IMG/VR virus record: IMGVR_UViG_3300008113_005947
Location: 1 to 64,000 of that record
From: a virus
Reading direction: 5' to 3' (one strand)
Length of the DNA: 64,000 nt
A program made the translations under genes and the position numbers. The notes below the pieces were generated by a model that saw only the letters and a list, made by a program, of their open reading frames with translations, was not told the DNA's origin and searched no databases. Below, piece by piece: positions 1 through 64,000 of the stretch. Numbering within the stretch: the first letter of the stretch is position 1; every line of letters starts with the position of its first letter.

Positions 1-82
1 TGAATTTCATGTATCCTGTCCGCCCGTTTACTACTGTTTATAGTGTGTAGTGTAGACCTCGTTCCTACATTTTAACACTTGG

Positions 83-184
83 TTAGATTTTAAGCAGTTT
101 ATCTGCTTTCTGTACTAACTCTACATAATTAAGAACACGTTTTAGTTTGTCCTCAATCAATTTTTTCTTTTGTTCCTCTGACAT
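83..184 (-). CDS. Small leftward ORF, 33 residues, unknown
   Basis: Read by eye on the minus strand from ATG at 184 to TAA at 83. The product is short, very rich in Lys, Glu and Leu, and looks like a single amphipathic helix (start MSEEQKKKLIEDK). The frame stays open upstream to 250 and a TTG at 244 would give 53 residues. However, the -35 and -10 of a good sigma70-like promoter lie inside that extension, so the ATG at 184 fits better, with a leader of about 35 nt. The Shine-Dalgarno is weak. No family recognised; it could be a small early phage protein or chance coding. Confidence 0.35.
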   Translation of the reverse strand: MSEEQKKKLIEDKLKRVLNYVELVQKADKLLKI

Positions 185-225
185 TACGTGATTCTTAAAC
201 CAATTCGTTTTGTCAGAAGAAACCG

Positions 226-254
226 ATTCTATATCCTTTTTCAATTTCTGTCAA
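226..254 (-). promoter_or_regulatory. Sigma70-like promoter, leftward
   Basis: On the minus strand a perfect -35 TTGACA (249-254) is followed, after exactly 17 bp, by TAGAAT (226-231), five of six matches to the -10 consensus. It sits between the terminator at 288-319 and the small ORF at 83-184. It therefore probably starts a new leftward transcript after the terminator. Confidence 0.55.
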
Positions 255-287
255 TTTCCTTTGTTGTTTTTTTGCTACATAAACAAA

Positions 288-319
288 AACCCCTGAGACT
301 TTTTAGTTTCCCAGGGGTT
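288..319 (-). terminator. Intrinsic terminator, leftward
   Basis: Inverted repeat AACCCCTG (288-295) and CAGGGGTT (312-319), extended by partial pairing toward a short A/T-rich loop. Read on the minus strand, the stem is followed directly by a T-rich tract (TTTTTGTTT). It lies about 28 bp downstream of the stop codon of the 46-codon leftward ORF at 347-487. On the plus strand no T-run follows, so the orientation is clear. Confidence 0.7.
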
Positions 320-346
320 AAAATAATTTGTTATGATGCTAACTTG

Positions 347-487
347 TTATTCCGTTCCCCGGGCCTCTTGCTCATTGTCATTTGTGCCGCGAATACTTGT
401 AGGATATGCTGGTGTAAATGAGGCTAAGGCTACTCTAGACCATAGTCCCATATGTTTGTTCAGCGATATACAAGTTTTATTCATCAT
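347..487 (-). CDS. Small leftward ORF, 46 residues, unknown
   Basis: Minus strand, tandem ATG ATG at 487/484, stop TAA at 347. A stop codon lies three codons upstream, so the frame cannot be longer. The inner part (GLWSRVALASFTPAYPTSIR) has balanced composition unlike random AT-rich sequence. Support comes mostly from context: two tandem sigma70-like promoters upstream and an intrinsic terminator just downstream. The Shine-Dalgarno is poor (AAAAG close to the ATG). A 30-codon leader-like ORF (576 to 484) ends in an overlap with this start. No family recognised; possibly a small early host-takeover protein. Confidence 0.4.
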   Translation of the reverse strand: MMNKTCISLNKHMGLWSRVALASFTPAYPTSIRGTNDNEQEARGTE

Positions 488-563
488 AGTCTTTTATTTA
501 GTCCTGGTTTCAATTTCTCTATTTTTAAGTCGCTTTTAGGCGCCTTTTTCAATTCATGTATGA

Positions 564-592
564 AGTATAGCACCATTGTACTTATACGTCAA
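564..592 (-). promoter_or_regulatory. Sigma70-like promoter, copy 1 of 2
   Basis: Minus strand TTGACG (587-592), 17-bp spacer, TATACT (564-569). Only the last base of the -35 and one base of the -10 depart from consensus. It points left toward the small ORF at 347-487 and is duplicated in copy 2. Confidence 0.6.
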
Positions 593-651
593 TACCCTTG
601 TTGCCCATTTACAACACATCGTTACCAACGTGTTTTTCAATTCATGTATGA

Positions 652-680
652 AGTATAGCACCATTGTGATTATACGTCAA
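652..680 (-). promoter_or_regulatory. Sigma70-like promoter, copy 2 of 2
   Basis: Minus strand TTGACG (675-680), 17-bp spacer, TATACT (652-657), nearly identical to copy 1 in boxes and spacer. The conservation of both boxes and of the spacing between copies supports function. A late-type octamer (AATAAATA) also occurs on this strand at 697-704, just upstream, and could add late leftward transcription. Confidence 0.6.
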
Positions 681-724
681 CCTTCTGTTTACCCAATATT
701 TATTGTATATGATCCTGTATGTAA

Positions 725-732
725 AATAAATA
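725..732 (+). promoter_or_regulatory. T4-late-type promoter box abutting a start codon
   Basis: AATAAATA matches the NATAAATA form of the T4-type late promoter. In T4 the octamer occupies about -13 to -6, which puts +1 on the A of the ATG at 738. The gene has no Shine-Dalgarno sequence, consistent with a leaderless late transcript. Confidence 0.5.
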
Positions 733-737
733 TTGAT

Positions 738-2330
738 ATGATATTCAAAACCTCAAACTACCCTGTAGTATTCCTAAGCTACCACGAACCTAATAAGGAA
801 GAAAACTTCAAACGTTTATTAGAAGTGTGTCCTAATGCCAAACGAGTTGACAACATTAAGGGTAGTGACAATGCACATAAGAATGTAGCAAGTCTAGTTA
901 AAGATTTGAGTACACATGTTATTATAGTGGATGGTGATAACTATGTCAAGGATGATTTTCTAAAAGTGGAAATAAACATCCTAGATTCTACCGACATAAA
1001 CAACCATGTAATCAGTTTCAGTGGGTACAATGTTTTAAACGGTAACTTGTATGGGAACGGGGGAGTCAAGGTCTGGCCTATAAAACTCATTGAGAATATG
1101 GCTACACATGAAAATAGCGTTGATCCAAATAGTGTAGACTTTGATTTTAAATCCTATTTACAACTGAATCGTAGCATTAGCGACATAAACATACACTCTA
1201 GTCCATTGCAAGCATGGAGAAGCGGGTTTCGTGAGGGCATAAAACTATGCTTAGAGAACAACAAATTTGTTGGTAAACTAAGTGATATCAATTGGAAAAA
1301 CTATGAAAGACTATGGAGATGGATGCATTTGGGTGCAGACGTTGAGAATGGTATATGGGCTATCATGGGAGCAAGATTGGGCGTATATTTAAGTATGGTC
1401 AGCCCAGACTATGACATAGGAATCATACGTGATTTTGAAAAATTGAATTGGTTGTTTAGCGAAGAATATGAAAAGTACAAAACGAATCCATTAGAAGAAT
1501 GCAATAGATTGGGTACGTTAATTAGAAACAAAGCCAATGATACTAGAATACTAAACGTTTTTTCTGAGAATGACAGTAAAGAATACAAACAAAATGTTAA
1601 GCCTACATTGCGTAGTTTAGAAACATTTATCAAATACAAATATAATCCACCATATGATGTTGTATTCATAAGTTACAATGAACCAAATGCTGATGAAAAT
1701 TTTGAGTTATTAAAAACTTTTGCGCCAAAAGCAAAAAGAGTTGATGGTGTTAAGGGTATTCATAACGCACACATCGAGGCTGCAAAATTAACCACTAGTG
1801 ATTACTTTTGGGTCATTGACGGTGATGCTGTTATTATGCCTGACTTTGAGTTTGAGTATAATATAGATTTCTTTCAACAACCAAGAGTAAGAGTTTGGCG
1901 TAGTAAGAATCCAATCAATGAATTAATATATGGGTTTGGTGGTGTTAAGTTGCTACCCAGATTCCTAACACTACACATGCGTACAGACAAGCCTGATATG
2001 ACTACTAGCATATCTGATTTGTACGAGCCTGTATTCAAACTAAGTAACGTTACCAAATTTAATACTGATCCTTTCTCTACATGGCGTAGTGCTTTTAGAG
2101 AGTGTGCTAAACTAAGCAGTCAAGTTATTGACAGACAGGAATCGCAAGAGACACAGGAAAGATTAGATACATGGTGTACAGTTGGCATAGATAAACCATA
2201 CGGTAAATATGCAATTGAGGGTGCTATAGCTGGTAGAGAATATGGCACAAAATTTAAAGGCAATCTGGAAGAACTTAGAAAGATTAATGATTTTGTCTGG
2301 CTAAGAGAACAGTATGACAAACTTCACTGA
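738..2330 (+). CDS. Two-domain glycosyltransferase-like protein
   Basis: 530 residues from the chosen ATG at 738. The frame is open back to 576, but that stretch overlaps the leftward promoters and the duplicated element, and the conserved domain begins only after 738. The protein is an internal duplication. VVFLSYHEPN near residue 10 recurs as VVFISYNEPN near 308; AKRVDNIKG recurs as AKRVDGVKG; a DGD motif occurs at 65-67 and again at 361-363; and WRSGFRE near 160 recurs as WRSAFRE. A DxD-like motif after hydrophobic strands suggests a GT-A fold nucleotide-sugar transferase, but I do not recognise the exact family. It is the first gene of a rightward operon; its 3' end overlaps the next start by 17 bp. 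Confidence 0.6.
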   Translation: MIFKTSNYPVVFLSYHEPNKEENFKRLLEVCPNAKRVDNIKGSDNAHKNVASLVKDLSTHVIIVDGDNYVKDDFLKVEINILDSTDINNHVISFSGYNVLNGNLYGNGGVKVWPIKLIENMATHENSVDPNSVDFDFKSYLQLNRSISDINIHSSPLQAWRSGFREGIKLCLENNKFVGKLSDINWKNYERLWRWMHLGADVENGIWAIMGARLGVYLSMVSPDYDIGIIRDFEKLNWLFSEEYEKYKTNPLEECNRLGTLIRNKANDTRILNVFSENDSKEYKQNVKPTLRSLETFIKYKYNPPYDVVFISYNEPNADENFELLKTFAPKAKRVDGVKGIHNAHIEAAKLTTSDYFWVIDGDAVIMPDFEFEYNIDFFQQPRVRVWRSKNPINELIYGFGGVKLLPRFLTLHMRTDKPDMTTSISDLYEPVFKLSNVTKFNTDPFSTWRSAFRECAKLSSQVIDRQESQETQERLDTWCTVGIDKPYGKYAIEGAIAGREYGTKFKGNLEELRKINDFVWLREQYDKLH

Positions 2331-3282
2331 AATACCCTTTAATAATATAATTAAATTTGGTCAAGAAACTATGCTGGATAAAAATTTATTCAGCGTTAGT
2401 TGGATACTGGGCAGATTCTGTAACTACAAGTGTAGTTATTGTTGGCCCTATGCCAACAGTCAAACACCTGACCATCAAGAATTAGAAATATATACCAGCA
2501 CAATAGATAACATTAGAATGCAAGCTAGTAACAATGGCTATACAAAGTTTCATTGGAGCTTTAGCGGAGGTGAACCTACAGCATACAAACACTTTTTAGT
2601 ACTAGCAGAAAAGGTATTGTTTGATAGTATACACATGACTACTAACTTAAGCCCAGGCATTCAATGGTGGGAACGTTGGTTGAAGTCAACAGTGTTAAGC
2701 AGGCGACGTAGTATTACCGCTAGCTTTCACCACGAGTTTGCAGATGAAAAAGAGTTTGGTGATAAGATATTATACTTGATGGAACGTGGTGTATTAGTAA
2801 CTATAAATCAAGTGATGGTACCTGAACAATTTGTAGACTTGTATATTAGATGTAAACGATTCAGTGAGCGAGGAATCAATGTAACATTAAAGCCACAGAC
2901 TGACCCAACTGCCAGTCACATAGTAGACGGTTACACTGAAGATATGATGAACTTGATGCGTACAGGATTCCCGCAATATACAGTAGACCAGGAAGTATTG
3001 CAGGTTAAACTGATTGATAATGAACAAAAGGTATGGTATATTGACCAAGCAGAACGATTGAATAGTTTTGGATTCAATAAGTTTAATGGTTGGGTGTGTA
3101 ATAGTGGCTATCAGGGTATTGTGATACGTGAGAATGAAGTCAAGCGTAGTTATAGTTGCCATGATGAAATACTAGGTACATTAGATAAAGGCTTCACTAT
3201 TTTTACTGAACCAAAAGAATGTATCACACCTACTTGTATGAGTAGTGCAGATAGCAAGATTCCAAAGGTTAAGCATGAGTAG
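2314..3282 (+). CDS. Radical SAM protein
   Basis: 322 residues. The CX3CX2C cluster motif (C36, C40, C43, in CNYKCSYC) binds the [4Fe-4S] cluster that cleaves S-adenosylmethionine, and SGGEP (84-88) contacts the SAM amino group. Further Cys residues near the C-terminus (CNSG, SCHDE and CITPTC contexts) could hold an auxiliary cluster, as in SPASM/twitch enzymes that modify peptides or small molecules. The substrate is unknown. The start overlaps the preceding gene, and its last 8 bp overlap the SGNH gene. It is one of six radical SAM genes within 11 kb. Confidence 0.85.
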   Translation: MTNFTEIPFNNIIKFGQETMLDKNLFSVSWILGRFCNYKCSYCWPYANSQTPDHQELEIYTSTIDNIRMQASNNGYTKFHWSFSGGEPTAYKHFLVLAEKVLFDSIHMTTNLSPGIQWWERWLKSTVLSRRRSITASFHHEFADEKEFGDKILYLMERGVLVTINQVMVPEQFVDLYIRCKRFSERGINVTLKPQTDPTASHIVDGYTEDMMNLMRTGFPQYTVDQEVLQVKLIDNEQKVWYIDQAERLNSFGFNKFNGWVCNSGYQGIVIRENEVKRSYSCHDEILGTLDKGFTIFTEPKECITPTCMSSADSKIPKVKHE

Positions 3283-3949
3283 GTTAATATCGTTTGGATG
3301 TTCAATGACATATGGACAAGCATTACCTGATTGTTTTACAACACAATATGGTTTTGGTCTTAACCCTAGTAAGTATTCATGGGTATCTCTTGTTGCAAAG
3401 ACAGTTAACTTAGAATGTGTAAATCTTGCTAAGCCTGGTTCGAGTAACAAGCGCATAGCACATGACATACTTAATTATAAATTTTTAGATGATGACACGG
3501 TATTCATTCAATGGACATACCCTAATCGTACATCAGTAATTGATAATAAGCACAACGTGTATAATATACTACCTCAACACACAGACATAAAATCTCAGGT
3601 ATATTACAAAGAACTTCATTCAGAATATGATTCAATACTTCAATCTAAACTGTACATCAGTAGTATAAATATGTTGCTAAAATCCAAGAACCTTAAGGTA
3701 TATAATCTATTGTTAAAGAAAGAATACACAGACTGCTTAAATCTTTCAGGATTGATTACTGAACATATACCTTTATATTTAGATGAGTATGAAAGAGCAT
3801 ACCCTAGAGCATTAGATAAATGCCATATAGGCATTGAGGGTAACAGTATGTTTGCAAAACATTTACTAGAACACCTAGATGTTGATAATAGTTTACCAAC
3901 ATACAAGAAACTAACCCTTATGCAAAAAATATTCAGAGATAGGAAGTAA
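3275..3949 (+). CDS. SGNH/GDSL-like hydrolase
   Basis: 224 residues from ATG 3275, preceded by AAAGG at a good distance; an upstream ATG at 3245 has no such signal. The N-terminus SFGCSMTYG has the block I nucleophile Ser (S10). GSSN (55-58) resembles the block III Asn, and DKCH (D181, H184) the Asp/His of block V. Families with this layout are esterases, acetyl-hydrolases or O-acyltransferase partners acting on glycans or lipids. The substrate cannot be told from sequence. It sits between radical SAM and methyltransferase genes in the same operon. Confidence 0.65.
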   Translation: MSRLISFGCSMTYGQALPDCFTTQYGFGLNPSKYSWVSLVAKTVNLECVNLAKPGSSNKRIAHDILNYKFLDDDTVFIQWTYPNRTSVIDNKHNVYNILPQHTDIKSQVYYKELHSEYDSILQSKLYISSINMLLKSKNLKVYNLLLKKEYTDCLNLSGLITEHIPLYLDEYERAYPRALDKCHIGIEGNSMFAKHLLEHLDVDNSLPTYKKLTLMQKIFRDRK

Positions 3950-3950
3950 C

Positions 3951-4550
3951 ATGAAAATAGATACAGAACATTTGCACTTTTGGATGTGTGCTATCAGGGA
4001 AAGTAATAGCCCAATGCGTACACTAGATGCATTTTGGAGTGGACAACTTAAAAGCAAAGAGTGGCTAATAGATTGTTTAGATGAACATGTACACTACAGT
4101 TCGTCTATTGATATTCACGGTGGTTGGGTAGGTGTACTAGCTAGCATGATATTTCAAAGCAATATCCCTGTAAGATATATTCGTAGTGTAGACATTGACC
4201 CATTATGCGAACATGTTGCTACCATGATGAACAAGATAGAAGAACAAGATGGTAGATTTAGAGCAATCACCGGTGATATGTGTACAGTGCCTATTCACGG
4301 AGATGTTGTTATTAATACCAGTTGCGAACATATTACGCAAGAACAGTATGAGTTATGGCTTAACAATGTACCAAACAATTGTTTAATCGTATTGCAAAGT
4401 AACGATTATAAAATACCCGAACATATTAGAACATGTATGACATTACAAGAGTTTGAAGAACAATCACATATAAACAAACTATACAGTGGTAGCTTAAAAC
4501 TGCCTTTATATACCAGACACATGATTATAGGGAAGAAATGTATAGTATAA
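3951..4550 (+). CDS. Putative class I SAM methyltransferase
   Basis: 199 residues, preceded by a good Shine-Dalgarno (AGGAAG) one base after the previous stop. DIHGGWVGVLA (54-64) fits the glycine-rich motif I after a strand, VDIDP (80-84) the acidic motif II residue that binds the ribose, and GDMCTVP near 109 motif III. This order is that of Rossmann-fold methyltransferases, although motif I is degenerate. The acceptor is unknown. Its end overlaps the following radical SAM start by 13 bp. Confidence 0.5.
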   Translation: MKIDTEHLHFWMCAIRESNSPMRTLDAFWSGQLKSKEWLIDCLDEHVHYSSSIDIHGGWVGVLASMIFQSNIPVRYIRSVDIDPLCEHVATMMNKIEEQDGRFRAITGDMCTVPIHGDVVINTSCEHITQEQYELWLNNVPNNCLIVLQSNDYKIPEHIRTCMTLQEFEEQSHINKLYSGSLKLPLYTRHMIIGKKCIV

Positions 4551-5506
4551 ACGATATAGAGGTACTGCACTTAGAGATTACTAATAAGTGTCAAGCAAGC
4601 TGTCCGATGTGTGCAAGAAACTTACAGGGCGGAGTTGACAATCCATTTATGAATTTGAGTGAGATTAAACTTGAACAGTTTAAATCTTGGTTCAGTGTAG
4701 ACTTTATTAAAAGATTAGCTAAAGTTTATATGTGCGGCAATCTAGGTGATCCTATATTAGCCAAAGATACAATAGACATATTTCGTTATTGCAGAGAACA
4801 TAATCCAGATATCTGGTTAAGTATGAATACTAACGGTAGTGCGAGAACATCTGAGTTCTGGAAAGAACTAGCAAATTTGCGTGTAACTGTGAGATTTGGT
4901 ATTGATGGATTAGAAGATACTCACAAACTCTATCGTAGAAATACAGTCTGGAACAACATAATTAACAATGCAAAAACATTCATTGACAATGGTGGTGAAG
5001 CAATATGGGATATGCTTATATTTGAACACAATCAACATCAAGTAGAAGAATGTCGTGAGTTATCTAATACGATGAAGTTCATTGATTTTGTACCCAAACA
5101 TACATCACGTTTTAAAGAAAACAAACTAGATGTACTAGATGTTCAGGGCAAAGTTGAGTACACTTTATATCCTAGTGTTAAAAGCAAAGAGATATCTAAT
5201 CGTGTTATCAATATTCTACCTAGTGATATCAATTGCAAAGTAAAGCATGGTAGTTTATATATTACAAGTAACGGAGTAGTTACGCCCTGTTGCTGGCTGG
5301 GCATAGATGAGTTACCAATGATAAACCCTAGCAGAATAGACTATATGAATAAGATAGGAGAGTTTTATTCTCTGCACAAATATTCATTAGAAGAAATATT
5401 TGCATCAAAATTATTTGACCGTATCAGTGATACATGGATAGATAATCCTTTATTAGAATGTAGCAAACAATGTGGAAGTTATGACAAATTCAATAGCCAA
5501 TTCTAA
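4538..5506 (+). CDS. Radical SAM protein with SPASM-like C-terminus
   Basis: 322 residues. The cluster motif is C18, C22, C25 (CQASCPMC) very near the N-terminus. Instead of GGEP there is CGNLGDP (66-72), seen in a subset of radical SAM proteins. The C-terminal third has NGVVTPCCW and CSKQCG, Cys spacing typical of SPASM domains that bind auxiliary clusters. SPASM enzymes often modify ribosomal peptides, but nothing here proves a peptide substrate. It overlaps both neighbours, so it is probably translationally coupled. Confidence 0.8.
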   Translation: MYSINDIEVLHLEITNKCQASCPMCARNLQGGVDNPFMNLSEIKLEQFKSWFSVDFIKRLAKVYMCGNLGDPILAKDTIDIFRYCREHNPDIWLSMNTNGSARTSEFWKELANLRVTVRFGIDGLEDTHKLYRRNTVWNNIINNAKTFIDNGGEAIWDMLIFEHNQHQVEECRELSNTMKFIDFVPKHTSRFKENKLDVLDVQGKVEYTLYPSVKSKEISNRVINILPSDINCKVKHGSLYITSNGVVTPCCWLGIDELPMINPSRIDYMNKIGEFYSLHKYSLEEIFASKLFDRISDTWIDNPLLECSKQCGSYDKFNSQF

Positions 5507-6791
5507 AACATTCTGTCCATTACCTTTTATACATATGGCAACACGACCTAACGGTGATGTTCGATTATGTTGTACCAGCAATGCATCGGGTGCTGGTATT
5601 GTTGACAGCAAAGAAATAGGACTTGTAAAGCGTGATGGAATCAATATGAATCTACGTCAGCATACTATAGAAGAAGTATGGAACAGTGAATACATGCGTG
5701 ATACTAGAATACAAATGCGTGACGGAGTTGTACCTGATAGTTGTAAGAAGTGTTTTGTAGAAGAAAGTCACGGTATTAAAAGCAAACGCTATTGGGAAAC
5801 TGAAGTTTGGAAAGAAAGAATTGACCTAGATAGTGCGGTCAACAAGATGAGTATAGATGGTAGTATGCCCATTGATATTCCTTATTTTGATTTACGTTTA
5901 GGCAATCTATGTAATTTAAAATGCATTATGTGTAGCCCGCATGATAGCAGTAGTTGGATTAAAGATTGGAAGATACAATCTCCACAGTATAAAAATATCA
6001 TACTACGTGAGGATCAGGGCTGGGATAGAACTATGGATTACACATGGTACCAAAAGGGTTCGTTCTTAGAATCAATGCGTACTCAAGCACAGTATATCAA
6101 AGAACTATACTTTGCCGGCGGTGAACCATTATTGATACCAGAACACTATAACATACTAGAGTTTATGGTGTCTGAAGGTCACGCAAAAAATTGCATATTG
6201 CGATATAACAGTAACGGCACAGAGATTAATGAGAAGTTGTTAGAGTTGTGGAGTCACTTTAAATTAGTTAAGTTTAACTTTAGCATTGATGCATACAAAG
6301 ATAAAAACGATTATATACGTTATCCTAGCAAATGGGAAGAGATAGAAAAGAACTTACATATACTTGATAACACCGGAGACAATATTATAGTGAATGTTGC
6401 ATGTGCTGTGCAAGCATTGAATATACTATACTTAGATGAATTAGTAGACTGGAAGATGAGTCAGAATTTTAAGAAGGTTAATAGAAAAGATTATGGTGCA
6501 GGACTTATTGGATTACATTTAGTATATCTGCCTAGCTATATGAATGTGCGTGTCTTACCATATAATCTTAAGGTAAAAGCAACAAAACATATATACAATC
6601 TAATTGAAAAATATGATAGTAAAGAGTTTGAATATGACCCATACGGAAAGCAACGATGGTTAGGGTTAGTAAAATATATGAAGGATGAAGACTGGTCAGG
6701 TAAATTACCTGCATTGATTGAATACCTAGAGATAACAGATAAAACTCGCAATACAGATTATAGAAAAACATTTATAGATTTAATATTATGA
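5481..6791 (+). CDS. Radical SAM protein with N-terminal twitch-like domain
   Basis: 436 residues from ATG 5481; a GTG three codons earlier (5472) is the alternative. The N-terminal FCPLPF, NGDVRLCC and CKKC motifs (residues 12-91) resemble a SPASM/twitch cluster domain placed before the catalytic barrel. The radical SAM motif is C144, C148, C151 (CNLKCIMC) and AGGEP spans 212-216. The same order (Cys-rich head, then barrel) is seen in the proteins at 8311-9387 and 12171-13190, so the three are probably paralogues. The substrate is unknown. It overlaps the previous gene by 26 bp and the next by 4 bp. Confidence 0.8.
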   Translation: MTNSIANSKTFCPLPFIHMATRPNGDVRLCCTSNASGAGIVDSKEIGLVKRDGINMNLRQHTIEEVWNSEYMRDTRIQMRDGVVPDSCKKCFVEESHGIKSKRYWETEVWKERIDLDSAVNKMSIDGSMPIDIPYFDLRLGNLCNLKCIMCSPHDSSSWIKDWKIQSPQYKNIILREDQGWDRTMDYTWYQKGSFLESMRTQAQYIKELYFAGGEPLLIPEHYNILEFMVSEGHAKNCILRYNSNGTEINEKLLELWSHFKLVKFNFSIDAYKDKNDYIRYPSKWEEIEKNLHILDNTGDNIIVNVACAVQALNILYLDELVDWKMSQNFKKVNRKDYGAGLIGLHLVYLPSYMNVRVLPYNLKVKATKHIYNLIEKYDSKEFEYDPYGKQRWLGLVKYMKDEDWSGKLPALIEYLEITDKTRNTDYRKTFIDLIL

Positions 6792-7435
6792 ACACTGAAC
6801 AAGCACTATTATGGAACAGTCTATGTAACCTAGGACAGTTAACAAAACTTAAATTAAACTTTAATGGGTACGATGTTGTAAACAAGCTAGAACAATATAA
6901 AGATAACTGGTGTCCATATAACACAAAGAAAGATAAAGTGAATAACCGCTGGGGATTACCTTTAACTAGTTTTGACGGTGACATTACTAGCAATCAACAC
7001 TTAAACAGTTTTGGATATATGCAACGATATCATGGACAAGAGTATAAAGAAGAGGACTTCAATATACCTACAGTAGCGTATGAACAGTTAAATGAGATAC
7101 AAAATATTGTAGATATATTCAAGCCATATCTCGGCAGAGTGCATATATTAAGAATAGACCAAGGAGGGTATTTCCCGCCGCATAGAGACTTCCCTGGACC
7201 AGATCCCGAGTACGTTAGATTGTTCAGCGTATTTGGTAAGAGCAAGCCAGAGAACTATTCATTTATATTAGACGGGAAACTTATAAATCCTGATAACGGA
7301 TATATGTATTTTGCAAACTTTCAATTGGATCATAGTGTGTTTAGTTATAGCGACGGTGTTTATATATTAATAGTGACTATAAAAATTAATAGACACACCC
7401 ATGATTTGATATTAAAACATAGTATGTCAGAATGA
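6788..7435 (+). CDS. 2OG-Fe(II) oxygenase-like, Asp/Asn-hydroxylase type
   Basis: 215 residues. FPPHRDF provides the HxD iron ligands (H132, D134) and DHSVFS the likely distal His (H182) in a double-stranded beta-helix context. These proteins couple 2-oxoglutarate decarboxylation to hydroxylation of a peptide, amino acid or small molecule. The distal basic residue that binds 2-oxoglutarate is not obvious here, so activity is less certain than for the paralogues at 13.2-19.2 kb. It is the only oxygenase in this operon, wedged between two radical SAM genes with ATGA overlaps. Confidence 0.6.
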   Translation: MNTEQALLWNSLCNLGQLTKLKLNFNGYDVVNKLEQYKDNWCPYNTKKDKVNNRWGLPLTSFDGDITSNQHLNSFGYMQRYHGQEYKEEDFNIPTVAYEQLNEIQNIVDIFKPYLGRVHILRIDQGGYFPPHRDFPGPDPEYVRLFSVFGKSKPENYSFILDGKLINPDNGYMYFANFQLDHSVFSYSDGVYILIVTIKINRHTHDLILKHSMSE

Positions 7436-8331
7436 TTAGTTACGAAGATACCAATAAAGAAAACTGGTTCCTAGTCAGTTGGACATTAAGTAACAAATGC
7501 AATTATCGTTGCAGTTATTGCCCTGACCATTTACATAACGGTAGTACAGGTCAGCCCCGATGGGATACTGTAGAACGATTTATACGTGAATTCAAAGTAG
7601 ACAAAGATATATGCTATCGTATATCAGGTGGCGAACCCACATATTGGAAACATTTTATTGACATGGCTAAACTAGTAAAAGAGTCTGGGCATACATTTAG
7701 CTTTATGACGAATGGTAGTCAGTCAACTGAATATTATAAATCTATTAGTGAATATACTGACGGGATGATTATAAGTTATCACCCAGAATTTGCAGACGTT
7801 GAACATATTATTGATATTGCTAATAATGTATCATGCCCAATAGCATTAAATCTAATGATGGTTAAAGATAATTTTGATGAGTTATATAATATCGCAACAT
7901 ATATCTATAACAATACAGAAAGATTAGCTATCTGGCCTAAAGTAATATTAGATAAATCAGACCCAGATAATATCACTAATGAACCTAGTGACTATACTGA
8001 ATCGCAATTAGAAACAATAAAGAACTGGCCCTACTTCCGCAAATTAGATGATAGTAAATTACATCGTGGGAACATATTATTAGACAATATAAAGATTGAC
8101 GCAAACCAATTAATATTAAAAGGACTTAACAGACATAAGCATTGGAACTGTTATGGCGGATTAGATATGATTAATATTGATATGTGGGGCAATATGTATC
8201 GTAGTGATTGTAAGAACGGTGGACCATTAGGTAACATAGAACGCTATGGGTTACCTATTATACCCATACGTTGTGAGATGGATACTTGTAATTGTCTAAG
8301 TGATATTTACTTAAGAAAAGTAAGGACTTAA
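7432..8331 (+). CDS. Radical SAM protein
   Basis: 299 residues. The cluster motif C23, C27, C30 (CNYRCSYC) and SGGEP (65-69) are intact. The C-terminal part has several Cys (C-Y-G-G, DCKNGG, then CEMDTCNC), consistent with an auxiliary cluster. Start and early sequence closely resemble the protein at 2314-3282 (S-W-T/I-L ... CNYxCSYC), suggesting duplication. It is the last gene of the rightward operon; its 3' end overlaps the convergent gene by 21 bp. Confidence 0.85.
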   Translation: MISYEDTNKENWFLVSWTLSNKCNYRCSYCPDHLHNGSTGQPRWDTVERFIREFKVDKDICYRISGGEPTYWKHFIDMAKLVKESGHTFSFMTNGSQSTEYYKSISEYTDGMIISYHPEFADVEHIIDIANNVSCPIALNLMMVKDNFDELYNIATYIYNNTERLAIWPKVILDKSDPDNITNEPSDYTESQLETIKNWPYFRKLDDSKLHRGNILLDNIKIDANQLILKGLNRHKHWNCYGGLDMINIDMWGNMYRSDCKNGGPLGNIERYGLPIIPIRCEMDTCNCLSDIYLRKVRT

Positions 8332-9387
8332 TTCAGGGCAGACAGTTAGTATATCTGTACCCCTAAGTTCATCTAATGCACGTGTATAATTAACAAAGGT
8401 ATCTACATGACATATCATATTAGTATCATGTTTATATTCAGTACCGTGCAATATCTCACTAGATAACAACGTAGGATTTAGATATTCTGGGGTAGTTACT
8501 ACATTATTAAAGTATATTTCATAATTGTCTAATTTTATTTTATCAAACCAATCATAGACATTTTTAGTGTGGCAGACATTATAAGTCATTACAGTGCCCG
8601 CAAATATCACACGGTCAAACTTTCTAAAGTGATATACGTTATCTATAAACTGTTCAAAACTATATTGTTTTCCACCACGGATATAATCATAGAGTTTCCC
8701 TACTGCTTCAATGCTTATATGCCATTTAGTTTTAAACTGTAACGCAAGTTCCTCAAACTCTTTATTGGGCACAGTACCATTCGTGCTGATATCTAATGTT
8801 ATCTGCTTGTTTAGATTTAAATCAATTAGTTTCTGTAACAGTTTAATATTGTCGGGCTCCATATATGGTTCGCCCCCTTTAATGTTAACATACTGTAGAT
8901 TCTTAAAATAGCTAGGATATTCAAATAGTTTATCTATTATGTTTGGCTTTACTATTCTATATCCAAAGTCGGGATGATTAATTGGGCGGTCAAAGCCTAG
9001 TTCAGATAACTTAATATCTTCCTTTACCCATGCTGTACTATTAACTCCCGAACACATCACACACTTTAAATTACATATATTACTGATATTAACTTCTAAG
9101 AATCGTATATCATTAGCATATGTTCTAGGGGTATCGTGTAGTACTTGGTCAAAGAAAATACGTCTGCTGTGTCCATTGATATTCTCTTTACTACTACATT
9201 GATTACAGTCGGGAGGTAGTACACCCTTTTTAATACTAAGTTGAGTTGATAATAACCCCGGATGTTGCATAATACTAGGTAAATGGTCTTCATTTAGATT
9301 TCCATTGCGCCCTGTATATACGCAATCAGGAGTTACATCCCCATTAAATCTAACTGCAATTGCTTTCCATGGAGCTAGACATTTCAT
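8311..9387 (-). CDS. Radical SAM protein with N-terminal twitch-like domain
   Basis: 358 residues. A Cys-containing head (KCLAPW, NGDVTPDC, CNQC, residues 3-64) precedes the barrel motif C105, C109, C112 (CNLKCVMC) and KGGEP (170-174). Spacing and the CNLKCxMCS block match the proteins at 5481 and 12171, so these are probably paralogues with related substrates. It is the last gene of the leftward operon that starts at 13190; its start overlaps the propeller gene upstream by 4 bp. Confidence 0.8.
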   Translation of the reverse strand: MKCLAPWKAIAVRFNGDVTPDCVYTGRNGNLNEDHLPSIMQHPGLLSTQLSIKKGVLPPDCNQCSSKENINGHSRRIFFDQVLHDTPRTYANDIRFLEVNISNICNLKCVMCSGVNSTAWVKEDIKLSELGFDRPINHPDFGYRIVKPNIIDKLFEYPSYFKNLQYVNIKGGEPYMEPDNIKLLQKLIDLNLNKQITLDISTNGTVPNKEFEELALQFKTKWHISIEAVGKLYDYIRGGKQYSFEQFIDNVYHFRKFDRVIFAGTVMTYNVCHTKNVYDWFDKIKLDNYEIYFNNVVTTPEYLNPTLLSSEILHGTEYKHDTNMICHVDTFVNYTRALDELRGTDILTVCPELSPYFS

Positions 9388-10529
9388 ATTTCAATTACTT
9401 TCACAGTCCATGATTCGTTAAACATATACATATAATGCTTTTCAGTATGTATATCGTATGCAATGACATGTATCATTTTATTATAGATAATCGGTCTACC
9501 AAACATTAAATTAGGATAATGTTTCTTATATACGATTTGTCCGTTAGTATTAACTGCAATGATAGGACAACTAGGAGTGCCACCGGGAAAGAATACAGAT
9601 AAGTTATAATAACTTATCCCGCTACGATATCTATATTTGCCGCCGTGGGTAATACCAATATCAAATGCCTTACTTTCTTTAGTAATAACATTGAATACGA
9701 CTCCCCAGTTACTATCCTCACAATGTTCATCTCCATAGGGCAACCCAATGATATGATTACAGTTATATACCATGCTGTTATATTTTTTAGCAAAGTCCGG
9801 GATATCAAGTTTGTATAACGATATCGTGTTAGTATCAGTATTAAACTCAACAACTTCATTTAAGCCCGGTTGTTCGCCATATGGTAAACTATAAAGAGAA
9901 TTGCCTTTGACAATTAAATCAGTATATTTACGGGTGATATCTCTATTAACCGGGATATTATATGACTTGAATTCATTACCATCAAAACTAACCAAGTCAG
10001 TATATCCTGGCTCATCCCCTCGAGGCATACTATAGAACTTGCCATTACAGTATACTGTGCCCATATGTGCTTTTGCGACTGTATGATTAAATGGTATTAA
10101 TTTTGGTACATCGTCTTTAATATACATTGCATATTGTGTGCCTTCATATCCTAGAGGGAAGCTAAATGCTTCGGTTCCATTACTAGCACCACTATAGAAC
10201 TGACCCTTGCCCTCTGCTTCAATAAAGTTTATAATAGGAACAAAGTCTTTAGTTAATTGCAATACTGTATTATAATTATTTTCATATATGCCGTAGGGAA
10301 TGAGCCAGCTAGAATTAGCTAGTGATACAACGCTATTTGTTTTGCTGACTGCGGGAGGCAATTCTGTATCAATATAACTAACAGAGCCGTCATACTTCAT
10401 AATCTTGTTATATTCAGGACAACGTTCAGTTGCAAAAGGCGGGCTAATCAAACACCCATGGTGATTATACAACAGTAAATGCTTGATATTACCTTCACGG
10501 TACCAATCTTGAAATGCTTTATATGTCAT
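9384..10529 (-). CDS. Propeller-like repeat protein with xPYG motif
   Basis: 381 residues, no enzyme motif. It is made of repeats of about 45-50 residues, each with a hydrophobic beta-strand followed by a PYG-like turn: IPYGI, FPLGYEG, MPRGDEPG, LPYGEQPG, LPYGDEHC, FPGGTP. Between them are strand-like stretches with Y/V/I alternation. The pattern suggests a beta-propeller distinct from the RCC1 type. There is no signal peptide or membrane segment. It shares the repeat with the adjacent gene at 10519-11751 and probably arose by duplication. Binding or scaffold role inferred only. Confidence 0.55.
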   Translation of the reverse strand: MTYKAFQDWYREGNIKHLLLYNHHGCLISPPFATERCPEYNKIMKYDGSVSYIDTELPPAVSKTNSVVSLANSSWLIPYGIYENNYNTVLQLTKDFVPIINFIEAEGKGQFYSGASNGTEAFSFPLGYEGTQYAMYIKDDVPKLIPFNHTVAKAHMGTVYCNGKFYSMPRGDEPGYTDLVSFDGNEFKSYNIPVNRDITRKYTDLIVKGNSLYSLPYGEQPGLNEVVEFNTDTNTISLYKLDIPDFAKKYNSMVYNCNHIIGLPYGDEHCEDSNWGVVFNVITKESKAFDIGITHGGKYRYRSGISYYNLSVFFPGGTPSCPIIAVNTNGQIVYKKHYPNLMFGRPIIYNKMIHVIAYDIHTEKHYMYMFNESWTVKVIEI

Positions 10530-11751
10530 TTAAATCAATCGTTTTGATAACTGTTTCTGTGCTTGTGTCAAATACTAATAATGTTTGAAAGCTACTACTT
10601 TCTCCATAGGGAAATGCAAATATCTTATTGTCTACAATTAAGCATTGATTATATTTTTCAATAGTGGTATTGTCCAAAAAGTATTCACTTATGTCAACAG
10701 TATAACACAATTCGGTATTTGTGTCAACTACTAATACTTCTGCTAAATCCCCGTACTTTTTCCATTCTGTTTCTGGCTCACATACGCACCCGCCCCGTGG
10801 GATATAATATATCTTGCCCATAGTATTTTCTACACCCGCAAAATACTTTTTGCTTTCTTTACCTATCCCCAAATCTATCGTGTGCCAATCGTTAGTCTCA
10901 CCGTTAATTACTAGCATTTCACTCCAATTTTCTTCATGACCGGCTGGGGGGAAATATATCTTTCCGTTACTAGCAACAACATGACTATAATATTTCCTGC
11001 TTGTAGTCTTTAATCCTGTATTAACATAAGACCAAGTACCATTGTCAAATATAGATAACAAATCAAAGTTTTTATTTTCACTATAGGGCGGGGCGAATAG
11101 TTTGTTTTTATACTTAGCCACGGTGGTATATTTCTTATTACTAAACCCTTCAAGGTCTATATCAGCCCATAGACTACTCATGTCAGTTAATGTATAATCA
11201 TAACTATCACAATTGAATTCTATTCTATATGGGAAGTAGGGTTTATTCCATCGTTCTCCGCGGGGTAATCCATATATGGTATTACCTATTAGTTGTGTTG
11301 TGTGCCATTTCTTAGTGTCGTTTATAGCTAGGTTCACACTAAGATTCTTGTATATAACATCGTGTGTAGATATATCAAATATCACTGCATAATTATATTC
11401 CGTGTCTACACCGTAAGGAAGACTGATAATCTTATTGTTATATAGATGACAGCTATAATATTTACCTTTACCATAGAAGTTTAACCTAACATATTCTACG
11501 GAATCATCATCAGTATTAACGATTAATATACTATCCTCATTAAATGGTAGAAAGTATATCTTATTGTCAACTACTGTACCTGTAGTCCATTTCTCGTAAC
11601 TGTTACTGACATTTAACTTAATGCGTGATACAGTATATGTATTAGGATCTAGTTTCAGCATATAATCTAATGATTCGTCCAATCCATAGGGCGGCATATA
11701 TATCATACCATTATTAGCTAATGTCCCGTAACTAAATGCTTGTGGTGTCAT
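10519..11751 (-). CDS. Propeller-like repeat protein, about eight blades
   Basis: 410 residues from ATG 11751; the frame continues to 11805, but that extension lies inside the preceding gene and GGAGAAAG precedes the ATG at 11751. About eight repeats can be counted by their K-I-Y/F-x-x-P-x-G turns: IYMPPYG, IYFLPF, IISLPYG, IYGLPRG, LFAPPYS, IYFPPAG, IYYIPRG and IFAFPYG. Each is preceded by a K-K/W-Y/F segment, which fits an eight-bladed beta-propeller. No catalytic motif. It overlaps both neighbours (20 bp upstream, 11 bp downstream) and is likely translated with the kinase-like protein. Confidence 0.55.
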   Translation of the reverse strand: MTPQAFSYGTLANNGMIYMPPYGLDESLDYMLKLDPNTYTVSRIKLNVSNSYEKWTTGTVVDNKIYFLPFNEDSILIVNTDDDSVEYVRLNFYGKGKYYSCHLYNNKIISLPYGVDTEYNYAVIFDISTHDVIYKNLSVNLAINDTKKWHTTQLIGNTIYGLPRGERWNKPYFPYRIEFNCDSYDYTLTDMSSLWADIDLEGFSNKKYTTVAKYKNKLFAPPYSENKNFDLLSIFDNGTWSYVNTGLKTTSRKYYSHVVASNGKIYFPPAGHEENWSEMLVINGETNDWHTIDLGIGKESKKYFAGVENTMGKIYYIPRGGCVCEPETEWKKYGDLAEVLVVDTNTELCYTVDISEYFLDNTTIEKYNQCLIVDNKIFAFPYGESSSFQTLLVFDTSTETVIKTIDLNDI

Positions 11752-12184
11752 ACTTTTTGAATCTTTCTCCAAATTGGCTATATAAATCACTATAGAGTTT
11801 ATCATATGCTTCTACCTTAGGATATATCCCTACGTTGTCCCAGTCTATCATAGTTATATTATTATCATTAATTACGATATTACTAAGCACCCAGTCCCCA
11901 TGCACAAAGGGCAATGTATCTTCTATTTGTCCAATACAGAATTTATATATGTTATCTATGAATTTATCTGTATGTTCAAAGGTATTTGCAGTCTTACCCT
12001 CAACAACTTTATATTCAATATAATTGTAGCCCGACGATATAACATAGTTCGGAACAACAATGTCTAATATTCGTGCATGTTCTTTGACCCACTCAGTAGA
12101 TTTGTTGTCCCAGACTTTAATATAGCTATGTCCAGTATAATATACTTTACGCTGTTTAATTGTATTCTCTTTAACTAAAATCAT
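11732..12184 (-). CDS. Minimal APH/choline-kinase-like protein
   Basis: 150 residues. FVHGDWVLSNIV (H95, D97, N102) and TMIDWDN (D114, D116) are the catalytic-loop and metal-binding motifs of the aminoglycoside phosphotransferase/choline-kinase fold. The length is about half that of normal members; the N-lobe is reduced to roughly 60 residues with a possible ATP Lys in YIKVW. It may phosphorylate a small molecule or sugar, or be a degenerate binding protein. Preceded by AGGA at a suitable distance. It lies between a radical SAM gene and two propeller genes. Confidence 0.6.
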   Translation of the reverse strand: MILVKENTIKQRKVYYTGHSYIKVWDNKSTEWVKEHARILDIVVPNYVISSGYNYIEYKVVEGKTANTFEHTDKFIDNIYKFCIGQIEDTLPFVHGDWVLSNIVINDNNITMIDWDNVGIYPKVEAYDKLYSDLYSQFGERFKKYDTTSI

Positions 12185-13190
12185 AATATTGTCCTAACTC
12201 CGGAAGATAATCTAATATATTGATAGCACGATTTTTGTCTAGGGTTTTCACACTATTAATAAACATTGTGGTTTCATTAACATACTCTCCCATACTGTAG
12301 TTTTTAATATCTTGTCTATGCTTTTCGTTACTGTTATTCAAGGATAGATATGAAGGGTGAGACAAGATGTTTTCATAAATCTTAATGTTATATCTAGCAA
12401 AATAGTCGTTGTACTCATCCATACGTAATACGTTTAATATCTGTACAGTTGGGCTGACGCTAACGTCAAACCCACAATCAATAGCTATCTCTAGGTTATT
12501 GATTATCTCTGAAAACTTGCTACCATAACGTATATAATCATTGACGGATCCAACCCCGTCTATGCTATAGCACATGTTTACATAATTAAACTCTTTTAAT
12601 ATGTCTAAAAGTTTCTTATTATATAATGTGCCGTTTGTATTAAATCTTAATTTAATATTTCTGTCTAATTTATTGATAAACTTATCTAGGTTCTTGACCA
12701 TAAAAGGTTCGCCACCGGTTAGATATATCTCACGCAATGTAGATATACTTGTGATTTGTTTCACAGCCTCTTCGCTATACCAATTATAATCAGTTGAGTC
12801 TATTTCTATCCAGGGGCTAGTCTTTCCCAAACTCTTATGTTCCTGCATTATGCTACTACTGCTACTAGGATTGCACATATTACACCGTAGATTACATTGG
12901 TTGCTGAATCGTATATCTAAATGACTTATGCCCGGTCCATAATGTTCAGGTCTTTGTCGCATACTAACTTTACCTAAACTCTCATCTATTCTGCAACTAC
13001 TACATGCATCGGGAAATATACCCCTACTTAATAACTGTTTAGCATTTAATAGTTTAGTACTTTTAGTCCACTGTTCTATAGTATGAGTTTTAATATTAAT
13101 ATCAGTAGACGGCTCCATGCTTTTACAACAGAATCTATATTCCCCATTGGTTCTAATGCAAACATGATGGTCCAGGTATTTACAATTCAT
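12171..13190 (-). CDS. Radical SAM protein with N-terminal twitch-like domain
   Basis: 339 residues. The N-terminal Cys-rich head (CKYLDHHVC, NGEYRFCC, CSSC, residues 3-66) is followed by C99, C103, C106 (CNLRCNMC) and TGGEP (158-162). The architecture is the same as at 5481 and 8311. It is the first gene of the leftward operon. There is no Shine-Dalgarno; a TATAAATA box on this strand ends four bases before the ATG. The 3' end overlaps the kinase-like gene by 14 bp. Confidence 0.8.
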   Translation of the reverse strand: MNCKYLDHHVCIRTNGEYRFCCKSMEPSTDINIKTHTIEQWTKSTKLLNAKQLLSRGIFPDACSSCRIDESLGKVSMRQRPEHYGPGISHLDIRFSNQCNLRCNMCNPSSSSSIMQEHKSLGKTSPWIEIDSTDYNWYSEEAVKQITSISTLREIYLTGGEPFMVKNLDKFINKLDRNIKLRFNTNGTLYNKKLLDILKEFNYVNMCYSIDGVGSVNDYIRYGSKFSEIINNLEIAIDCGFDVSVSPTVQILNVLRMDEYNDYFARYNIKIYENILSHPSYLSLNNSNEKHRQDIKNYSMGEYVNETTMFINSVKTLDKNRAINILDYLPELGQYYDFS

Positions 13191-13194
13191 CAGA

Positions 13195-13202
13195 TATTTA
13201 TA
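13195..13202 (-). promoter_or_regulatory. T4-late-type promoter box, leftward
   Basis: Perfect TATAAATA on the minus strand, 4 nt from the ATG at 13190 (spacer TCTG). With the T4 geometry +1 would fall on or next to the start codon. It lies in a 41-bp divergent gap shared with the rightward gene at 13232. Confidence 0.6.
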
Positions 13203-13218
13203 GACTAGACTTTAATCC

Positions 13219-13226
13219 ATTAAATA
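13219..13226 (+). promoter_or_regulatory. T4-late-type promoter box, rightward
   Basis: ATTAAATA, one mismatch from NATAAATA, ends five bases before the ATG at 13232, the same spacing as the box before the gene at 738. No Shine-Dalgarno is present. Together with the box at 13195-13202 it forms a compact divergent promoter pair. Confidence 0.4.
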
Positions 13227-13231
13227 TCATT

Positions 13232-13951
13232 ATGCACTTCCCTCAAGAATTAACAGACTATTTCTCAACACACAGAGAAAATCAATTTAAAGCCAAATAC
13301 CCAGACTTCTTTGACCCTAAATGGGTAGTAACAGAAAGTCAATGGCCATGGTTTAGGCTAAGCATATTTGATAATATGCCCTGGAAACAAATGCACGATG
13401 AAGCAGAGAAATTAATAGATAAATTTTATGTACACCGTGACGATTATGGTATGGGCTGGCGCAGTCTTACAATACATGGATTAAATGAGGATACACAAAG
13501 TTTAGACAGTTATGGATCTAATCGTATTGAAACATTAAAGAAATTAGATTATACATGGGTAGCAGATGAATGTCCTACAGTTAAGAAGTTTTTAACAGAG
13601 GTATGGCCTGCTGAGTATCTTAATCGTGTACGTTTTATGTTATTGGAGCCCGGTGGTTATATATTACCGCATCAGGATAGGCCAGACGACCAGAAAAGAT
13701 TAAGCGTCTGTAATATCAGTTTAAATCACCCGGAAGGATGTGAAATGATTATGAAGAATCAGGGCATAGTTCCTTTTAGTGATAGTGGTAGTGCAATGTT
13801 ATTAGATATATCTAACGAACATGCATATATTAATAACAGCGACAAGCCAAGACTTCATATGATTATTCATTATGAAATTGGAAATAGATTACGTGATTTC
13901 TTTTATGTATTGCGTCATAGTTACTATACAAATAGGATGAACAATGCGTGA
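13232..13951 (+). CDS. Asp/Asn beta-hydroxylase-like oxygenase
   Basis: 239 residues. LEPGGYILPHQDRP supplies HxD (H147, D149); NEHAYIN gives the distal iron-ligand His (H197), and R207 (KPRLHMI) is placed to bind 2-oxoglutarate. The EPGGxxxPHxD block is typical of the aspartyl/asparaginyl beta-hydroxylase family, where known members hydroxylate Asp or Asn side chains in proteins or free amino acids. It heads the rightward operon, has no Shine-Dalgarno and is probably leaderless. The 3' end overlaps the next gene by 8 bp. Confidence 0.75.
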   Translation: MHFPQELTDYFSTHRENQFKAKYPDFFDPKWVVTESQWPWFRLSIFDNMPWKQMHDEAEKLIDKFYVHRDDYGMGWRSLTIHGLNEDTQSLDSYGSNRIETLKKLDYTWVADECPTVKKFLTEVWPAEYLNRVRFMLLEPGGYILPHQDRPDDQKRLSVCNISLNHPEGCEMIMKNQGIVPFSDSGSAMLLDISNEHAYINNSDKPRLHMIIHYEIGNRLRDFFYVLRHSYYTNRMNNA

Positions 13952-15431
13952 TTGGAACAGTATAACTTACGACCGTTATCTAAGCGATAACAAACTAGAC
14001 ACTAAAGTGGGTCATGGCATATTAGATATAAGCCGTGATATTGATAGTGATTTTGTTAGAAAACGCACGTTTGACATGACCTTTTGGATGGTCAATCAAT
14101 GTCTTAAAATGGGGCATGGAAGCTATCGTGGATTTAATGAAAGCGTAAAAGAATTACTAAATGAGAGTTTAAATAGTGGCGATGAGATATGCATTATTCA
14201 ATGTCAGGGAATGATGAGTTTAAGACTAGCGCATATAGTTACTGAAAGCACAATATATTTTAGAAATAATCCAAATCATTTTGTAATTGGACATATAATG
14301 AATCGCAAGGGTAGATATCCTGGGATACATCGTCAGTTATTAATTGTTAATTTACGTGTCTGGGAACAATTAGGAAAGCCTGAATATTTAGAGAACGGAC
14401 ATTATTGGGACCGCAAGTTTAGTGGAGAAGATTTTATTGTAAGTGATAATAAGATATCCAGCGACTATGCGCCTGAGTATATTATACGCAATAGTGTACA
14501 TAATAAGACTGAATATAGTAGCACAGAAGATGGAAGTAATTGGGTTGATATTGCACTATCTAATGATATTCCAATACATAATCTAAGTTTAGATATGCGT
14601 GAGTGCAAATGCTTTTTATATCCCTACGAGGAAACAGATAAGATAGAGCGTGTTTGGAATAATCTACAGAATGAACAATTGGTAGATAGCTTAAGTAACT
14701 ACTCAACTAGAGCATGGATGCGTAAGCAAGCATATCAGGAGTTTATTGAAAAGGATCGTGTTTATGCATTTAATACAGAGAGATTAAGTGCTGAGGGTGT
14801 ACGTAGCCCGGGACCAATTGACAGTTTATTCTGTGCAGCCGCAGGGTTTAAACCATTAGCATTATTACGTAATAATCAGTTCCACGAGAATACAGTTGTG
14901 CATTATTTTGATTGGTGCAACAGCAGTTTGAATTTTAAAAAGCATTTACTAGAAACATGGGACGGACTTGAGTTTGATAAATGGTTAATTGAGCATGATT
15001 TAAAGTATAATTTCAGTAGCACATATCGTGGAAATTATAAAGAGTTTTGGGACCTAGAAATATCTAAAGAGTTTCATAGTGTTGAACAGTTTAAAGAACT
15101 ATGGGATAGATATAGAAAACTAGAACATCATTATCATGTTATTGACATTGTTAATGAGCCTGAAAAACTGTTTGACATAGTTAATAAACATGCAGGCAAT
15201 CGTGTATTATGGACTACAAATATCTGGGCTAGTCTAGCATTACACTGGAACGTTGAGCCAGAGTTATTAGAAGAAAAATATCTAAACTTTGAGAAATATA
15301 TACCAGATGATTTAATATTATATGGACAAGATTATATGGCACGTGACTTGCGTAGTCGTGTATTTGACGGATTTAAATTGACACATCCTCGTTACAGTAC
15401 AGAAAATAAATACATTAACATGGGAATTTAA
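13944..15431 (+). CDS. Unrecognised 495-residue protein
   Basis: Preceded by AGGA and overlapping the upstream oxygenase by 8 bp. No family recognised. The N-terminal half has alternating hydrophobic strands (EICIIQCQG, HFVIGHIMNRKG, RQLLIVNLRVW) that look like a Rossmann or GT-like fold. The C-terminal half is rich in Trp, Tyr and acidic residues and contains RVLWTTNIWASLAL. There are no transmembrane segments, signal peptide or Cys cluster. Its placement in an oxygenase operon suggests it supplies, carries or acts on their substrate, but this is inference. Confidence 0.6.
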   Translation: MRDWNSITYDRYLSDNKLDTKVGHGILDISRDIDSDFVRKRTFDMTFWMVNQCLKMGHGSYRGFNESVKELLNESLNSGDEICIIQCQGMMSLRLAHIVTESTIYFRNNPNHFVIGHIMNRKGRYPGIHRQLLIVNLRVWEQLGKPEYLENGHYWDRKFSGEDFIVSDNKISSDYAPEYIIRNSVHNKTEYSSTEDGSNWVDIALSNDIPIHNLSLDMRECKCFLYPYEETDKIERVWNNLQNEQLVDSLSNYSTRAWMRKQAYQEFIEKDRVYAFNTERLSAEGVRSPGPIDSLFCAAAGFKPLALLRNNQFHENTVVHYFDWCNSSLNFKKHLLETWDGLEFDKWLIEHDLKYNFSSTYRGNYKEFWDLEISKEFHSVEQFKELWDRYRKLEHHYHVIDIVNEPEKLFDIVNKHAGNRVLWTTNIWASLALHWNVEPELLEEKYLNFEKYIPDDLILYGQDYMARDLRSRVFDGFKLTHPRYSTENKYINMGI

Positions 15432-16151
15432 ATGAATAGAATAATCAAAAACTACGATGTAATTAGTAACGAGTTCTTATATGAGACTGATGACTGGGAT
15501 TTAGTTGAATTAAACTATACACTAGACATTGATAAACTCACAGACTGGTATAAACAACTAAGCACAGACTTTGAGTATATGCGTTTTATGTTTGATAAGT
15601 TCCCAGAAAAACTAGAATTATCTATCAGTAAACGAATGGTTGAAGAAGGCTATTGCGGATATTATTGTGGACCTATTGATGGTATTACATTAGCATGGCC
15701 AGAAGAAAGATATGAACCTCTTCCCCCGCCCGCTCAAGCAAACAGTGATATCTTCCCCGAAGTCAAGTATGATACATTTATTGACGATGCTAAAATAATG
15801 ACTAAATTTCGTGCAGGATATCTACAAGAAATGGTAGATATATTGGGTGAGGATAGCTTCCGTCAAGCTATTATTACTACGCATTATCCTGGCATGTATA
15901 TTCGTCAGCATATTGACAGCAAGGTATTGAAACTACATATCCCGGTAGAAACAAATAGTAATGCATTGTTTCATTTTGGGGAGAACAAAGAACGTAGTTA
16001 TCATATGCAGTTGGGTAAGATTTATCTATTGAATACAAATGATTGGCACGGAACTACAAACGAGAGTGACACAAAGCGTAGTCATATAATCACTAGAATT
16101 ATACCTGAACATGTACAATATGTGCTTGGATTAAAGAATGAGAATTATTGA
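15432..16151 (+). CDS. Asp/Asn beta-hydroxylase-like oxygenase, paralogue 1
   Basis: 239 residues. HID (H160, D162) and the distal His H206 (NDWHGTTN) with R216 form the expected iron and 2-oxoglutarate sites; LHIPVETN and FGENKERSY follow the family pattern. The N-terminal DWDLVELN...LTDWY and the LAWP...PLPPP block recur in the next gene, showing tandem duplication. It starts directly after the previous stop (TAAATG) and overlaps the next gene by 14 bp. Confidence 0.75.
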   Translation: MNRIIKNYDVISNEFLYETDDWDLVELNYTLDIDKLTDWYKQLSTDFEYMRFMFDKFPEKLELSISKRMVEEGYCGYYCGPIDGITLAWPEERYEPLPPPAQANSDIFPEVKYDTFIDDAKIMTKFRAGYLQEMVDILGEDSFRQAIITTHYPGMYIRQHIDSKVLKLHIPVETNSNALFHFGENKERSYHMQLGKIYLLNTNDWHGTTNESDTKRSHIITRIIPEHVQYVLGLKNENY

Positions 16152-16878
16152 GAATTACGATAACATACCATTAGAAAAGATAATGGGTGACGAATGGGAC
16201 CTGATAGTATTAAACAAGAAGGTTGATAAAGAAAAACTCTTAGACTGGTACAATACAATAGAATCTACATTAATAGAGAATAAATGCAATTTGCATGTTA
16301 ATAGAGAACTATTAAAGGGCTATGACAAGTATTATACAGGGAAAGAACGTGACTATGAGTATGATACAAATGCAGGGCCATTAAGATATCTAAACAGTTA
16401 TCAGATAACATGGCCTGTACAGAGAACAGGACCGTTGCCCCCGCCCTGGGCATGTAACATTGAATTGTTTCCTGAATTAAAACAATATGTAGATGATAAC
16501 AACGAGATAAACAAAGACATTGATTACGTTAATTGGGTCTATTTAAATCAGTATATATTTGGGGAGTTTAAGAACATATTGGAAGACTTTGGATATAAGT
16601 ATTTCCGTAATGTTAGAATCGCACAGCATTTAAATGGTTGCGAATTACCCGTACATACTGATGGATATGTTGTACGTATGCATATACCTATTACTACTGA
16701 CGATAGTTATTTTTATTGGGGAGAGAATAAAGAAAGACAATATAAATTATTGCCCGGGAATATCTATATAATCAATACTAAATTACCGCATTCTACTAGC
16801 AATCATGGCCCAGTACGTGCTAACATTATATTTGATTTAGACCCAGATGATATAATGGAATTTATATGCATAAAATGA
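16138..16878 (+). CDS. Asp/Asn beta-hydroxylase-like oxygenase, paralogue 2
   Basis: 246 residues. HTD (H173, D175), RMHIPI, WGENKERQY, distal H218 (LPHSTSN) and R227 complete the catalytic set. EWDLIVLN...LLDWY and TWPVQRTGPLPPP align with the preceding paralogue, so these two genes are a recent tandem pair compared with the others. No signal peptide. Likely cytosolic and co-translated with its neighbours. Confidence 0.75.
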   Translation: MRIIENYDNIPLEKIMGDEWDLIVLNKKVDKEKLLDWYNTIESTLIENKCNLHVNRELLKGYDKYYTGKERDYEYDTNAGPLRYLNSYQITWPVQRTGPLPPPWACNIELFPELKQYVDDNNEINKDIDYVNWVYLNQYIFGEFKNILEDFGYKYFRNVRIAQHLNGCELPVHTDGYVVRMHIPITTDDSYFYWGENKERQYKLLPGNIYIINTKLPHSTSNHGPVRANIIFDLDPDDIMEFICIK

Positions 16879-17525
16879 AACGATATATTGAACAGCATGA
16901 ACCTATAGATTTGGGCTTTGTTGTTAAGAAGTTATTCACAGTAGATGTTGATAGAATACGTAGTTGGTATAGCGATTTAGAACGTGACTACGGTGATTGG
17001 AAGTTTATTATTGGAGAGAATCATCATGTGTGGGCTGAGCCAATTGTAGACTTAACGGGGACTACAGGGCATATATTACCCGACGATGCATATTATTATA
17101 CATTATGTTGGAATAGTGACGAGCCTGGCCCAAAGCCGTTTGAGCAAGGACAAGCTAAACCAGAGTATAAAGATGATGACAATGATGAATTAAATCCTAG
17201 AATGTGCTTTAATGGTTATGCATTAGAGTTGGTTCGTAATATGAACATGCGTAGTAAAAAATGGTTAGTAACTATACATACTCCGGGCACTAAATTAATC
17301 ACTCACCAGGATGCTACAGATAAGATACGTGTGCATATTCCTATATATACTAACACAGACAGTAATTGGATTATTGATGGTGTTGAATATCACATGGAGC
17401 CTGGATATGCATATCTAGTTAATACTACATTACCCCATAGCGTAGAGAACAAGGGCACAAGTAATCGTATACATTTATACGGGAAAGTATGGACAGAGGA
17501 TTATATTGATAGTAAAAGTTTATAA
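16866..17525 (+). CDS. Asp/Asn beta-hydroxylase-like oxygenase, paralogue 3
   Basis: 219 residues; an ATG three codons in (16875) would give an ATGA overlap with the previous stop and is an equally good start. HQD (H147, D149), RVHIPIYTN, distal H191 (LPHSVENKG) and R201 are all present. The C-terminal YLVNTTLPHS block is nearly identical to that in the tandem-domain gene at 17945, linking the two more closely than to paralogues 1 and 2. Confidence 0.75.
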   Translation: MHKMKRYIEQHEPIDLGFVVKKLFTVDVDRIRSWYSDLERDYGDWKFIIGENHHVWAEPIVDLTGTTGHILPDDAYYYTLCWNSDEPGPKPFEQGQAKPEYKDDDNDELNPRMCFNGYALELVRNMNMRSKKWLVTIHTPGTKLITHQDATDKIRVHIPIYTNTDSNWIIDGVEYHMEPGYAYLVNTTLPHSVENKGTSNRIHLYGKVWTEDYIDSKSL

Positions 17526-17526
17526 C

Positions 17527-17952
17527 ATGAATCAGTTTCTGAATATGCATTATACTGATAATAATGTAGATTCATTTGAACAAGAATATTTCATATGCGT
17601 ACATAGCAACGGGTGGGTACATAGTATCAGTCACTTTGATATGCCACATAATAACGTACTAGACATTAAATTTGATGATGTTGATAGTGACGGGACCAAA
17701 CATGTACAGTGGTTTGGGGGAACAACAAAGGAAATTACTGTTAAAAAATTGACAGTTGACCAAGCTAAAGAAATTGTAGAATTTATAGATAAAGTACCAA
17801 ATGACGCAACGTTACATATATATTGCGCTAAGGGTAAAAGCCGTAGCACTGCAATAGCTAAATTTGTTGAGGAATATAGAAACAACAGTACATTAGATAT
17901 TAGTCATAACCAGTATGTATATACTATGTTGAGGGAAATAGTTCATGTTTGA
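17527..17952 (+). CDS. CX5R phosphatase-like protein
   Basis: 141 residues from ATG 17527. A TTG at 17506 has a better Shine-Dalgarno (AGAGGA) and cannot be excluded; it would add seven residues. HIYCAKGKSRSTA contains the CX5R loop (C100, R106) of the protein tyrosine/dual-specificity phosphatase fold, which uses a cysteinyl-phosphate intermediate. The His before the loop and the Ser/Thr after Arg fit. The general-acid Asp is not certain. The substrate may be a phosphoprotein, a sugar phosphate or an RNA end. It lies between oxygenase genes. Confidence 0.65.
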   Translation: MNQFLNMHYTDNNVDSFEQEYFICVHSNGWVHSISHFDMPHNNVLDIKFDDVDSDGTKHVQWFGGTTKEITVKKLTVDQAKEIVEFIDKVPNDATLHIYCAKGKSRSTAIAKFVEEYRNNSTLDISHNQYVYTMLREIVHV

Positions 17953-19171
17953 TTTTACTATTAAAAGATTGGATAATATCAAGTTCAATGTCAATGAATT
18001 AATACAGTATTTTAACAAGATAGAATCAGATTACCAACATCTATGCTGGCGTGCTAAAGACAGTAATATAGACAGAATGACACACAAGATTGAGGGTGTA
18101 TATAGTTGGGCGATACAAACTAATCTTAAGGATATTAATAAACCCTGCCCACCCTATCATATTGAACATAGTGACGAAATATCAGACAATAATAACTTTG
18201 ATACTCCTACAGAGTTAATCTTTGGGTTTGGACAAAAGATTATTGATACATTTCCCAGAGTTCGTCAGACTGTTATTAGTTGTCATCCAGCGGATACATT
18301 TATTGATACGCATACAGACAATGACGAGTTTATTAAGATACATATCCCAATTAAAGCTAATGATAATAGCTATTTTATATTCGGGGAAGAGAAACATAAT
18401 CTACAAGTAGGACATGCTTATCTAGTTAATACTACGTTACCTCATAGTACTAACAATTTAGGAGATAGTGACAGATGCCATTTGATATTTAAGATACACC
18501 CAGAGGATATAGACAGTATTATACATGATGAGTATATACTTGATGACAGATTATTTGATTTTGATATACTAGAATTACCCAATTTTAAATTTGATTTAAA
18601 TGAATTAAGAGACTATTATAGTATAGTTACTAAGAGCAATTTAAGATTTGAATTACCTGCTATTGACAAAAACAATGACATTAGAAACTATCCACCCAAC
18701 TATGAATATAGCGTGGGTATATTTGGATATGGTATACAGAGTAACTTAGATGATGTAACAAAGCCATTAGAGCCACCGGGTAATTACAAGCAGAAGTCCA
18801 AGAACAAAAAGTCAATCAATCGTACAGTATTATGTACTGGGTTCGCACAGAAAATACTAGACATATTTCCCTATTGTGAAGAATTAGGTATCACCGGGCA
18901 TCCAAGTAAAACGCAACTACACCCGCATGTAGATAAGGACGTACATTTTAGAATACATTTACCCGTGTACACTAACGATAGTGCTGAGTTTAATTATGAC
19001 AAAACTTATATATTAGAAGCGGGTAAAGCATATCTAGTGAATACAAAGCGTACTCATAGTACTAATAATAAAGGTGATAGTGACAGAATTCATTTAATGT
19101 TTAAAGTACCAATTGGACATGTCAATAAAATAATTCACTCAACATATAATCTCTTAAATATTAGTCAATAG
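17945..19171 (+). CDS. Tandem-domain Asp/Asn beta-hydroxylase-like oxygenase
   Basis: 408 residues containing two complete oxygenase domains in one chain. Domain 1 has HTD (H123, D125), KIHIPI, distal H167 (LPHSTNN) and R177. Domain 2 has HVD (H328, D330), RIHLPV, distal H371 (THSTNN) and R381. Both retain all metal and co-substrate residues, so both may be active. The arrangement is an in-frame fusion of duplicated genes like the separate paralogues just upstream. It overlaps the phosphatase-like gene by 8 bp. Confidence 0.75.
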   Translation: MFDFTIKRLDNIKFNVNELIQYFNKIESDYQHLCWRAKDSNIDRMTHKIEGVYSWAIQTNLKDINKPCPPYHIEHSDEISDNNNFDTPTELIFGFGQKIIDTFPRVRQTVISCHPADTFIDTHTDNDEFIKIHIPIKANDNSYFIFGEEKHNLQVGHAYLVNTTLPHSTNNLGDSDRCHLIFKIHPEDIDSIIHDEYILDDRLFDFDILELPNFKFDLNELRDYYSIVTKSNLRFELPAIDKNNDIRNYPPNYEYSVGIFGYGIQSNLDDVTKPLEPPGNYKQKSKNKKSINRTVLCTGFAQKILDIFPYCEELGITGHPSKTQLHPHVDKDVHFRIHLPVYTNDSAEFNYDKTYILEAGKAYLVNTKRTHSTNNKGDSDRIHLMFKVPIGHVNKIIHSTYNLLNISQ

Positions 19172-19179
19172 GAGATTAC

Positions 19180-19623
19180 ATGGATACTACATTAAGAACA
19201 TTTGTAAAGACATTAAGCTATAGAATTACAGCCGCATTAACTGTTTTTATTCTAAGTATTGTGTTAAGTTATGGAGCAGGGTTTGGACTTAAATTTTTAA
19301 TTATTACATTAACGTTTGGGTTCGTATTATTTTTCATCCACGAACGTGTATGGAATTTAGTTAAATGGGCTAAGGATGGTATTTATGATACCAAAAGACG
19401 TAGTATTGCTAAAACAGTTACGTGGAGAATTATGAGTTTCATTGCACTGTTTATTGTGGGTATGACACTAGGACTTAGTAGCAACGATGCATTTTGGTGG
19501 ACTATTATTAACAACATATCATTTGTGTTAATACATTATCTACATGAACGTGTATGGAATAAGATTACTTGGGGCAAGACTGAACATACAGTTGTCGTTG
19601 GCGATAGTATTCTGCAACATTAA
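19180..19623 (+). CDS. Tandem DUF2061 membrane protein
   Basis: 147 residues with a strong Shine-Dalgarno (TAGGAG). Two homologous halves each start with K-T-x-x-(Y/W)-R-I (residues 10-17 and about 70-76), carry two hydrophobic helices, and end in HERVWN followed by KW or TW. This is the DUF2061 pattern, normally found once in a small inner-membrane protein; here it is doubled to about four membrane helices. The function of the family is unknown. It ends the rightward operon and overlaps a convergent gene by 59 bp. Confidence 0.75.
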   Translation: MDTTLRTFVKTLSYRITAALTVFILSIVLSYGAGFGLKFLIITLTFGFVLFFIHERVWNLVKWAKDGIYDTKRRSIAKTVTWRIMSFIALFIVGMTLGLSSNDAFWWTIINNISFVLIHYLHERVWNKITWGKTEHTVVVGDSILQH

Positions 19624-20146
19624 CACGCCATACATTTTGTCTTGTATTATATAAGACAGTATCAGAGAGGTATATATCCCATATACCTCTTTTTGCTATA
19701 TGGGGCATAAGAATCTTATCCATGCGACTACTGTGTCCATTGTTACTATCTATAATATTTGATGTAATATAAAACTCACTATCAGGCTCTATACTTAATA
19801 CTAGATTTAATTGTAGATATAACAACTCTCTAAAGTGTATGATTAATTCATACGGGTTAGTACTAAACTTAGGAGTGTAACCAGGAAGTTGCGCCCCTCT
19901 AAACAAACAGCGCCATGCCTTATCGTTTATCTCGGGCATTCTATGTACGCCCGCAATTGTGAAAATTTTATCGTTGTCTAGTCCGACAAAAAATTGACCA
20001 TAGGGCATGGTCATTTTGTCTAGTTTAATGGATTCAAAACTAACGTTATTGTGATAGTTTAATTCACTACACGTATCACAAAATACCTTAAGTCTATCTA
20101 TATCACTATCAAATAGTTCCCGGTATAGTCTTCCAGGTTGTTCCAT
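19565..20146 (-). CDS. Unknown protein, possibly GNAT-like
   Basis: 193 residues. The middle part (FFVGLDNDKIFTIAGVHRMPE, then RCLFRGAQLPGYTP) resembles strands 2-4 of acetyltransferase-like folds, but no acetyl-CoA loop (Q/RxxGxG/A) can be pointed out, so assignment is weak. It overlaps the adenylation-domain gene upstream by 38 bp, suggesting coupled translation and perhaps transfer of the activated acyl or amino acid. The 3' end overlaps the convergent DUF2061 gene by 59 bp. Confidence 0.5.
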   Translation of the reverse strand: MEQPGRLYRELFDSDIDRLKVFCDTCSELNYHNNVSFESIKLDKMTMPYGQFFVGLDNDKIFTIAGVHRMPEINDKAWRCLFRGAQLPGYTPKFSTNPYELIIHFRELLYLQLNLVLSIEPDSEFYITSNIIDSNNGHSSRMDKILMPHIAKRGIWDIYLSDTVLYNTRQNVWRVNVAEYYRQRQLYVQSCPK

Positions 20147-20768
20147 TTGCTTGTGTCTTTCTTTTTAAGAATGTATGATTCTCTACGTCAAATATATCCC
20201 CTGTATAGAAGTCATTAATGACACACTCACCCTCTTCGGTGAATCGTATATTATATCCTTCACGGGGTACAAAATCAAAGATACCGTTGTTATGCGCTAC
20301 AAATACAGGGGGTGGATTTTCAGTACTACCATACCAATTTGCTACAGTTTTTACCCCACGCTTTCTTAAATCGTCAATCATTTCTTGTGGTACATTTTGA
20401 CTACCCATCATCATATAACGTACACAACTTAAGTCAGTATTATGCCATTCTTTTGTTCCGTTCAGTACATTAACATGATTTGGTATCAATGCAATAATAG
20501 TAGGTCTATATTTGTTAAACAGTTTAGTATATACATATGGATCAAAATTTGATGTGATAAGTTTGGCACCGGACAATTGTGCAGGTAGTGCAGTTATAGT
20601 ATAATGTGCAATCACATTAGGCGGAAATATATCTAATACAACATCATCCTTAGTCATATTACATTCACGTATGCTACGTTTAGCACATTGATAAATGTAT
20701 TCCCAATTGTGATTTATTTCCTTAGGTTCTTTAGTGCTACCTGAGGTAAAAAGTATTAGACTGCTCAT
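20109..20768 (-). CDS. Minimal AMP-forming adenylation-domain protein
   Basis: 219 residues. FTSGSTKEPKE (residues 7-17) is the phosphate-binding loop of the acyl/aryl-CoA synthetase and NRPS adenylation superfamily. NWYGSTE (144-150) matches the A5 motif and YTGDIFDV (188-195) the A7 motif with its ribose-binding Asp. Normal members have about 500 residues; here the N-terminal part before the P-loop and the mobile C-terminal domain with the catalytic Lys are missing. It could adenylate or bind an acid together with partner proteins. It overlaps the SGNH gene by 4 bp. Confidence 0.7.
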   Translation of the reverse strand: MSSLILFTSGSTKEPKEINHNWEYIYQCAKRSIRECNMTKDDVVLDIFPPNVIAHYTITALPAQLSGAKLITSNFDPYVYTKLFNKYRPTIIALIPNHVNVLNGTKEWHNTDLSCVRYMMMGSQNVPQEMIDDLRKRGVKTVANWYGSTENPPPVFVAHNNGIFDFVPREGYNIRFTEEGECVINDFYTGDIFDVENHTFLKRKTQANGTTWKTIPGTI

Positions 20769-21598
20769 AGTGATTTTAATATCATGTTGTGTGCGATGTT
20801 GTGTATACCAATGCCTGGATGACCTGTATACGTACTATCTAACAATCTAATATCACGGGCATAACAGAAATTAATATCGTCACTATTGGTATCAACGTCA
20901 ATTACATTAGGGACATTCTGTTTTGCAAAACTATCATCCTTCTCAAAACTAACTTCAACTAGTTTTATACCCAATCGTTTACAAGTAGATTGTATCATAT
21001 GTTGATAGATATTTGCCTCTTGATAATAGAAGTCAGCATCACGCATCTTATTATACAGTTCTATTTGGTTATTGTAAACATCATCGGGTAGATGTTTTCC
21101 ATAGCATAGTACAAACTTGTCTTTAATATAGAATGTATATCCTGTACAGGGAGCATACTCCATTATTAATATTTTGGGTAGTTTGTATCCACAGTTAATT
21201 AAATTAAAAAAGTTAATTGCTTGAGTTTTACAACTGTATGTTGCGCCCGAGCAATTAACATAATCTAGGTTAAGTTCTTTAGATAGAGTATTACTGAATC
21301 TATCATCTTCATGTAAACCTATACCCAATGAGTAACTTGTGCCGCTAAAGAATATATAGTTATCATCTACGTCAGCTAGGTTCTTTTTCATTCGTAACCC
21401 ATCACTATTAAAGTTATAGATTATTTCTTTATTAGAATAAACCCAATCTGTTCTATTCTTTAAGTTACGTTCAAATAATTGTTCGCTATCAGTACCATAA
21501 AAGTTTGATACTATATTAGGAACCATAGACTCATGTCTATAGGGGAATGAGTCTAATGGAAGTTCTGTTACAGTGTTTAATACAACTTTGGTTTTCAT
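20765..21598 (-). CDS. SGNH/GDSL-like hydrolase or acyltransferase
   Basis: 277 residues. FFSGTSYSLGIG provides the nucleophile Ser (S88) in block I. DYVNCSGAT near 112-120 fits block II, and DSTYTGHPG (D254, H260) the catalytic Asp/His block V. The first 80 residues form an extra N-terminal domain. Such proteins remove or transfer acetyl and other acyl groups on glycans. Being coupled to a minimal adenylation-domain gene, it may belong to an acylation/deacylation pair. It starts one base before the upstream gene ends. Confidence 0.65.
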   Translation of the reverse strand: MKTKVVLNTVTELPLDSFPYRHESMVPNIVSNFYGTDSEQLFERNLKNRTDWVYSNKEIIYNFNSDGLRMKKNLADVDDNYIFFSGTSYSLGIGLHEDDRFSNTLSKELNLDYVNCSGATYSCKTQAINFFNLINCGYKLPKILIMEYAPCTGYTFYIKDKFVLCYGKHLPDDVYNNQIELYNKMRDADFYYQEANIYQHMIQSTCKRLGIKLVEVSFEKDDSFAKQNVPNVIDVDTNSDDINFCYARDIRLLDSTYTGHPGIGIHNIAHNMILKSL

Positions 21599-22332
21599 TA
21601 GCTGACATGTAGACTATCAATACTTAACAAGTGGTCAACTGCTGAGTCACCGGGATTGTTATGTATCATAACCCAATAGTCATCATCACGGTTTACAGCC
21701 GCATGCGGAATAGCTGTGTTATATAGATAGACTTTGCCTGGCTCCATGAAATATTCACGTTCCAAATCTTCACCAAAGAACCAATGTGATCCTGATGATG
21801 ACTGTAATTGTACATGCATTCTAATTAGAAAGTCAGGCGGTTCAACATCTGTATGTTTCTTTAAGCCAGTATCTTTACCAAAGCGTAACAGTCGTGTTAC
21901 ATTGAATGTACCTTCAGGGAATGTATCATACATCTCTTTATATGCACCATAGAAATACTTGTCTAAATTAACAGAATTTTTTTCAATATCAGGATCCATT
22001 GCTTCTGGAAACTGTTCTTCATTAGCAAGATATGCACTAGGTATAACACCATCATGTTGAACAGGCCATTGCAATGTCCATTGCTCGGCAGCACCCCATG
22101 TGTTCTCACCCAGCCACCATGATACTAAAGGTTGATATCTTTGCTTAACATAAGGAGTCATTTTATCTGCTGAAAAGATAAATGCTGAATGCATATTATT
22201 TGCTACAACTTCTTCATACCAGCCCATTAGTTTTTCTGTATTCACAGTAACAGGCAATTCAATATAGTCCCAGTCATAGTTTTCTAGTAACTTAGTGGTT
22301 AACCCCTTAGGGTTTTTCATAAAACGTTCCAT
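21598..22332 (-). CDS. Asp/Asn beta-hydroxylase-like oxygenase
   Basis: 244 residues, preceded by AAGGAT. HTD (H160, D162), RMHVQL, WFFGEDLEREY and distal His H210 (IPHAAVN) match the paralogues at 15432-17525. DWDYIELPV...LMGWYEE also matches the N-termini of paralogues 1 and 2. The 2-oxoglutarate Arg after the distal His may be R215. It is encoded on the opposite strand from the main oxygenase cluster, 2.4 kb away, so the family has spread across operons. Confidence 0.7.
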   Translation of the reverse strand: MERFMKNPKGLTTKLLENYDWDYIELPVTVNTEKLMGWYEEVVANNMHSAFIFSADKMTPYVKQRYQPLVSWWLGENTWGAAEQWTLQWPVQHDGVIPSAYLANEEQFPEAMDPDIEKNSVNLDKYFYGAYKEMYDTFPEGTFNVTRLLRFGKDTGLKKHTDVEPPDFLIRMHVQLQSSSGSHWFFGEDLEREYFMEPGKVYLYNTAIPHAAVNRDDDYWVMIHNNPGDSAVDHLLSIDSLHVS

Positions 22333-22341
22333 GCTGTATCC

Positions 22342-23190
22342 TTAGAATATAATCTTATATGAAGTCAATCTAGTAATAGTATCAGAGAAACGTTCATCTT
22401 CTACTACAGGAACTAAATCAGTGGGTTGTTCGTTCTCAATTGGTATTGCTAGAATATTACTGACACCGCCCATACCGAATGGGTTGTTCTCAGATTTCTT
22501 ATATGTTTCTGCAACTGGTTTAGTTCTACACGTAACCCAATATTGTTTATAATCTTTTGAGTCTAACCACTTGTAGCACTTAGTCCATACTTCATAATCA
22601 ATTGCTTCATAGAAGATTGTAGGACGATGCGCTTTAATCGTTTTGATTGATCCTTTAAGTACATCTAACTCTGCACCCTCTACGTCAATTTTCATTAATG
22701 TAACTGGTACATCTTTTAAGTCATCTAGTTCGTCTAACTTAATTGTAGGTACTTCAATTCCTTCTTCTTTGATTCCAACTTCACCATAATTGCTTATAAT
22801 GTTTTCGTCAAAATCACTCATAATCATAGTGCCATTTTTACTACTCAATGCAGTATTGTATAGTTTGATTGGCTTTTCTCTACAATTGTATGCGGCAACA
22901 GTAAAATGATTTGGATGTGGTTCAAAGCCCATAATATTACATCCTACTGTTTTGTGTATTGCTAATGCATGATAACCTATGTTAGTCCCGATATCTAAGT
23001 AAGTAGATTCAGGAGTTAAATAACGTGCCATGATTTGTACTTCAGCATCGCAATACTCGCCGAATATTGCGATTGCCGCACTTACAATACTGTCGTTTTT
23101 ATAGATAACCATTTCTCCTGCCTTACTATCAGTAAGTGCTAGATTTGGTTTCAATCGGTCAAAATTTTCGTTGATATTTAGTGTGGTCAT
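22342..23190 (-). CDS. FkbM-family methyltransferase
   Basis: 282 residues. LDIGTNIGYHALA (65-77) is SAM motif I, GFEPHP (88-93) motif II, and KIDVEGAELDVLKG (167-180) the hallmark of FkbM methyltransferases, which commonly O-methylate sugars or lipids. FkbM genes are frequent in T4-like aquatic phages. It lies 49 bp downstream of the SleB gene; no clear promoter or Shine-Dalgarno is visible before the ATG. Confidence 0.8.
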   Translation of the reverse strand: MTTLNINENFDRLKPNLALTDSKAGEMVIYKNDSIVSAAIAIFGEYCDAEVQIMARYLTPESTYLDIGTNIGYHALAIHKTVGCNIMGFEPHPNHFTVAAYNCREKPIKLYNTALSSKNGTMIMSDFDENIISNYGEVGIKEEGIEVPTIKLDELDDLKDVPVTLMKIDVEGAELDVLKGSIKTIKAHRPTIFYEAIDYEVWTKCYKWLDSKDYKQYWVTCRTKPVAETYKKSENNPFGMGGVSNILAIPIENEQPTDLVPVVEDERFSDTITRLTSYKIIF

Positions 23191-23239
23191 ATATTATGTA
23201 TCATAACTAGACCTAGCTAAAATTTTTTTGTGTTGACGA

Positions 23240-23776
23240 TTATTTTTTACTATAAAAAATATGGTTACCAATCTTCTTAACTTGACGATAGGGCCATGCA
23301 GGGTCTACATGTAACGCATGAAAGAATAATACACTTTTGGGTATTACTTCCTTATACATGTCAAACACTAACACTTCATATGCAATTTGAAATGCTTGTT
23401 TATATTTAGGGTCATGTTCATTCGGTTTACCCGGATTCTCACATACCCAACTAAATTGACATACTTTGACTTTCTCGTCATAACCTCTGTCAACATAAAT
23501 GACTTGATTTATAACTTTGCAAGGTGTAGTAGCAAATCCATGATTTACTCTGTTAACTACTACTCTAGCAACAGCCGCTTGACCTGTAACAGATTCTGCA
23601 CGTGCCTCATAAAATATGTTAGTTGCCATGCATTTAACTTGCGCTAAGTCTACAGATTTTATAATTTTGTTTACTACATCTGTATTCGGTTGCGTATTGT
23701 TAGATACAAATACGCTCAATAATATTAAAGGTATGATAAAGTATACCTTAAATAGGTCTTGTAATGTGTGCTTCAT
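23240..23776 (-). CDS. SleB-type cell-wall hydrolase
   Basis: 178 residues with a strong AAGGAG Shine-Dalgarno. One N-terminal hydrophobic segment (about residues 10-25) acts as signal or signal-anchor and takes the enzyme across the inner membrane. NIFYEARAESVTGQAAVARVVVNR follows the Hydrolase_2/SleB core with its catalytic Glu (E57); VCQFSW and PKSVLFFH are also family motifs. It should cleave the glycan strand of peptidoglycan, acting as endolysin or virion-entry lysin. It sits just after structural genes. Confidence 0.85.
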   Translation of the reverse strand: MKHTLQDLFKVYFIIPLILLSVFVSNNTQPNTDVVNKIIKSVDLAQVKCMATNIFYEARAESVTGQAAVARVVVNRVNHGFATTPCKVINQVIYVDRGYDEKVKVCQFSWVCENPGKPNEHDPKYKQAFQIAYEVLVFDMYKEVIPKSVLFFHALHVDPAWPYRQVKKIGNHIFYSKK

Positions 23777-23794
23777 ATTACTCCTTTCTACTTA

Positions 23795-23813
23795 GGTTGT
23801 GTATTATACAACC
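23795..23813. promoter_or_regulatory. Palindrome over a TATAAT box upstream of SleB gene
   Basis: GGTTGT (23795-23800) and ACAACC (23808-23813) form an inverted repeat. On the minus strand TATAAT (23803-23808) lies inside it, about 30 bp before the hydrolase start. No good -35 is found at 16-18 bp. It may be a promoter with an overlapping operator, or a leader hairpin. Confidence 0.3.
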
Positions 23814-23830
23814 ATTGTTAGTTAAGCACT

Positions 23831-23864
23831 ATGATTTTGAGTTTTAATTTAAAATCAAAATCAT
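23831..23864. other. AT-rich hairpin after the structural gene
   Basis: ATGATTTTGA (23831-23840) pairs perfectly with TCAAAATCAT (23855-23864), with further pairing inside. It begins at the stop codon of the 682-residue structural gene. Neither strand shows a T-run after the stem, so it is not a classical intrinsic terminator. A role in mRNA 3'-end formation or stability is possible. Confidence 0.4.
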
Positions 23865-25909
23865 AACATGTCCCAACAGTCGCAGTTACAGAGTATTACA
23901 TCTTCTACTGCTTGGTCAGGTGATAATACTGACACATCGGCTGGTTGAATCAGGATGCTTAAGTTTGTCGGTATTAACGTTGTTTCGGAAGATCCTGCGA
24001 AACTTCCGGGTGTTATAGCCGCACCAGTATCTATTGGTATATCTAGTAGTGTGAGGCTATTGGGGTATCCTGGTATAGGGGAGTCTGCTAGTGTGGATCC
24101 TGATACCCTAGGCAAAACAATTTCAACACTGCCGGATATATTATTATCCTGTTCTATTCCTGTTAAGCCTAACCGTTGTGCGTTTCTTGCTTCACGCATG
24201 GACGCAATTAAATTAATTCCTCCTTCATTAGTAATGTTTGCAATATTTTCTAGTACTTGTGCCGGTCCTTTAAGTTCCGTTTCTACTGCATATTGTTTTA
24301 AACTATCTATGAATGCTACTGTGTCTGCGGGTGTGGTCTGTAAATCTGCTATGCCGGGCAATGCTAACAATCTAGCATTTTCTTCTTTATTAAATAATGT
24401 ACCAATTATATTGTACGTAGTGTTTAGTGATGCCGCTTGTGCTGAATTGGCACCTTGAATCAATGCAATTTCAGTATTTGCTTGTCCTATCAATGTGGGT
24501 AACGTTGACTCATACGGTCCTGGTCCACTCACTAAACTTAGAATATTAACATAGATTCCAGTAAGAGTTGTACTTTGTAAACCAGCTATTTTTTGTTGTA
24601 ATGTTTGCCATGGATAATGTAAACTAGTCATACATCCAAAGAAGTCACACATATTATAAACACCATTGATACTCGAACCTTTAGCTAAAGCTGTTGATGC
24701 ATTGTTTGCAAGAGTCACATTAGTGGGTATGTTAGTACCGCCTACAGCAAGTCCATTAATGTTTTCTAAGTTCATAACAACCTGACTGAATTTTTCAATC
24801 TTCATTGATTGTATATTTCTTATCTGTAACATTGCTACTCTAAATGCGTCCGCAGAAAAGGCTACATCTTCTGGTATTAGATTGAGTAATCTATCACCGA
24901 TGCCAATATCGTTTTTAATATCAACTTGCCCGTCTTTAAAAGTAAGATAATATGTTTTACTATTTGTAGGCAATGCTATACTGTTATACTGAGGATATGT
25001 TAATGATTTGTAACTATTAGGAAATAACATTTTAACATTTAATAAATCTGCTAATGATTCTAATCCTTCTGTTTGTACATTCAATGGTATAAGTACATCA
25101 GTTAAATCAGTGTCAATAACAATACAAAATGCACCGTATATTAATTTCTCTTGTTCAACTGAAGCAGGATTACCATTTGTGATATTAGTTACTTCAGTAG
25201 ACGATAAACCTGCACTTAGTAGTGCAATGTTTACTGCTCTAGTAATTGCTTTGTTTTTGTATAAAATTCTAAGTAAATTAGATGGACTACCAAACTTGTC
25301 TATTGTTGTTAAGTCAATTACTTTGCCGGTTGCTATTAGGTCTTGTCCCCAGTAGAATGTACTTAGATTTACTCCTGTTATGTCAGCAGTAATCAAATCG
25401 TTCATATTACTGTATATGCCATTCAGATAAGTGGGTGCATTGTTGATTGCTTTAATCACAGAGTTTAACTGTTGCATCTTACTAAATGAGGTGGCAAACG
25501 TATTTAGGAAATCACTATAACTTCCATTATTAATATAAAATTCTTTGTACGCTTGATATGCAGGTAGTCTTAGCCATCCATATCGTGTAATAGCTCCAAT
25601 ATAAGTATTTGTATAAGTTGTCGGCGGTGCAAGACCTAATGCAGGTATTGTTGCACTACCTATACTAATTAAACTATTGTATGTTGATTGAGATATTTGC
25701 GTTGTTGGATTAGGACCTATTAATGCGTAGGCTGCGTTGATAGCTTGACTTAAGTTGTTTAAAGAAGTGGTGCTTACTATTGTTCCAGGAGTATAGTTAT
25801 TAGTTGCAGTACTAGAACCCATATACGTAACGGCATCTGGGTTTATTCTAAAACCTATGTCATTAACGAATGCGCCTAATGTGTTTAGTGTAAGCGGTGT
25901 ATAACTCAT
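23861..25909 (-). CDS. Putative virion structural protein
   Basis: 682 residues, rich in Thr, Ser, Asn, Ala and Ile, low in charge, with predicted alternating helices and strands and no enzymatic motif. The C-terminus has CNCDCW. ATGA overlap with the upstream PAAR gene and its size point to a baseplate- or tail-associated protein. I do not recognise a named family. Confidence 0.55.
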   Translation of the reverse strand: MSYTPLTLNTLGAFVNDIGFRINPDAVTYMGSSTATNNYTPGTIVSTTSLNNLSQAINAAYALIGPNPTTQISQSTYNSLISIGSATIPALGLAPPTTYTNTYIGAITRYGWLRLPAYQAYKEFYINNGSYSDFLNTFATSFSKMQQLNSVIKAINNAPTYLNGIYSNMNDLITADITGVNLSTFYWGQDLIATGKVIDLTTIDKFGSPSNLLRILYKNKAITRAVNIALLSAGLSSTEVTNITNGNPASVEQEKLIYGAFCIVIDTDLTDVLIPLNVQTEGLESLADLLNVKMLFPNSYKSLTYPQYNSIALPTNSKTYYLTFKDGQVDIKNDIGIGDRLLNLIPEDVAFSADAFRVAMLQIRNIQSMKIEKFSQVVMNLENINGLAVGGTNIPTNVTLANNASTALAKGSSINGVYNMCDFFGCMTSLHYPWQTLQQKIAGLQSTTLTGIYVNILSLVSGPGPYESTLPTLIGQANTEIALIQGANSAQAASLNTTYNIIGTLFNKEENARLLALPGIADLQTTPADTVAFIDSLKQYAVETELKGPAQVLENIANITNEGGINLIASMREARNAQRLGLTGIEQDNNISGSVEIVLPRVSGSTLADSPIPGYPNSLTLLDIPIDTGAAITPGSFAGSSETTLIPTNLSILIQPADVSVLSPDQAVEDVILCNCDCWDML

Positions 25910-26187
25910 GGAACATGTACATCAGGACTACCCTCAACGATACTATGACCGCAACTGTTTCCTGAACCTATTCTTAGTACTGGTACGCCCTCTGCAAATA
26001 CAGTTGGACTACCTGCAGTTGTTGACGCCGCCCTATGCGGGGGATGTGGATTACCCCACGGCGCATGTGATGATATCTGACTAACGTGCAACCCTACAGG
26101 TATTCCATTAGCAATAACCGTACTGGCACCGCGCATAATTGCGCCCCCTGTTTGATTTTTATCACCCTTGCGACTTAACTTTGCCAT
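25906..26187 (-). CDS. PAAR-motif baseplate spike tip protein
   Basis: 93 residues. GDKNQTGGAIMRGASTVIANG (about 8-28), then GSPTVFAEGVPVLRIG and CGHSIVEGSPDVHV, are the repeated strands of PAAR proteins, which form a small sharpened cone on the membrane-puncturing spike of contractile tails and bind a metal through His/Cys residues. The length is typical. It links this region to myovirus tail assembly and lies directly upstream of the 682-residue structural gene. Confidence 0.8.
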   Translation of the reverse strand: MAKLSRKGDKNQTGGAIMRGASTVIANGIPVGLHVSQISSHAPWGNPHPPHRAASTTAGSPTVFAEGVPVLRIGSGNSCGHSIVEGSPDVHVP

Positions 26188-26188
26188 G

Positions 26189-26482
26189 TTATCCTAATAT
26201 TAATTTCTTTTCTGGTAATTGAATACCAGTGGTTGCTTCAATATATTTCATTTTTACACTATCTTCGGTTGTAGTATAAAAGGCAACACTATTAGTATTT
26301 AGCGTAACTTTAGCTCCAGGTTCTCCGGTAAACATGCTAGGAACTAGTCCTATACCCTTTTGACTAGGTGCAACGCTTACAGGTTCTTCAATAATTAGAT
26401 TATCACGTGTAATCTCAACTATTTTTGCAATCAATTCTTCTCCGCTGTTCAATTTGAACGTATATACTTGTCCGACTTCCAT
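26189..26482 (-). CDS. Sm-like small protein
   Basis: 97 residues. FKLNSGEELIAKIVEI (9-24) resembles the Sm1 motif (strand-Gly-strand) of Sm/LSM-like beta-barrels, followed by more strands; Sm2 is not clear. Similar small proteins are encoded by T4-like phages next to structural genes. RNA binding is possible but not shown. It lies between the PAAR gene and the glutaredoxin gene, sharing a base with the latter. Confidence 0.5.
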   Translation of the reverse strand: MEVGQVYTFKLNSGEELIAKIVEITRDNLIIEEPVSVAPSQKGIGLVPSMFTGEPGAKVTLNTNSVAFYTTTEDSVKMKYIEATTGIQLPEKKLILG

Positions 26483-26712
26483 TATGTGCTTTCTGTTAAT
26501 TTTGTTTTGAGTTCTGTAAACCCTCCGATTAATTCTCCGTCTAGGAAAATCTGCGGTACTGTTCGGGCATTTGGAACTGCATCTAGTAGTTCTTCTTTAG
26601 TATATCCGTCTCCGATTTTACGTTCTTCAAACTGTATACCTTTACTTTTTAATAATGCCTTAGCTTGGTCGCAATAAGGGCAGTGGTACTTACTCCATAC
26701 GATTGCTTTCAT
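26482..26712 (-). CDS. Glutaredoxin
   Basis: 76 residues with the CPYC redox active site (C11, C14), the cis-Pro region RTVPQIF near 51-57, and the GG motif (GGFTEL) that binds glutathione. It is a standard single-domain glutaredoxin that reduces ribonucleotide reductase, consistent with nrdB and nrdA upstream in the same operon. Confidence 0.9.
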   Translation of the reverse strand: MKAIVWSKYHCPYCDQAKALLKSKGIQFEERKIGDGYTKEELLDAVPNARTVPQIFLDGELIGGFTELKTKLTEST

Positions 26713-26713
26713 A

Positions 26714-27148
26714 TTATTGTCCTAATAGTCTTTTCATTGTTCTTACATGTACTCTATCTTTTTCTTTTTCATCTTCGGGTAATTGATTATACGGTACATG
26801 TTGTGCGGCATTATAATCTGCCTTTGGATTACGTCTCATCCATTGAATATGAATAAACTCAGCAGCCTTTTCCTCATCATTAGGAAATTGTTTTACTGCT
26901 TGAAGTGCCGCTTGCCCTGCGGCTAAGTTTTCTTTCTGCCAATCAGGATGAATTTTATTAAAAGACTGATTGATATCACCTTCACTTCCATCGCTGTTCT
27001 TTTTGATTCTAGGCTTTGTGCCTGTAGGATCATAATTTTTTCGCCATTCTTCGTGCGCTAAACTAGCAAATTGTGTAACAGGATCTTCATTGATTTGCAT
27101 AGCTTCATTAATCATGTTCAATTGTTTTCTAATATCTTTTTCTATCAT
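26714..27148 (-). CDS. RyR-domain-like protein
   Basis: 144 residues. The second half, FIHIQWMRRN followed by VPYNQLPEDEKEKDR, matches the RyR (ryanodine receptor) repeat pattern of an I-H-x-x-W start and a PY-x-x-L-x-x-x-x-K-x-x-x-R core. The first half has a similar start (LAHEEWRKN) and HPDWQKEN, perhaps a diverged second copy. Phage RyR-like proteins are known but their role is not. ATGA overlap with nrdB suggests a link to nucleotide metabolism. Confidence 0.55.
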   Translation of the reverse strand: MIEKDIRKQLNMINEAMQINEDPVTQFASLAHEEWRKNYDPTGTKPRIKKNSDGSEGDINQSFNKIHPDWQKENLAAGQAALQAVKQFPNDEEKAAEFIHIQWMRRNPKADYNAAQHVPYNQLPEDEKEKDRVHVRTMKRLLGQ

Positions 27149-28257
27149 AATACTGGCAACTCCTCATAATCTACTTCATCACTCATAACACCAATAACAT
27201 AGTTAGTTGATTCTGTTTCTTGTAACGCACTTTGTTTCTTGTTAATGTTCACGTGTTTGTTGAACCATGGAATAGGACTGTGCTTTGGATGATTCTCATT
27301 ATATTTAATACCAATATCTTTCAGTCTAGTAAATGCTGTATAGTCTACAAAGTCTTTAAGAATATCTGCGTTCAATCCAATCACAACACCTTTACTGAAT
27401 AGATAGTCTGCCCATTCTTTTTCTTCACGTATAACATCCATATACAATTCATATACTTCACGTTCACATTCTTGTTTTGCTACAATGAATCTTGGGTCAT
27501 CTTTAACTACGTTATTGATTAACCAAGCTGTCCATTCTGTATGCAACAATTCGTCTTGCAATATCAAGGAGATAATGTTTCCGTTACCAATGTAAATCTT
27601 GTTCTCTACCATAGCAAGACTAGTTGCAAAACTAACCATAAAGCGTAATGCTTCTAATGCGTAACTAGCATTCAATGCTAACCAAATTGCTTTGATATGT
27701 TCTTCTTCACGAACCATACCTGTCATTTCACTGCTTAATTCTTTATGGCAATTTATTCTATGTAGTTCATCATAATATTTACCTACACTGCTAGACATTT
27801 CTACGATTTCTTTGGTATCGTGAATTTTATTAAATTCTTCCTTAGGCACACCATATACGTTCCTAATAATATGACTGTAAGATTTTGAGTGAATATTAGT
27901 CTCAAAGAAACTCCAATTACTAACTAATGCTTCCAGTTCAGGAATACTAATGACTGGACTGAATACTTGACTTGGTGCACGACCCTGAATACTATCAAGT
28001 GCAGTTTGTCTCAATAGGTTGCTAGTAAAGATATGCTTGATTGCATCACTACTATCCTTGTGGTCTATCTTATCTTTTGTTAATGATATTTCTTCTGGCA
28101 CCCAAAAGAAACCACGTGCTGTTTCTTCATACTTGGCTAGTCTCGGATACTTAACTTCTTCAAAACGTTGCACTGTCACAGGACCTTCTGGGTCTAGAAA
28201 CATTGTACGCTTTAGATAATTAGTCTGTTTACTTAAATTATATTGTTCTTTACTCAT
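27145..28257 (-). CDS. nrdB: Ribonucleotide reductase class Ia small subunit
   Basis: 370 residues, full length. DSIQGR contains the iron ligand D88. The next ligand motif reads ETNIHSKSY (E119, H123), with radical Tyr Y127. E202 (ALEALRF), E236 and H239 (LQDELLH) complete the di-iron site. The C-terminal YVIGVMSDEVDYEELPVL carries the tail that docks on NrdA. The E-to-H spacing is one residue longer than in E. coli NrdB (ETIHSRSY). It supplies the tyrosyl radical for dNTP synthesis. Confidence 0.92.
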   Translation of the reverse strand: MSKEQYNLSKQTNYLKRTMFLDPEGPVTVQRFEEVKYPRLAKYEETARGFFWVPEEISLTKDKIDHKDSSDAIKHIFTSNLLRQTALDSIQGRAPSQVFSPVISIPELEALVSNWSFFETNIHSKSYSHIIRNVYGVPKEEFNKIHDTKEIVEMSSSVGKYYDELHRINCHKELSSEMTGMVREEEHIKAIWLALNASYALEALRFMVSFATSLAMVENKIYIGNGNIISLILQDELLHTEWTAWLINNVVKDDPRFIVAKQECEREVYELYMDVIREEKEWADYLFSKGVVIGLNADILKDFVDYTAFTRLKDIGIKYNENHPKHSPIPWFNKHVNINKKQSALQETESTNYVIGVMSDEVDYEELPVL

Positions 28258-28460
28258 TAATCACCATAATATTCTATATTCAATCCGCCCTCATCATCAA
28301 CATGCACACCGCATACATCAGAATCATTAAGAGCATTTAGTATCATTTCTCTATCTTCATCATCTATTTTAACAGGTTTATCTACTTTATAATAATACAA
28401 GAGATAATTAATTTTATCCTGTAATGTCATATCATCTGTAAATTTTTCTATAAGAGGCAT
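28257..28460 (-). CDS. Small acidic protein between nrdA and nrdB
   Basis: 67 residues from ATG 28460, which overlaps the nrdA stop as TAATG; a longer frame from 28481 lies inside nrdA and is less likely. Acidic C-terminus (VCGVHVDDEGGLNIEYYGD). No recognised family. The tight spacing on both sides suggests translation coupled to the reductase genes, perhaps a regulator or just a small accessory protein. Confidence 0.55.
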   Translation of the reverse strand: MPLIEKFTDDMTLQDKINYLLYYYKVDKPVKIDDEDREMILNALNDSDVCGVHVDDEGGLNIEYYGD

Positions 28461-30790
28461 TATAACACACAACTTTCGCAATATTCATCTTCATCGGGCT
28501 CCTTGATAGGTTGAAAGTAAACTACATTGTTTGCTTCTTCCTGTAGACTTGCTTTACTACCCACTTTATTAATCAAACTATAATAGATAGTTTTAATTCC
28601 CCATTTGTATGCAAGCATTAGATTCTTAGCAATCACTGTTCCGGGTACTTTACCTTCAGCAAAGTATGCAGGATTGTAAAAAGTGTTAGTACTTAGACTT
28701 TGGTCAATGTATACTGCCAACACTGCTGATGTTTTCAAATACTCTACACAATCTTTTTGATCCCACATCAATTGATAGCGATTCTTTAAACGTCTGTACT
28801 CTGGCACGACTTGTACAAACGAACCAGCCTTTGATTCCTTTACAGAAATCAATTCCATCGGCATTTCAATTCCGTTGGTGGAGTTTAACACAACTGAACT
28901 GGATTCGACCGGTGCCACGGCCATTAAAGTTGCATTACGAATGCCATACTTCAATAATTTTTCACGTAGACTTTCCCAATCCATACTAGGACTAAAGTCT
29001 GTCAATTCATTAACACCTTTGCTTCTACGTTCCCAGGGGAATATACCCTGACCATAGAATGTGTGTTGACTACGTTGACATGCACCTCGTTCTTGTGCTA
29101 GTTCTACGCTTGTTTCAGTTAGATAGTATGCTTGATGTTCCATCCAACGTTTTACTTCTGCTAATGCTTCTGGCGTGCCGTATTTGTAACTACGCTTTGC
29201 ATGCCAGTATGCTAAATTTGTAACCCCTACACCAAGAGGTTCGAAATCTAAGTTAGCTAACTTACTCTGAACACTGAGGAAGTCTTGGTAGCTAAGGAGA
29301 TTACTTAAACTTCTGACTAATACTCTACATGCCTTACGCATTTCTTGGGGAGTTTTAAACGCACCCCAGTTCACACTGCCTAATGTACATAATGCAATGC
29401 GACCTGCCTCGTCTTCAATACGTTGAAAAGGTTTTGTAGGTAATAGTATTTCTTGGCATAAGTTACTCTGATAAATCGGATCAAGTTTAGTATCAAACGG
29501 ACCCTGATTAATTACGTTATCAATGAATACTAGATAGATACGACCGGTGTCAGTACGTTCTTTTAGTATTCCATTTTTAAATATTTCTACTGCGGGCAAC
29601 ACTTTCTTTTTGATGCCGCGCTTATTTTCATACATTGTATAAAGTTTTTCAAATTCTTCACTGTCACGATAATATGCTTCATATAAGTCTGGTACATCAT
29701 GTGGATCAAACAATGTAATGTTTTCATTCTTAGCAAAACGATTAAAGAACATTTTGTTGACTACAACACTGTAATCCATTTGACGCACACGTGTTTCTTC
29801 TGTACCTTGATTGTTCTTTAATACAATCAAATCTTCAAACTGATAGTGCCATACTGGGAATGTAACTGTGCAACTAGCATTACGCACACCACCTTGACTG
29901 CAACTACGCAAGTCACCAAACCATTTCTTTAAGAAAGGAATCATACCAGTATGCTTAATCTCACCATTACGAATGGGTGCACCTAGTGGGCGAATGCGAC
30001 CAATCTCTAATCCTATGCCAGCACGTTTACTAGCATACTTTGCCATCATTTCTCCGGCAGCGAATATACTGTCAAGTGTATCATCGCTAGAAATAAGTAC
30101 ACAGCTAGAAAACTGCTTAGTAGTAGTGCCAAGACCAGCGAGAACGGGGGTAGCAAGAGTAAAGTGGCCATCACTTGCACATTCGTAATATTCTTTGACA
30201 TACTTTAATCTCTTTTCTTTTGGTTCATTGTGGAAAGCAGTGGCGGCTGCTATCGCATACCTTACTTGAGGACTTTCATATAATTGACCAGTAGCACGGT
30301 TCTGCACCAAGTACTTTTCTGCTAATTGTGCGATAGCCGCATAAGTGTAATTTTCGTCCTTGCTGTGGTCAATAAACAAATCAATGATATCCCATTCATC
30401 CTTTGTATACCAATCTAATAATTCACTAGTGTACATACTAGCGTCAACGTTAGTTTTGACAATATCATAAAGTGGGGGAGGAGTGTATGTGCCGTATACG
30501 CTTTTACGTAGCATTGACACTTTCTGACGTCCTGCTACATATTGATAATTAACATTGTTAATGTCAGGGTTCTCTGTTTCATCAATCAAATTTACCATTG
30601 CTTTAAGCAATAGTTCGTCAATTGTTTCAGTGCTTATTCCATCATGTAATTCGATTTGTGCTTTAATCTCAATCATACTTGGACTAACGTTATCTATGCC
30701 CTTGCAATCATGTGCTACTTGTCTCTGTATTTTTGCTATATCTAGTGGTACGCTTTCACCACTTCGTTTAACTACATTAATATTGTTCAT
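28460..30790 (-). CDS. nrdA: Ribonucleotide reductase class Ia large subunit
   Basis: 776 residues, full length. An N-terminal ATP-cone (VVKRSGESVPLDIAKI and following) is retained for allosteric control. SSCVLISSDDT holds the first active-site Cys, SNLCQEI the radical Cys and Glu, and the end CESCVL is the redox-active Cys pair that glutaredoxin or thioredoxin reduces. With nrdB and glutaredoxin it forms the phage dNTP-supply module. The start overlaps the upstream gene by 4 bp. Confidence 0.95.
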   Translation of the reverse strand: MNNINVVKRSGESVPLDIAKIQRQVAHDCKGIDNVSPSMIEIKAQIELHDGISTETIDELLLKAMVNLIDETENPDINNVNYQYVAGRQKVSMLRKSVYGTYTPPPLYDIVKTNVDASMYTSELLDWYTKDEWDIIDLFIDHSKDENYTYAAIAQLAEKYLVQNRATGQLYESPQVRYAIAAATAFHNEPKEKRLKYVKEYYECASDGHFTLATPVLAGLGTTTKQFSSCVLISSDDTLDSIFAAGEMMAKYASKRAGIGLEIGRIRPLGAPIRNGEIKHTGMIPFLKKWFGDLRSCSQGGVRNASCTVTFPVWHYQFEDLIVLKNNQGTEETRVRQMDYSVVVNKMFFNRFAKNENITLFDPHDVPDLYEAYYRDSEEFEKLYTMYENKRGIKKKVLPAVEIFKNGILKERTDTGRIYLVFIDNVINQGPFDTKLDPIYQSNLCQEILLPTKPFQRIEDEAGRIALCTLGSVNWGAFKTPQEMRKACRVLVRSLSNLLSYQDFLSVQSKLANLDFEPLGVGVTNLAYWHAKRSYKYGTPEALAEVKRWMEHQAYYLTETSVELAQERGACQRSQHTFYGQGIFPWERRSKGVNELTDFSPSMDWESLREKLLKYGIRNATLMAVAPVESSSVVLNSTNGIEMPMELISVKESKAGSFVQVVPEYRRLKNRYQLMWDQKDCVEYLKTSAVLAVYIDQSLSTNTFYNPAYFAEGKVPGTVIAKNLMLAYKWGIKTIYYSLINKVGSKASLQEEANNVVYFQPIKEPDEDEYCESCVL

Positions 30791-31236
30791 TGTACACCTT
30801 GAATTTTTTGTTTTATTTTTGATACGTCTACGTGACGTTTGATGGTAAAATCGCTTAGTGTATTACTTAGTACCGTATTCGGCCAGTAATTAAGTACATA
30901 TTTTGCACGGTCAACTAGGACTAATACCACATCATTGCCCGTTTTATCTGTTGCTTCAACCAATTCTATATCATCTATATCTGTTAGAAGTAAAGTATAA
31001 CATATTCCTAATGCTTTTGCAATAGAACAATAGGTATTTTCTACCAAAAGTTCCCAAGGATCAGGCCATATATGACTATCTAAAATATGCAAATGGTGAT
31101 TAACTAATGGGGCCTGTTGCCAAAAACTGTCTATTAAAATACACTTATCTAGTGTGTTTAATTTTTCGGCTTTCGTTCTTAAATCATGCCAACTTTGCAG
31201 TCTGGATTCATAATTATGTTGAAATATATTAAACAC
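30787..31236 (-). CDS. Unknown 149-residue protein
   Basis: Not recognised. The N-terminal half has several Trp (W16, W44, W57, W60) and HHLHILDSHIWPD. The C-terminal half is strand-rich (TLLLTDIDDIELVEA, VVLVLVDRAKYVLN). No signal peptide, membrane helix or Cys motif. It lies directly upstream of nrdA and directly downstream of the GT25-like gene (adjacent, no gap), so it is transcribed with them. Confidence 0.5.
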   Translation of the reverse strand: MFNIFQHNYESRLQSWHDLRTKAEKLNTLDKCILIDSFWQQAPLVNHHLHILDSHIWPDPWELLVENTYCSIAKALGICYTLLLTDIDDIELVEATDKTGNDVVLVLVDRAKYVLNYWPNTVLSNTLSDFTIKRHVDVSKIKQKIQGVQ

Positions 31237-31947
31237 TTACCACTCTAATTTGTCGTTTCTTTTTGTTGTTCTACCTTCAAATGGTCTAGCGGCAATTGTA
31301 GTATCTGCTTTGTCACTCATAATGTCGTATGCATATACACCCTGATGTGTGATAGTGAATAAATCTGCTCTCATCATAATATCTAAAGGGGCACAAATAC
31401 CAAACTTTAAAACATGACTCAATAGATTTTTTGCCATAGACGGATCAATAGCGTATGCATGGGCACGACAAATAAATAGGTAGTTATGTCCTTCACTAGC
31501 GTGTGGGGGTATGGGATATATTTTCCAACCTTGGTGCGTCCACTCGCTACCACCTAGATATACAATTGTGTTATAGCTTTGCATCTCCTCAAACTTTTTA
31601 ATCATAACTGCGTCATGTTCTAGTATGACTATAGGTTTATCAATATTGGCGCAGTGTTCCCATAAACTAATGTGACTTAATGCACATGCCACTTCACCAC
31701 GTGTTAAATAGTGGTCAGTGATTTTCATCATGTTCATTAGTTTATCATTTTTTAAATGCTCTGGAGCTGTAATCACACCGGGGGTTCCGATACCATTATA
31801 TGCTTCCCAAACAGTATACGGCATGCCAATTTGACTGCAACTTTCTTGGCATCTGGCGCTGTACATTTCACTGTTCTTGTTACCTTTAACAGTAATTATG
31901 TAAGCATTCTCTACTTGTGTAGTATTGGTTCTAAATAAATTTAACAT
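31237..31947 (-). CDS. Glycosyltransferase family 25-like protein
   Basis: 236 residues. AYIITVKGNKNSE near the start, then RGEVACALSHISLWEHC (83-99) and VILEHDAVM (107-115), are the signature of GT25 (LPS beta-1,4-galactosyltransferase-like) proteins, with LEHD in place of the usual LEDD metal site. It would transfer a sugar from a nucleotide donor, perhaps to host LPS or a virion component. It overlaps the upstream methyltransferase by 7 bp. Confidence 0.75.
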   Translation of the reverse strand: MLNLFRTNTTQVENAYIITVKGNKNSEMYSARCQESCSQIGMPYTVWEAYNGIGTPGVITAPEHLKNDKLMNMMKITDHYLTRGEVACALSHISLWEHCANIDKPIVILEHDAVMIKKFEEMQSYNTIVYLGGSEWTHQGWKIYPIPPHASEGHNYLFICRAHAYAIDPSMAKNLLSHVLKFGICAPLDIMMRADLFTITHQGVYAYDIMSDKADTTIAARPFEGRTTKRNDKLEW

Positions 31948-32549
31948 ATTTTTTCAAAAGCTGTTTGCCATGGATCAGGAACTTTAATTGGTTTGACGTT
32001 ATGCCAATTGCATTGTATAAAACTTTCAATAGCCATTCTTGGAGCCATTTGTGCAGATTCAGTGCCGTTCTTATCTTTAAATTTCCAAACAGTAGCATCA
32101 TCACACAACATAACTCCACCAGGAACTAGTAGTTTAAACGCTAGTACTAAATCTGTCAATACTCCGGCTGCCCTATGGTCACCGTCAATGTAAATTAATT
32201 GGGCCCTAACGCCACGATTGATTAAATCAATTAATCCATCTTCACTATGCTTGCGGATATATTCTACATTCTTATGTTTGCATTCGTTCAAATTATATGT
32301 GAAGTTGTTATGTATAACTAGAGGATCTTCACTCATATCATTACTGCCCACATGAGGATCGACAGCATAGATTTTAAGATTAGGATTGTGTGGCGTTAGG
32401 TTATCTGCTACCCAAAAAGTTGTATTACCTTCAAAGACACCTACTTCAATATAAGTTTCAGGTAATCCATATATGTTTATGAGATGGGCGATGTTCTGCA
32501 TAGAGCCCGCCCCACCACAACTAAAATCCATTGTGATTCTATATGACAT
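31941..32549 (-). CDS. Class I SAM methyltransferase (Methyltransf_24-like)
   Basis: 202 residues. YIEVGVFEGNTT (33-44) is motif I, YAVDPH (61-66) motif II, and LIYIDGDHRAAGVLTDL (118-134) together with LVPGGVMLCDD follow the pattern of Methyltransf_24/TylF-type sugar or small-molecule O-methyltransferases. It shares one base with the gene upstream, so it belongs to the glycan-modifying trio 31237-34327. Confidence 0.75.
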   Translation of the reverse strand: MSYRITMDFSCGGAGSMQNIAHLINIYGLPETYIEVGVFEGNTTFWVADNLTPHNPNLKIYAVDPHVGSNDMSEDPLVIHNNFTYNLNECKHKNVEYIRKHSEDGLIDLINRGVRAQLIYIDGDHRAAGVLTDLVLAFKLLVPGGVMLCDDATVWKFKDKNGTESAQMAPRMAIESFIQCNWHNVKPIKVPDPWQTAFEKIC

Positions 32550-34327
32550 TAACGACCTAGTCCACCAAAGTTTGTAGTATCGTCATTGCTAGTTAATTTC
32601 AATGGTTGTTGAAGTTTATCTTCTACTACCTTTTCGTACTCGCTAAAATCTATACGACCAGGCTTATGTACTTGAATCAAATATTTTGTACTAACTGCAA
32701 CATTATTAAAATGATTCAATGCATAGTTAAGTTCTTCTTGTCCTATTTCTCTGCTACGTAGTCTTTCTTGCCAAGGTTTAGTATAATCAAATTGCATATC
32801 GCAAATTTCAATATCAACATCTTGTTCAAATGCAGTAGCACTCTCAGTACCTTCTGTTTGTAATTTTTCCAACAACATGCGTTTATTAAACATGTTAAAC
32901 ATGCCCATAGTAATTACACGCTTATGGTCTGGATCATCTAATGCAGTATCACTACGCCAGTGTGGACTTTGTACTTCCCAAATAGCGCCATTGTGACTGA
33001 TACGATACATTTCTTTCATTGCCTTGATAAAGTCACTGCTAGTGTCACCCAGATGTTCTATAATATCTTTAGCAACAATATGGTCAAATTCATTATCTTC
33101 AAAAGGCCAAGGGAAACTATTCAAATCAACAATCTTATCTGGTTTTACTGTAGGACTAATGTCAACATTAACAAATCCATCAATTTTCTTAAGACCACAT
33201 CCCAAATTCAATCGTTTAGGTACACGATCCTCATCAGGCATATCAATATGTTGTAGATTGAATTTTTCTTCTAATTCTGTATACAATGTTTGAAATGTAT
33301 CGTTCCACTTACTTTTAGTTGTTTGTCTAAACAGTCTAACTGTTTCATAGTAAGGTGATCCGCGATTCTCAGGACTCTTATATGTCCATGTGTGATAAGG
33401 TAGTACGGGTACTAGTACCCAAGTTTCTTTACCCATACCAGCCGCAATGTGTGCAATACTTGTACAACTTGTGATAACAATATCCAAATTACTGATTGCT
33501 GCCATTGTATCTTCCCAACTAATTAAGAAGTGTTGTAAGTCAGTTACTCCTGCAGGCAAACTGATTAGGTTATGATCCTTTTGTAAACTATAGATTTGTA
33601 GTTCGGGATACTTTGCCAAGTTAGTGATGAAGTTCTCTGGGAAGCGTCTAAACTGTTGATGTTCAAACTTTGGATTACCTGCCCAACGAATGCCAACTTT
33701 AATCTTGTCACTGTTAATCATGCTCTTCCAAATCTCAACACTATCACTGCGTGGTGTTAAGTATGGTTTGCTTGGGAAGTTATCAAATGTATGACCTGAC
33801 ACCCATCCAGCACTAAAGCCTGGCACCCAGTAATCGTGTGATACAGTACTTGCTTGGTTGCGTAATATAACTTTATCTACGCCTTCAATACGTTCAAATA
33901 CACTTACTAATTCTGGTGCAGCCGCAATATAAACTTTATCTGCACCGTTGTTCTTAAAGCTAGTCGCAAAACGACTGTGAATAATTTCATCACCATAACC
34001 ACCTTCTAGTGATACGATAATGCTTTTACCTTTAATACTATGTTGGTCTGGATTAAAAATTGGTGCGTCTGTACGCAATGGTGGGCTACCATATACATTT
34101 AGAAAACGTCCATTTTCTAAATACTGACAACCTTTTTGATATTCTCCGTCTTGTATTAAGAACCAACCTCTATTAAAACAATGACGCATCCAAATGTCTT
34201 GGGTGTTTTTACCATTCGGGTCAAGAATCTTTTCAGGTCCGATATTTTCTAGTTTGTCACTTAATACTCTTGCTTCTTCGTGTCTGCCCTCTAACTGGAG
34301 CTTCAACATCTCATCTATTTCATGCAT
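32549..34327 (-). CDS. TPR-GT9-methyltransferase fusion protein
   Basis: 592 residues with a strong AGAGG Shine-Dalgarno. Residues 1-80 look like helical TPR-type repeats (GRHEEARVLSDKL, GEYQKGCQYLENG). SLEGGYGDEIIHSRF (106-120) and VITSCTSIAHIAAGMG with ETWVLVP resemble the donor-binding core of GT9/TPR-linked glycosyltransferases. RLNLGCG and VNVDIS (near 375-390) with KDIIEHLG form a methyltransferase-11 domain. A sugar transferred and then methylated by one chain is a plausible reading. It is the first gene after the giant RCC1 ORFs and probably has its own start of translation. Confidence 0.7.
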   Translation of the reverse strand: MHEIDEMLKLQLEGRHEEARVLSDKLENIGPEKILDPNGKNTQDIWMRHCFNRGWFLIQDGEYQKGCQYLENGRFLNVYGSPPLRTDAPIFNPDQHSIKGKSIIVSLEGGYGDEIIHSRFATSFKNNGADKVYIAAAPELVSVFERIEGVDKVILRNQASTVSHDYWVPGFSAGWVSGHTFDNFPSKPYLTPRSDSVEIWKSMINSDKIKVGIRWAGNPKFEHQQFRRFPENFITNLAKYPELQIYSLQKDHNLISLPAGVTDLQHFLISWEDTMAAISNLDIVITSCTSIAHIAAGMGKETWVLVPVLPYHTWTYKSPENRGSPYYETVRLFRQTTKSKWNDTFQTLYTELEEKFNLQHIDMPDEDRVPKRLNLGCGLKKIDGFVNVDISPTVKPDKIVDLNSFPWPFEDNEFDHIVAKDIIEHLGDTSSDFIKAMKEMYRISHNGAIWEVQSPHWRSDTALDDPDHKRVITMGMFNMFNKRMLLEKLQTEGTESATAFEQDVDIEICDMQFDYTKPWQERLRSREIGQEELNYALNHFNNVAVSTKYLIQVHKPGRIDFSEYEKVVEDKLQQPLKLTSNDDTTNFGGLGR

Positions 34328-34384
34328 GTTTTTCCTCTTTTATAAAGTAATGTAGATACACTACTTATTCAGGAAAAACACTGT
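34328..34384. other. 57-bp gap below the giant RCC1 genes
   Basis: AT-rich. It contains the Shine-Dalgarno of the downstream gene and an imperfect 7-bp inverted repeat (AGTAATG, TACACTACT region) without a T-run. No clear promoter octamer. Read-through from the RCC1 genes seems likely. Confidence 0.3.
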
Positions 34385-37300
34385 TTATATATTTTTTATG
34401 AAGCCACCGCCAGTGCCACCACTACCCACTGTAGAAGGTGATGATACTACCGAAGAACCTATTTGTATTGGGCTAGACACATATACAGCATAACTATTTG
34501 TTCCGGATTGATGTAAATCGTTTCTTCCCCAGAAGTATAATGCATTGTTAGTATCAGTAATCAAACTGAATTCATTACCTGCACGAACTTGTGTCCAGCT
34601 ACCGGAAGCTACTACTACTGGACTACTATTTATTATTCCAGTTAAACCAGTATTCACTTGCACCGGGCTTGATTTATTTACAGTGGTATTATCACCCATC
34701 CCTCCGTATGTATTAAATCCCCAAAGCCATATTTGTGAGAATTTATCTATATAACCACCAACGTTGCCGCTTTGTGCTATACTAACAACATTACCTGATG
34801 CTGTTATTTGTACTGGACTACTGCGATATATCGTAGTATTATCACCTAATTCTCCTTGAAGATTATAGCCCCATGCCCATAAGTTATTATTGATATCTAT
34901 AGCAAATGCATTCTCTACATTAGTACCTTTAGATACTACTTGTTTAAATAAACTTGAACTTGCTACTTGTACTGGACTACTTCTACGAACAGTATTGTTA
35001 TCACCTACACCCCCGTTTTGACCAAGACCTGTAGCAAATATTTGTCCAGTAGCTCTTAAAAGATATATGTTATTGATGCTAGCTGCCACTTGTATATGCT
35101 TTTCAGTACCAATTTGATATGGACTACTTCTATCAATAGTAGTGTTGTCTCCCAACTGACCGTAAATATTTCTACCCCAAGACCAGGCTATGTTATCAGT
35201 ATCAAGTGCAACGGTGAAGCCACTATCGCTAACTGCAACTTGCAACCAACGTTTACTTGCAAATACTTGTACTGGGCTACTGCGTGATATAATAGTGGCA
35301 TCACCCAATTGACCAGCACTATTATCACCCCATGCCCACAATGTATTATCTGGTTTAATTGCAAAAACAAAAGTTTGTACATAAGTCGCGGCACAGACTG
35401 ATGCCCAAGAACCTGGTATTTGTACAGGGCTACTTCTAGCAATTCTATCTCCCTGTACTAATTGTCCTGCGGCGTTTTGGCCCCAGGCCCATAATGTATA
35501 ATTTGTTTTAATAGCATAAGTAGCGCCTGCTGTGGCGTAACTAGCGCAGTCAACTATAATCCAGCTTCCGCCACCGGATACCTGTACAGGACTACTACGT
35601 GTTATTGTAGTGTTATCTCCCAATACTCCATAATTGTTATAGCCGGTAGCCCATAATGTTCCGTCGTTTCTAATTGCATGTCTGACATAGCCACCACCAC
35701 CACTGCCGCCACTATATTGCCATCCTGCATTATTACCAGCACCAATACCAATTGGCATAGGATTTACTCCGGCTGAACTTCCCCATCCAAATAGTCTACT
35801 ATCTCTAGTTATGCCTAATGTATGACTATAACCAGCACTAACTTGTGACCAACTACTATTGCCTATTTGATTTATCCCTGCTATATAAGTTTGACTTAAG
35901 CCGCCAACAGTTATAGGTGTACTTGTTGTTGTCACCGTTGAGTTATCAGCTAATTGACCAAGACCGTCAGTTCCCCAGACATATAATAGACCATCAGTTT
36001 TCAGAGCCGTTACATAGGACGCTCCCACGCCCACCGTAATAAAACTTAAACCTATTGTAGTTCTAAGTTTGTTAGGATATATGAATGGATTTTGGCCTAC
36101 AGTATTAATTTGTACTGGGCCAGCAATTAATCCAGTAGTATTATTTCCTATATTACCTACTGGATTATTTCCCCATGCAAATAATAATCCATCACTTCTT
36201 ATAGCACTTACATAAATTGCATCATAATATGCAGTAGGCGTTCTACCTACAATTGGATAGGTATTATAGTTTGCAATTTTTGCGACTGATACTGCAATCC
36301 AGCTACTTGTTCCTATTTGCACAGGACTACTGCGATATATTGTAGTATTATTACCTAATTGACCATTGGGGCCATTATTTCCCCAAGCCCATAATGTAAA
36401 ATCTGCTTTAATAGCAAATGTTGTGCCACCACCAGTTGATACTGCAATCCAGCTACTTGTTCCTATTTGTACAGGACTAGAATAAAAAGCAAACGTATTT
36501 GCTGTATACACTGAATCAAGTTGAACTGGGCTACTTTTTGACACAACCGTGTTATCTCCGAGTTGACCCGTAAGACCATTGCCCCATACAAACAATCTGT
36601 TAGTAGTACCATCATTCAATAGACCGATAGCAACACCATTATTACCAGTACCAGACCCGATAGATACCCAACTACTTGTACCTATTTGCACAGGACTACT
36701 ACGTGTGATTGTAGTGCCATCACCTAGCTGACCAACATTACCAAGTCCCCAAGACCATATTGTACCAGTTGTTGTTCTAGCTATGTATGAGCCGGCGCTA
36801 CTAAAAATTGATACAATTTGTGTAAAGGAATACCCGGACATAATTTGCACTGGACTACTACGATACAATAGATGATTTGAATCATCTCCAAATTCTCCAT
36901 AATTATTCCATCCACCTATGTTGTATAATTGTCCTAATGTATTAATTGCGGCTTTAGTATATACTGCTATTGCTACACTACTCCAATTATTATTAGAACC
37001 AATTTGCACAGGGCTACTACGTGATACGGTAGTACCATCGCCTAATTGACCATACGTGTTATCACCCCATGCCCACAATGTACCATCAGTTTTTATTGCG
37101 AGTACACCTTGCGTCCCGGCGCCTTGTCCACCTTGGGCGGCAGCAGTAGTCCAGCTACCTAAAATTTGTACTGGTCTACTACGTGATATAGTATCATTTT
37201 GACCCAATTGTCCGTATAAATTTTGACCCCACGCCCACAATGTGTTGTCATCCATTATAGCTATCTGCATTGCTCCAGAATCTGCACCAACACTAAATAT

Positions 37301-40300
37301 CTGCGTCCAACTTGTACCATTAGTACCTATTTGCACAGGACTACTACGAGCGATAGTAGTACCATCACCAAATTGACCTACGTTACTATTTCTACCACCT
37401 ATAGAAATTAAAAATCCCTTTGTAGTAATAGCAAATACTGCGATGCCGCCGTCATTGGTCGGAGTACCACTAGATGCTAAAACATACGATGTAGTAGCAC
37501 TTAATTGTACAGGGCTACTACGATTTAATGTATCATTTAATCCAAGTGCTCCTGTCAGATTTCTGCCCCATACGTAAAGTAAATTGTTTCTTATAGCTGT
37601 AGAAATAGTACCGGCTACAGCATAACTCCAAGTATCACTACCCATTTGTACTGGACTACTGCGGCTTATTGTTGTATTATCACCTAATTGCCCATATGAA
37701 TTATTTCCCCATGTCCATACTGTACCATCTGTTGCTAAAGCTAATGTATACTGGCCAGTACCAGATCCGTCTTGACTTCCCATTGTAGCCATAATCCAAC
37801 TATTAGCCGTTCCTACTTGTACCGGGCTACTACGGCGTATTGTTGTATTAGTACCTAATTCTCCTTGAGTATTTTCTCCGCATACATATAACTTACCTAA
37901 AATGTCAATCATTCTAAAGCCTTCACCGGCCGCTATAAAAGTAAAACTACTAGTAGTCATAATTTGAATCGGGCTTGATTTATTAACAAAGGTGTTATCA
38001 CCCAGCTGTCCATTATTATTAAGTCCCCATACAAATAATTGACCTAATTTGTTTATAGCTGCCATACCACCTAAACTATTGCCACCAGATACAGCAAGTT
38101 TTGACCAAATTGCTAATGCACCTATTTGTACAGGGCTACTACGATTTACTGTAGTGCCATCACCTACTTGCCCAAATGAATTGCTTCCCCAACCCCATAA
38201 GGTGCCATCTATTCGTATGGCATGGGCGCAGCCTGCGGCAGCACTAATCACAAGCCAACTACTAGTACCTACTTGTACTGGGCTACTACGTGATATAATA
38301 TCATTTTGACCTAGCTGGAGACCTGCTCCCCAGGCCCAAATACTACCATCATACCTTAATCCCATAGTAAGTGCGTTACCTGCAGATATATCTTTCCATA
38401 TGTTAGGATTTAAAATTTGTACTGGTTGACTGCGATTTATAGTTGTACCATCACCTAATTGACCCTGGTTATTATAACCCCATGACCATAAATTATATGA
38501 AGTATCAATAGCTAGTTTATGCCCAGTACTAGTGTAATTTGTAGATGCTAATTGTAACCAACTACCACCCACTTGTACAGGATTACTTCTGTTAATAGTA
38601 TCATTCTGACCTAATTGTCCGTATACATTACCACCCCATACATATAATTGTTTTGTTGAGTTAAGAATGTACCCGCCGGAATTGTAGTCACGCAAAGTAT
38701 CACCGGCAACTATACCTAAGCTACCAAAATAATTGCTTCCCCAACCCCATAATGTACCGTCTGGTTTAATACCAAAACTATTTCTAGCTCCAGCTGAAAT
38801 CACACTCCAACTACTTGTGCCTATTTGCGTTGGACTGCTTATTAAATTATTTGATGTAGCGGCTATTACAGTAAAATCAAAATCCACTGCAACAGGCCAT
38901 GATTGATTAGTGGTGATTCCTATTACACCTACTGGTGGATTGCCCCATGCAAATAATTGTCCATCTGGTGCAATAGCATGAGATTTTAAATATCCTGCAC
39001 TAACATATGACCATTCATTTCCACCAACACCTACATAAAAATTATTTGCAGCCACTCCACCAATAGTTGAAACTTGTACAGGGCTACTGCGATTAGATAA
39101 TGATGAGTCACCTAGTTGACCACTAGTGTTTAATCCCCAAGCCCATAATGTATTATCTGCACGTATTGCTACATTATGTGATAACCCTGCAGATATCATT
39201 TTCCATGAAGGTAGCATTATCAAAGTACCAACTTGTACTGGACTACTACGGCTAATTGTGGTATTATCACCCAGTTGACCTACAGCATTAATACCCCAAG
39301 TCCATATTGTGTTGTCTTGTCTGAGTGCCATTGTGTGAGAGCCACCTACGGATATCTGAGTCCAACTACTTGTACCTATTTGTATTGGACTGCTACGATT
39401 TAATGTATCGCCAAAGCCAAGTTGACCCACTGCATTATTTCCCCAAGTCCATAATCTACCTACAGTGTCAATAGCACCTACGTGCAATGCTCCAGTAGTA
39501 ATTAATGTATTTGTTCCTATGCTTGTAGGTAAGACTGTAAAGCTAAACCCTGTAAGAATCTGTACGGGACTACTACGATTAATTGTAGTGTTATCTCCTA
39601 ACTGTCCATTGGCATTATATCCCCATGCATATAGTTGACCTGATGTATTAATTGCGTATGTTGTCGCTCCCGCAATGACTCTAAACCAATTAGCTAATGC
39701 ACCTATTTGTACTGGGCTTGATTTTGAATTAACCGTATTGTCACCTAAACCACCTACATTATTGTATCCCCAACCCCATAGTGTACCATCTGTTCTGATA
39801 CCTAGCATGTTGCTATGACCTATAGTCACTGATGTCCAGCTACCTGCTAGTTGTACAGGGCTACTACGATTTATCGTGTCACCAAAGCCTAATTGACCTG
39901 CAGTATTAAGACCCCAAACAAACAATCTACGTGAAGAAGTAATTGCGTACCCTACGCCATCTGCTGAGTTAGTACCAGTCTCAACGTATATTTCAGGTGC
40001 AGTATTATTGCCTAACTGACTTGTAGTATTTTCTCCCCAACCATATAATAGACCTTGGGTATTCAATGCAAAGGCATGATAATTTCCTGCAATTACTTGA
40101 TTGAAACTGGTTGTATTATTAATTTTATTAGGTACTGCTGTGTACAAAATAGATGATGTACCTATTTGTACAGGACTACTTCTTGTGATTGTAGTACCAT
40201 CACCAAGTTGGCCGTTAGAATTAATCCCAAACGCATCAAGCATGTAATTTGATTTTAACGCTAACCCAAAAGTTGAGCCAAAAGTAAATGTACCTATCTG

Positions 40301-43300
40301 AGTATAACTTGATGCCCAACGTAGTTGTGTTGGACTTGATTTACTAACTGTAGTATTATCACCCAACTGCCCGTATGTATTAACTCCCCAGGCGTATAAT
40401 AAACCAGATGCATCTATTATCCATGTCGCTTGTTCGTTATTACATGCTATTGCTAACAAAGGCATATTATATGGGAATAAGCTACTTGATAAACTAGCAC
40501 TTCCGACTTGTACAGGGCTACTACGGTCTACTGAAGTACCATCACTAAAACTATAATTATTATTACGACCCCAAGCCCACACAGAACTATTAGTTCTTAT
40601 ACCTATCATGTTTGTAGTAGCCCATACACTAGTCCAACTACCTGTAATTTGAGTTGGATTACTTCGATTCAATGTATCATTAACACCCAATGATCCAACA
40701 CTATTATTTCCCCATGCATACAATGTACCAATGGTTGTTATAGCTGCCATTTGATTTACACCCAATGACATTTGATTTAATGCTAAACCACCTGCTACCT
40801 GTACAGGACTACTTCTACTTACAGTACTGTTATCACCTAACTGACCACTATCATTAGCACCCATAGCCCATATTACATTTCCCGTTGTGCCTGCTGCCTT
40901 GAAATTGTTACTATATGTATAGTTAGGTAAGAAACTCCAAGTTGTTAATAATCCTACTTGTGTGGGAGCACTTCTATTAGCCGTATCTCCCAATCCCAAT
41001 GATCCTGTGCTATTGTTGCCCCAAGTATATAATGTTCCTGTACTAGTAACAGCAATGCCATGACCTATTTGTGTCCAACTGACACTAGGAGAAGTAATTT
41101 GTACCGGATTACTTTTGTTTATTGTGGTATTATCACCTATTGCGCCCGAACTATTATCACCCCAAATATATAAATTATTAGTGCTAGTTGTTAATGCAAA
41201 TGCAGTTGATCCGTTAGTTCTTACAACTTTAGTCCAAGTATTCAATGTACCAACTTGTACTGGGCTACTTCTATCAATCGTATCATTTAATCCAAGTTGT
41301 CCAAGATTATTTCTACCCCAAGCCCATAATGTTCCAGTTGTTGAACCTACAATCATTTTAATTGCTAATGTCCAATCGGTGCCTCCACCTACCTGTGCCC
41401 ATGAACTACCACCAACTTGTACAGGGCTACTACGTGATATGGTTGTTCCATCACCGAATTGACCTGAATTATTATTTCCCCATGCCCATAATGTATAATC
41501 ATTTTTAATAGCGTAAGTATAATTATTGGCTGATTTAACACTTATCCAACTTGAAGCACTACCATCGAATGTAGGCAATTGTGTGGGACTATAAGCAATA
41601 GTAGCATCAGTACCAGCTAAGACTACAGGACTACTCTTATTAACAGTAGTGGTGTCACCAAGTAGGCCTGTGCTATTTACACCCCATACATAAGCTAATC
41701 CGCTAGCTGATGGCCAGAAACAACCAAATGTATATCTAGTCCAAGTTGTATAATCTCTAAATCTTACTCCGCCCAACAATGTTATTGTGTTAGATGTTGT
41801 TGCAACTCCTGTCCAATTGGCTGCGCCACTCATACTACCCCAGTAGTATAAGAAATTATTTTGAGACAATGCAAATGCACCATAGTACCAGCCGTATACA
41901 GCTTTCCATGATGTTGTAATAGATGATCCTATTTGTACAGGGCTTGACGCATCAGTTGAAGTATCATCACCAATATATCCACCGGTTGCACCTTGATTAT
42001 TTCTGCCCCATCCCCACATAGTGCCATCAGTTTTAATACCGTACATATTAAAGTTGCCAGTATTGCCAGCACCATTCATACTTACCATAGTCCAACTACC
42101 TGCAATTTGCACTGGACTACTACGTGATATAGTACTATTATCTCCTAATTGACCATACGTGTTAACACCCCATGTCCATAACGTACTATCAGTTTTAATT
42201 GCGGCTACTTGATTGCTTGCAGGATTAGTATATAATGCTAACCAAGTTGTATCACTACCTATTTGTACAGGGCTTGATTTACTAACATTAGTGTTATCAC
42301 CTATTACACCATCAGTATTAACTCCCCAGCCCCATAGTTGACCTAGCGAATTTATAGCGTGTGCACCGGCATACCAACCGTCTGTGTTTGTCCAATTAGT
42401 TTTAACACCTATTTGTACAGGACTACTACGTGATATAGTAGTTCCGTCACCTAACGTTCCACCTGTAGCATTTCCCCAACCCCATAATGTTCCATCGACT
42501 CTGATAGCATGAATATGATTTACACCTATACTTACTTGTGTCCATAAAGAACTTCCTATTTGTATTGGACTTGATTTACTAACGGTAGTGTTATCACCTA
42601 ACTCACCTGAACTATTGTCCCCCACTGCCCACAATGTTAAATTGCCTTTAATCCATTGTGTAAATCCTTTTGTAAATGTGTTAGTATCAAATCCACCTTT
42701 GCTAGCAATACTTTGATAATCAGCACCTTGCAATAATCCTAAAGAACCACTAGAAGCTGTTCCCCATGTAAACAATCTACTATTACTATCAATTGCAAAC
42801 ATATTATTATTGCCAGCAGACACAGTAGACCAATTGCTATTTCCTAGTTGAGTAGGACTCATTATCATCTTTCTAGGTCCACTAGCTACTAATGTAGGCA
42901 CGCTTTTACTAACAGCAGTATTATCACCTAATTCGCCACTTGTGCCCAAGCCCATAGAATACAATAATGAATCTTTGATAAACATTATAGTAGTTTGTGT
43001 TAAGAAATTACTATAATTATTAGAAAGTAAGAAAGTTCCACCTGAACCCATAGATGTTATTTGTACAGGACTACTACGTGATGTAGTAGTACCATCACCT
43101 AACTGACCACTAGTGTTTAATCCCCAAGCCCACAGTGTATTATCGGTACTACGCACAGCTAGGATACTTTGAGAATATACTCCAATTTGTGAAAAACTAT
43201 TACCTGTTCCTATTTGTATCGGACTACTCTTGTTAACTGTAGTACTATCACCTATCATACCGTCATTATTATATCCAGTACCCCATAATGTTCCATCAGT

Positions 43301-46300
43301 TTTTAATAGGTATGTAGTATATCCCTCATTTGACCCTATTGCGGTATAACTTCCTGCAAGTTGTATAGGACTACTCTTATTGACAATTGTTCCGTCACCC
43401 AATTGACCAGCACTATTGCCTCCCCATGTATATACTGTGCCGTCAGTTCTTAATCCAACTGAATGACTCAGGCCTAAAGAAATCTGACTCCAGCTACCTG
43501 AAATTTGTACAGGGCTACTACGACTAATCGTATCACCTAGACCTAGTTGTCCTAAATTATTATATCCCCAAGTCCATAATGTAGCATCATCTTTTATGAC
43601 CATAGTACGGAATTGTGATGTAGCAACTTGTGTAAAACTAGAACCTGCAAATATTTGTTGAATCTCATGTGCTGTGTTTACCCCAACCTGAGTCCAACTA
43701 CTTTGTGTTGCGGCATTCCCTAAACCAAGTTCAGATGTTGCATTATAACCAGCCGCATATAATTTATTGTCAGTAAGTGTCATTGTAGTACCACTTAATC
43801 CACCAAGTGATACTTTTTGCACGTTAGTTCTCATTTGTGCAGGATATCCTCTTGACACAGTTGTACCATCTCCATACTGAGACCAGGTATTATTTCCTAC
43901 CATCCATAATGAATTATCTGCTCTTATTAATGCTACATAACTAGAACCAGCAGATGTAACTTGTATCCAACTACTAGTACCTACCTGTACAGGGCTACTA
44001 CGTGAAGCATCAATACCAACTTGTGTTGGGCCACTTCTATTCGTATTAGTTGTACTACCTAAAAGTGCCCCAATACCCCATAGTTCTAATGCATATTGGT
44101 CTCCCCATAAAATAGCATTAGCCTGTCCGACACCATATTTGTGAGGTAGGGTAATAGCATTCAATTGAGTAAATGATGTAGGATATATTGCAGACATTTG
44201 TACTGGACTGCTACGTGAAATAATAGTATTATCACCTACTTGACCCCAAATATTCCATCCCCATGCCCAAAGAGTATTATCTATTCTCAATGCACTAACT
44301 AAGAATTGACCAGTTTGCACTTGACTCCAACTACTTGTTCCCACTTGTGAAGGACTGCTACGATTTAGTGTATCACCAAACCCCAACTGCCCTACGTTAT
44401 TAATACCCCAAGTATATAATCTACCTAGATTATCTATAGCCACACTACTATCCCATGCGGTACCTATAGCTACATATGATACTGAAGATGTTATTTGTAC
44501 TGGACTACTTCTATTAATAGTAGTGCCATCACCCAACTGACCACTAGTGTTTAATCCCCATGCCCATAGTTTAGAGTTACTATCAAGAGCCACAAAAAAA
44601 CTTTGACCTGCATGAACATCTATCCAACTATTACCTATACCTATTTGCACAGGTTGACTACGTGTTACCGTATCACCAAAACCCAATTGTCCTACGTTAT
44701 TTCTACCACTAGTAAATAAATTAAAGGCGGTATTTATATATGCGGCTTCAGTGTTTCCTATGGCTGCTCTGCGATAATTACCGCCTCCGCCAATGTTAAC
44801 AGGACTGGATCTAGATATAGTTTCATTAGTTCCAAACTGTCCATACTGATTGTTTCCCCAACCCCATAATGAAGTATCACTACGTATGGCAGCTACAGCA
44901 CTTCCACCGGCAGCAATAAAAGTATAACTTGCACCAGTATGAATTTGTATAGGTGACAAACGTTGTACAGTTAAACCATCACCTAACACTCCTGACTCAT
45001 TGGTGCCCCAAGAATATAATCTTCCTAACCTATCGGCAGCTATTGCTGAGTTACCTAAAGTAAATGCTATAGTGTTCCATGCTATACCTGATGCAATTGT
45101 TGGCGCGGCACTTGTAGCCGCGCTAGTGCTTACGCCTGCACCCCATGTAAATAATTTATAATCAGTATTGATAGCAAAAACGTTTTGTGTAGCACCAGAG
45201 CCACCAATAAATAACCAGCTACCTGCAATTTGTACTGGACTACTTCTTGTGATTGTGGTGCTATCCCCTAATTGACCTAATGAATTCATACCCCAAGCCC
45301 ATAGTGTATTATCACTACGGATAGCTAATGTAGTATTATTATTTCCGTCAGTAGTCGCTACAAGTACAACTGAGCTCCACTTGTATGCACCAAGTTGTAC
45401 CGGACTACTACGATTAATTGTACTTCCGTCACCCAGTTGACCATTATTGTTTAATCCCCAAGAAAACAAATATCCATCTTTTCTAATTGCTAAGGTGGTA
45501 TTTGCGCCTAGTGTTACTTGAGTCCAACTACTTGTTCCTATTCTAGTAATCCAACTTTTATTAACAGTAGTGCCATCACCGATTTGTCCGCTAGCGTTAT
45601 AACCCCAAACAAATAATGTGCCGTTACTATTAATTGCAGCCATGTGGAAGGCACCGGGCATGGCAGTTGCAATAGAATTCCAATTAGTAAAGAATAGACT
45701 ATTAGTAGGTCTAAAACTTAAAGTATTATCATATGTAACAACTGTTGGGCTTGCTTGTGGTGTCGCCGTAGTACCTATACCCATTTGTCCAAAACTATTA
45801 TTACCCCATGCAAACAATACCCCATCATTACGTAATGCATATGTACTCTGATATCCTACAGTTACGCTAGTCCAAGAATAAGTTTGTTCAGGTATTGTAT
45901 AATAATTTTCACCACTACTATTATTAGTATTAGATGTTCCCCATGCAAACAATTTACCAGTATTTGTTATAGCATATGTTCCCCTAGTACTTGCCGCAAC
46001 TTTAGAAAATTTAAGGTCAGTGTTTATCGCTAATCCTACTTGTGTGGGGCTAGAAACACTAGCTATAACAGGATCATATATATTTCCACCATATCTTAAT
46101 TGGTTAAGTAATTGGGCCCAAGTCCAAAGAGTGCCGTCTGAATCAATAGCATATTGTCCATTATTTGCCGAGTAACCGATGCCACCACTAAAAATCCATG
46201 ATAGAGGATTATATGTACCTAGTTGGCCACCTACATTCGACCCCCAAGTATATAATTTATTATTTCTTATACCTATGCCTGAATTCGAATGCACACTAAT

Positions 46301-49300
46301 CATAGTCCAAGAACTATTAGAAACTTGTACTGGTGTGAAATTTTTTCTATATATTAATGGGTACCCAGATTGTCCATAATCAGTGGTTGCCCACGCCCAA
46401 TTAAATAATGTTCCGTCATTTTTTATTAAAGTTATCCAATTTGGTGAGCTGAATGCATATCCTGTCACATCTATAAAACTACCAGACAAAGCAGTAAGTT
46501 GCACTGGGCTACTACGTGATATAGTAGTGCCATCTCCTAATTGATTAAGTGAGCTTCCACTAGCACCCCATGACCATACAGTACCATTAGTTTGTAAACC
46601 TATAGTTACAGTTCCTATAGGAACTACTTTACTCCATGTATACTGGGCTCCTATTTGTACTGGACTGCTACGTGATATAGTATCATTTAGTCCTAATTCT
46701 TTAGCACCCCATGCATATAATTCACCAGCTGAATTAATTGCTGTTGCAAAACTCATACCTGCACTTATAGCAGACCACGATTGATTTACTGTTTGAGTTA
46801 TTTGTACAGGACTACTACGAGGGAATCCATCACCATATCCTAATTGTCCTGAACTATTTTGTCCCCATGCAAATAAACTTCCGAATGGATCTATAGCTAA
46901 TGCAAAATTTTCTCCGGCTGCAACTGATGTCCAATAACTAGTACCTATTTGTACTGGACTACTACGTTGTATTGTAGTACTATCACCTAATTGTCCGTAC
47001 CAATTATCTCCACCAACACCCCATAATGTACCGTCTAGACGTATTTGATATTGAGTAAGACCTCCGCCTGTTGCTAATTGTATCCAGCTATGTGTACCGT
47101 TAATGCCCGATTCGGCTGTAGCAAGAGTTCTAAATCCGGCTATTATCCAAAGTGATCCGTCAGTTTGTATTCCGAAATTAGCTCCAAAGGTAGAGGAATC
47201 ATTGCTTGCAATAGCAATACTTTGCCAATTAGATGCACCAATTTGTACAGGACTACTCCTACTTACAAAAGTTCCGTCTCCTAAGTAACCAGCTGATGAT
47301 CCCCATGCAAATAATTTATTGTCTGACCGTATTGCAAAAACTGACCCTGCAATTGAGTTTGGACCTGTTGCTCCAAACACACTTTTCCAACTATTATTAC
47401 CTACTTGGGTTAGTGTGTTCCTATTTACTGTATCATTTAAACCTAATTGACCATAAGTATTGGGCCCTGCACTAAATAAAATACCATCATATCTTATTGC
47501 ATAGATGTTAGCGGGGCCGCAACCTATTTGAATCCAACTATCATTTGAAATTTGTACTGGGCTACTACGATTGATAGTACTTCCGTCACCTAAATTTCCA
47601 CCTCCATTCCATCCCCATGCAAAAAGAAAACCTGTATTAGCTTCTAAAGCAATTACATGTAATGAGCCGGTATCTACTTTACTAAATGTTCTGCTAGATG
47701 CAATTTGAACTGGACTACTACGGTTAGCTATACTATTATCACCTACAGAACCATAAAAATTATATCCCCATGCATACAATCTACCTGCTGAATCTAAAGC
47801 AACAGTAAAGTTTTGGCTATTTCTTACAAAACTCCAATTATTATTAGTACCAATCTGTATAGGACTACTACGAGTTATAGTGGTTCCGTCACCTAACTGA
47901 CCTTCAAAATTTCTACCCCAGCCCCACAATGTACCGTTTGTTTTGATAGCCATTAAATGAGATTCACCCGCCGATATAACAGACCATGATGCTATATCTG
48001 TTATATTATTTCTTGCAAGTTGACCAAATTGATTATTACCACTAGAAAATAATAATCCATTAATATCTATTCCTAATGAAAAATTATTTCCCGCGGATAC
48101 AACATTCCAACTACTTGTCCCAACTTGTAATGGGCTATTTGTTGATGTTACCGTGTTTAAGAACAATTGACCCTGATTATTATTCCCCCAAGCCCATAAT
48201 GTTTTATCACTGCGAATTGCTAACGTATGATTAGTACCTGCACTTATTGCTGTCCAACTACTTGTTCCAAGTTGTGTTGGACTATTAAACAATAATGTTC
48301 CACCTACTTGTACCGGGCTAGACCTAGTTGAACCTGCAGTAACTAGACCCGAAATAATATAATTATCGCCCTGACCACTGTCACCTCCCCAGGCCCATAA
48401 ATTGTAAGAGGTATCAAGTGCCATCATACCGCGTTGGGTGTTAACTAACTGAAGCCAATTTGAAGTTCCGAGTACTTGAGTAGGATTTGATTTATTAATA
48501 GTAGTACCATCACCTAGTTGACCAAAAGTCGAATTAAGTCCCCATCCTATTACTTTTCCTGAACTATCAATAGCAGAATGATGACTTTGTGTAGATTTTA
48601 CTGCTACGCTAGAAACACCATTAGCTATTTGTACAGGATCACTTCTTGAAATTACTGTTCCATCACCTACTGTGCCTATAATATTAGTGCCCCAACCATA
48701 TAATGTACGATTGGTATTTAAAGCATAAGAATTATTTAAGCCAGCACCAACACCACTCCAATTAGATAAAAATCCTAACTGTACAGGGGTGCTACGACTT
48801 ATAATGTTACCGTGACCTAATTCACCATTAAGATTGTAACCATGTGACCACAATGTTCTATCATTTCTTATTGCTAATGTGAATTCAAGACCTAATGCAA
48901 CATCATTAAATTTGACACTTACTGAAACTTGTACAGGGCTACTTCTAGCAATAAGAGTGTTGTCTCCAATTTGACCAGCACTGTTTGACCCCCACATAAA
49001 AAGATTACTGTTTACGTCAATTGCCGCTGTAGTTCCCTGTCCCAAACTAGTGTTTCCGGGATTGGCTCTTACTAATGTCCAACTACTTGATCCTACTTGA
49101 ACTGGACTTGACTTACTAACAGTAGTATTGTCCCCTAGTTGTCCTTGTGCATTATAACCCCAACTGAATAATCTACCATTTATATCTATTGCAAAGGAAG
49201 TGCTAGGACCGGCAGCTATGAAAGACCAACTGCTATTTCCTATTTGCACTGGGCTAATACTATTACTAACATCACCTTTACCCAACTGACCTGTAGTATT

Positions 49301-49738
49301 TTCACCCACAGCCCATAAAGTGTTGTCTTGTCTTAGTAGTAATGTATGAGTCCATCCAGTAGCTATAGATTTCCATCCAGCATAATTAAATATACCACCT
49401 AAACCTAATTGATTAGATGTGTTACTACCCCAAACATACATTAAATTGTCACTACGTAATGCAAGACTATGACTAGCACCAGCATTAATATTATTCCAAC
49501 TATATCCTAAACCAATCTGTACAGGACTACTACGTGTGAGATATGTACCATCACCCAACTGTCCTGAAGAATTCAAACCCCATGCATATAGCAAGTTGTT
49601 ACTTTTTATAGCCAAAGCATGAGAACCACCTACACTAAGCTGTTTCCAGCTGGTGCCTATTTGTATAGGGCTTAACGAATATTGAGTAGTGTAACCGGCA
49701 ACCTGTGTTAAACTTGAACGGTTTGTATTAATACTCAT
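34385..49738 (-). CDS. Giant RCC1-repeat protein, 5117 residues
   Basis: A 15.4-kb uninterrupted frame made almost entirely of RCC1-type beta-propeller repeats of about 50 residues. The typical unit reads SW-x-x-V/I-S-A-G ... A-I-R/K-x-D-G-T-L-W-A-W-G-x-N ... GQLGDGT ... RSSPVQIG. At that unit size it should hold on the order of a hundred blades. Several short irregular breaks (for instance GIFNYAGWKS, NITDIASWS, GLLQGADYQS) separate blocks of regular blades and may mark propeller boundaries. The C-terminus changes to a Gly-rich tail (GSGGTGGGFIKNI). No signal peptide, enzyme or membrane segment. The ATG overlaps the stop of the next giant ORF (ATGA). A tail-fibre or adhesin role is inferred from size, repeats and phage context. 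Confidence 0.85.
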   Translation of the reverse strand: MSINTNRSSLTQVAGYTTQYSLSPIQIGTSWKQLSVGGSHALAIKSNNLLYAWGLNSSGQLGDGTYLTRSSPVQIGLGYSWNNINAGASHSLALRSDNLMYVWGSNTSNQLGLGGIFNYAGWKSIATGWTHTLLLRQDNTLWAVGENTTGQLGKGDVSNSISPVQIGNSSWSFIAAGPSTSFAIDINGRLFSWGYNAQGQLGDNTTVSKSSPVQVGSSSWTLVRANPGNTSLGQGTTAAIDVNSNLFMWGSNSAGQIGDNTLIARSSPVQVSVSVKFNDVALGLEFTLAIRNDRTLWSHGYNLNGELGHGNIISRSTPVQLGFLSNWSGVGAGLNNSYALNTNRTLYGWGTNIIGTVGDGTVISRSDPVQIANGVSSVAVKSTQSHHSAIDSSGKVIGWGLNSTFGQLGDGTTINKSNPTQVLGTSNWLQLVNTQRGMMALDTSYNLWAWGGDSGQGDNYIISGLVTAGSTRSSPVQVGGTLLFNSPTQLGTSSWTAISAGTNHTLAIRSDKTLWAWGNNNQGQLFLNTVTSTNSPLQVGTSSWNVVSAGNNFSLGIDINGLLFSSGNNQFGQLARNNITDIASWSVISAGESHLMAIKTNGTLWGWGRNFEGQLGDGTTITRSSPIQIGTNNNWSFVRNSQNFTVALDSAGRLYAWGYNFYGSVGDNSIANRSSPVQIASSRTFSKVDTGSLHVIALEANTGFLFAWGWNGGGNLGDGSTINRSSPVQISNDSWIQIGCGPANIYAIRYDGILFSAGPNTYGQLGLNDTVNRNTLTQVGNNSWKSVFGATGPNSIAGSVFAIRSDNKLFAWGSSAGYLGDGTFVSRSSPVQIGASNWQSIAIASNDSSTFGANFGIQTDGSLWIIAGFRTLATAESGINGTHSWIQLATGGGLTQYQIRLDGTLWGVGGDNWYGQLGDSTTIQRSSPVQIGTSYWTSVAAGENFALAIDPFGSLFAWGQNSSGQLGYGDGFPRSSPVQITQTVNQSWSAISAGMSFATAINSAGELYAWGAKELGLNDTISRSSPVQIGAQYTWSKVVPIGTVTIGLQTNGTVWSWGASGSSLNQLGDGTTISRSSPVQLTALSGSFIDVTGYAFSSPNWITLIKNDGTLFNWAWATTDYGQSGYPLIYRKNFTPVQVSNSSWTMISVHSNSGIGIRNNKLYTWGSNVGGQLGTYNPLSWIFSGGIGYSANNGQYAIDSDGTLWTWAQLLNQLRYGGNIYDPVIASVSSPTQVGLAINTDLKFSKVAASTRGTYAITNTGKLFAWGTSNTNNSSGENYYTIPEQTYSWTSVTVGYQSTYALRNDGVLFAWGNNSFGQMGIGTTATPQASPTVVTYDNTLSFRPTNSLFFTNWNSIATAMPGAFHMAAINSNGTLFVWGYNASGQIGDGTTVNKSWITRIGTSSWTQVTLGANTTLAIRKDGYLFSWGLNNNGQLGDGSTINRSSPVQLGAYKWSSVVLVATTDGNNNTTLAIRSDNTLWAWGMNSLGQLGDSTTITRSSPVQIAGSWLFIGGSGATQNVFAINTDYKLFTWGAGVSTSAATSAAPTIASGIAWNTIAFTLGNSAIAADRLGRLYSWGTNESGVLGDGLTVQRLSPIQIHTGASYTFIAAGGSAVAAIRSDTSLWGWGNNQYGQFGTNETISRSSPVNIGGGGNYRRAAIGNTEAAYINTAFNLFTSGRNNVGQLGFGDTVTRSQPVQIGIGNSWIDVHAGQSFFVALDSNSKLWAWGLNTSGQLGDGTTINRSSPVQITSSVSYVAIGTAWDSSVAIDNLGRLYTWGINNVGQLGFGDTLNRSSPSQVGTSSWSQVQTGQFLVSALRIDNTLWAWGWNIWGQVGDNTIISRSSPVQMSAIYPTSFTQLNAITLPHKYGVGQANAILWGDQYALELWGIGALLGSTTNTNRSGPTQVGIDASRSSPVQVGTSSWIQVTSAGSSYVALIRADNSLWMVGNNTWSQYGDGTTVSRGYPAQMRTNVQKVSLGGLSGTTMTLTDNKLYAAGYNATSELGLGNAATQSSWTQVGVNTAHEIQQIFAGSSFTQVATSQFRTMVIKDDATLWTWGYNNLGQLGLGDTISRSSPVQISGSWSQISLGLSHSVGLRTDGTVYTWGGNSAGQLGDGTIVNKSSPIQLAGSYTAIGSNEGYTTYLLKTDGTLWGTGYNNDGMIGDSTTVNKSSPIQIGTGNSFSQIGVYSQSILAVRSTDNTLWAWGLNTSGQLGDGTTTSRSSPVQITSMGSGGTFLLSNNYSNFLTQTTIMFIKDSLLYSMGLGTSGELGDNTAVSKSVPTLVASGPRKMIMSPTQLGNSNWSTVSAGNNNMFAIDSNSRLFTWGTASSGSLGLLQGADYQSIASKGGFDTNTFTKGFTQWIKGNLTLWAVGDNSSGELGDNTTVSKSSPIQIGSSLWTQVSIGVNHIHAIRVDGTLWGWGNATGGTLGDGTTISRSSPVQIGVKTNWTNTDGWYAGAHAINSLGQLWGWGVNTDGVIGDNTNVSKSSPVQIGSDTTWLALYTNPASNQVAAIKTDSTLWTWGVNTYGQLGDNSTISRSSPVQIAGSWTMVSMNGAGNTGNFNMYGIKTDGTMWGWGRNNQGATGGYIGDDTSTDASSPVQIGSSITTSWKAVYGWYYGAFALSQNNFLYYWGSMSGAANWTGVATTSNTITLLGGVRFRDYTTWTRYTFGCFWPSASGLAYVWGVNSTGLLGDTTTVNKSSPVVLAGTDATIAYSPTQLPTFDGSASSWISVKSANNYTYAIKNDYTLWAWGNNNSGQFGDGTTISRSSPVQVGGSSWAQVGGGTDWTLAIKMIVGSTTGTLWAWGRNNLGQLGLNDTIDRSSPVQVGTLNTWTKVVRTNGSTAFALTTSTNNLYIWGDNSSGAIGDNTTINKSNPVQITSPSVSWTQIGHGIAVTSTGTLYTWGNNSTGSLGLGDTANRSAPTQVGLLTTWSFLPNYTYSNNFKAAGTTGNVIWAMGANDSGQLGDNSTVSRSSPVQVAGGLALNQMSLGVNQMAAITTIGTLYAWGNNSVGSLGVNDTLNRSNPTQITGSWTSVWATTNMIGIRTNSSVWAWGRNNNYSFSDGTSVDRSSPVQVGSASLSSSLFPYNMPLLAIACNNEQATWIIDASGLLYAWGVNTYGQLGDNTTVSKSSPTQLRWASSYTQIGTFTFGSTFGLALKSNYMLDAFGINSNGQLGDGTTITRSSPVQIGTSSILYTAVPNKINNTTSFNQVIAGNYHAFALNTQGLLYGWGENTTSQLGNNTAPEIYVETGTNSADGVGYAITSSRRLFVWGLNTAGQLGFGDTINRSSPVQLAGSWTSVTIGHSNMLGIRTDGTLWGWGYNNVGGLGDNTVNSKSSPVQIGALANWFRVIAGATTYAINTSGQLYAWGYNANGQLGDNTTINRSSPVQILTGFSFTVLPTSIGTNTLITTGALHVGAIDTVGRLWTWGNNAVGQLGFGDTLNRSSPIQIGTSSWTQISVGGSHTMALRQDNTIWTWGINAVGQLGDNTTISRSSPVQVGTLIMLPSWKMISAGLSHNVAIRADNTLWAWGLNTSGQLGDSSLSNRSSPVQVSTIGGVAANNFYVGVGGNEWSYVSAGYLKSHAIAPDGQLFAWGNPPVGVIGITTNQSWPVAVDFDFTVIAATSNNLISSPTQIGTSSWSVISAGARNSFGIKPDGTLWGWGSNYFGSLGIVAGDTLRDYNSGGYILNSTKQLYVWGGNVYGQLGQNDTINRSNPVQVGGSWLQLASTNYTSTGHKLAIDTSYNLWSWGYNNQGQLGDGTTINRSQPVQILNPNIWKDISAGNALTMGLRYDGSIWAWGAGLQLGQNDIISRSSPVQVGTSSWLVISAAAGCAHAIRIDGTLWGWGSNSFGQVGDGTTVNRSSPVQIGALAIWSKLAVSGGNSLGGMAAINKLGQLFVWGLNNNGQLGDNTFVNKSSPIQIMTTSSFTFIAAGEGFRMIDILGKLYVCGENTQGELGTNTTIRRSSPVQVGTANSWIMATMGSQDGSGTGQYTLALATDGTVWTWGNNSYGQLGDNTTISRSSPVQMGSDTWSYAVAGTISTAIRNNLLYVWGRNLTGALGLNDTLNRSSPVQLSATTSYVLASSGTPTNDGGIAVFAITTKGFLISIGGRNSNVGQFGDGTTIARSSPVQIGTNGTSWTQIFSVGADSGAMQIAIMDDNTLWAWGQNLYGQLGQNDTISRSRPVQILGSWTTAAAQGGQGAGTQGVLAIKTDGTLWAWGDNTYGQLGDGTTVSRSSPVQIGSNNNWSSVAIAVYTKAAINTLGQLYNIGGWNNYGEFGDDSNHLLYRSSPVQIMSGYSFTQIVSIFSSAGSYIARTTTGTIWSWGLGNVGQLGDGTTITRSSPVQIGTSSWVSIGSGTGNNGVAIGLLNDGTTNRLFVWGNGLTGQLGDNTVVSKSSPVQLDSVYTANTFAFYSSPVQIGTSSWIAVSTGGGTTFAIKADFTLWAWGNNGPNGQLGNNTTIYRSSPVQIGTSSWIAVSVAKIANYNTYPIVGRTPTAYYDAIYVSAIRSDGLLFAWGNNPVGNIGNNTTGLIAGPVQINTVGQNPFIYPNKLRTTIGLSFITVGVGASYVTALKTDGLLYVWGTDGLGQLADNSTVTTTSTPITVGGLSQTYIAGINQIGNSSWSQVSAGYSHTLGITRDSRLFGWGSSAGVNPMPIGIGAGNNAGWQYSGGSGGGGYVRHAIRNDGTLWATGYNNYGVLGDNTTITRSSPVQVSGGGSWIIVDCASYATAGATYAIKTNYTLWAWGQNAAGQLVQGDRIARSSPVQIPGSWASVCAATYVQTFVFAIKPDNTLWAWGDNSAGQLGDATIISRSSPVQVFASKRWLQVAVSDSGFTVALDTDNIAWSWGRNIYGQLGDNTTIDRSSPYQIGTEKHIQVAASINNIYLLRATGQIFATGLGQNGGVGDNNTVRRSSPVQVASSSLFKQVVSKGTNVENAFAIDINNNLWAWGYNLQGELGDNTTIYRSSPVQITASGNVVSIAQSGNVGGYIDKFSQIWLWGFNTYGGMGDNTTVNKSSPVQVNTGLTGIINSSPVVVASGSWTQVRAGNEFSLITDTNNALYFWGRNDLHQSGTNSYAVYVSSPIQIGSSVVSSPSTVGSGGTGGGFIKNI

Positions 49739-52700
49739 GTACCGTCCCCCAGTTGTCCATTGCTGTTGTTACCAAATGTATATACTGAACCATCAGATTT
49801 TTCTATTATGTTATGATTGTATCCAGCACTTATTAGTGTATAACTAGAACTACTAATTTGCACTGGACTACTTCTATTTATCGTAGAAGAATCGCCGACT
49901 TGTCCATTTACATTGTAACCCCAAGCAAATAACAATCCTGAGGAATTTTTTGCTAAACTATGATTTTCTCCTGAACTTACACTACTCCAACTATCTGTAC
50001 CTATCTGTACGGGACTACTTCTATAATAATTACCATAATCAACTGATCCAATTTGTACTGGACTGCTTGCGTTGGCTGCGGCAACAAATGACATACCGGC
50101 TAATTTATACTGTACACCGTATGTATTTGTATTGTTTTGTCCCAATTGACCGGTAGTATTTAATCCTGATGCTACCATCTTATAACCTAATACAGGATCA
50201 TTAGACATAACTGCTGTTATATGTGAACCACCTGATGCTAGTAGGGTAAAGTTATATGTGCTTAATTGTACTGGACTAATTCTATCCGTAGTACTTCCAT
50301 CTGATAATATTGAACTTGAACCACCATTGGATCCCCATGCAAACAAGCTATTATTAGATAAGATACCATATGCAAAAGAATAACCTGCAGATACAGTACT
50401 CCAATTACTGTTACCTACCTGTGTAGGACTACTTCTATTTTGAAGTAAAGAAATTTGTACTGAGTTTATTGATCCTAGTTGTACTGGACTGCTACGATTT
50501 ACGTTTTGATTATCACCTAATGAAACCCATCCAGCTGAGTTGAAACCCCATGACCAAACTAGTTCTTGATTTTGTGCTGTAGCGCCTGATATCGTTGTTG
50601 TAGCAAAGGTACTATCATATCCTAAAGATAATTTACTCCAAATAATTAAAGGTAAGTTGCCAACCCATGATGAAATTATTTGCACAGGACTACTACGTGA
50701 TACAGTTGTAAAATCTCCTAGTTGTCCTTCATTATTACGACCCCACATCCACAGTACACCACTTGTTGATATAGCACCTGAATGTGAACTTCCTGCAGAA
50801 ATAACAGACCAGCTACCTGCAATTTGTACCGGGCTACTACGTGATATAGTAGTATTATCTCCCAATTGGCCAGTACTATTACTTCCCCATGACCATAGTG
50901 TATTATCAGTTTTCAATCCTAATGCATGTGTTGTTGGGGTGACAAATCCTGTAAAGTTAGAAGCATTTATCTGAGTCCAACTACCTGGTATTTGACTAGG
51001 TGTATATTCAATATATCCTGTTGACAATTGTACTGGACTACTTTTGTTAATAACGGTATTATCTCCTAATTGACCAACACTATTTGATCCTACTGTAAAT
51101 ATTGACCCTGATGAATTTCTAAATGCGGCATATGAACTTCTCACCGATACAATAGTATTGTTAGTTGAAGAACCTACTTGTCTTGGTTGGAATTGGGTGC
51201 GGCTGGCCAGTGCAAAGTTATTTCCTGTTTGACCAACATTATTACTTCCCCATGACCATAATGTACCATCTGTCTTAACAGCAAATTGATTGTTCACACT
51301 AAAATTGTCATTACCGAAACCTACTTGTGTCCATGAACCTGCAATTTGTACTGGAATAGGTTGAAACATAGATAACGATAAAACGCCGGACCACACTGCA
51401 CCTGTGATTGACTTATTAGTAAGAGTTAAATCACCTAATTGACCTGTTGTGTTAAGTCCCCAAGCCCACATTTTTCCAGTTGGTTCGTTTGAAACTAGTA
51501 TATAGTTTCTTTCAAAACCACTGAACAGTTGTATAAATGAGGCGCTGTTGGCAGTATTTAAACTAAGTAGCTGTACAGGGCTACTACGACTAACTGTTGA
51601 TGAATCACCTACTTGACCACTATTATTTCTACCCCAAGCAAATACTAGATAGTCTGTCCTTACTGCTGTAGTAGAACGGTCTGTAGTTGCCAATGTAATC
51701 CAACTAGCGTCAGTTCTCACTTGTACTGGACTACTACGATGCACTGTGTCATTAAGTACTCCTAATTCTCCGTTGTTGTTAGCACCCCATGCAAATAATT
51801 GTCCTAATGTATTTAAATATGCAAATCCATTAGCATACGGACGCATTTGTGATACGTTTGCAAAACCTGATGTAACTTGTACCGGGCTACTACGATTCAC
51901 GGTAGTATTTGATGCAAGCTGTCCAAGACTATTACTACCCCAAGTCCAATATGTACCATCGTTTTTCAATGCCATACTCATTGCGGCACCGCCCCAGATA
52001 TTTGTCCAGGTACCTGCAAGTTGCACTGGACTACTTCTACTGGCAGTAGAACTATCACCTAACTGACCGTTACTATTAATTCCCCATGCCCATAATGTAC
52101 CATCTGTCTTAATAGCTAACATATGAAAGTTTGACCTGCCTGTCATAAGAACAGACCAACTACCGGCTATTTGAGTTGGGCTACTACGTGATATAGTATC
52201 ACTTTGACCTAATTGACCATCGGTATTACTACCCCATGCCCATAATGTAGCGTCATCTTTTATACCAAAAGATGCACTGTTTGGTGCGTTTGTATTAGCA
52301 CCTGCAACTAGGGTCCATCTTCTTACTCCACCTGCTGTAAGTACAATAGGACTAGATTTAGTAACTATGGTGTTATCTCCTAATGCACCAGCAGTACCTA
52401 ATCCATACATGTATAATGTATTATCCCCCCTTAGAGCCATAGTATGACTATCTGAACCGGCTATTTGTGTGAAGCTATAAGTAATTCCCAATGCCTGATA
52501 TTCGTTATATCCCCATACCCATAATGTACTATCTGATTTAATTGCCGCACTACTGTACTGTCCTGCAGTGACTTGTGTAAAACTAGAACCAACTTCTAAT
52601 TGAATTGGTCTAGGAGCCCACAATCTATAAACAACATTGTTACTAATAGTGAAGGGATATAATGTTGTGCTACCCAGATAATAATTACCTGCCGCAGATA

Positions 52701-55700
52701 CCTGTACCGGGCTACTACGATTTATTGTAGTGTTGGTGCCCATAGCTCCTATTGAACCATTACCCCAAGTCCATGCAATACCATTATTATCGACACCGGT
52801 AATTGTTTGTGCGCCTTGAGATGAGAATGTATATGATATTGGGGTTCCTATACCTGTGCCCGGACTTCCCGATTGTGTATAAACGAAATTGGTAGCTATC
52901 TGTACTGGACTGCTACGTGAAACGGTAGTGTTGTCACCCACAAGTCCAAGACTTGTACTCCAGCCCCAACCATGTAATGCTAATGATGCTTTGTTTGATG
53001 AATATTGAACACCAAAGAATCCTCCGTTATTTGTACCACTACTCTGGTCTGCGTATCCATAAACCTGAGTCCAGCTGTTAGCACCTATTTGTACTGGACT
53101 ACTTCTAGCTACTGTATCATTTTGTCCACAAGATCCATTAGTGTTTACGCCCCATGCAAATAATCTTCCAACACTATCAATTGCTGCCATGCCACCTTGT
53201 GTTGTAGCAACTGCACTCCATGTACTAGCACCTATTTGTACAGGACTACTACGGTTTACTGTATCATTCAACCCTAAACCACCTGCACCATTCGCCCCAC
53301 TGTTAAGTCCCCAAGACCATAATGTGCCACCGGTTTTAATTCCTAAAGCCATATCTCGTTTAATACTGATAGTAACCCAACTACCAGGCACTTGTACAGG
53401 ACTGCTACGATTAACAGTATCATTTAAACCTAACACACCTGATGTGTTTAACCCCCACATATACAATCTACCATCATTAGTTATTGCGGCAGTTACTTCA
53501 CCAACTTGTGATGTTGTAAAGAAATTGAAAGTTAATCCTGTTGTCCCTGCTACTTGAACTGGACTACTTCTAGCGACAGTAGTTAAATCTCCTATTTCTC
53601 CATTGGTATTACTTCCCCAACTCCACAGTGTACCGTTTGATTTCATAGCATGTGTAGTTGACGTTGTTGTGTTATATCCTGCACTTTCTGATTTTACCCA
53701 TAGATTATCTGTTGCAGTTCCTAGAATACCTGGAATGTTATTATCAGCAGTACTATTATTACCCATTTGACCAAAGTTATTTCGTCCCCAAGTCCATAGA
53801 TATCCGTCATTTGTAACTCCTGATCCAGCACCATATGTTAGCCAATGTTGTCTAAGGGCTGTTCCGCCAGTTAACTGCAATAATCCATTATTGCCCCAAC
53901 CATACAATTGTCCTGTTGTTCTTAGTGCAAGTGTATGTGATGTACCCGGTGCCACTTGACTCCAATTTGTAATACTACTAGCTACTTGTACTGGACTACT
54001 TCTATTAATAGTAGTACCGTCACCAACAGCATATAAAGTATTAGCACCCCAGGCCCATAATGTACCGTCAGTTTTTATAGCATAAGTTACTTCAAATCCA
54101 GCTGACACATAAGTATAACTACCTGCAACTTGTACCGGACTAAGATAAGTTGTAGTATTATTTTGACCTAATTGACCTGAATTATTTTTGCCCCAAGTAA
54201 ATAATCTCCCTGAAGCGTCAATTGCCGCAACATGGCTCCAACCAGTTGCTACGCTAGTCCAACTACTATTTCCTATTTGTAGTGGATATGAAATATTAGT
54301 AGAGGGAAGAGCGTCACCAAAGCCTAATTGACCAATATTGTTGTTCCCCCAAGAAAATAATTTACCATCACTACGTATTGCTATCATAAATCCAGTATTG
54401 TCTGCACTATTTGCACCGGCACTTATTGTAGTCCATGAATATGTTGTTGATAGACTTCTTCCTAATTGTCCAAAGTCATTTGCTCCCCAACTCCATAATG
54501 TACCGTCGGCTTTTAATGCTAACGTAAAATTAGATCCTACACTTATTGCAGTCCATGAACTAGTGCCTATTTGTACAGGGCTTGAAAGTAATTGAGTTGC
54601 GTATATATCGGTTCCAAATTGACCGTAAATATTATTACCCCAAGCCCATAATGTATTATCACTCTTAATAGCCAATGAAGTGAAACCACCATAACCAGAA
54701 GATACGGATAACCATGAACTATTACCTATTTGTATAGGATTACTTCTTGCTATAGCACTACCGCCTGTATTATCACCTAATTGACCATACCGATTATCAC
54801 CCATAGAATATAATTTATCATTTTGATTAATCAATAGCGATGATAATCCACCACCGGATACGTCTTTAAAAAATAATGATCCGGCTTGTACAGCCGTAAC
54901 TACGGAATTGGCAACAGTACCTAATCCTAATTGACCATTGGCATTATTACCCCATGCAAATGTTGCATAATCTTCTCTTATTGCAAATCCGTTATAATAG
55001 CCACCTGCTACTAGTTTTCTAATAGTTGATACATATCCCAATTGTCCAACAGTATTAGAACCCCATGTAAATAATTTACTAGTAGTTGTAATTCCTGTAC
55101 TAAAATCAACTCCAGCAGATACTACACTCCAACTGCTACTACCTATTTGTAGGGGATTATTTATTGTACTATAACTTAGTGATCCAACTTGTACTGGACT
55201 ACTACGGTTTACGTTAGTATTATCACCTACAGAACCATTTGCGTTTGAGCCCCAAGCAAAAAATCTACCAGCAGTATCAATTGCCGATGATACAAAATTA
55301 TTACATGCTACAGCTGACCATGTGCTTGCACCAACTTGTACAGGGCTACTACGACTAATCGTAGTGTTTTGACCTAGTTGACCCCCATCATTTCTGCCCC
55401 ATGACCATAAGAAATAACTAGAATCTAATGCTATTGTAAGTGAAAGACCTAATCCAAGTTTATACCACGTTTTGCCAACACCTGCTTGAACAGGACTACT
55501 TTTGTTAATAGTGGTACTATCACCTATTTGACCAAAATTATTATATCCCCAAATCCATAATGTATTATCAGATTTAATACCACCTGATATGCCGTTTCCT
55601 GCAGTTATACTAGTCCAATTACCTGAAATTTGTACTGGACTACTACGTGCGGCAGTAGTACCATCACCTATCTGGCCAAATGTATTATTGCCCCATGCCC

Positions 55701-58700
55701 ATAATGTATTGTCTGCTTTTCTTGCTAAAAATGTTCTTCCACCTGCGGCGCTGTTTGCTCCTTTGCCTCCTACTACCTCTACAAAAGTAGTTCCGGCAAG
55801 TACTTGTACCGGGCTACTACGAGTGACTGTGGTTGCACCATTGTCGCCATATATACCACCAAACCATTGACCCCATACATATATAGTATTATCTGTTTTT
55901 ATACCTAACGTAGTTTCGGCAGTTACTGCAACAATAGACCAACTGCCACCACCGGATACCTGTACAGGACTGCTTCTATAAGTTACAGTATTATCACCCA
56001 ACTGTGCGTTACTGTTTGCGCCCCATCCCCATAATGTTCCGTCTGACTTGATTCCGAATGTGAAATAATCAACAGGGAATACACCTTCACCGCTAGCTAC
56101 TATCATAGTCCAACTACCTGCAACTTGTACTGGGCTACTTCTACGAATAGTAGTGTTATCTCCTAGTGACCCGCTAGGATTATTATCTCCCCACATAAAT
56201 AATTGTCCGGCACCGACAGTATCTGATAAAATATATCCATTAGTATTGCCGCCGCCTACTAACAACATTGATATAGTTTTTGGAGTATTATATCCCACTT
56301 GTCCAGTATCATTCTTACCCCAAGCATACAGTTTACTAGTGTTATCTATTGCAAGTACATGTGACGCTCCTGCACTTACACTAGTCCAAGATTTAGCACC
56401 AAGTTGAATAGGTACACTACGTGTTACTGTATCTCCTTGACCCAATTGATATACAGAATTAAGACCCCAGGTAAATAATCTACTAGAAGTATCAATGGCA
56501 CTACTATAACTTAATGAAGCTGATATTTTAATGAACTCGTTAGAATACCCATTGGATAAAAATATAGGACTTGACCGTGCTACAGTATCACCTAAACCCA
56601 ATGCACCAAATGTATTATTACCCCATACATACAGTTTATTCTGTCCATCACGTATCATCATAGAGCCACGATTGATATATGCTTCTTTTAAATTTCCAGT
56701 AAAAGGCAATGCAACAACACTACTTCCTATTTGCACAGGGCTACTAGTATTAGCACCCGAAGATGTTATTAAGCTGTTACTTGTGTTTGTGCCCCAGCCC
56801 CAAATTGTATTATCGCTTCTTCTTGCTAGTGCTGTTCCACCACCACTAGCGTTTAATGTACCCTGTAAATCAACCCATCTATTATCTGCAATTGTTCCTA
56901 ATTGTACCGGACTACTTTTATTAACTATGTCACCTAATCCTAAAACACCGGTGGCGCCTTGACCCCATGTGAATATGTATCCGTTACCTATTGCACCTGC
57001 TGAATATTCACCTAAATTAGTAACACCAGTAAATGTTATATTACTGAAAGGTGTAGCTACTTGTACAGGACTACTACGAGATAATGTAGTGCCATCACCT
57101 ATTGTACCGTATGTTTGGTTTCCGCCCCAACCATATATTACGTTGTTAGTATCACTAGCAATGAAGGCAGCATTAGATGAAAATCCAAATCCATTAACTG
57201 GACCTATAATATAATTCCAGTTAGTTGATGTTCCCACCTGTACAGGACTTGATTTAGTAACAGTAGTACCATCACCCAACAATCCACCATCTCCATATCC
57301 CCATGTCCATAATGTTCCGTCAGTTTTTATTGCCGCGCTTGAACTTATTCCTGCCGCTATAACAGAAAAATCACTTAATGATAATACTTGAGTTGGGCTA
57401 CTGCGTGAGACAGTACTAGTTAATCCTAATTGCCCTACGTTATTCATTCCCCAACCCCAAATTTTATTACCAGTAAGCGCAAGTATATGACGCCATCCTG
57501 TAACTACCTGGCTAAATGAAGATAATCCTACACCAACACCTCCATTTAATTGCACTGGACTTGATTTACTAACAGTAGTACCATCACCTATTTTTCCATC
57601 ACCACCATTACCCCATACAAATAATAATCCACCTACTTTTATACCTACTGTAAAGGCATTGCCTGCACCTAATGCATTATAACCATATACACTAGTCCAA
57701 CTACCTGCAATTTGCACTGGACTACTACGTGATACAGTAGTACCATCACCTAACTGACCCTGGTTATTATCACCCCATAAGAATAATCTACTATCTGTTG
57801 TTATTGCCCCATACACACCTTTAGTAAGACTAGCCCAATTAGTATTAGTACCTAGTTGTACAGGACTACTGCGACTAATTGTAGTTCCATCACCTAAATA
57901 CCCCGCACTATTAAATCCCCAGGCCCATAATGTGCCATCATTTCTGATAGCCATGACTGCACCTGATACTACTGATACAGCGGACCATAAAGTACCACTA
58001 TTAATTTGTATAGGACTGCTACGTGATACCGTAGAGCCATCACCAAAAGTTCCTTCAGCATTTCTTCCCCAACCCCACAGTGAGCCACCGCTTAAAAAGA
58101 ATGTAGTTGTGTCTGTTGTTAAACTTGCAGTGTTTACGTTATAACTTAATTTAACGCCTATTTGTACTGGGCTACTTCTACGAATAGTAGCACTATTGTC
58201 ACCAACTTGCCCAAAATCATTAAATCCCCAACCCCACAATGAGTTATCACTTTTGATACCATATCTATTATATGCAGTATAGGCAATAGTTGGTATATAG
58301 TTCCAAGTACCAGCTAATTGCGTTGGCGCACTACGACTTGCTGTTGAAGTATCTCCAACTTGTCCATATATATTATTTCCCCATGCAAAGTATACACCGG
58401 TATTAGTAAGTGCTGTGCCTGCACTAATTTGAGTAATACTTAAGGCAGCAAAAGTTGCAATTTGTACTGGACTACTTTTTGCTACAGTCGTACTATCTCC
58501 AATCGCTCCGCTAGAGTTGCTTCCCCAAGCCCAAAGATTACCATTACCTGTAGTCAGTGCATATGTGGTGTCCTCCATTGTTTTTGCTACTAATGCCCAT
58601 GAAGTTAATGCACCAACTTGGACAGGACTACTTCTATTAATTGTATCTCCTAACCCGAGTTGTCCTGCATTATTATATCCCCATGTCCATAATGTACCAT

Positions 58701-59052
58701 CACTTTTAACTGCGGCGCCGTGAAAGCCACCACCACCTATTGACACCCAGTAAGGTGCAAAAATTTGTATTGGGCTTAATCTAGTTGTATTAGTACCATC
58801 ACCTACTTGGAAGGCTGCATTACCGCCCCATCCCCATAATGTATAATCAGACCTGATTCCCAAAGTATGATTCGCTCCGGCACTTACATTAAGCCAACTT
58901 GATGTACCTAGTTGTATTGGACTTGATTTACTAGCAGTGGTATTATCACCTAATTGTCCTGATGTGTTATCCCCCCAGGCCCACAAGGTGCCGTCACTTC
59001 TGACTGCCATACTATGAGAAGATCCGTTACTAATAGTTGTCCAACTTAACAT
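49735..59052 (-). CDS. Giant RCC1-repeat protein, 3105 residues
   Basis: Second of the three abutting frames, starting MLSWTTISNGSSHS at an ATG that overlaps the upstream stop as TAATG. RCC1 units of about 50 residues fill the chain, roughly sixty at that size. Interruptions such as TPKTISMLLVGGG, YVSTIRKLVAGGYYNG and GITYSFTQIAGS replace part of a blade. It ends abruptly inside a blade with GQLGDGT followed by TGA; the other half of that blade pattern (NTNRSSLTQV) is found at the start of the next ORF. So it may be a separate polypeptide made by coupled re-initiation, or one part of a longer product joined by frameshifting. Confidence 0.85.
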   Translation of the reverse strand: MLSWTTISNGSSHSMAVRSDGTLWAWGDNTSGQLGDNTTASKSSPIQLGTSSWLNVSAGANHTLGIRSDYTLWGWGGNAAFQVGDGTNTTRLSPIQIFAPYWVSIGGGGFHGAAVKSDGTLWTWGYNNAGQLGLGDTINRSSPVQVGALTSWALVAKTMEDTTYALTTGNGNLWAWGSNSSGAIGDSTTVAKSSPVQIATFAALSITQISAGTALTNTGVYFAWGNNIYGQVGDTSTASRSAPTQLAGTWNYIPTIAYTAYNRYGIKSDNSLWGWGFNDFGQVGDNSATIRRSSPVQIGVKLSYNVNTASLTTDTTTFFLSGGSLWGWGRNAEGTFGDGSTVSRSSPIQINSGTLWSAVSVVSGAVMAIRNDGTLWAWGFNSAGYLGDGTTISRSSPVQLGTNTNWASLTKGVYGAITTDSRLFLWGDNNQGQLGDGTTVSRSSPVQIAGSWTSVYGYNALGAGNAFTVGIKVGGLLFVWGNGGDGKIGDGTTVSKSSPVQLNGGVGVGLSSFSQVVTGWRHILALTGNKIWGWGMNNVGQLGLTSTVSRSSPTQVLSLSDFSVIAAGISSSAAIKTDGTLWTWGYGDGGLLGDGTTVTKSSPVQVGTSTNWNYIIGPVNGFGFSSNAAFIASDTNNVIYGWGGNQTYGTIGDGTTLSRSSPVQVATPFSNITFTGVTNLGEYSAGAIGNGYIFTWGQGATGVLGLGDIVNKSSPVQLGTIADNRWVDLQGTLNASGGGTALARRSDNTIWGWGTNTSNSLITSSGANTSSPVQIGSSVVALPFTGNLKEAYINRGSMMIRDGQNKLYVWGNNTFGALGLGDTVARSSPIFLSNGYSNEFIKISASLSYSSAIDTSSRLFTWGLNSVYQLGQGDTVTRSVPIQLGAKSWTSVSAGASHVLAIDNTSKLYAWGKNDTGQVGYNTPKTISMLLVGGGNTNGYILSDTVGAGQLFMWGDNNPSGSLGDNTTIRRSSPVQVAGSWTMIVASGEGVFPVDYFTFGIKSDGTLWGWGANSNAQLGDNTVTYRSSPVQVSGGGSWSIVAVTAETTLGIKTDNTIYVWGQWFGGIYGDNGATTVTRSSPVQVLAGTTFVEVVGGKGANSAAGGRTFLARKADNTLWAWGNNTFGQIGDGTTAARSSPVQISGNWTSITAGNGISGGIKSDNTLWIWGYNNFGQIGDSTTINKSSPVQAGVGKTWYKLGLGLSLTIALDSSYFLWSWGRNDGGQLGQNTTISRSSPVQVGASTWSAVACNNFVSSAIDTAGRFFAWGSNANGSVGDNTNVNRSSPVQVGSLSYSTINNPLQIGSSSWSVVSAGVDFSTGITTTSKLFTWGSNTVGQLGYVSTIRKLVAGGYYNGFAIREDYATFAWGNNANGQLGLGTVANSVVTAVQAGSLFFKDVSGGGLSSLLINQNDKLYSMGDNRYGQLGDNTGGSAIARSNPIQIGNSSWLSVSSGYGGFTSLAIKSDNTLWAWGNNIYGQFGTDIYATQLLSSPVQIGTSSWTAISVGSNFTLALKADGTLWSWGANDFGQLGRSLSTTYSWTTISAGANSADNTGFMIAIRSDGKLFSWGNNNIGQLGFGDALPSTNISYPLQIGNSSWTSVATGWSHVAAIDASGRLFTWGKNNSGQLGQNNTTTYLSPVQVAGSYTYVSAGFEVTYAIKTDGTLWAWGANTLYAVGDGTTINRSSPVQVASSITNWSQVAPGTSHTLALRTTGQLYGWGNNGLLQLTGGTALRQHWLTYGAGSGVTNDGYLWTWGRNNFGQMGNNSTADNNIPGILGTATDNLWVKSESAGYNTTTSTTHAMKSNGTLWSWGSNTNGEIGDLTTVARSSPVQVAGTTGLTFNFFTTSQVGEVTAAITNDGRLYMWGLNTSGVLGLNDTVNRSSPVQVPGSWVTISIKRDMALGIKTGGTLWSWGLNSGANGAGGLGLNDTVNRSSPVQIGASTWSAVATTQGGMAAIDSVGRLFAWGVNTNGSCGQNDTVARSSPVQIGANSWTQVYGYADQSSGTNNGGFFGVQYSSNKASLALHGWGWSTSLGLVGDNTTVSRSSPVQIATNFVYTQSGSPGTGIGTPISYTFSSQGAQTITGVDNNGIAWTWGNGSIGAMGTNTTINRSSPVQVSAAGNYYLGSTTLYPFTISNNVVYRLWAPRPIQLEVGSSFTQVTAGQYSSAAIKSDSTLWVWGYNEYQALGITYSFTQIAGSDSHTMALRGDNTLYMYGLGTAGALGDNTIVTKSSPIVLTAGGVRRWTLVAGANTNAPNSASFGIKDDATLWAWGSNTDGQLGQSDTISRSSPTQIAGSWSVLMTGRSNFHMLAIKTDGTLWAWGINSNGQLGDSSTASRSSPVQLAGTWTNIWGGAAMSMALKNDGTYWTWGSNSLGQLASNTTVNRSSPVQVTSGFANVSQMRPYANGFAYLNTLGQLFAWGANNNGELGVLNDTVHRSSPVQVRTDASWITLATTDRSTTAVRTDYLVFAWGRNNSGQVGDSSTVSRSSPVQLLSLNTANSASFIQLFSGFERNYILVSNEPTGKMWAWGLNTTGQLGDLTLTNKSITGAVWSGVLSLSMFQPIPVQIAGSWTQVGFGNDNFSVNNQFAVKTDGTLWSWGSNNVGQTGNNFALASRTQFQPRQVGSSTNNTIVSVRSSYAAFRNSSGSIFTVGSNSVGQLGDNTVINKSSPVQLSTGYIEYTPSQIPGSWTQINASNFTGFVTPTTHALGLKTDNTLWSWGSNSTGQLGDNTTISRSSPVQIAGSWSVISAGSSHSGAISTSGVLWMWGRNNEGQLGDFTTVSRSSPVQIISSWVGNLPLIIWSKLSLGYDSTFATTTISGATAQNQELVWSWGFNSAGWVSLGDNQNVNRSSPVQLGSINSVQISLLQNRSSPTQVGNSNWSTVSAGYSFAYGILSNNSLFAWGSNGGSSSILSDGSTTDRISPVQLSTYNFTLLASGGSHITAVMSNDPVLGYKMVASGLNTTGQLGQNNTNTYGVQYKLAGMSFVAAANASSPVQIGSVDYGNYYRSSPVQIGTDSWSSVSSGENHSLAKNSSGLLFAWGYNVNGQVGDSSTINRSSPVQISSSSYTLISAGYNHNIIEKSDGSVYTFGNNSNGQLGDGT

Positions 59053-62000
59053 TATGTATTATTTCCTATCTGTCCAAACGTATTATCACCCCATGTAAAT
59101 AAATTACCATACGCATCAATTGCATTGCTACTATTATTAGTAGCGGCAATATACTTATATATCTTAGTACCTACTTGCATCGGACTACTTCTAGGTAATA
59201 AGCTACTATTATTTAACCCGCCGTTAAGATTGGCTCCCCATGTCCATATTGTACCATTTTGTGCCAATGCTACACTATAACTTTTGCCTGCTTGGACATC
59301 TGTCCAATTGCCTGATACTTGTACTGGACTTGATTTAGTAACAGTAGTACCATCACCTAATTGTCCATTACTATTTGTACCCCATGTCCATAGTGTATTA
59401 TCGATTCTAATTGCTGTAGTGAAATTATCAGATACACTACCTATTATCCAACTATTTGTTCCAATCTGCAATGGGCTACTTCTATTAGACGTTGTTATAT
59501 CTCCTAATTGTCCGAATCCATTATAGCCCCACATATATAATCTACCCAAAGCATCTATTGCCATGCTAGTTGACATACTAGCATTAACAAATGCCCAGCT
59601 ACTTAATAGTCCTATACGAACTGGTCTATCATAAAAATTTCCTTTTCCTGTACCCATTTGTACAGGGCTACTGCGTGAAAGAACATCATTAAATTGTCCC
59701 AATTTTCCAGAGTCGCCTTGACCAGTCACCATAGTAGTATCATTCAATACACCAAATATATTAACACTGCCTGCATATAAATTAGTAAAGCTAAATGATC
59801 CTACTTGCACCGGGCTACTTCTAGATAGAGTATCATTTTGTCCTAACTGTCCCCAAGTATTATCTCCCCATGCCCATATTGTTCCATCAGTTCTTAATGC
59901 ACTAGAGAAACTATAACCTGCACTTATTTGAGTATAACTGCTAGAATTTAATTGTATAGGGGATGGTACTATAGTTTTTAGTGCTGTATCTATTTGTACA
60001 GGACTACTTCTTGAAATTACAGTACCATCACCTAGTTGTCCTGAACTATTCGACCCGAATGTAAATAATACTCCCGCAGAATTTATATATCCTGCTTGAT
60101 TTTCTATACCACTAATTAAATCTGTGTTAGGAAGCTGTTTATATGTTCCAGAAAGTACAATGGGACTTGATTTATTAACTGTGGTATCATCACCTAGTTG
60201 ACCTAATTGATTACGACCCCATCCATACACTACACCACCACTAGTTCCGAGTACCGTAGTTGCAAATGCAGTTACGTCAGTCCAACTACCAGGTACTTGC
60301 ACTGGGCTACTTCTAGCTGTTGTATTATTTTGTCCTAATTGTCCGTATAAATTTTGACCCCATGACCATAAAGTATTATTAGATTGTAATGCTACTACAC
60401 CATATAAAGTAGATACAACTTTAGTCCAAATATTCAATGTACCAACTTGTACTGGGCTACTTCTATTAATTGTAGTTCCACTACCTAAATTTCCATTGAC
60501 ATTGAGACCCCAGGTCCACAGTGTGCCATCTGTTTTTACTATAGCTACATATGATAAACCTTGACAAACTGAACTTATGCCACCGCCAAATATTTGCACA
60601 GGACTACTACGACTAATTGTACTATTATTCCCTAGTTGACCTACGGAGTTACTACCCCAAGCATACAATCCACCATTACTTGTTAAACCTATTGTGTTTC
60701 CATTTGTAGTATAAATTTTAGTCCAATTGAGAGCAGTTCCTATTTGTATCGGACTACTGCGATATATTGTAGTATTATCACCTAGTTGTCCAATATTATT
60801 GTATCCCCATCCATAAAGAACACCAGAAAAATCTACTGCAAACATACTTGCAGAACCAAAATCACCACCTAAGGTTCCTAAAAAGCTAAATGACATTGTA
60901 CTAACTTGCACTGGACTACTTTTTGACACTGTAGTACCATCGCCATATGACGGCGTTGTAACGCCTACAGTTGAACCCCATGCATATAAGTATCCACCAT
61001 TTTTTAATCCAAAAGTAGTAGAACCCATTGATACTTGTAGCCAACTATTAGAAGAAGTTATAGTTGCAAGTTGACCGAATGTATTACTACCCCAAAGATA
61101 TAAGCTATTATTAATCAAACCCATAACGTGTGAACTGCCTGCGGCAATTTGAGTCCAACTACTTGTTCCTATTTGTATAGGGCTACTACGATAACCCATA
61201 TTAGATTCTAAGTTATTTGCTAATACTCCAAATGTTCCATTGCCCCAACTCCATAATGTACCATTACTCTTAGTAGCGATAGTAAAATCACTTTTTATAC
61301 TTACTAAATTCCAACTACCACTAGTTTGTATTGGGATTGAACGAGTGACTGTAGTATTATCACCAACTTGGCCACTAGAGTTAAGTCCCCATACAAATAA
61401 TCTCTTGTCTGTTGTTATTGCGGCACTAAAAGATGCGCCGGCGGTTATTAAACTCCAGCTACTATTACCAACTTGTAACGGGCTGTTTCTAGCTGAGGCT
61501 GAACTTCCAGTACTTGTTTGTGTTGGGCTACCTTTATCAACTGTAGTATTATCACCCAATTGACCTGTAGTGTTAAGTCCCCATGTATTAAAATTACTAA
61601 GAACATCTAGTCCATAAGAACTATATGCACCTGTAGAAACATAAGTCCAACTGCTAGTACTTACTAAAGAAATTTCTCTAACTGCTGTATTTACTATCTG
61701 TACAGGATTACTTCTTGCTATAGTAGTACCATCACCCAACTCACCATTTTTGTTTCCACCAAATGCAATTGCATATCCTTGGCTAGAATAAGCTATAGTA
61801 TGAAACTGAGTGTCAGTACTTGCAGGAATGCCAGCACCACCTGCATATACTTGAGTAAATGATATACCTGTAGATATTTGTACAGGACTACTTGTATTGT
61901 TTATTGTATTATTACCCAACTGTCCTGCAGAATTCAAACCCCAGGTAAATAATCTACCTAGGCTGGTAATCCCGACTGAATGAAAGGTTCCAACAGAAAT

Positions 62001-64000
62001 ATTAGTCCAATTACTGTTACCTACCTGTACAGGACTACTTCTATTAATTGTATCTTCTAATCCAAGTTGTCCTACATCATTTCTTCCCCATGCATATAAT
62101 CCATTATTAAGTTGAATTGCTAAAGTGTGACCACCACTATTGCCGCCGGTTGATACTGCAATCCAGCTACTTGTTCCTATTTGCACAGGGCTACTACGAT
62201 TAATTGTGGTGTTGTCACCTATTTGACCAAGGGAGTTGGAGCCTGAAGCAAATAATCTATAATTAGCATCAATTACCACTGATGTTGAGTCCCCGGCTGA
62301 TATAACAATCCAAGAACTAGAACTTATTTGTACTGGACTGCTACGACTTACTGTTGTAGTGTCACCCAACTGTCCACTGGTATTTAATCCCCAAGCCCAT
62401 AATGTACCGGTAATATTAGTTGCCAATACATGCGTAGTTTTTACACTTACTTTTGTCCAGCTACCTGCAATTTGTACCGGGCTACTGCGTGATACTGTAG
62501 TACCATCACCTAATTGTCCACTGGTATTTAATCCCCAACCCCATAATGTATTATCTGGTTTGATTGCAAATATCGTATCTTTATTGACTGAAGAAGAAAT
62601 CGCTATCCAACTGCTTGTGCCTATTTGTACTGGACTACTGCGTGATACAGTTGTAGTATTATCAAGAAATACACCATTTGATGCTTTACCCCATTGCCAC
62701 AATGAATAATCAAGTCTAGTTGCTAACCCAGTACTAATGAGACTAAACGAATTACCAGAACCTACTTGACTAAATGAGTTAGCTCCCCAACCATATAATA
62801 AACCAGTTGTAGTTATAGCTAATGCATGTGATTCACTTGCAGTAACACTAGACCAACTAGTTGATGTACCTATTTGTATCGGACTTGATTTACTAACAGT
62901 AGTATTATCACCTAATTGATATGAAGTGTCATCACCCCATGCATACAATTTTCCATCAGTTGTAATTCCATATGAAGCATTATAATTACTTGCAATAACA
63001 GACCAATTGCTAGTTCCTAATTGTACTGGACTGCTACGACTTACTGTTGTACTGTCACCCAACTGTCCTACATTATTATATCCCCATGTAAGTAATTTAG
63101 TTGTAGAATTTATTGCTGTGGTAAATCCATCTCCTGTGGTAGACCCGGCTATATTATAAGGATTTAATGTTGTTACTGCCGGTGTACCTGTTGTAAAATA
63201 TGCGGGATTACCAACTTCATTTAACTGCCATCTTGCACTTGAATTACTATAATAAGTAGTATAGGTGTCCATGTAATAATAAGGCAATGCTATACCTGAA
63301 TAATTATACTGACCTATACCCAATCCTGCATATTGAACAGTACCTGATATACTTGCGGGTGCGCCAGCACCGGTTGAACCTACTTGATTATAATTATATG
63401 GTATTCTAGCTGGTGTAAAACTAGCATTATACATTGCTTGACCGGATATAATACGAAGTCCGTGGATATAACCGTTCCAATATGAATTTGAGGCTCCGCC
63501 TCCATTGGCACCAATAACTAATATTGTTTGTACTGTAATAGCAGTAAGTGTCGTAGTACCAGTTAAGGTTTGGCTTATACCATTAATGTATATTGATATT
63601 GCTCCGGCATTTACACTAATTGCAATATGAGTCCATGTACTAGCTGATATAGCATTTACTGTTACCGTGCTTGTAGTTCCGCCGGCACCGCCTATATTTA
63701 ATAATCCATACTCAACTTGTCTACTACTATTTATACTAACAGCAAAATTATTAGTAGATGCTGTGCCACTATTTCCTGCAATTACGGATCTTACCGCACC
63801 GCCGGTATAATAAACCCAAGCCTCAAACGTGTAGGTATTAGCCAATGCTGTTGGTATACCAGTACCTGTATACCAACTAGATGATCCGTTAAAACTTACA
63901 CTATATGCTTGAATAGTAGTATCAGGTTTGCCACCTGCAGAAACAAGATTCCAATTAGTTTCTGATCCTATCTGTGTAGGGGTACTACGATTAATCGTTG
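59052..64000 (-). CDS. Giant RCC1-repeat protein with LamG-like domain, N-terminus cut by window
   Basis: The frame is open to the window edge: the codons from 63998 down read TINRSTPTQIG and NWNLVSAGG, clearly an RCC1 unit, so the gene starts outside and 1,648 residues are visible. The TTG at 63845 is not a real start. Residues about 25-230 of the visible part form a LamG/concanavalin-like domain (YTFEAWVYYTGG, TWTHIAISVNAGAISIYING, GYIHGLRIISGQAMY), a fold that often binds carbohydrate. About thirty RCC1 units follow. It ends inside a blade with GQIGNNT and TAA overlapping the next ATG. Confidence 0.85.
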   Translation of the reverse strand, partial: TINRSTPTQIGSETNWNLVSAGGKPDTTIQAYSVSFNGSSSWYTGTGIPTALANTYTFEAWVYYTGGAVRSVIAGNSGTASTNNFAVSINSSRQVEYGLLNIGGAGGTTSTVTVNAISASTWTHIAISVNAGAISIYINGISQTLTGTTTLTAITVQTILVIGANGGGASNSYWNGYIHGLRIISGQAMYNASFTPARIPYNYNQVGSTGAGAPASISGTVQYAGLGIGQYNYSGIALPYYYMDTYTTYYSNSSARWQLNEVGNPAYFTTGTPAVTTLNPYNIAGSTTGDGFTTAINSTTKLLTWGYNNVGQLGDSTTVSRSSPVQLGTSNWSVIASNYNASYGITTDGKLYAWGDDTSYQLGDNTTVSKSSPIQIGTSTSWSSVTASESHALAITTTGLLYGWGANSFSQVGSGNSFSLISTGLATRLDYSLWQWGKASNGVFLDNTTTVSRSSPVQIGTSSWIAISSSVNKDTIFAIKPDNTLWGWGLNTSGQLGDGTTVSRSSPVQIAGSWTKVSVKTTHVLATNITGTLWAWGLNTSGQLGDTTTVSRSSPVQISSSSWIVISAGDSTSVVIDANYRLFASGSNSLGQIGDNTTINRSSPVQIGTSSWIAVSTGGNSGGHTLAIQLNNGLYAWGRNDVGQLGLEDTINRSSPVQVGNSNWTNISVGTFHSVGITSLGRLFTWGLNSAGQLGNNTINNTSSPVQISTGISFTQVYAGGAGIPASTDTQFHTIAYSSQGYAIAFGGNKNGELGDGTTIARSNPVQIVNTAVREISLVSTSSWTYVSTGAYSSYGLDVLSNFNTWGLNTTGQLGDNTTVDKGSPTQTSTGSSASARNSPLQVGNSSWSLITAGASFSAAITTDKRLFVWGLNSSGQVGDNTTVTRSIPIQTSGSWNLVSIKSDFTIATKSNGTLWSWGNGTFGVLANNLESNMGYRSSPIQIGTSSWTQIAAGSSHVMGLINNSLYLWGSNTFGQLATITSSNSWLQVSMGSTTFGLKNGGYLYAWGSTVGVTTPSYGDGTTVSKSSPVQVSTMSFSFLGTLGGDFGSASMFAVDFSGVLYGWGYNNIGQLGDNTTIYRSSPIQIGTALNWTKIYTTNGNTIGLTSNGGLYAWGSNSVGQLGNNSTISRSSPVQIFGGGISSVCQGLSYVAIVKTDGTLWTWGLNVNGNLGSGTTINRSSPVQVGTLNIWTKVVSTLYGVVALQSNNTLWSWGQNLYGQLGQNNTTARSSPVQVPGSWTDVTAFATTVLGTSGGVVYGWGRNQLGQLGDDTTVNKSSPIVLSGTYKQLPNTDLISGIENQAGYINSAGVLFTFGSNSSGQLGDGTVISRSSPVQIDTALKTIVPSPIQLNSSSYTQISAGYSFSSALRTDGTIWAWGDNTWGQLGQNDTLSRSSPVQVGSFSFTNLYAGSVNIFGVLNDTTMVTGQGDSGKLGQFNDVLSRSSPVQMGTGKGNFYDRPVRIGLLSSWAFVNASMSTSMAIDALGRLYMWGYNGFGQLGDITTSNRSSPLQIGTNSWIIGSVSDNFTTAIRIDNTLWTWGTNSNGQLGDGTTVTKSSPVQVSGNWTDVQAGKSYSVALAQNGTIWTWGANLNGGLNNSSLLPRSSPMQVGTKIYKYIAATNNSSNAIDAYGNLFTWGDNTFGQIGNNT

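What the first reader, a model, noticed from the sequence alone, without database searches (positions are those of the whole stretch)
34385..64000. Thirty kilobases of phage DNA devoted to giant RCC1 beta-propeller proteins
Three consecutive frames (at least 1,648, 3,105 and 5,117 residues) consist almost only of RCC1-type repeats and take up 46% of this window. RCC1 repeats are known from eukaryotic regulators and some bacterial proteins; arrays of well over a hundred blades in a tailed phage are not something I know of. A genome would spend this much DNA only for something important: a very long adhesive fibre, a receptor-binding array, a decoy or a scaffold. Function is inference; repeat identity is read directly.
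Basis: partly seen in the sequence, partly recalled or inferred. Interest (0 to 1): 0.92.

Follow-up and report, generated by a model that had tools for sequence, protein, structure and literature searches.

The report
Giant RCC1 propeller-chain phage fibre
A T4-like phage, known only from environmental DNA, spends about 35 kb on three giant proteins (1.2 million daltons in all) that are strings of some 30 seven-bladed "RCC1" propellers, most likely an exceptionally long host-attachment fibre that earlier annotation would mislabel as a DNA-metabolism protein.

Summary
The record behind the window (75,325 bp, viral) carries three consecutive RCC1 proteins of 3,286, 3,105 and 5,117 aa; the first runs past the window end. 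All 150 RCC1 hits listed for the record lie in them. It is not an assembly artefact: a second contig is 99.8-99.9% identical and collinear, a relative with about 43% array identity carries the same array, no exact DNA repeat reaches 50 nt, and dN/dS is about 0.3. The array is not purely RCC1: it holds two LamG lectin-like inserts (up to 19 in relatives).

It sits in the tail-fibre slot of a T4-like (cyanophage-related) phage, right after a fibre protein and a tail-fibre chaperone. Seven units model confidently as one closed propeller (pLDDT 90); related phage proteins usually hold 7, 14, 21 or 35 units.

Unexpected: wherever an array is split between genes, the break falls at the same residue inside a blade (8 of 8 ORF ends), suggesting that chains join by sharing a blade.

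Best reading: a giant modular adhesive fibre. Phage RCC1 proteins, some found in virions, are known; arrays of this size, the lectin inserts and the fixed split appear undescribed. Virion location is untested.

The parts
59052..64000 (-). C: first protein of the array (gene 68912..59052 in the record, 3,286 aa, 344 kDa; its 5' part lies outside the window). N-terminal peptide MSSLAWRLLAVQAASGS, about 55 RCC1 units, two LamG inserts. Start ATG overlaps the stop of the tail-fibre chaperone gene by 1 nt, with a GAGGAGG ribosome site.
49735..59052 (-). B: second protein, 3,105 aa, 325 kDa, about 59 RCC1 units; starts and ends inside a blade
34385..49738 (-). A: third protein, 5,117 aa, 539 kDa, about 96 RCC1 units; starts inside a blade; ends in a Gly-rich tail with the family motif G-(G/S)-(F/Y)-I-K-N
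63444..63848 (-). LamG / concanavalin-A-like lectin domain (PF13385) inserted inside an RCC1 unit of C (a second one lies outside the window at record 64347-64802)
59050..59054 (-). C/B junction TAATG (stop/start overlap of 1 nt), in a blade just after strand 'LFTWGDNTFGQIGNNT'; fused into one ORF in relative G003
49735..49738 (-). B/A junction ATGA (4-nt stop/start overlap), in a blade just after 'VYTFGNNSNGQLGDGT'; same site in relatives G003, L073, L147, G006
34385..34435 (-). C-terminal tail of A, ...GSGGTGGGFIKNI; the (G/S)(Y/F)I(K) end recurs in most related arrays
32549..34327 (-). 592-aa protein directly after the array (weak methyltransferase domain); relatives found in viral contigs lie downstream of an RCC1 array wherever the contig reaches that far; 85% identical in G003
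31941..32549 (-). Methyltransferase (PF13578), part of the conserved downstream cassette
31237..31947 (-). Family 25 glycosyltransferase (PF01755, LPS type), part of the conserved downstream cassette; possible fibre- or surface-modifying enzyme (inference)

Best explanation
The three genes encode one giant, modular virion fibre of a T4-like phage. The repeats fold into seven-bladed RCC1 propellers strung like beads (about 30 propellers, 1.2 MDa). LamG lectin domains are inserted in some blades. A short N-terminal helix-like peptide on C probably docks the fibre to the virion with the help of the tail-fibre chaperone encoded just upstream. The three polypeptides, made from coupled stop-start genes, probably join end to end by sharing split blades: the last strand of one chain completes the first blade of the next. 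The many propeller faces and lectin inserts bind host surface polymers with high total avidity. At about 4-5 nm per propeller (inference) the fibre would be about 120-150 nm long. Shown here: the array, its fold over 7 units, the slot, the chaperone, purifying selection with fast divergence, and the conserved split site. Inferred: virion location, receptor binding, chain joining and length.
For: (1) Slot: upstream on the same strand lie a 1,075-aa virion structural protein (phrog_5838, 43-45% identical to cyanophages S-RSM4 and S-PM2), a 175-aa tail-fibre-like protein and a 189-aa Phage_tail_APC chaperone (PF16778, phrog_4912), overlapping C by 1 nt. In relatives the same slot holds other fibre-like proteins and then T4-type neck, tail and terminase genes. 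(2) The cassette [fibre protein ending ...SFITGQNL or similar][chaperone][RCC1 array][592-aa family] recurs in several divergent phages. (3) Fold: C residues 1-350 model at pLDDT 90.4, pTM 0.88, matching UVR8 (TM 0.81, E 3e-31) and RPGR (TM 0.85). (4) Modularity: 77 of 86 short phage RCC1 ORFs have exactly 7 units; of 10 longer gap-free ORFs, 7 have 14, 21 or 35. (5) Other phages: PollyC gp12 joins a T7-fibre N-terminal domain to an RCC1 propeller; LIBA6276 has a 1,627-aa RCC1 protein next to tail-fibre genes; RCC1 proteins are found by mass spectrometry in virions of W70 (PMC11370258) and GAP32 (PMC5259590). (6) Lectin inserts: 2 here, about 3 in the array of G003, 10 in G006, 19 in G007, at different sites. 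(7) Evolution: dN of the array is 0.62 against 0.11-0.30 for neighbours, with dN/dS about 0.3.
Against: No direct evidence that these proteins are in the particle; no relative with a giant array is known to me to be cultured or studied by proteomics. No Pfam tail-fibre domain in A, B or C themselves. Two or three very long chains differ from classical trimeric fibres, and oligomeric state is unknown. Unit counts are not an exact multiple of 7 in every chain. The 1,066-aa model was of low confidence, so the bead-string arrangement is not modelled.
Confidence: 0.8

Rival explanations
1. The array is a whisker or decoration on the capsid or tail sheath rather than a baseplate fibre, like the 'hairy' filaments of jumbo phages; it still adheres to hosts or surfaces. 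(This is a sub-version of the fibre reading that differs in virion location.)
For: phAPEC6 encodes eleven RCC1-like proteins and carries unexplained hairy filaments on tail and capsid (PMC7247149). Propellers recur near such structures: Kelch proteins in CBB (PMC5259590).
Against: The gene slot is next to tail-fibre and chaperone genes, not head genes. CBB, which has hairs 119 nm long, lacks the RCC1 protein found in GAP32, which was not reported to have hairs.
Confidence: 0.25
2. The proteins organise packaged DNA (inner body), as proposed for phAPEC6 RCC1 proteins and implied by PHROGs' 'DNA, RNA and nucleotide metabolism' label.
For: Proposal in PMC7247149. Eukaryotic RCC1 binds nucleosomes. 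PHROGs category.
Against: Net charge is near neutral (+4 to +5 per 324-539 kDa chain). Lectin-like inserts, fibre slot and chaperone, rapid divergence. RCC1 is fused to a T7 fibre N-terminal domain in PollyC.
Confidence: 0.05
3. Non-virion product: a secreted or cell-surface decoy or scaffold made during infection.
For: Size and repeats fit a sponge-like decoy. The N-terminal peptide is partly hydrophobic.
Against: Coupled by 1-nt overlap to a tail-fibre chaperone inside a structural operon. The cassette is conserved in divergent phages. RCC1 relatives are in virions.
Confidence: 0.08
4. Assembly or sequencing artefact: the array or its gene breaks are false.
For: Repetitive sequence. A third contig (G002) has two small out-of-register indels in the array, and the window's A lacks one 42-aa unit present in G001 and G003.
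Against: G001 is collinear at 99.8-99.9% with the same two breaks. The B/A break is conserved in relatives at about 43% identity. No exact repeat >=50 nt; mostly synonymous differences.
Confidence: 0.03

Closest known systems
Phage RCC1 families phrog_4219, phrog_7220 and phrog_16766 (phage RCC1 proteins; virion proteins in E. coli phage W70 and in GAP32)
   Same: Same repeat and, by model, same seven-bladed fold; phage-encoded; virion-associated in W70 and GAP32
   Different: About 40-43 kDa in W70 (about 7 units) against chains of 55-96 units; no lectin inserts or multi-gene split reported
RCC1 proteins of Kyanoviridae phages S-SRM01 (345-406 aa, three genes) and BUCT-ZZ01 (701 aa, 14 units)
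   Same: T4-like cyanophage fibre region, next to fibre or baseplate genes
   Different: 1-2 propellers each against about 30; annotated as RCC1/BNR proteins of unknown role
RCC1-tipped tail fibres: Pseudomonas phage PollyC gp12 and Clostridioides phage LIBA6276 RCC1 protein (1,627 aa)
   Same: RCC1 propellers as part of, or next to, a tail fibre
   Different: Classical fibre N-terminus in PollyC; much shorter; no split
T4 long tail fibre (gp34-gp37)
   Same: Works alike in outline: several polypeptides joined end to end into a long adhesin, helped by a dedicated chaperone (established knowledge)
   Different: T4 fibres are trimeric beta-structured rods with a small receptor tip; here propellers are predicted and oligomeric state is unknown
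Eukaryotic RCC1-like proteins UVR8, RPGR, HERC1/2, RCC1
   Same: Seven-bladed fold, best solved matches
   Different: One to three propellers per protein, cellular signalling roles

Membership tests
RCC1 repeat superfamily (PF00415 / PF25390) | Tandem RCC1 repeats above the curated Pfam cut-off | tested here: met
   150 listed hits in the record, nearly all above 21.7 bits; PF25390 up to 1,807 bits
RCC1 repeat superfamily (PF00415 / PF25390) | Seven-bladed beta-propeller fold | tested here: met
   C aa 1-350 model pLDDT 90.4; UVR8 TM 0.81, RPGR TM 0.85. Only one seven-unit stretch modelled with confidence
RCC1 repeat superfamily (PF00415 / PF25390) | Chromatin / Ran exchange activity (eukaryotic RCC1 only) | not tested
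   Not expected in a phage; chains near neutral
Phage RCC1 family (phrog_4219 and related) | Sequence match to the PHROG profile | tested here: met
   phrog_4219 783 bits, phrog_7220 700 bits for B
Phage RCC1 family (phrog_4219 and related) | Presence in the virion | not testable with these tools
   Shown for W70 and GAP32 only (PMC11370258, PMC5259590)
T4-like tail fibre system | Gene located in the tail-fibre/baseplate region next to a fibre assembly chaperone | tested here: met
   PF16778 chaperone overlaps C by 1 nt; fibre-like and structural genes upstream
T4-like tail fibre system | Recognisable fibre domain or homology in the array proteins themselves | tested here: not met
   Only RCC1-type and LamG Pfam families in A, B, C
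T4-like tail fibre system | Trimeric assembly and receptor binding | not testable with these tools
   needs protein experiments
String of seven-bladed propellers | Unit number a multiple of seven | tested here: inconclusive
   Met for shorter relatives (77 of 86 ORFs with 7; 14/21/35 in 7 of 10 longer ones). For giant chains, hand counts fit in some (A of G001 97+1, A of G003 90+1, L073 chain 2 48+1, G003 chain 1 92-1) and not in others (C+B, L073 chain 1, L071)

The most novel reading that the evidence does not exclude
A fibre built from several giant polypeptides joined by 'split-blade' strand complementation. Each chain ends with one orphan beta-strand that completes the first, incomplete blade of the next chain, so the genes are cut at one fixed point inside the repeat while the propeller chain stays continuous.
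Probability: 0.45. Interest if true: 0.82.

Novelty: new variant of a known kind. Interest (0 to 1): 0.72.

Why it matters
Phage RCC1 proteins are filed under DNA metabolism and have been guessed to order DNA in the capsid. This family makes the alternative, modular propeller-lectin adhesins of virion fibres, directly testable. A genome of presumably T4 size spending about 35 kb on one appendage is far beyond the tape-measure genes of about 9 kb that were called among the longest phage genes in 2016 (PMC4919401). If the split-blade joint is real, it is a new way to build very long protein fibres from several genes, with use in protein design.

Tried and rejected
(a) Super-repeat of 7: similarity between units at lags 1-29 shows no peak at 7, 14 or 21, so propeller boundaries cannot be read from sequence similarity. 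(b) Programmed frameshift at the gene breaks: rejected as main idea. The G-run at B/A is not kept in full in G003, and breaks differ between phages in spacing (ATGA, TAATG, adjacent TAA-ATG, 28-nt gap) while the protein position is constant; stop-start coupling fits better. (c) Sequencing error as cause of the breaks: rejected. (d) Structure of three propellers at once (1,066 aa): low confidence, pLDDT 53, not used. (e) Total unit number as exact multiple of 7: counts need hand decisions in degenerate or lectin-bearing units; left as inconclusive. A first unit count came from a poorly converged matrix and was discarded. (f) Cellular origin: a single scan of genome contigs gave 7 loci with 27-39% identity in unrelated bacterial MAGs, and plasmids gave matches below 60%; no close donor. 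(g) PDB relatives of the 1,075-aa structural protein: none. (h) Two Pfam calls and one PHROGs call failed because I gave wrong frame coordinates. (i) Promoter/terminator scan no better than shuffles. (j) Papers: ten searches found no description of giant RCC1 arrays or RCC1+LamG phage fibres; the library lacks most subscription journals.

Full report
What is there. The window is bases 1-64,000 of a 75,325-bp linear viral record. On the minus strand three genes follow each other: C (68912..59052, 3,286 aa), B (59052..49735, 3,105 aa) and A (49738..34385, 5,117 aa). Together they are 11,508 aa, 1,208 kDa. Pfam RCC1 models match throughout; shuffled proteins give no hits. A PSSM-based segmentation gives about 55, 59 and 96 units, 210 in all, with a typical spacing of about 50 aa and pairwise unit identity near 30%. 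C also holds two LamG (PF13385) domains placed inside RCC1 units.

Is it real? A second contig, G001 (IMGVR 3300042691_016421), is 99.8-99.9% identical and collinear over the array, with the same breaks, and A there is one unit longer (5,159 aa). I do not know how independent its sample is from the window's. A divergent relative, G003 (3300047560_002167), has an array of 4,821 + 5,123 aa at about 43% identity. The longest exact DNA repeats inside the array are below 50 nt, which makes a collapse or invention by the assembler unlikely. The array frames stay open at near-saturated synonymous divergence with dN/dS about 0.3, and G000/G001 differ by 23 synonymous and 9 non-synonymous codons in the array. 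A third contig (G002) has two small out-of-register indels in the array, best explained by assembly error.

What kind of phage. The 1,075-aa gene upstream is a full-length relative (43-45%) of virion structural proteins of T4-like cyanophages such as S-RSM4 and S-PM2. Next come a 175-aa protein matching tail-fibre profiles and a 189-aa frame holding Phage_tail_APC (PF16778; phrog_4912 tail-fibre assembly). Its true start is probably the internal MANYAHIEDN..., as in relatives. Its stop overlaps the ATG of C, which has a GAGGAGG ribosome site. In relatives the same slot holds other fibre-like proteins and then T4-type neck, tail and terminase genes. After the array come a conserved 592-aa protein, a methyltransferase, a GT25 glycosyltransferase and NrdA/NrdB. 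The host is not established.

The family. Scans for the array and for the 592-aa neighbour found related giant arrays: G006 (at least 4,982 + 4,363 aa, 10 LamG), G007 (one frame of at least 8,626 aa, 19 LamG), G008/L092 (4,224 + 2,277), G009/L071 (4,228 + 2,701), G010/L073 (2,277 + 2,478), and five-propeller forms L070 and L072 (1,782 and 1,783 aa, 35 units each). L070, L072, L073, L089 and L092 repeat the order chaperone, then array, and most have a 592-family gene after the array. The first chain of each array starts with a short peptide rich in Leu (MSSLAWRLLAVQ..., MSVHKALLAIQ..., MLRRALLTIQ...) followed by a strand 'LYxWGxN'. Where the second chain ends, most end in ...G(Y/F)I(K/Q). LamG inserts sit at different places in different phages.

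Fold and modularity. C residues 1-350 (seven units, 66-sequence alignment) model at pLDDT 90.4 and pTM 0.88, with the N-terminal W-strand as the first strand and three strands at the C-terminal end, the usual closure of a propeller; best solved matches are UVR8 and RPGR. Among phage RCC1 proteins collected here, 77 of 86 short ones have exactly seven units, and seven of ten longer gap-free ones have 14, 21 or 35. Strings of whole seven-bladed propellers are therefore the natural reading. In giant chains the counts need hand decisions: A of G001 (97), A of G003 (90) and L073 chain 2 (48) are each one short of a multiple of seven, while C+B, L073 chain 1 and L071 do not fit. I treat this as suggestive only.

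The fixed break. All eight internal ORF ends seen (C and B here, and the first chains of G003, G010, L147, G009, G008, G006) stop at the same residue of the unit, 13 residues after the WG-type motif (...GQLGDGT). The next chain starts with the following loop/strand (NRSSPTQ... or SW..). Stop-start spacing varies (ATGA, TAATG, TAA-ATG, 28 nt), so the protein position, not a DNA signal, is what is kept. In G003 the C/B break is absent and the two are one chain. A self-contained propeller starts before the W-strand, as at the N-terminus of C. A chain that ends just after it carries an orphan strand, and a chain that starts just after it lacks one. The simplest reading is that neighbours complete each other's blade. 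This is inference; no complex was modelled.

Function. RCC1 proteins are reported as virion proteins in E. coli phage W70 (three of them, listed at 40-43; PMC11370258) and GAP32 (PMC5259590). PollyC gp12 carries a T7 fibre N-terminal domain (23.1 bits, just below Pfam's cut-off) followed by an RCC1 propeller, and LIBA6276 has a 1,627-aa RCC1 protein beside tail-fibre genes. The array evolves much faster in protein (dN 0.62) than its neighbours (0.11-0.30), with better conserved ends (N-terminus of C 62%, end of B 73% identity against 43% overall). Lectin-type inserts, fibre slot and chaperone point to host attachment. The opposing proposal, DNA ordering inside the capsid (PMC7247149), is not favoured by neutral charge or context. 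The exact site on the virion, baseplate fibre or whisker, is open.

Known or new. RCC1 in phages, including cyanophages and virions, is known. I found no description of arrays near this size, of RCC1+LamG fibres or of the fixed split, in ten searches of an open-access library that lacks most subscription journals. I therefore rate it a new variant of a known kind.

Noticed in passing
window 2314-13190: Cluster of at least five radical SAM proteins, two with a SPASM domain found, next to a weak glycosyltransferase, unusual density for a T4-like phage; could modify peptides or sugars.
   Followed up: partly
window 15432-16151 and 17945-19171: Two aspartyl/asparaginyl beta-hydroxylase-like proteins (PF05118), the second with a cupin-like part; possible modifiers of fibre or host proteins.
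   Followed up: no
window 20109-20768: AMP-binding (adenylate-forming) enzyme fragment, 219 aa, PF00501 70 bits.
   Followed up: no
window 10519-11805: Weak Kelch-like beta-propeller match (21 bits, below Pfam cut-off) in a second, unrelated protein of the same phage.
   Followed up: no
L166/L167 (G007:C1:10000-39059): A single open frame of at least 8,626 aa with 19 LamG matches and many RCC1 units in a related phage contig.
   Followed up: partly
L103, L129, L140: Six neighbouring phage genes each carrying one seven-unit RCC1 propeller on a different-length N-terminal part (one with an Ig-like domain): looks like a duplicated fibre-tip family.
   Followed up: partly
L093-L095: Another cluster of six adjacent single-propeller RCC1 genes (447-467 aa) with diverse N-termini.
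   Followed up: no
L033: Relatives of the slot carry WFGGG-type repeat proteins with N-terminal peptides, possibly a different propeller family used the same way.
   Followed up: no
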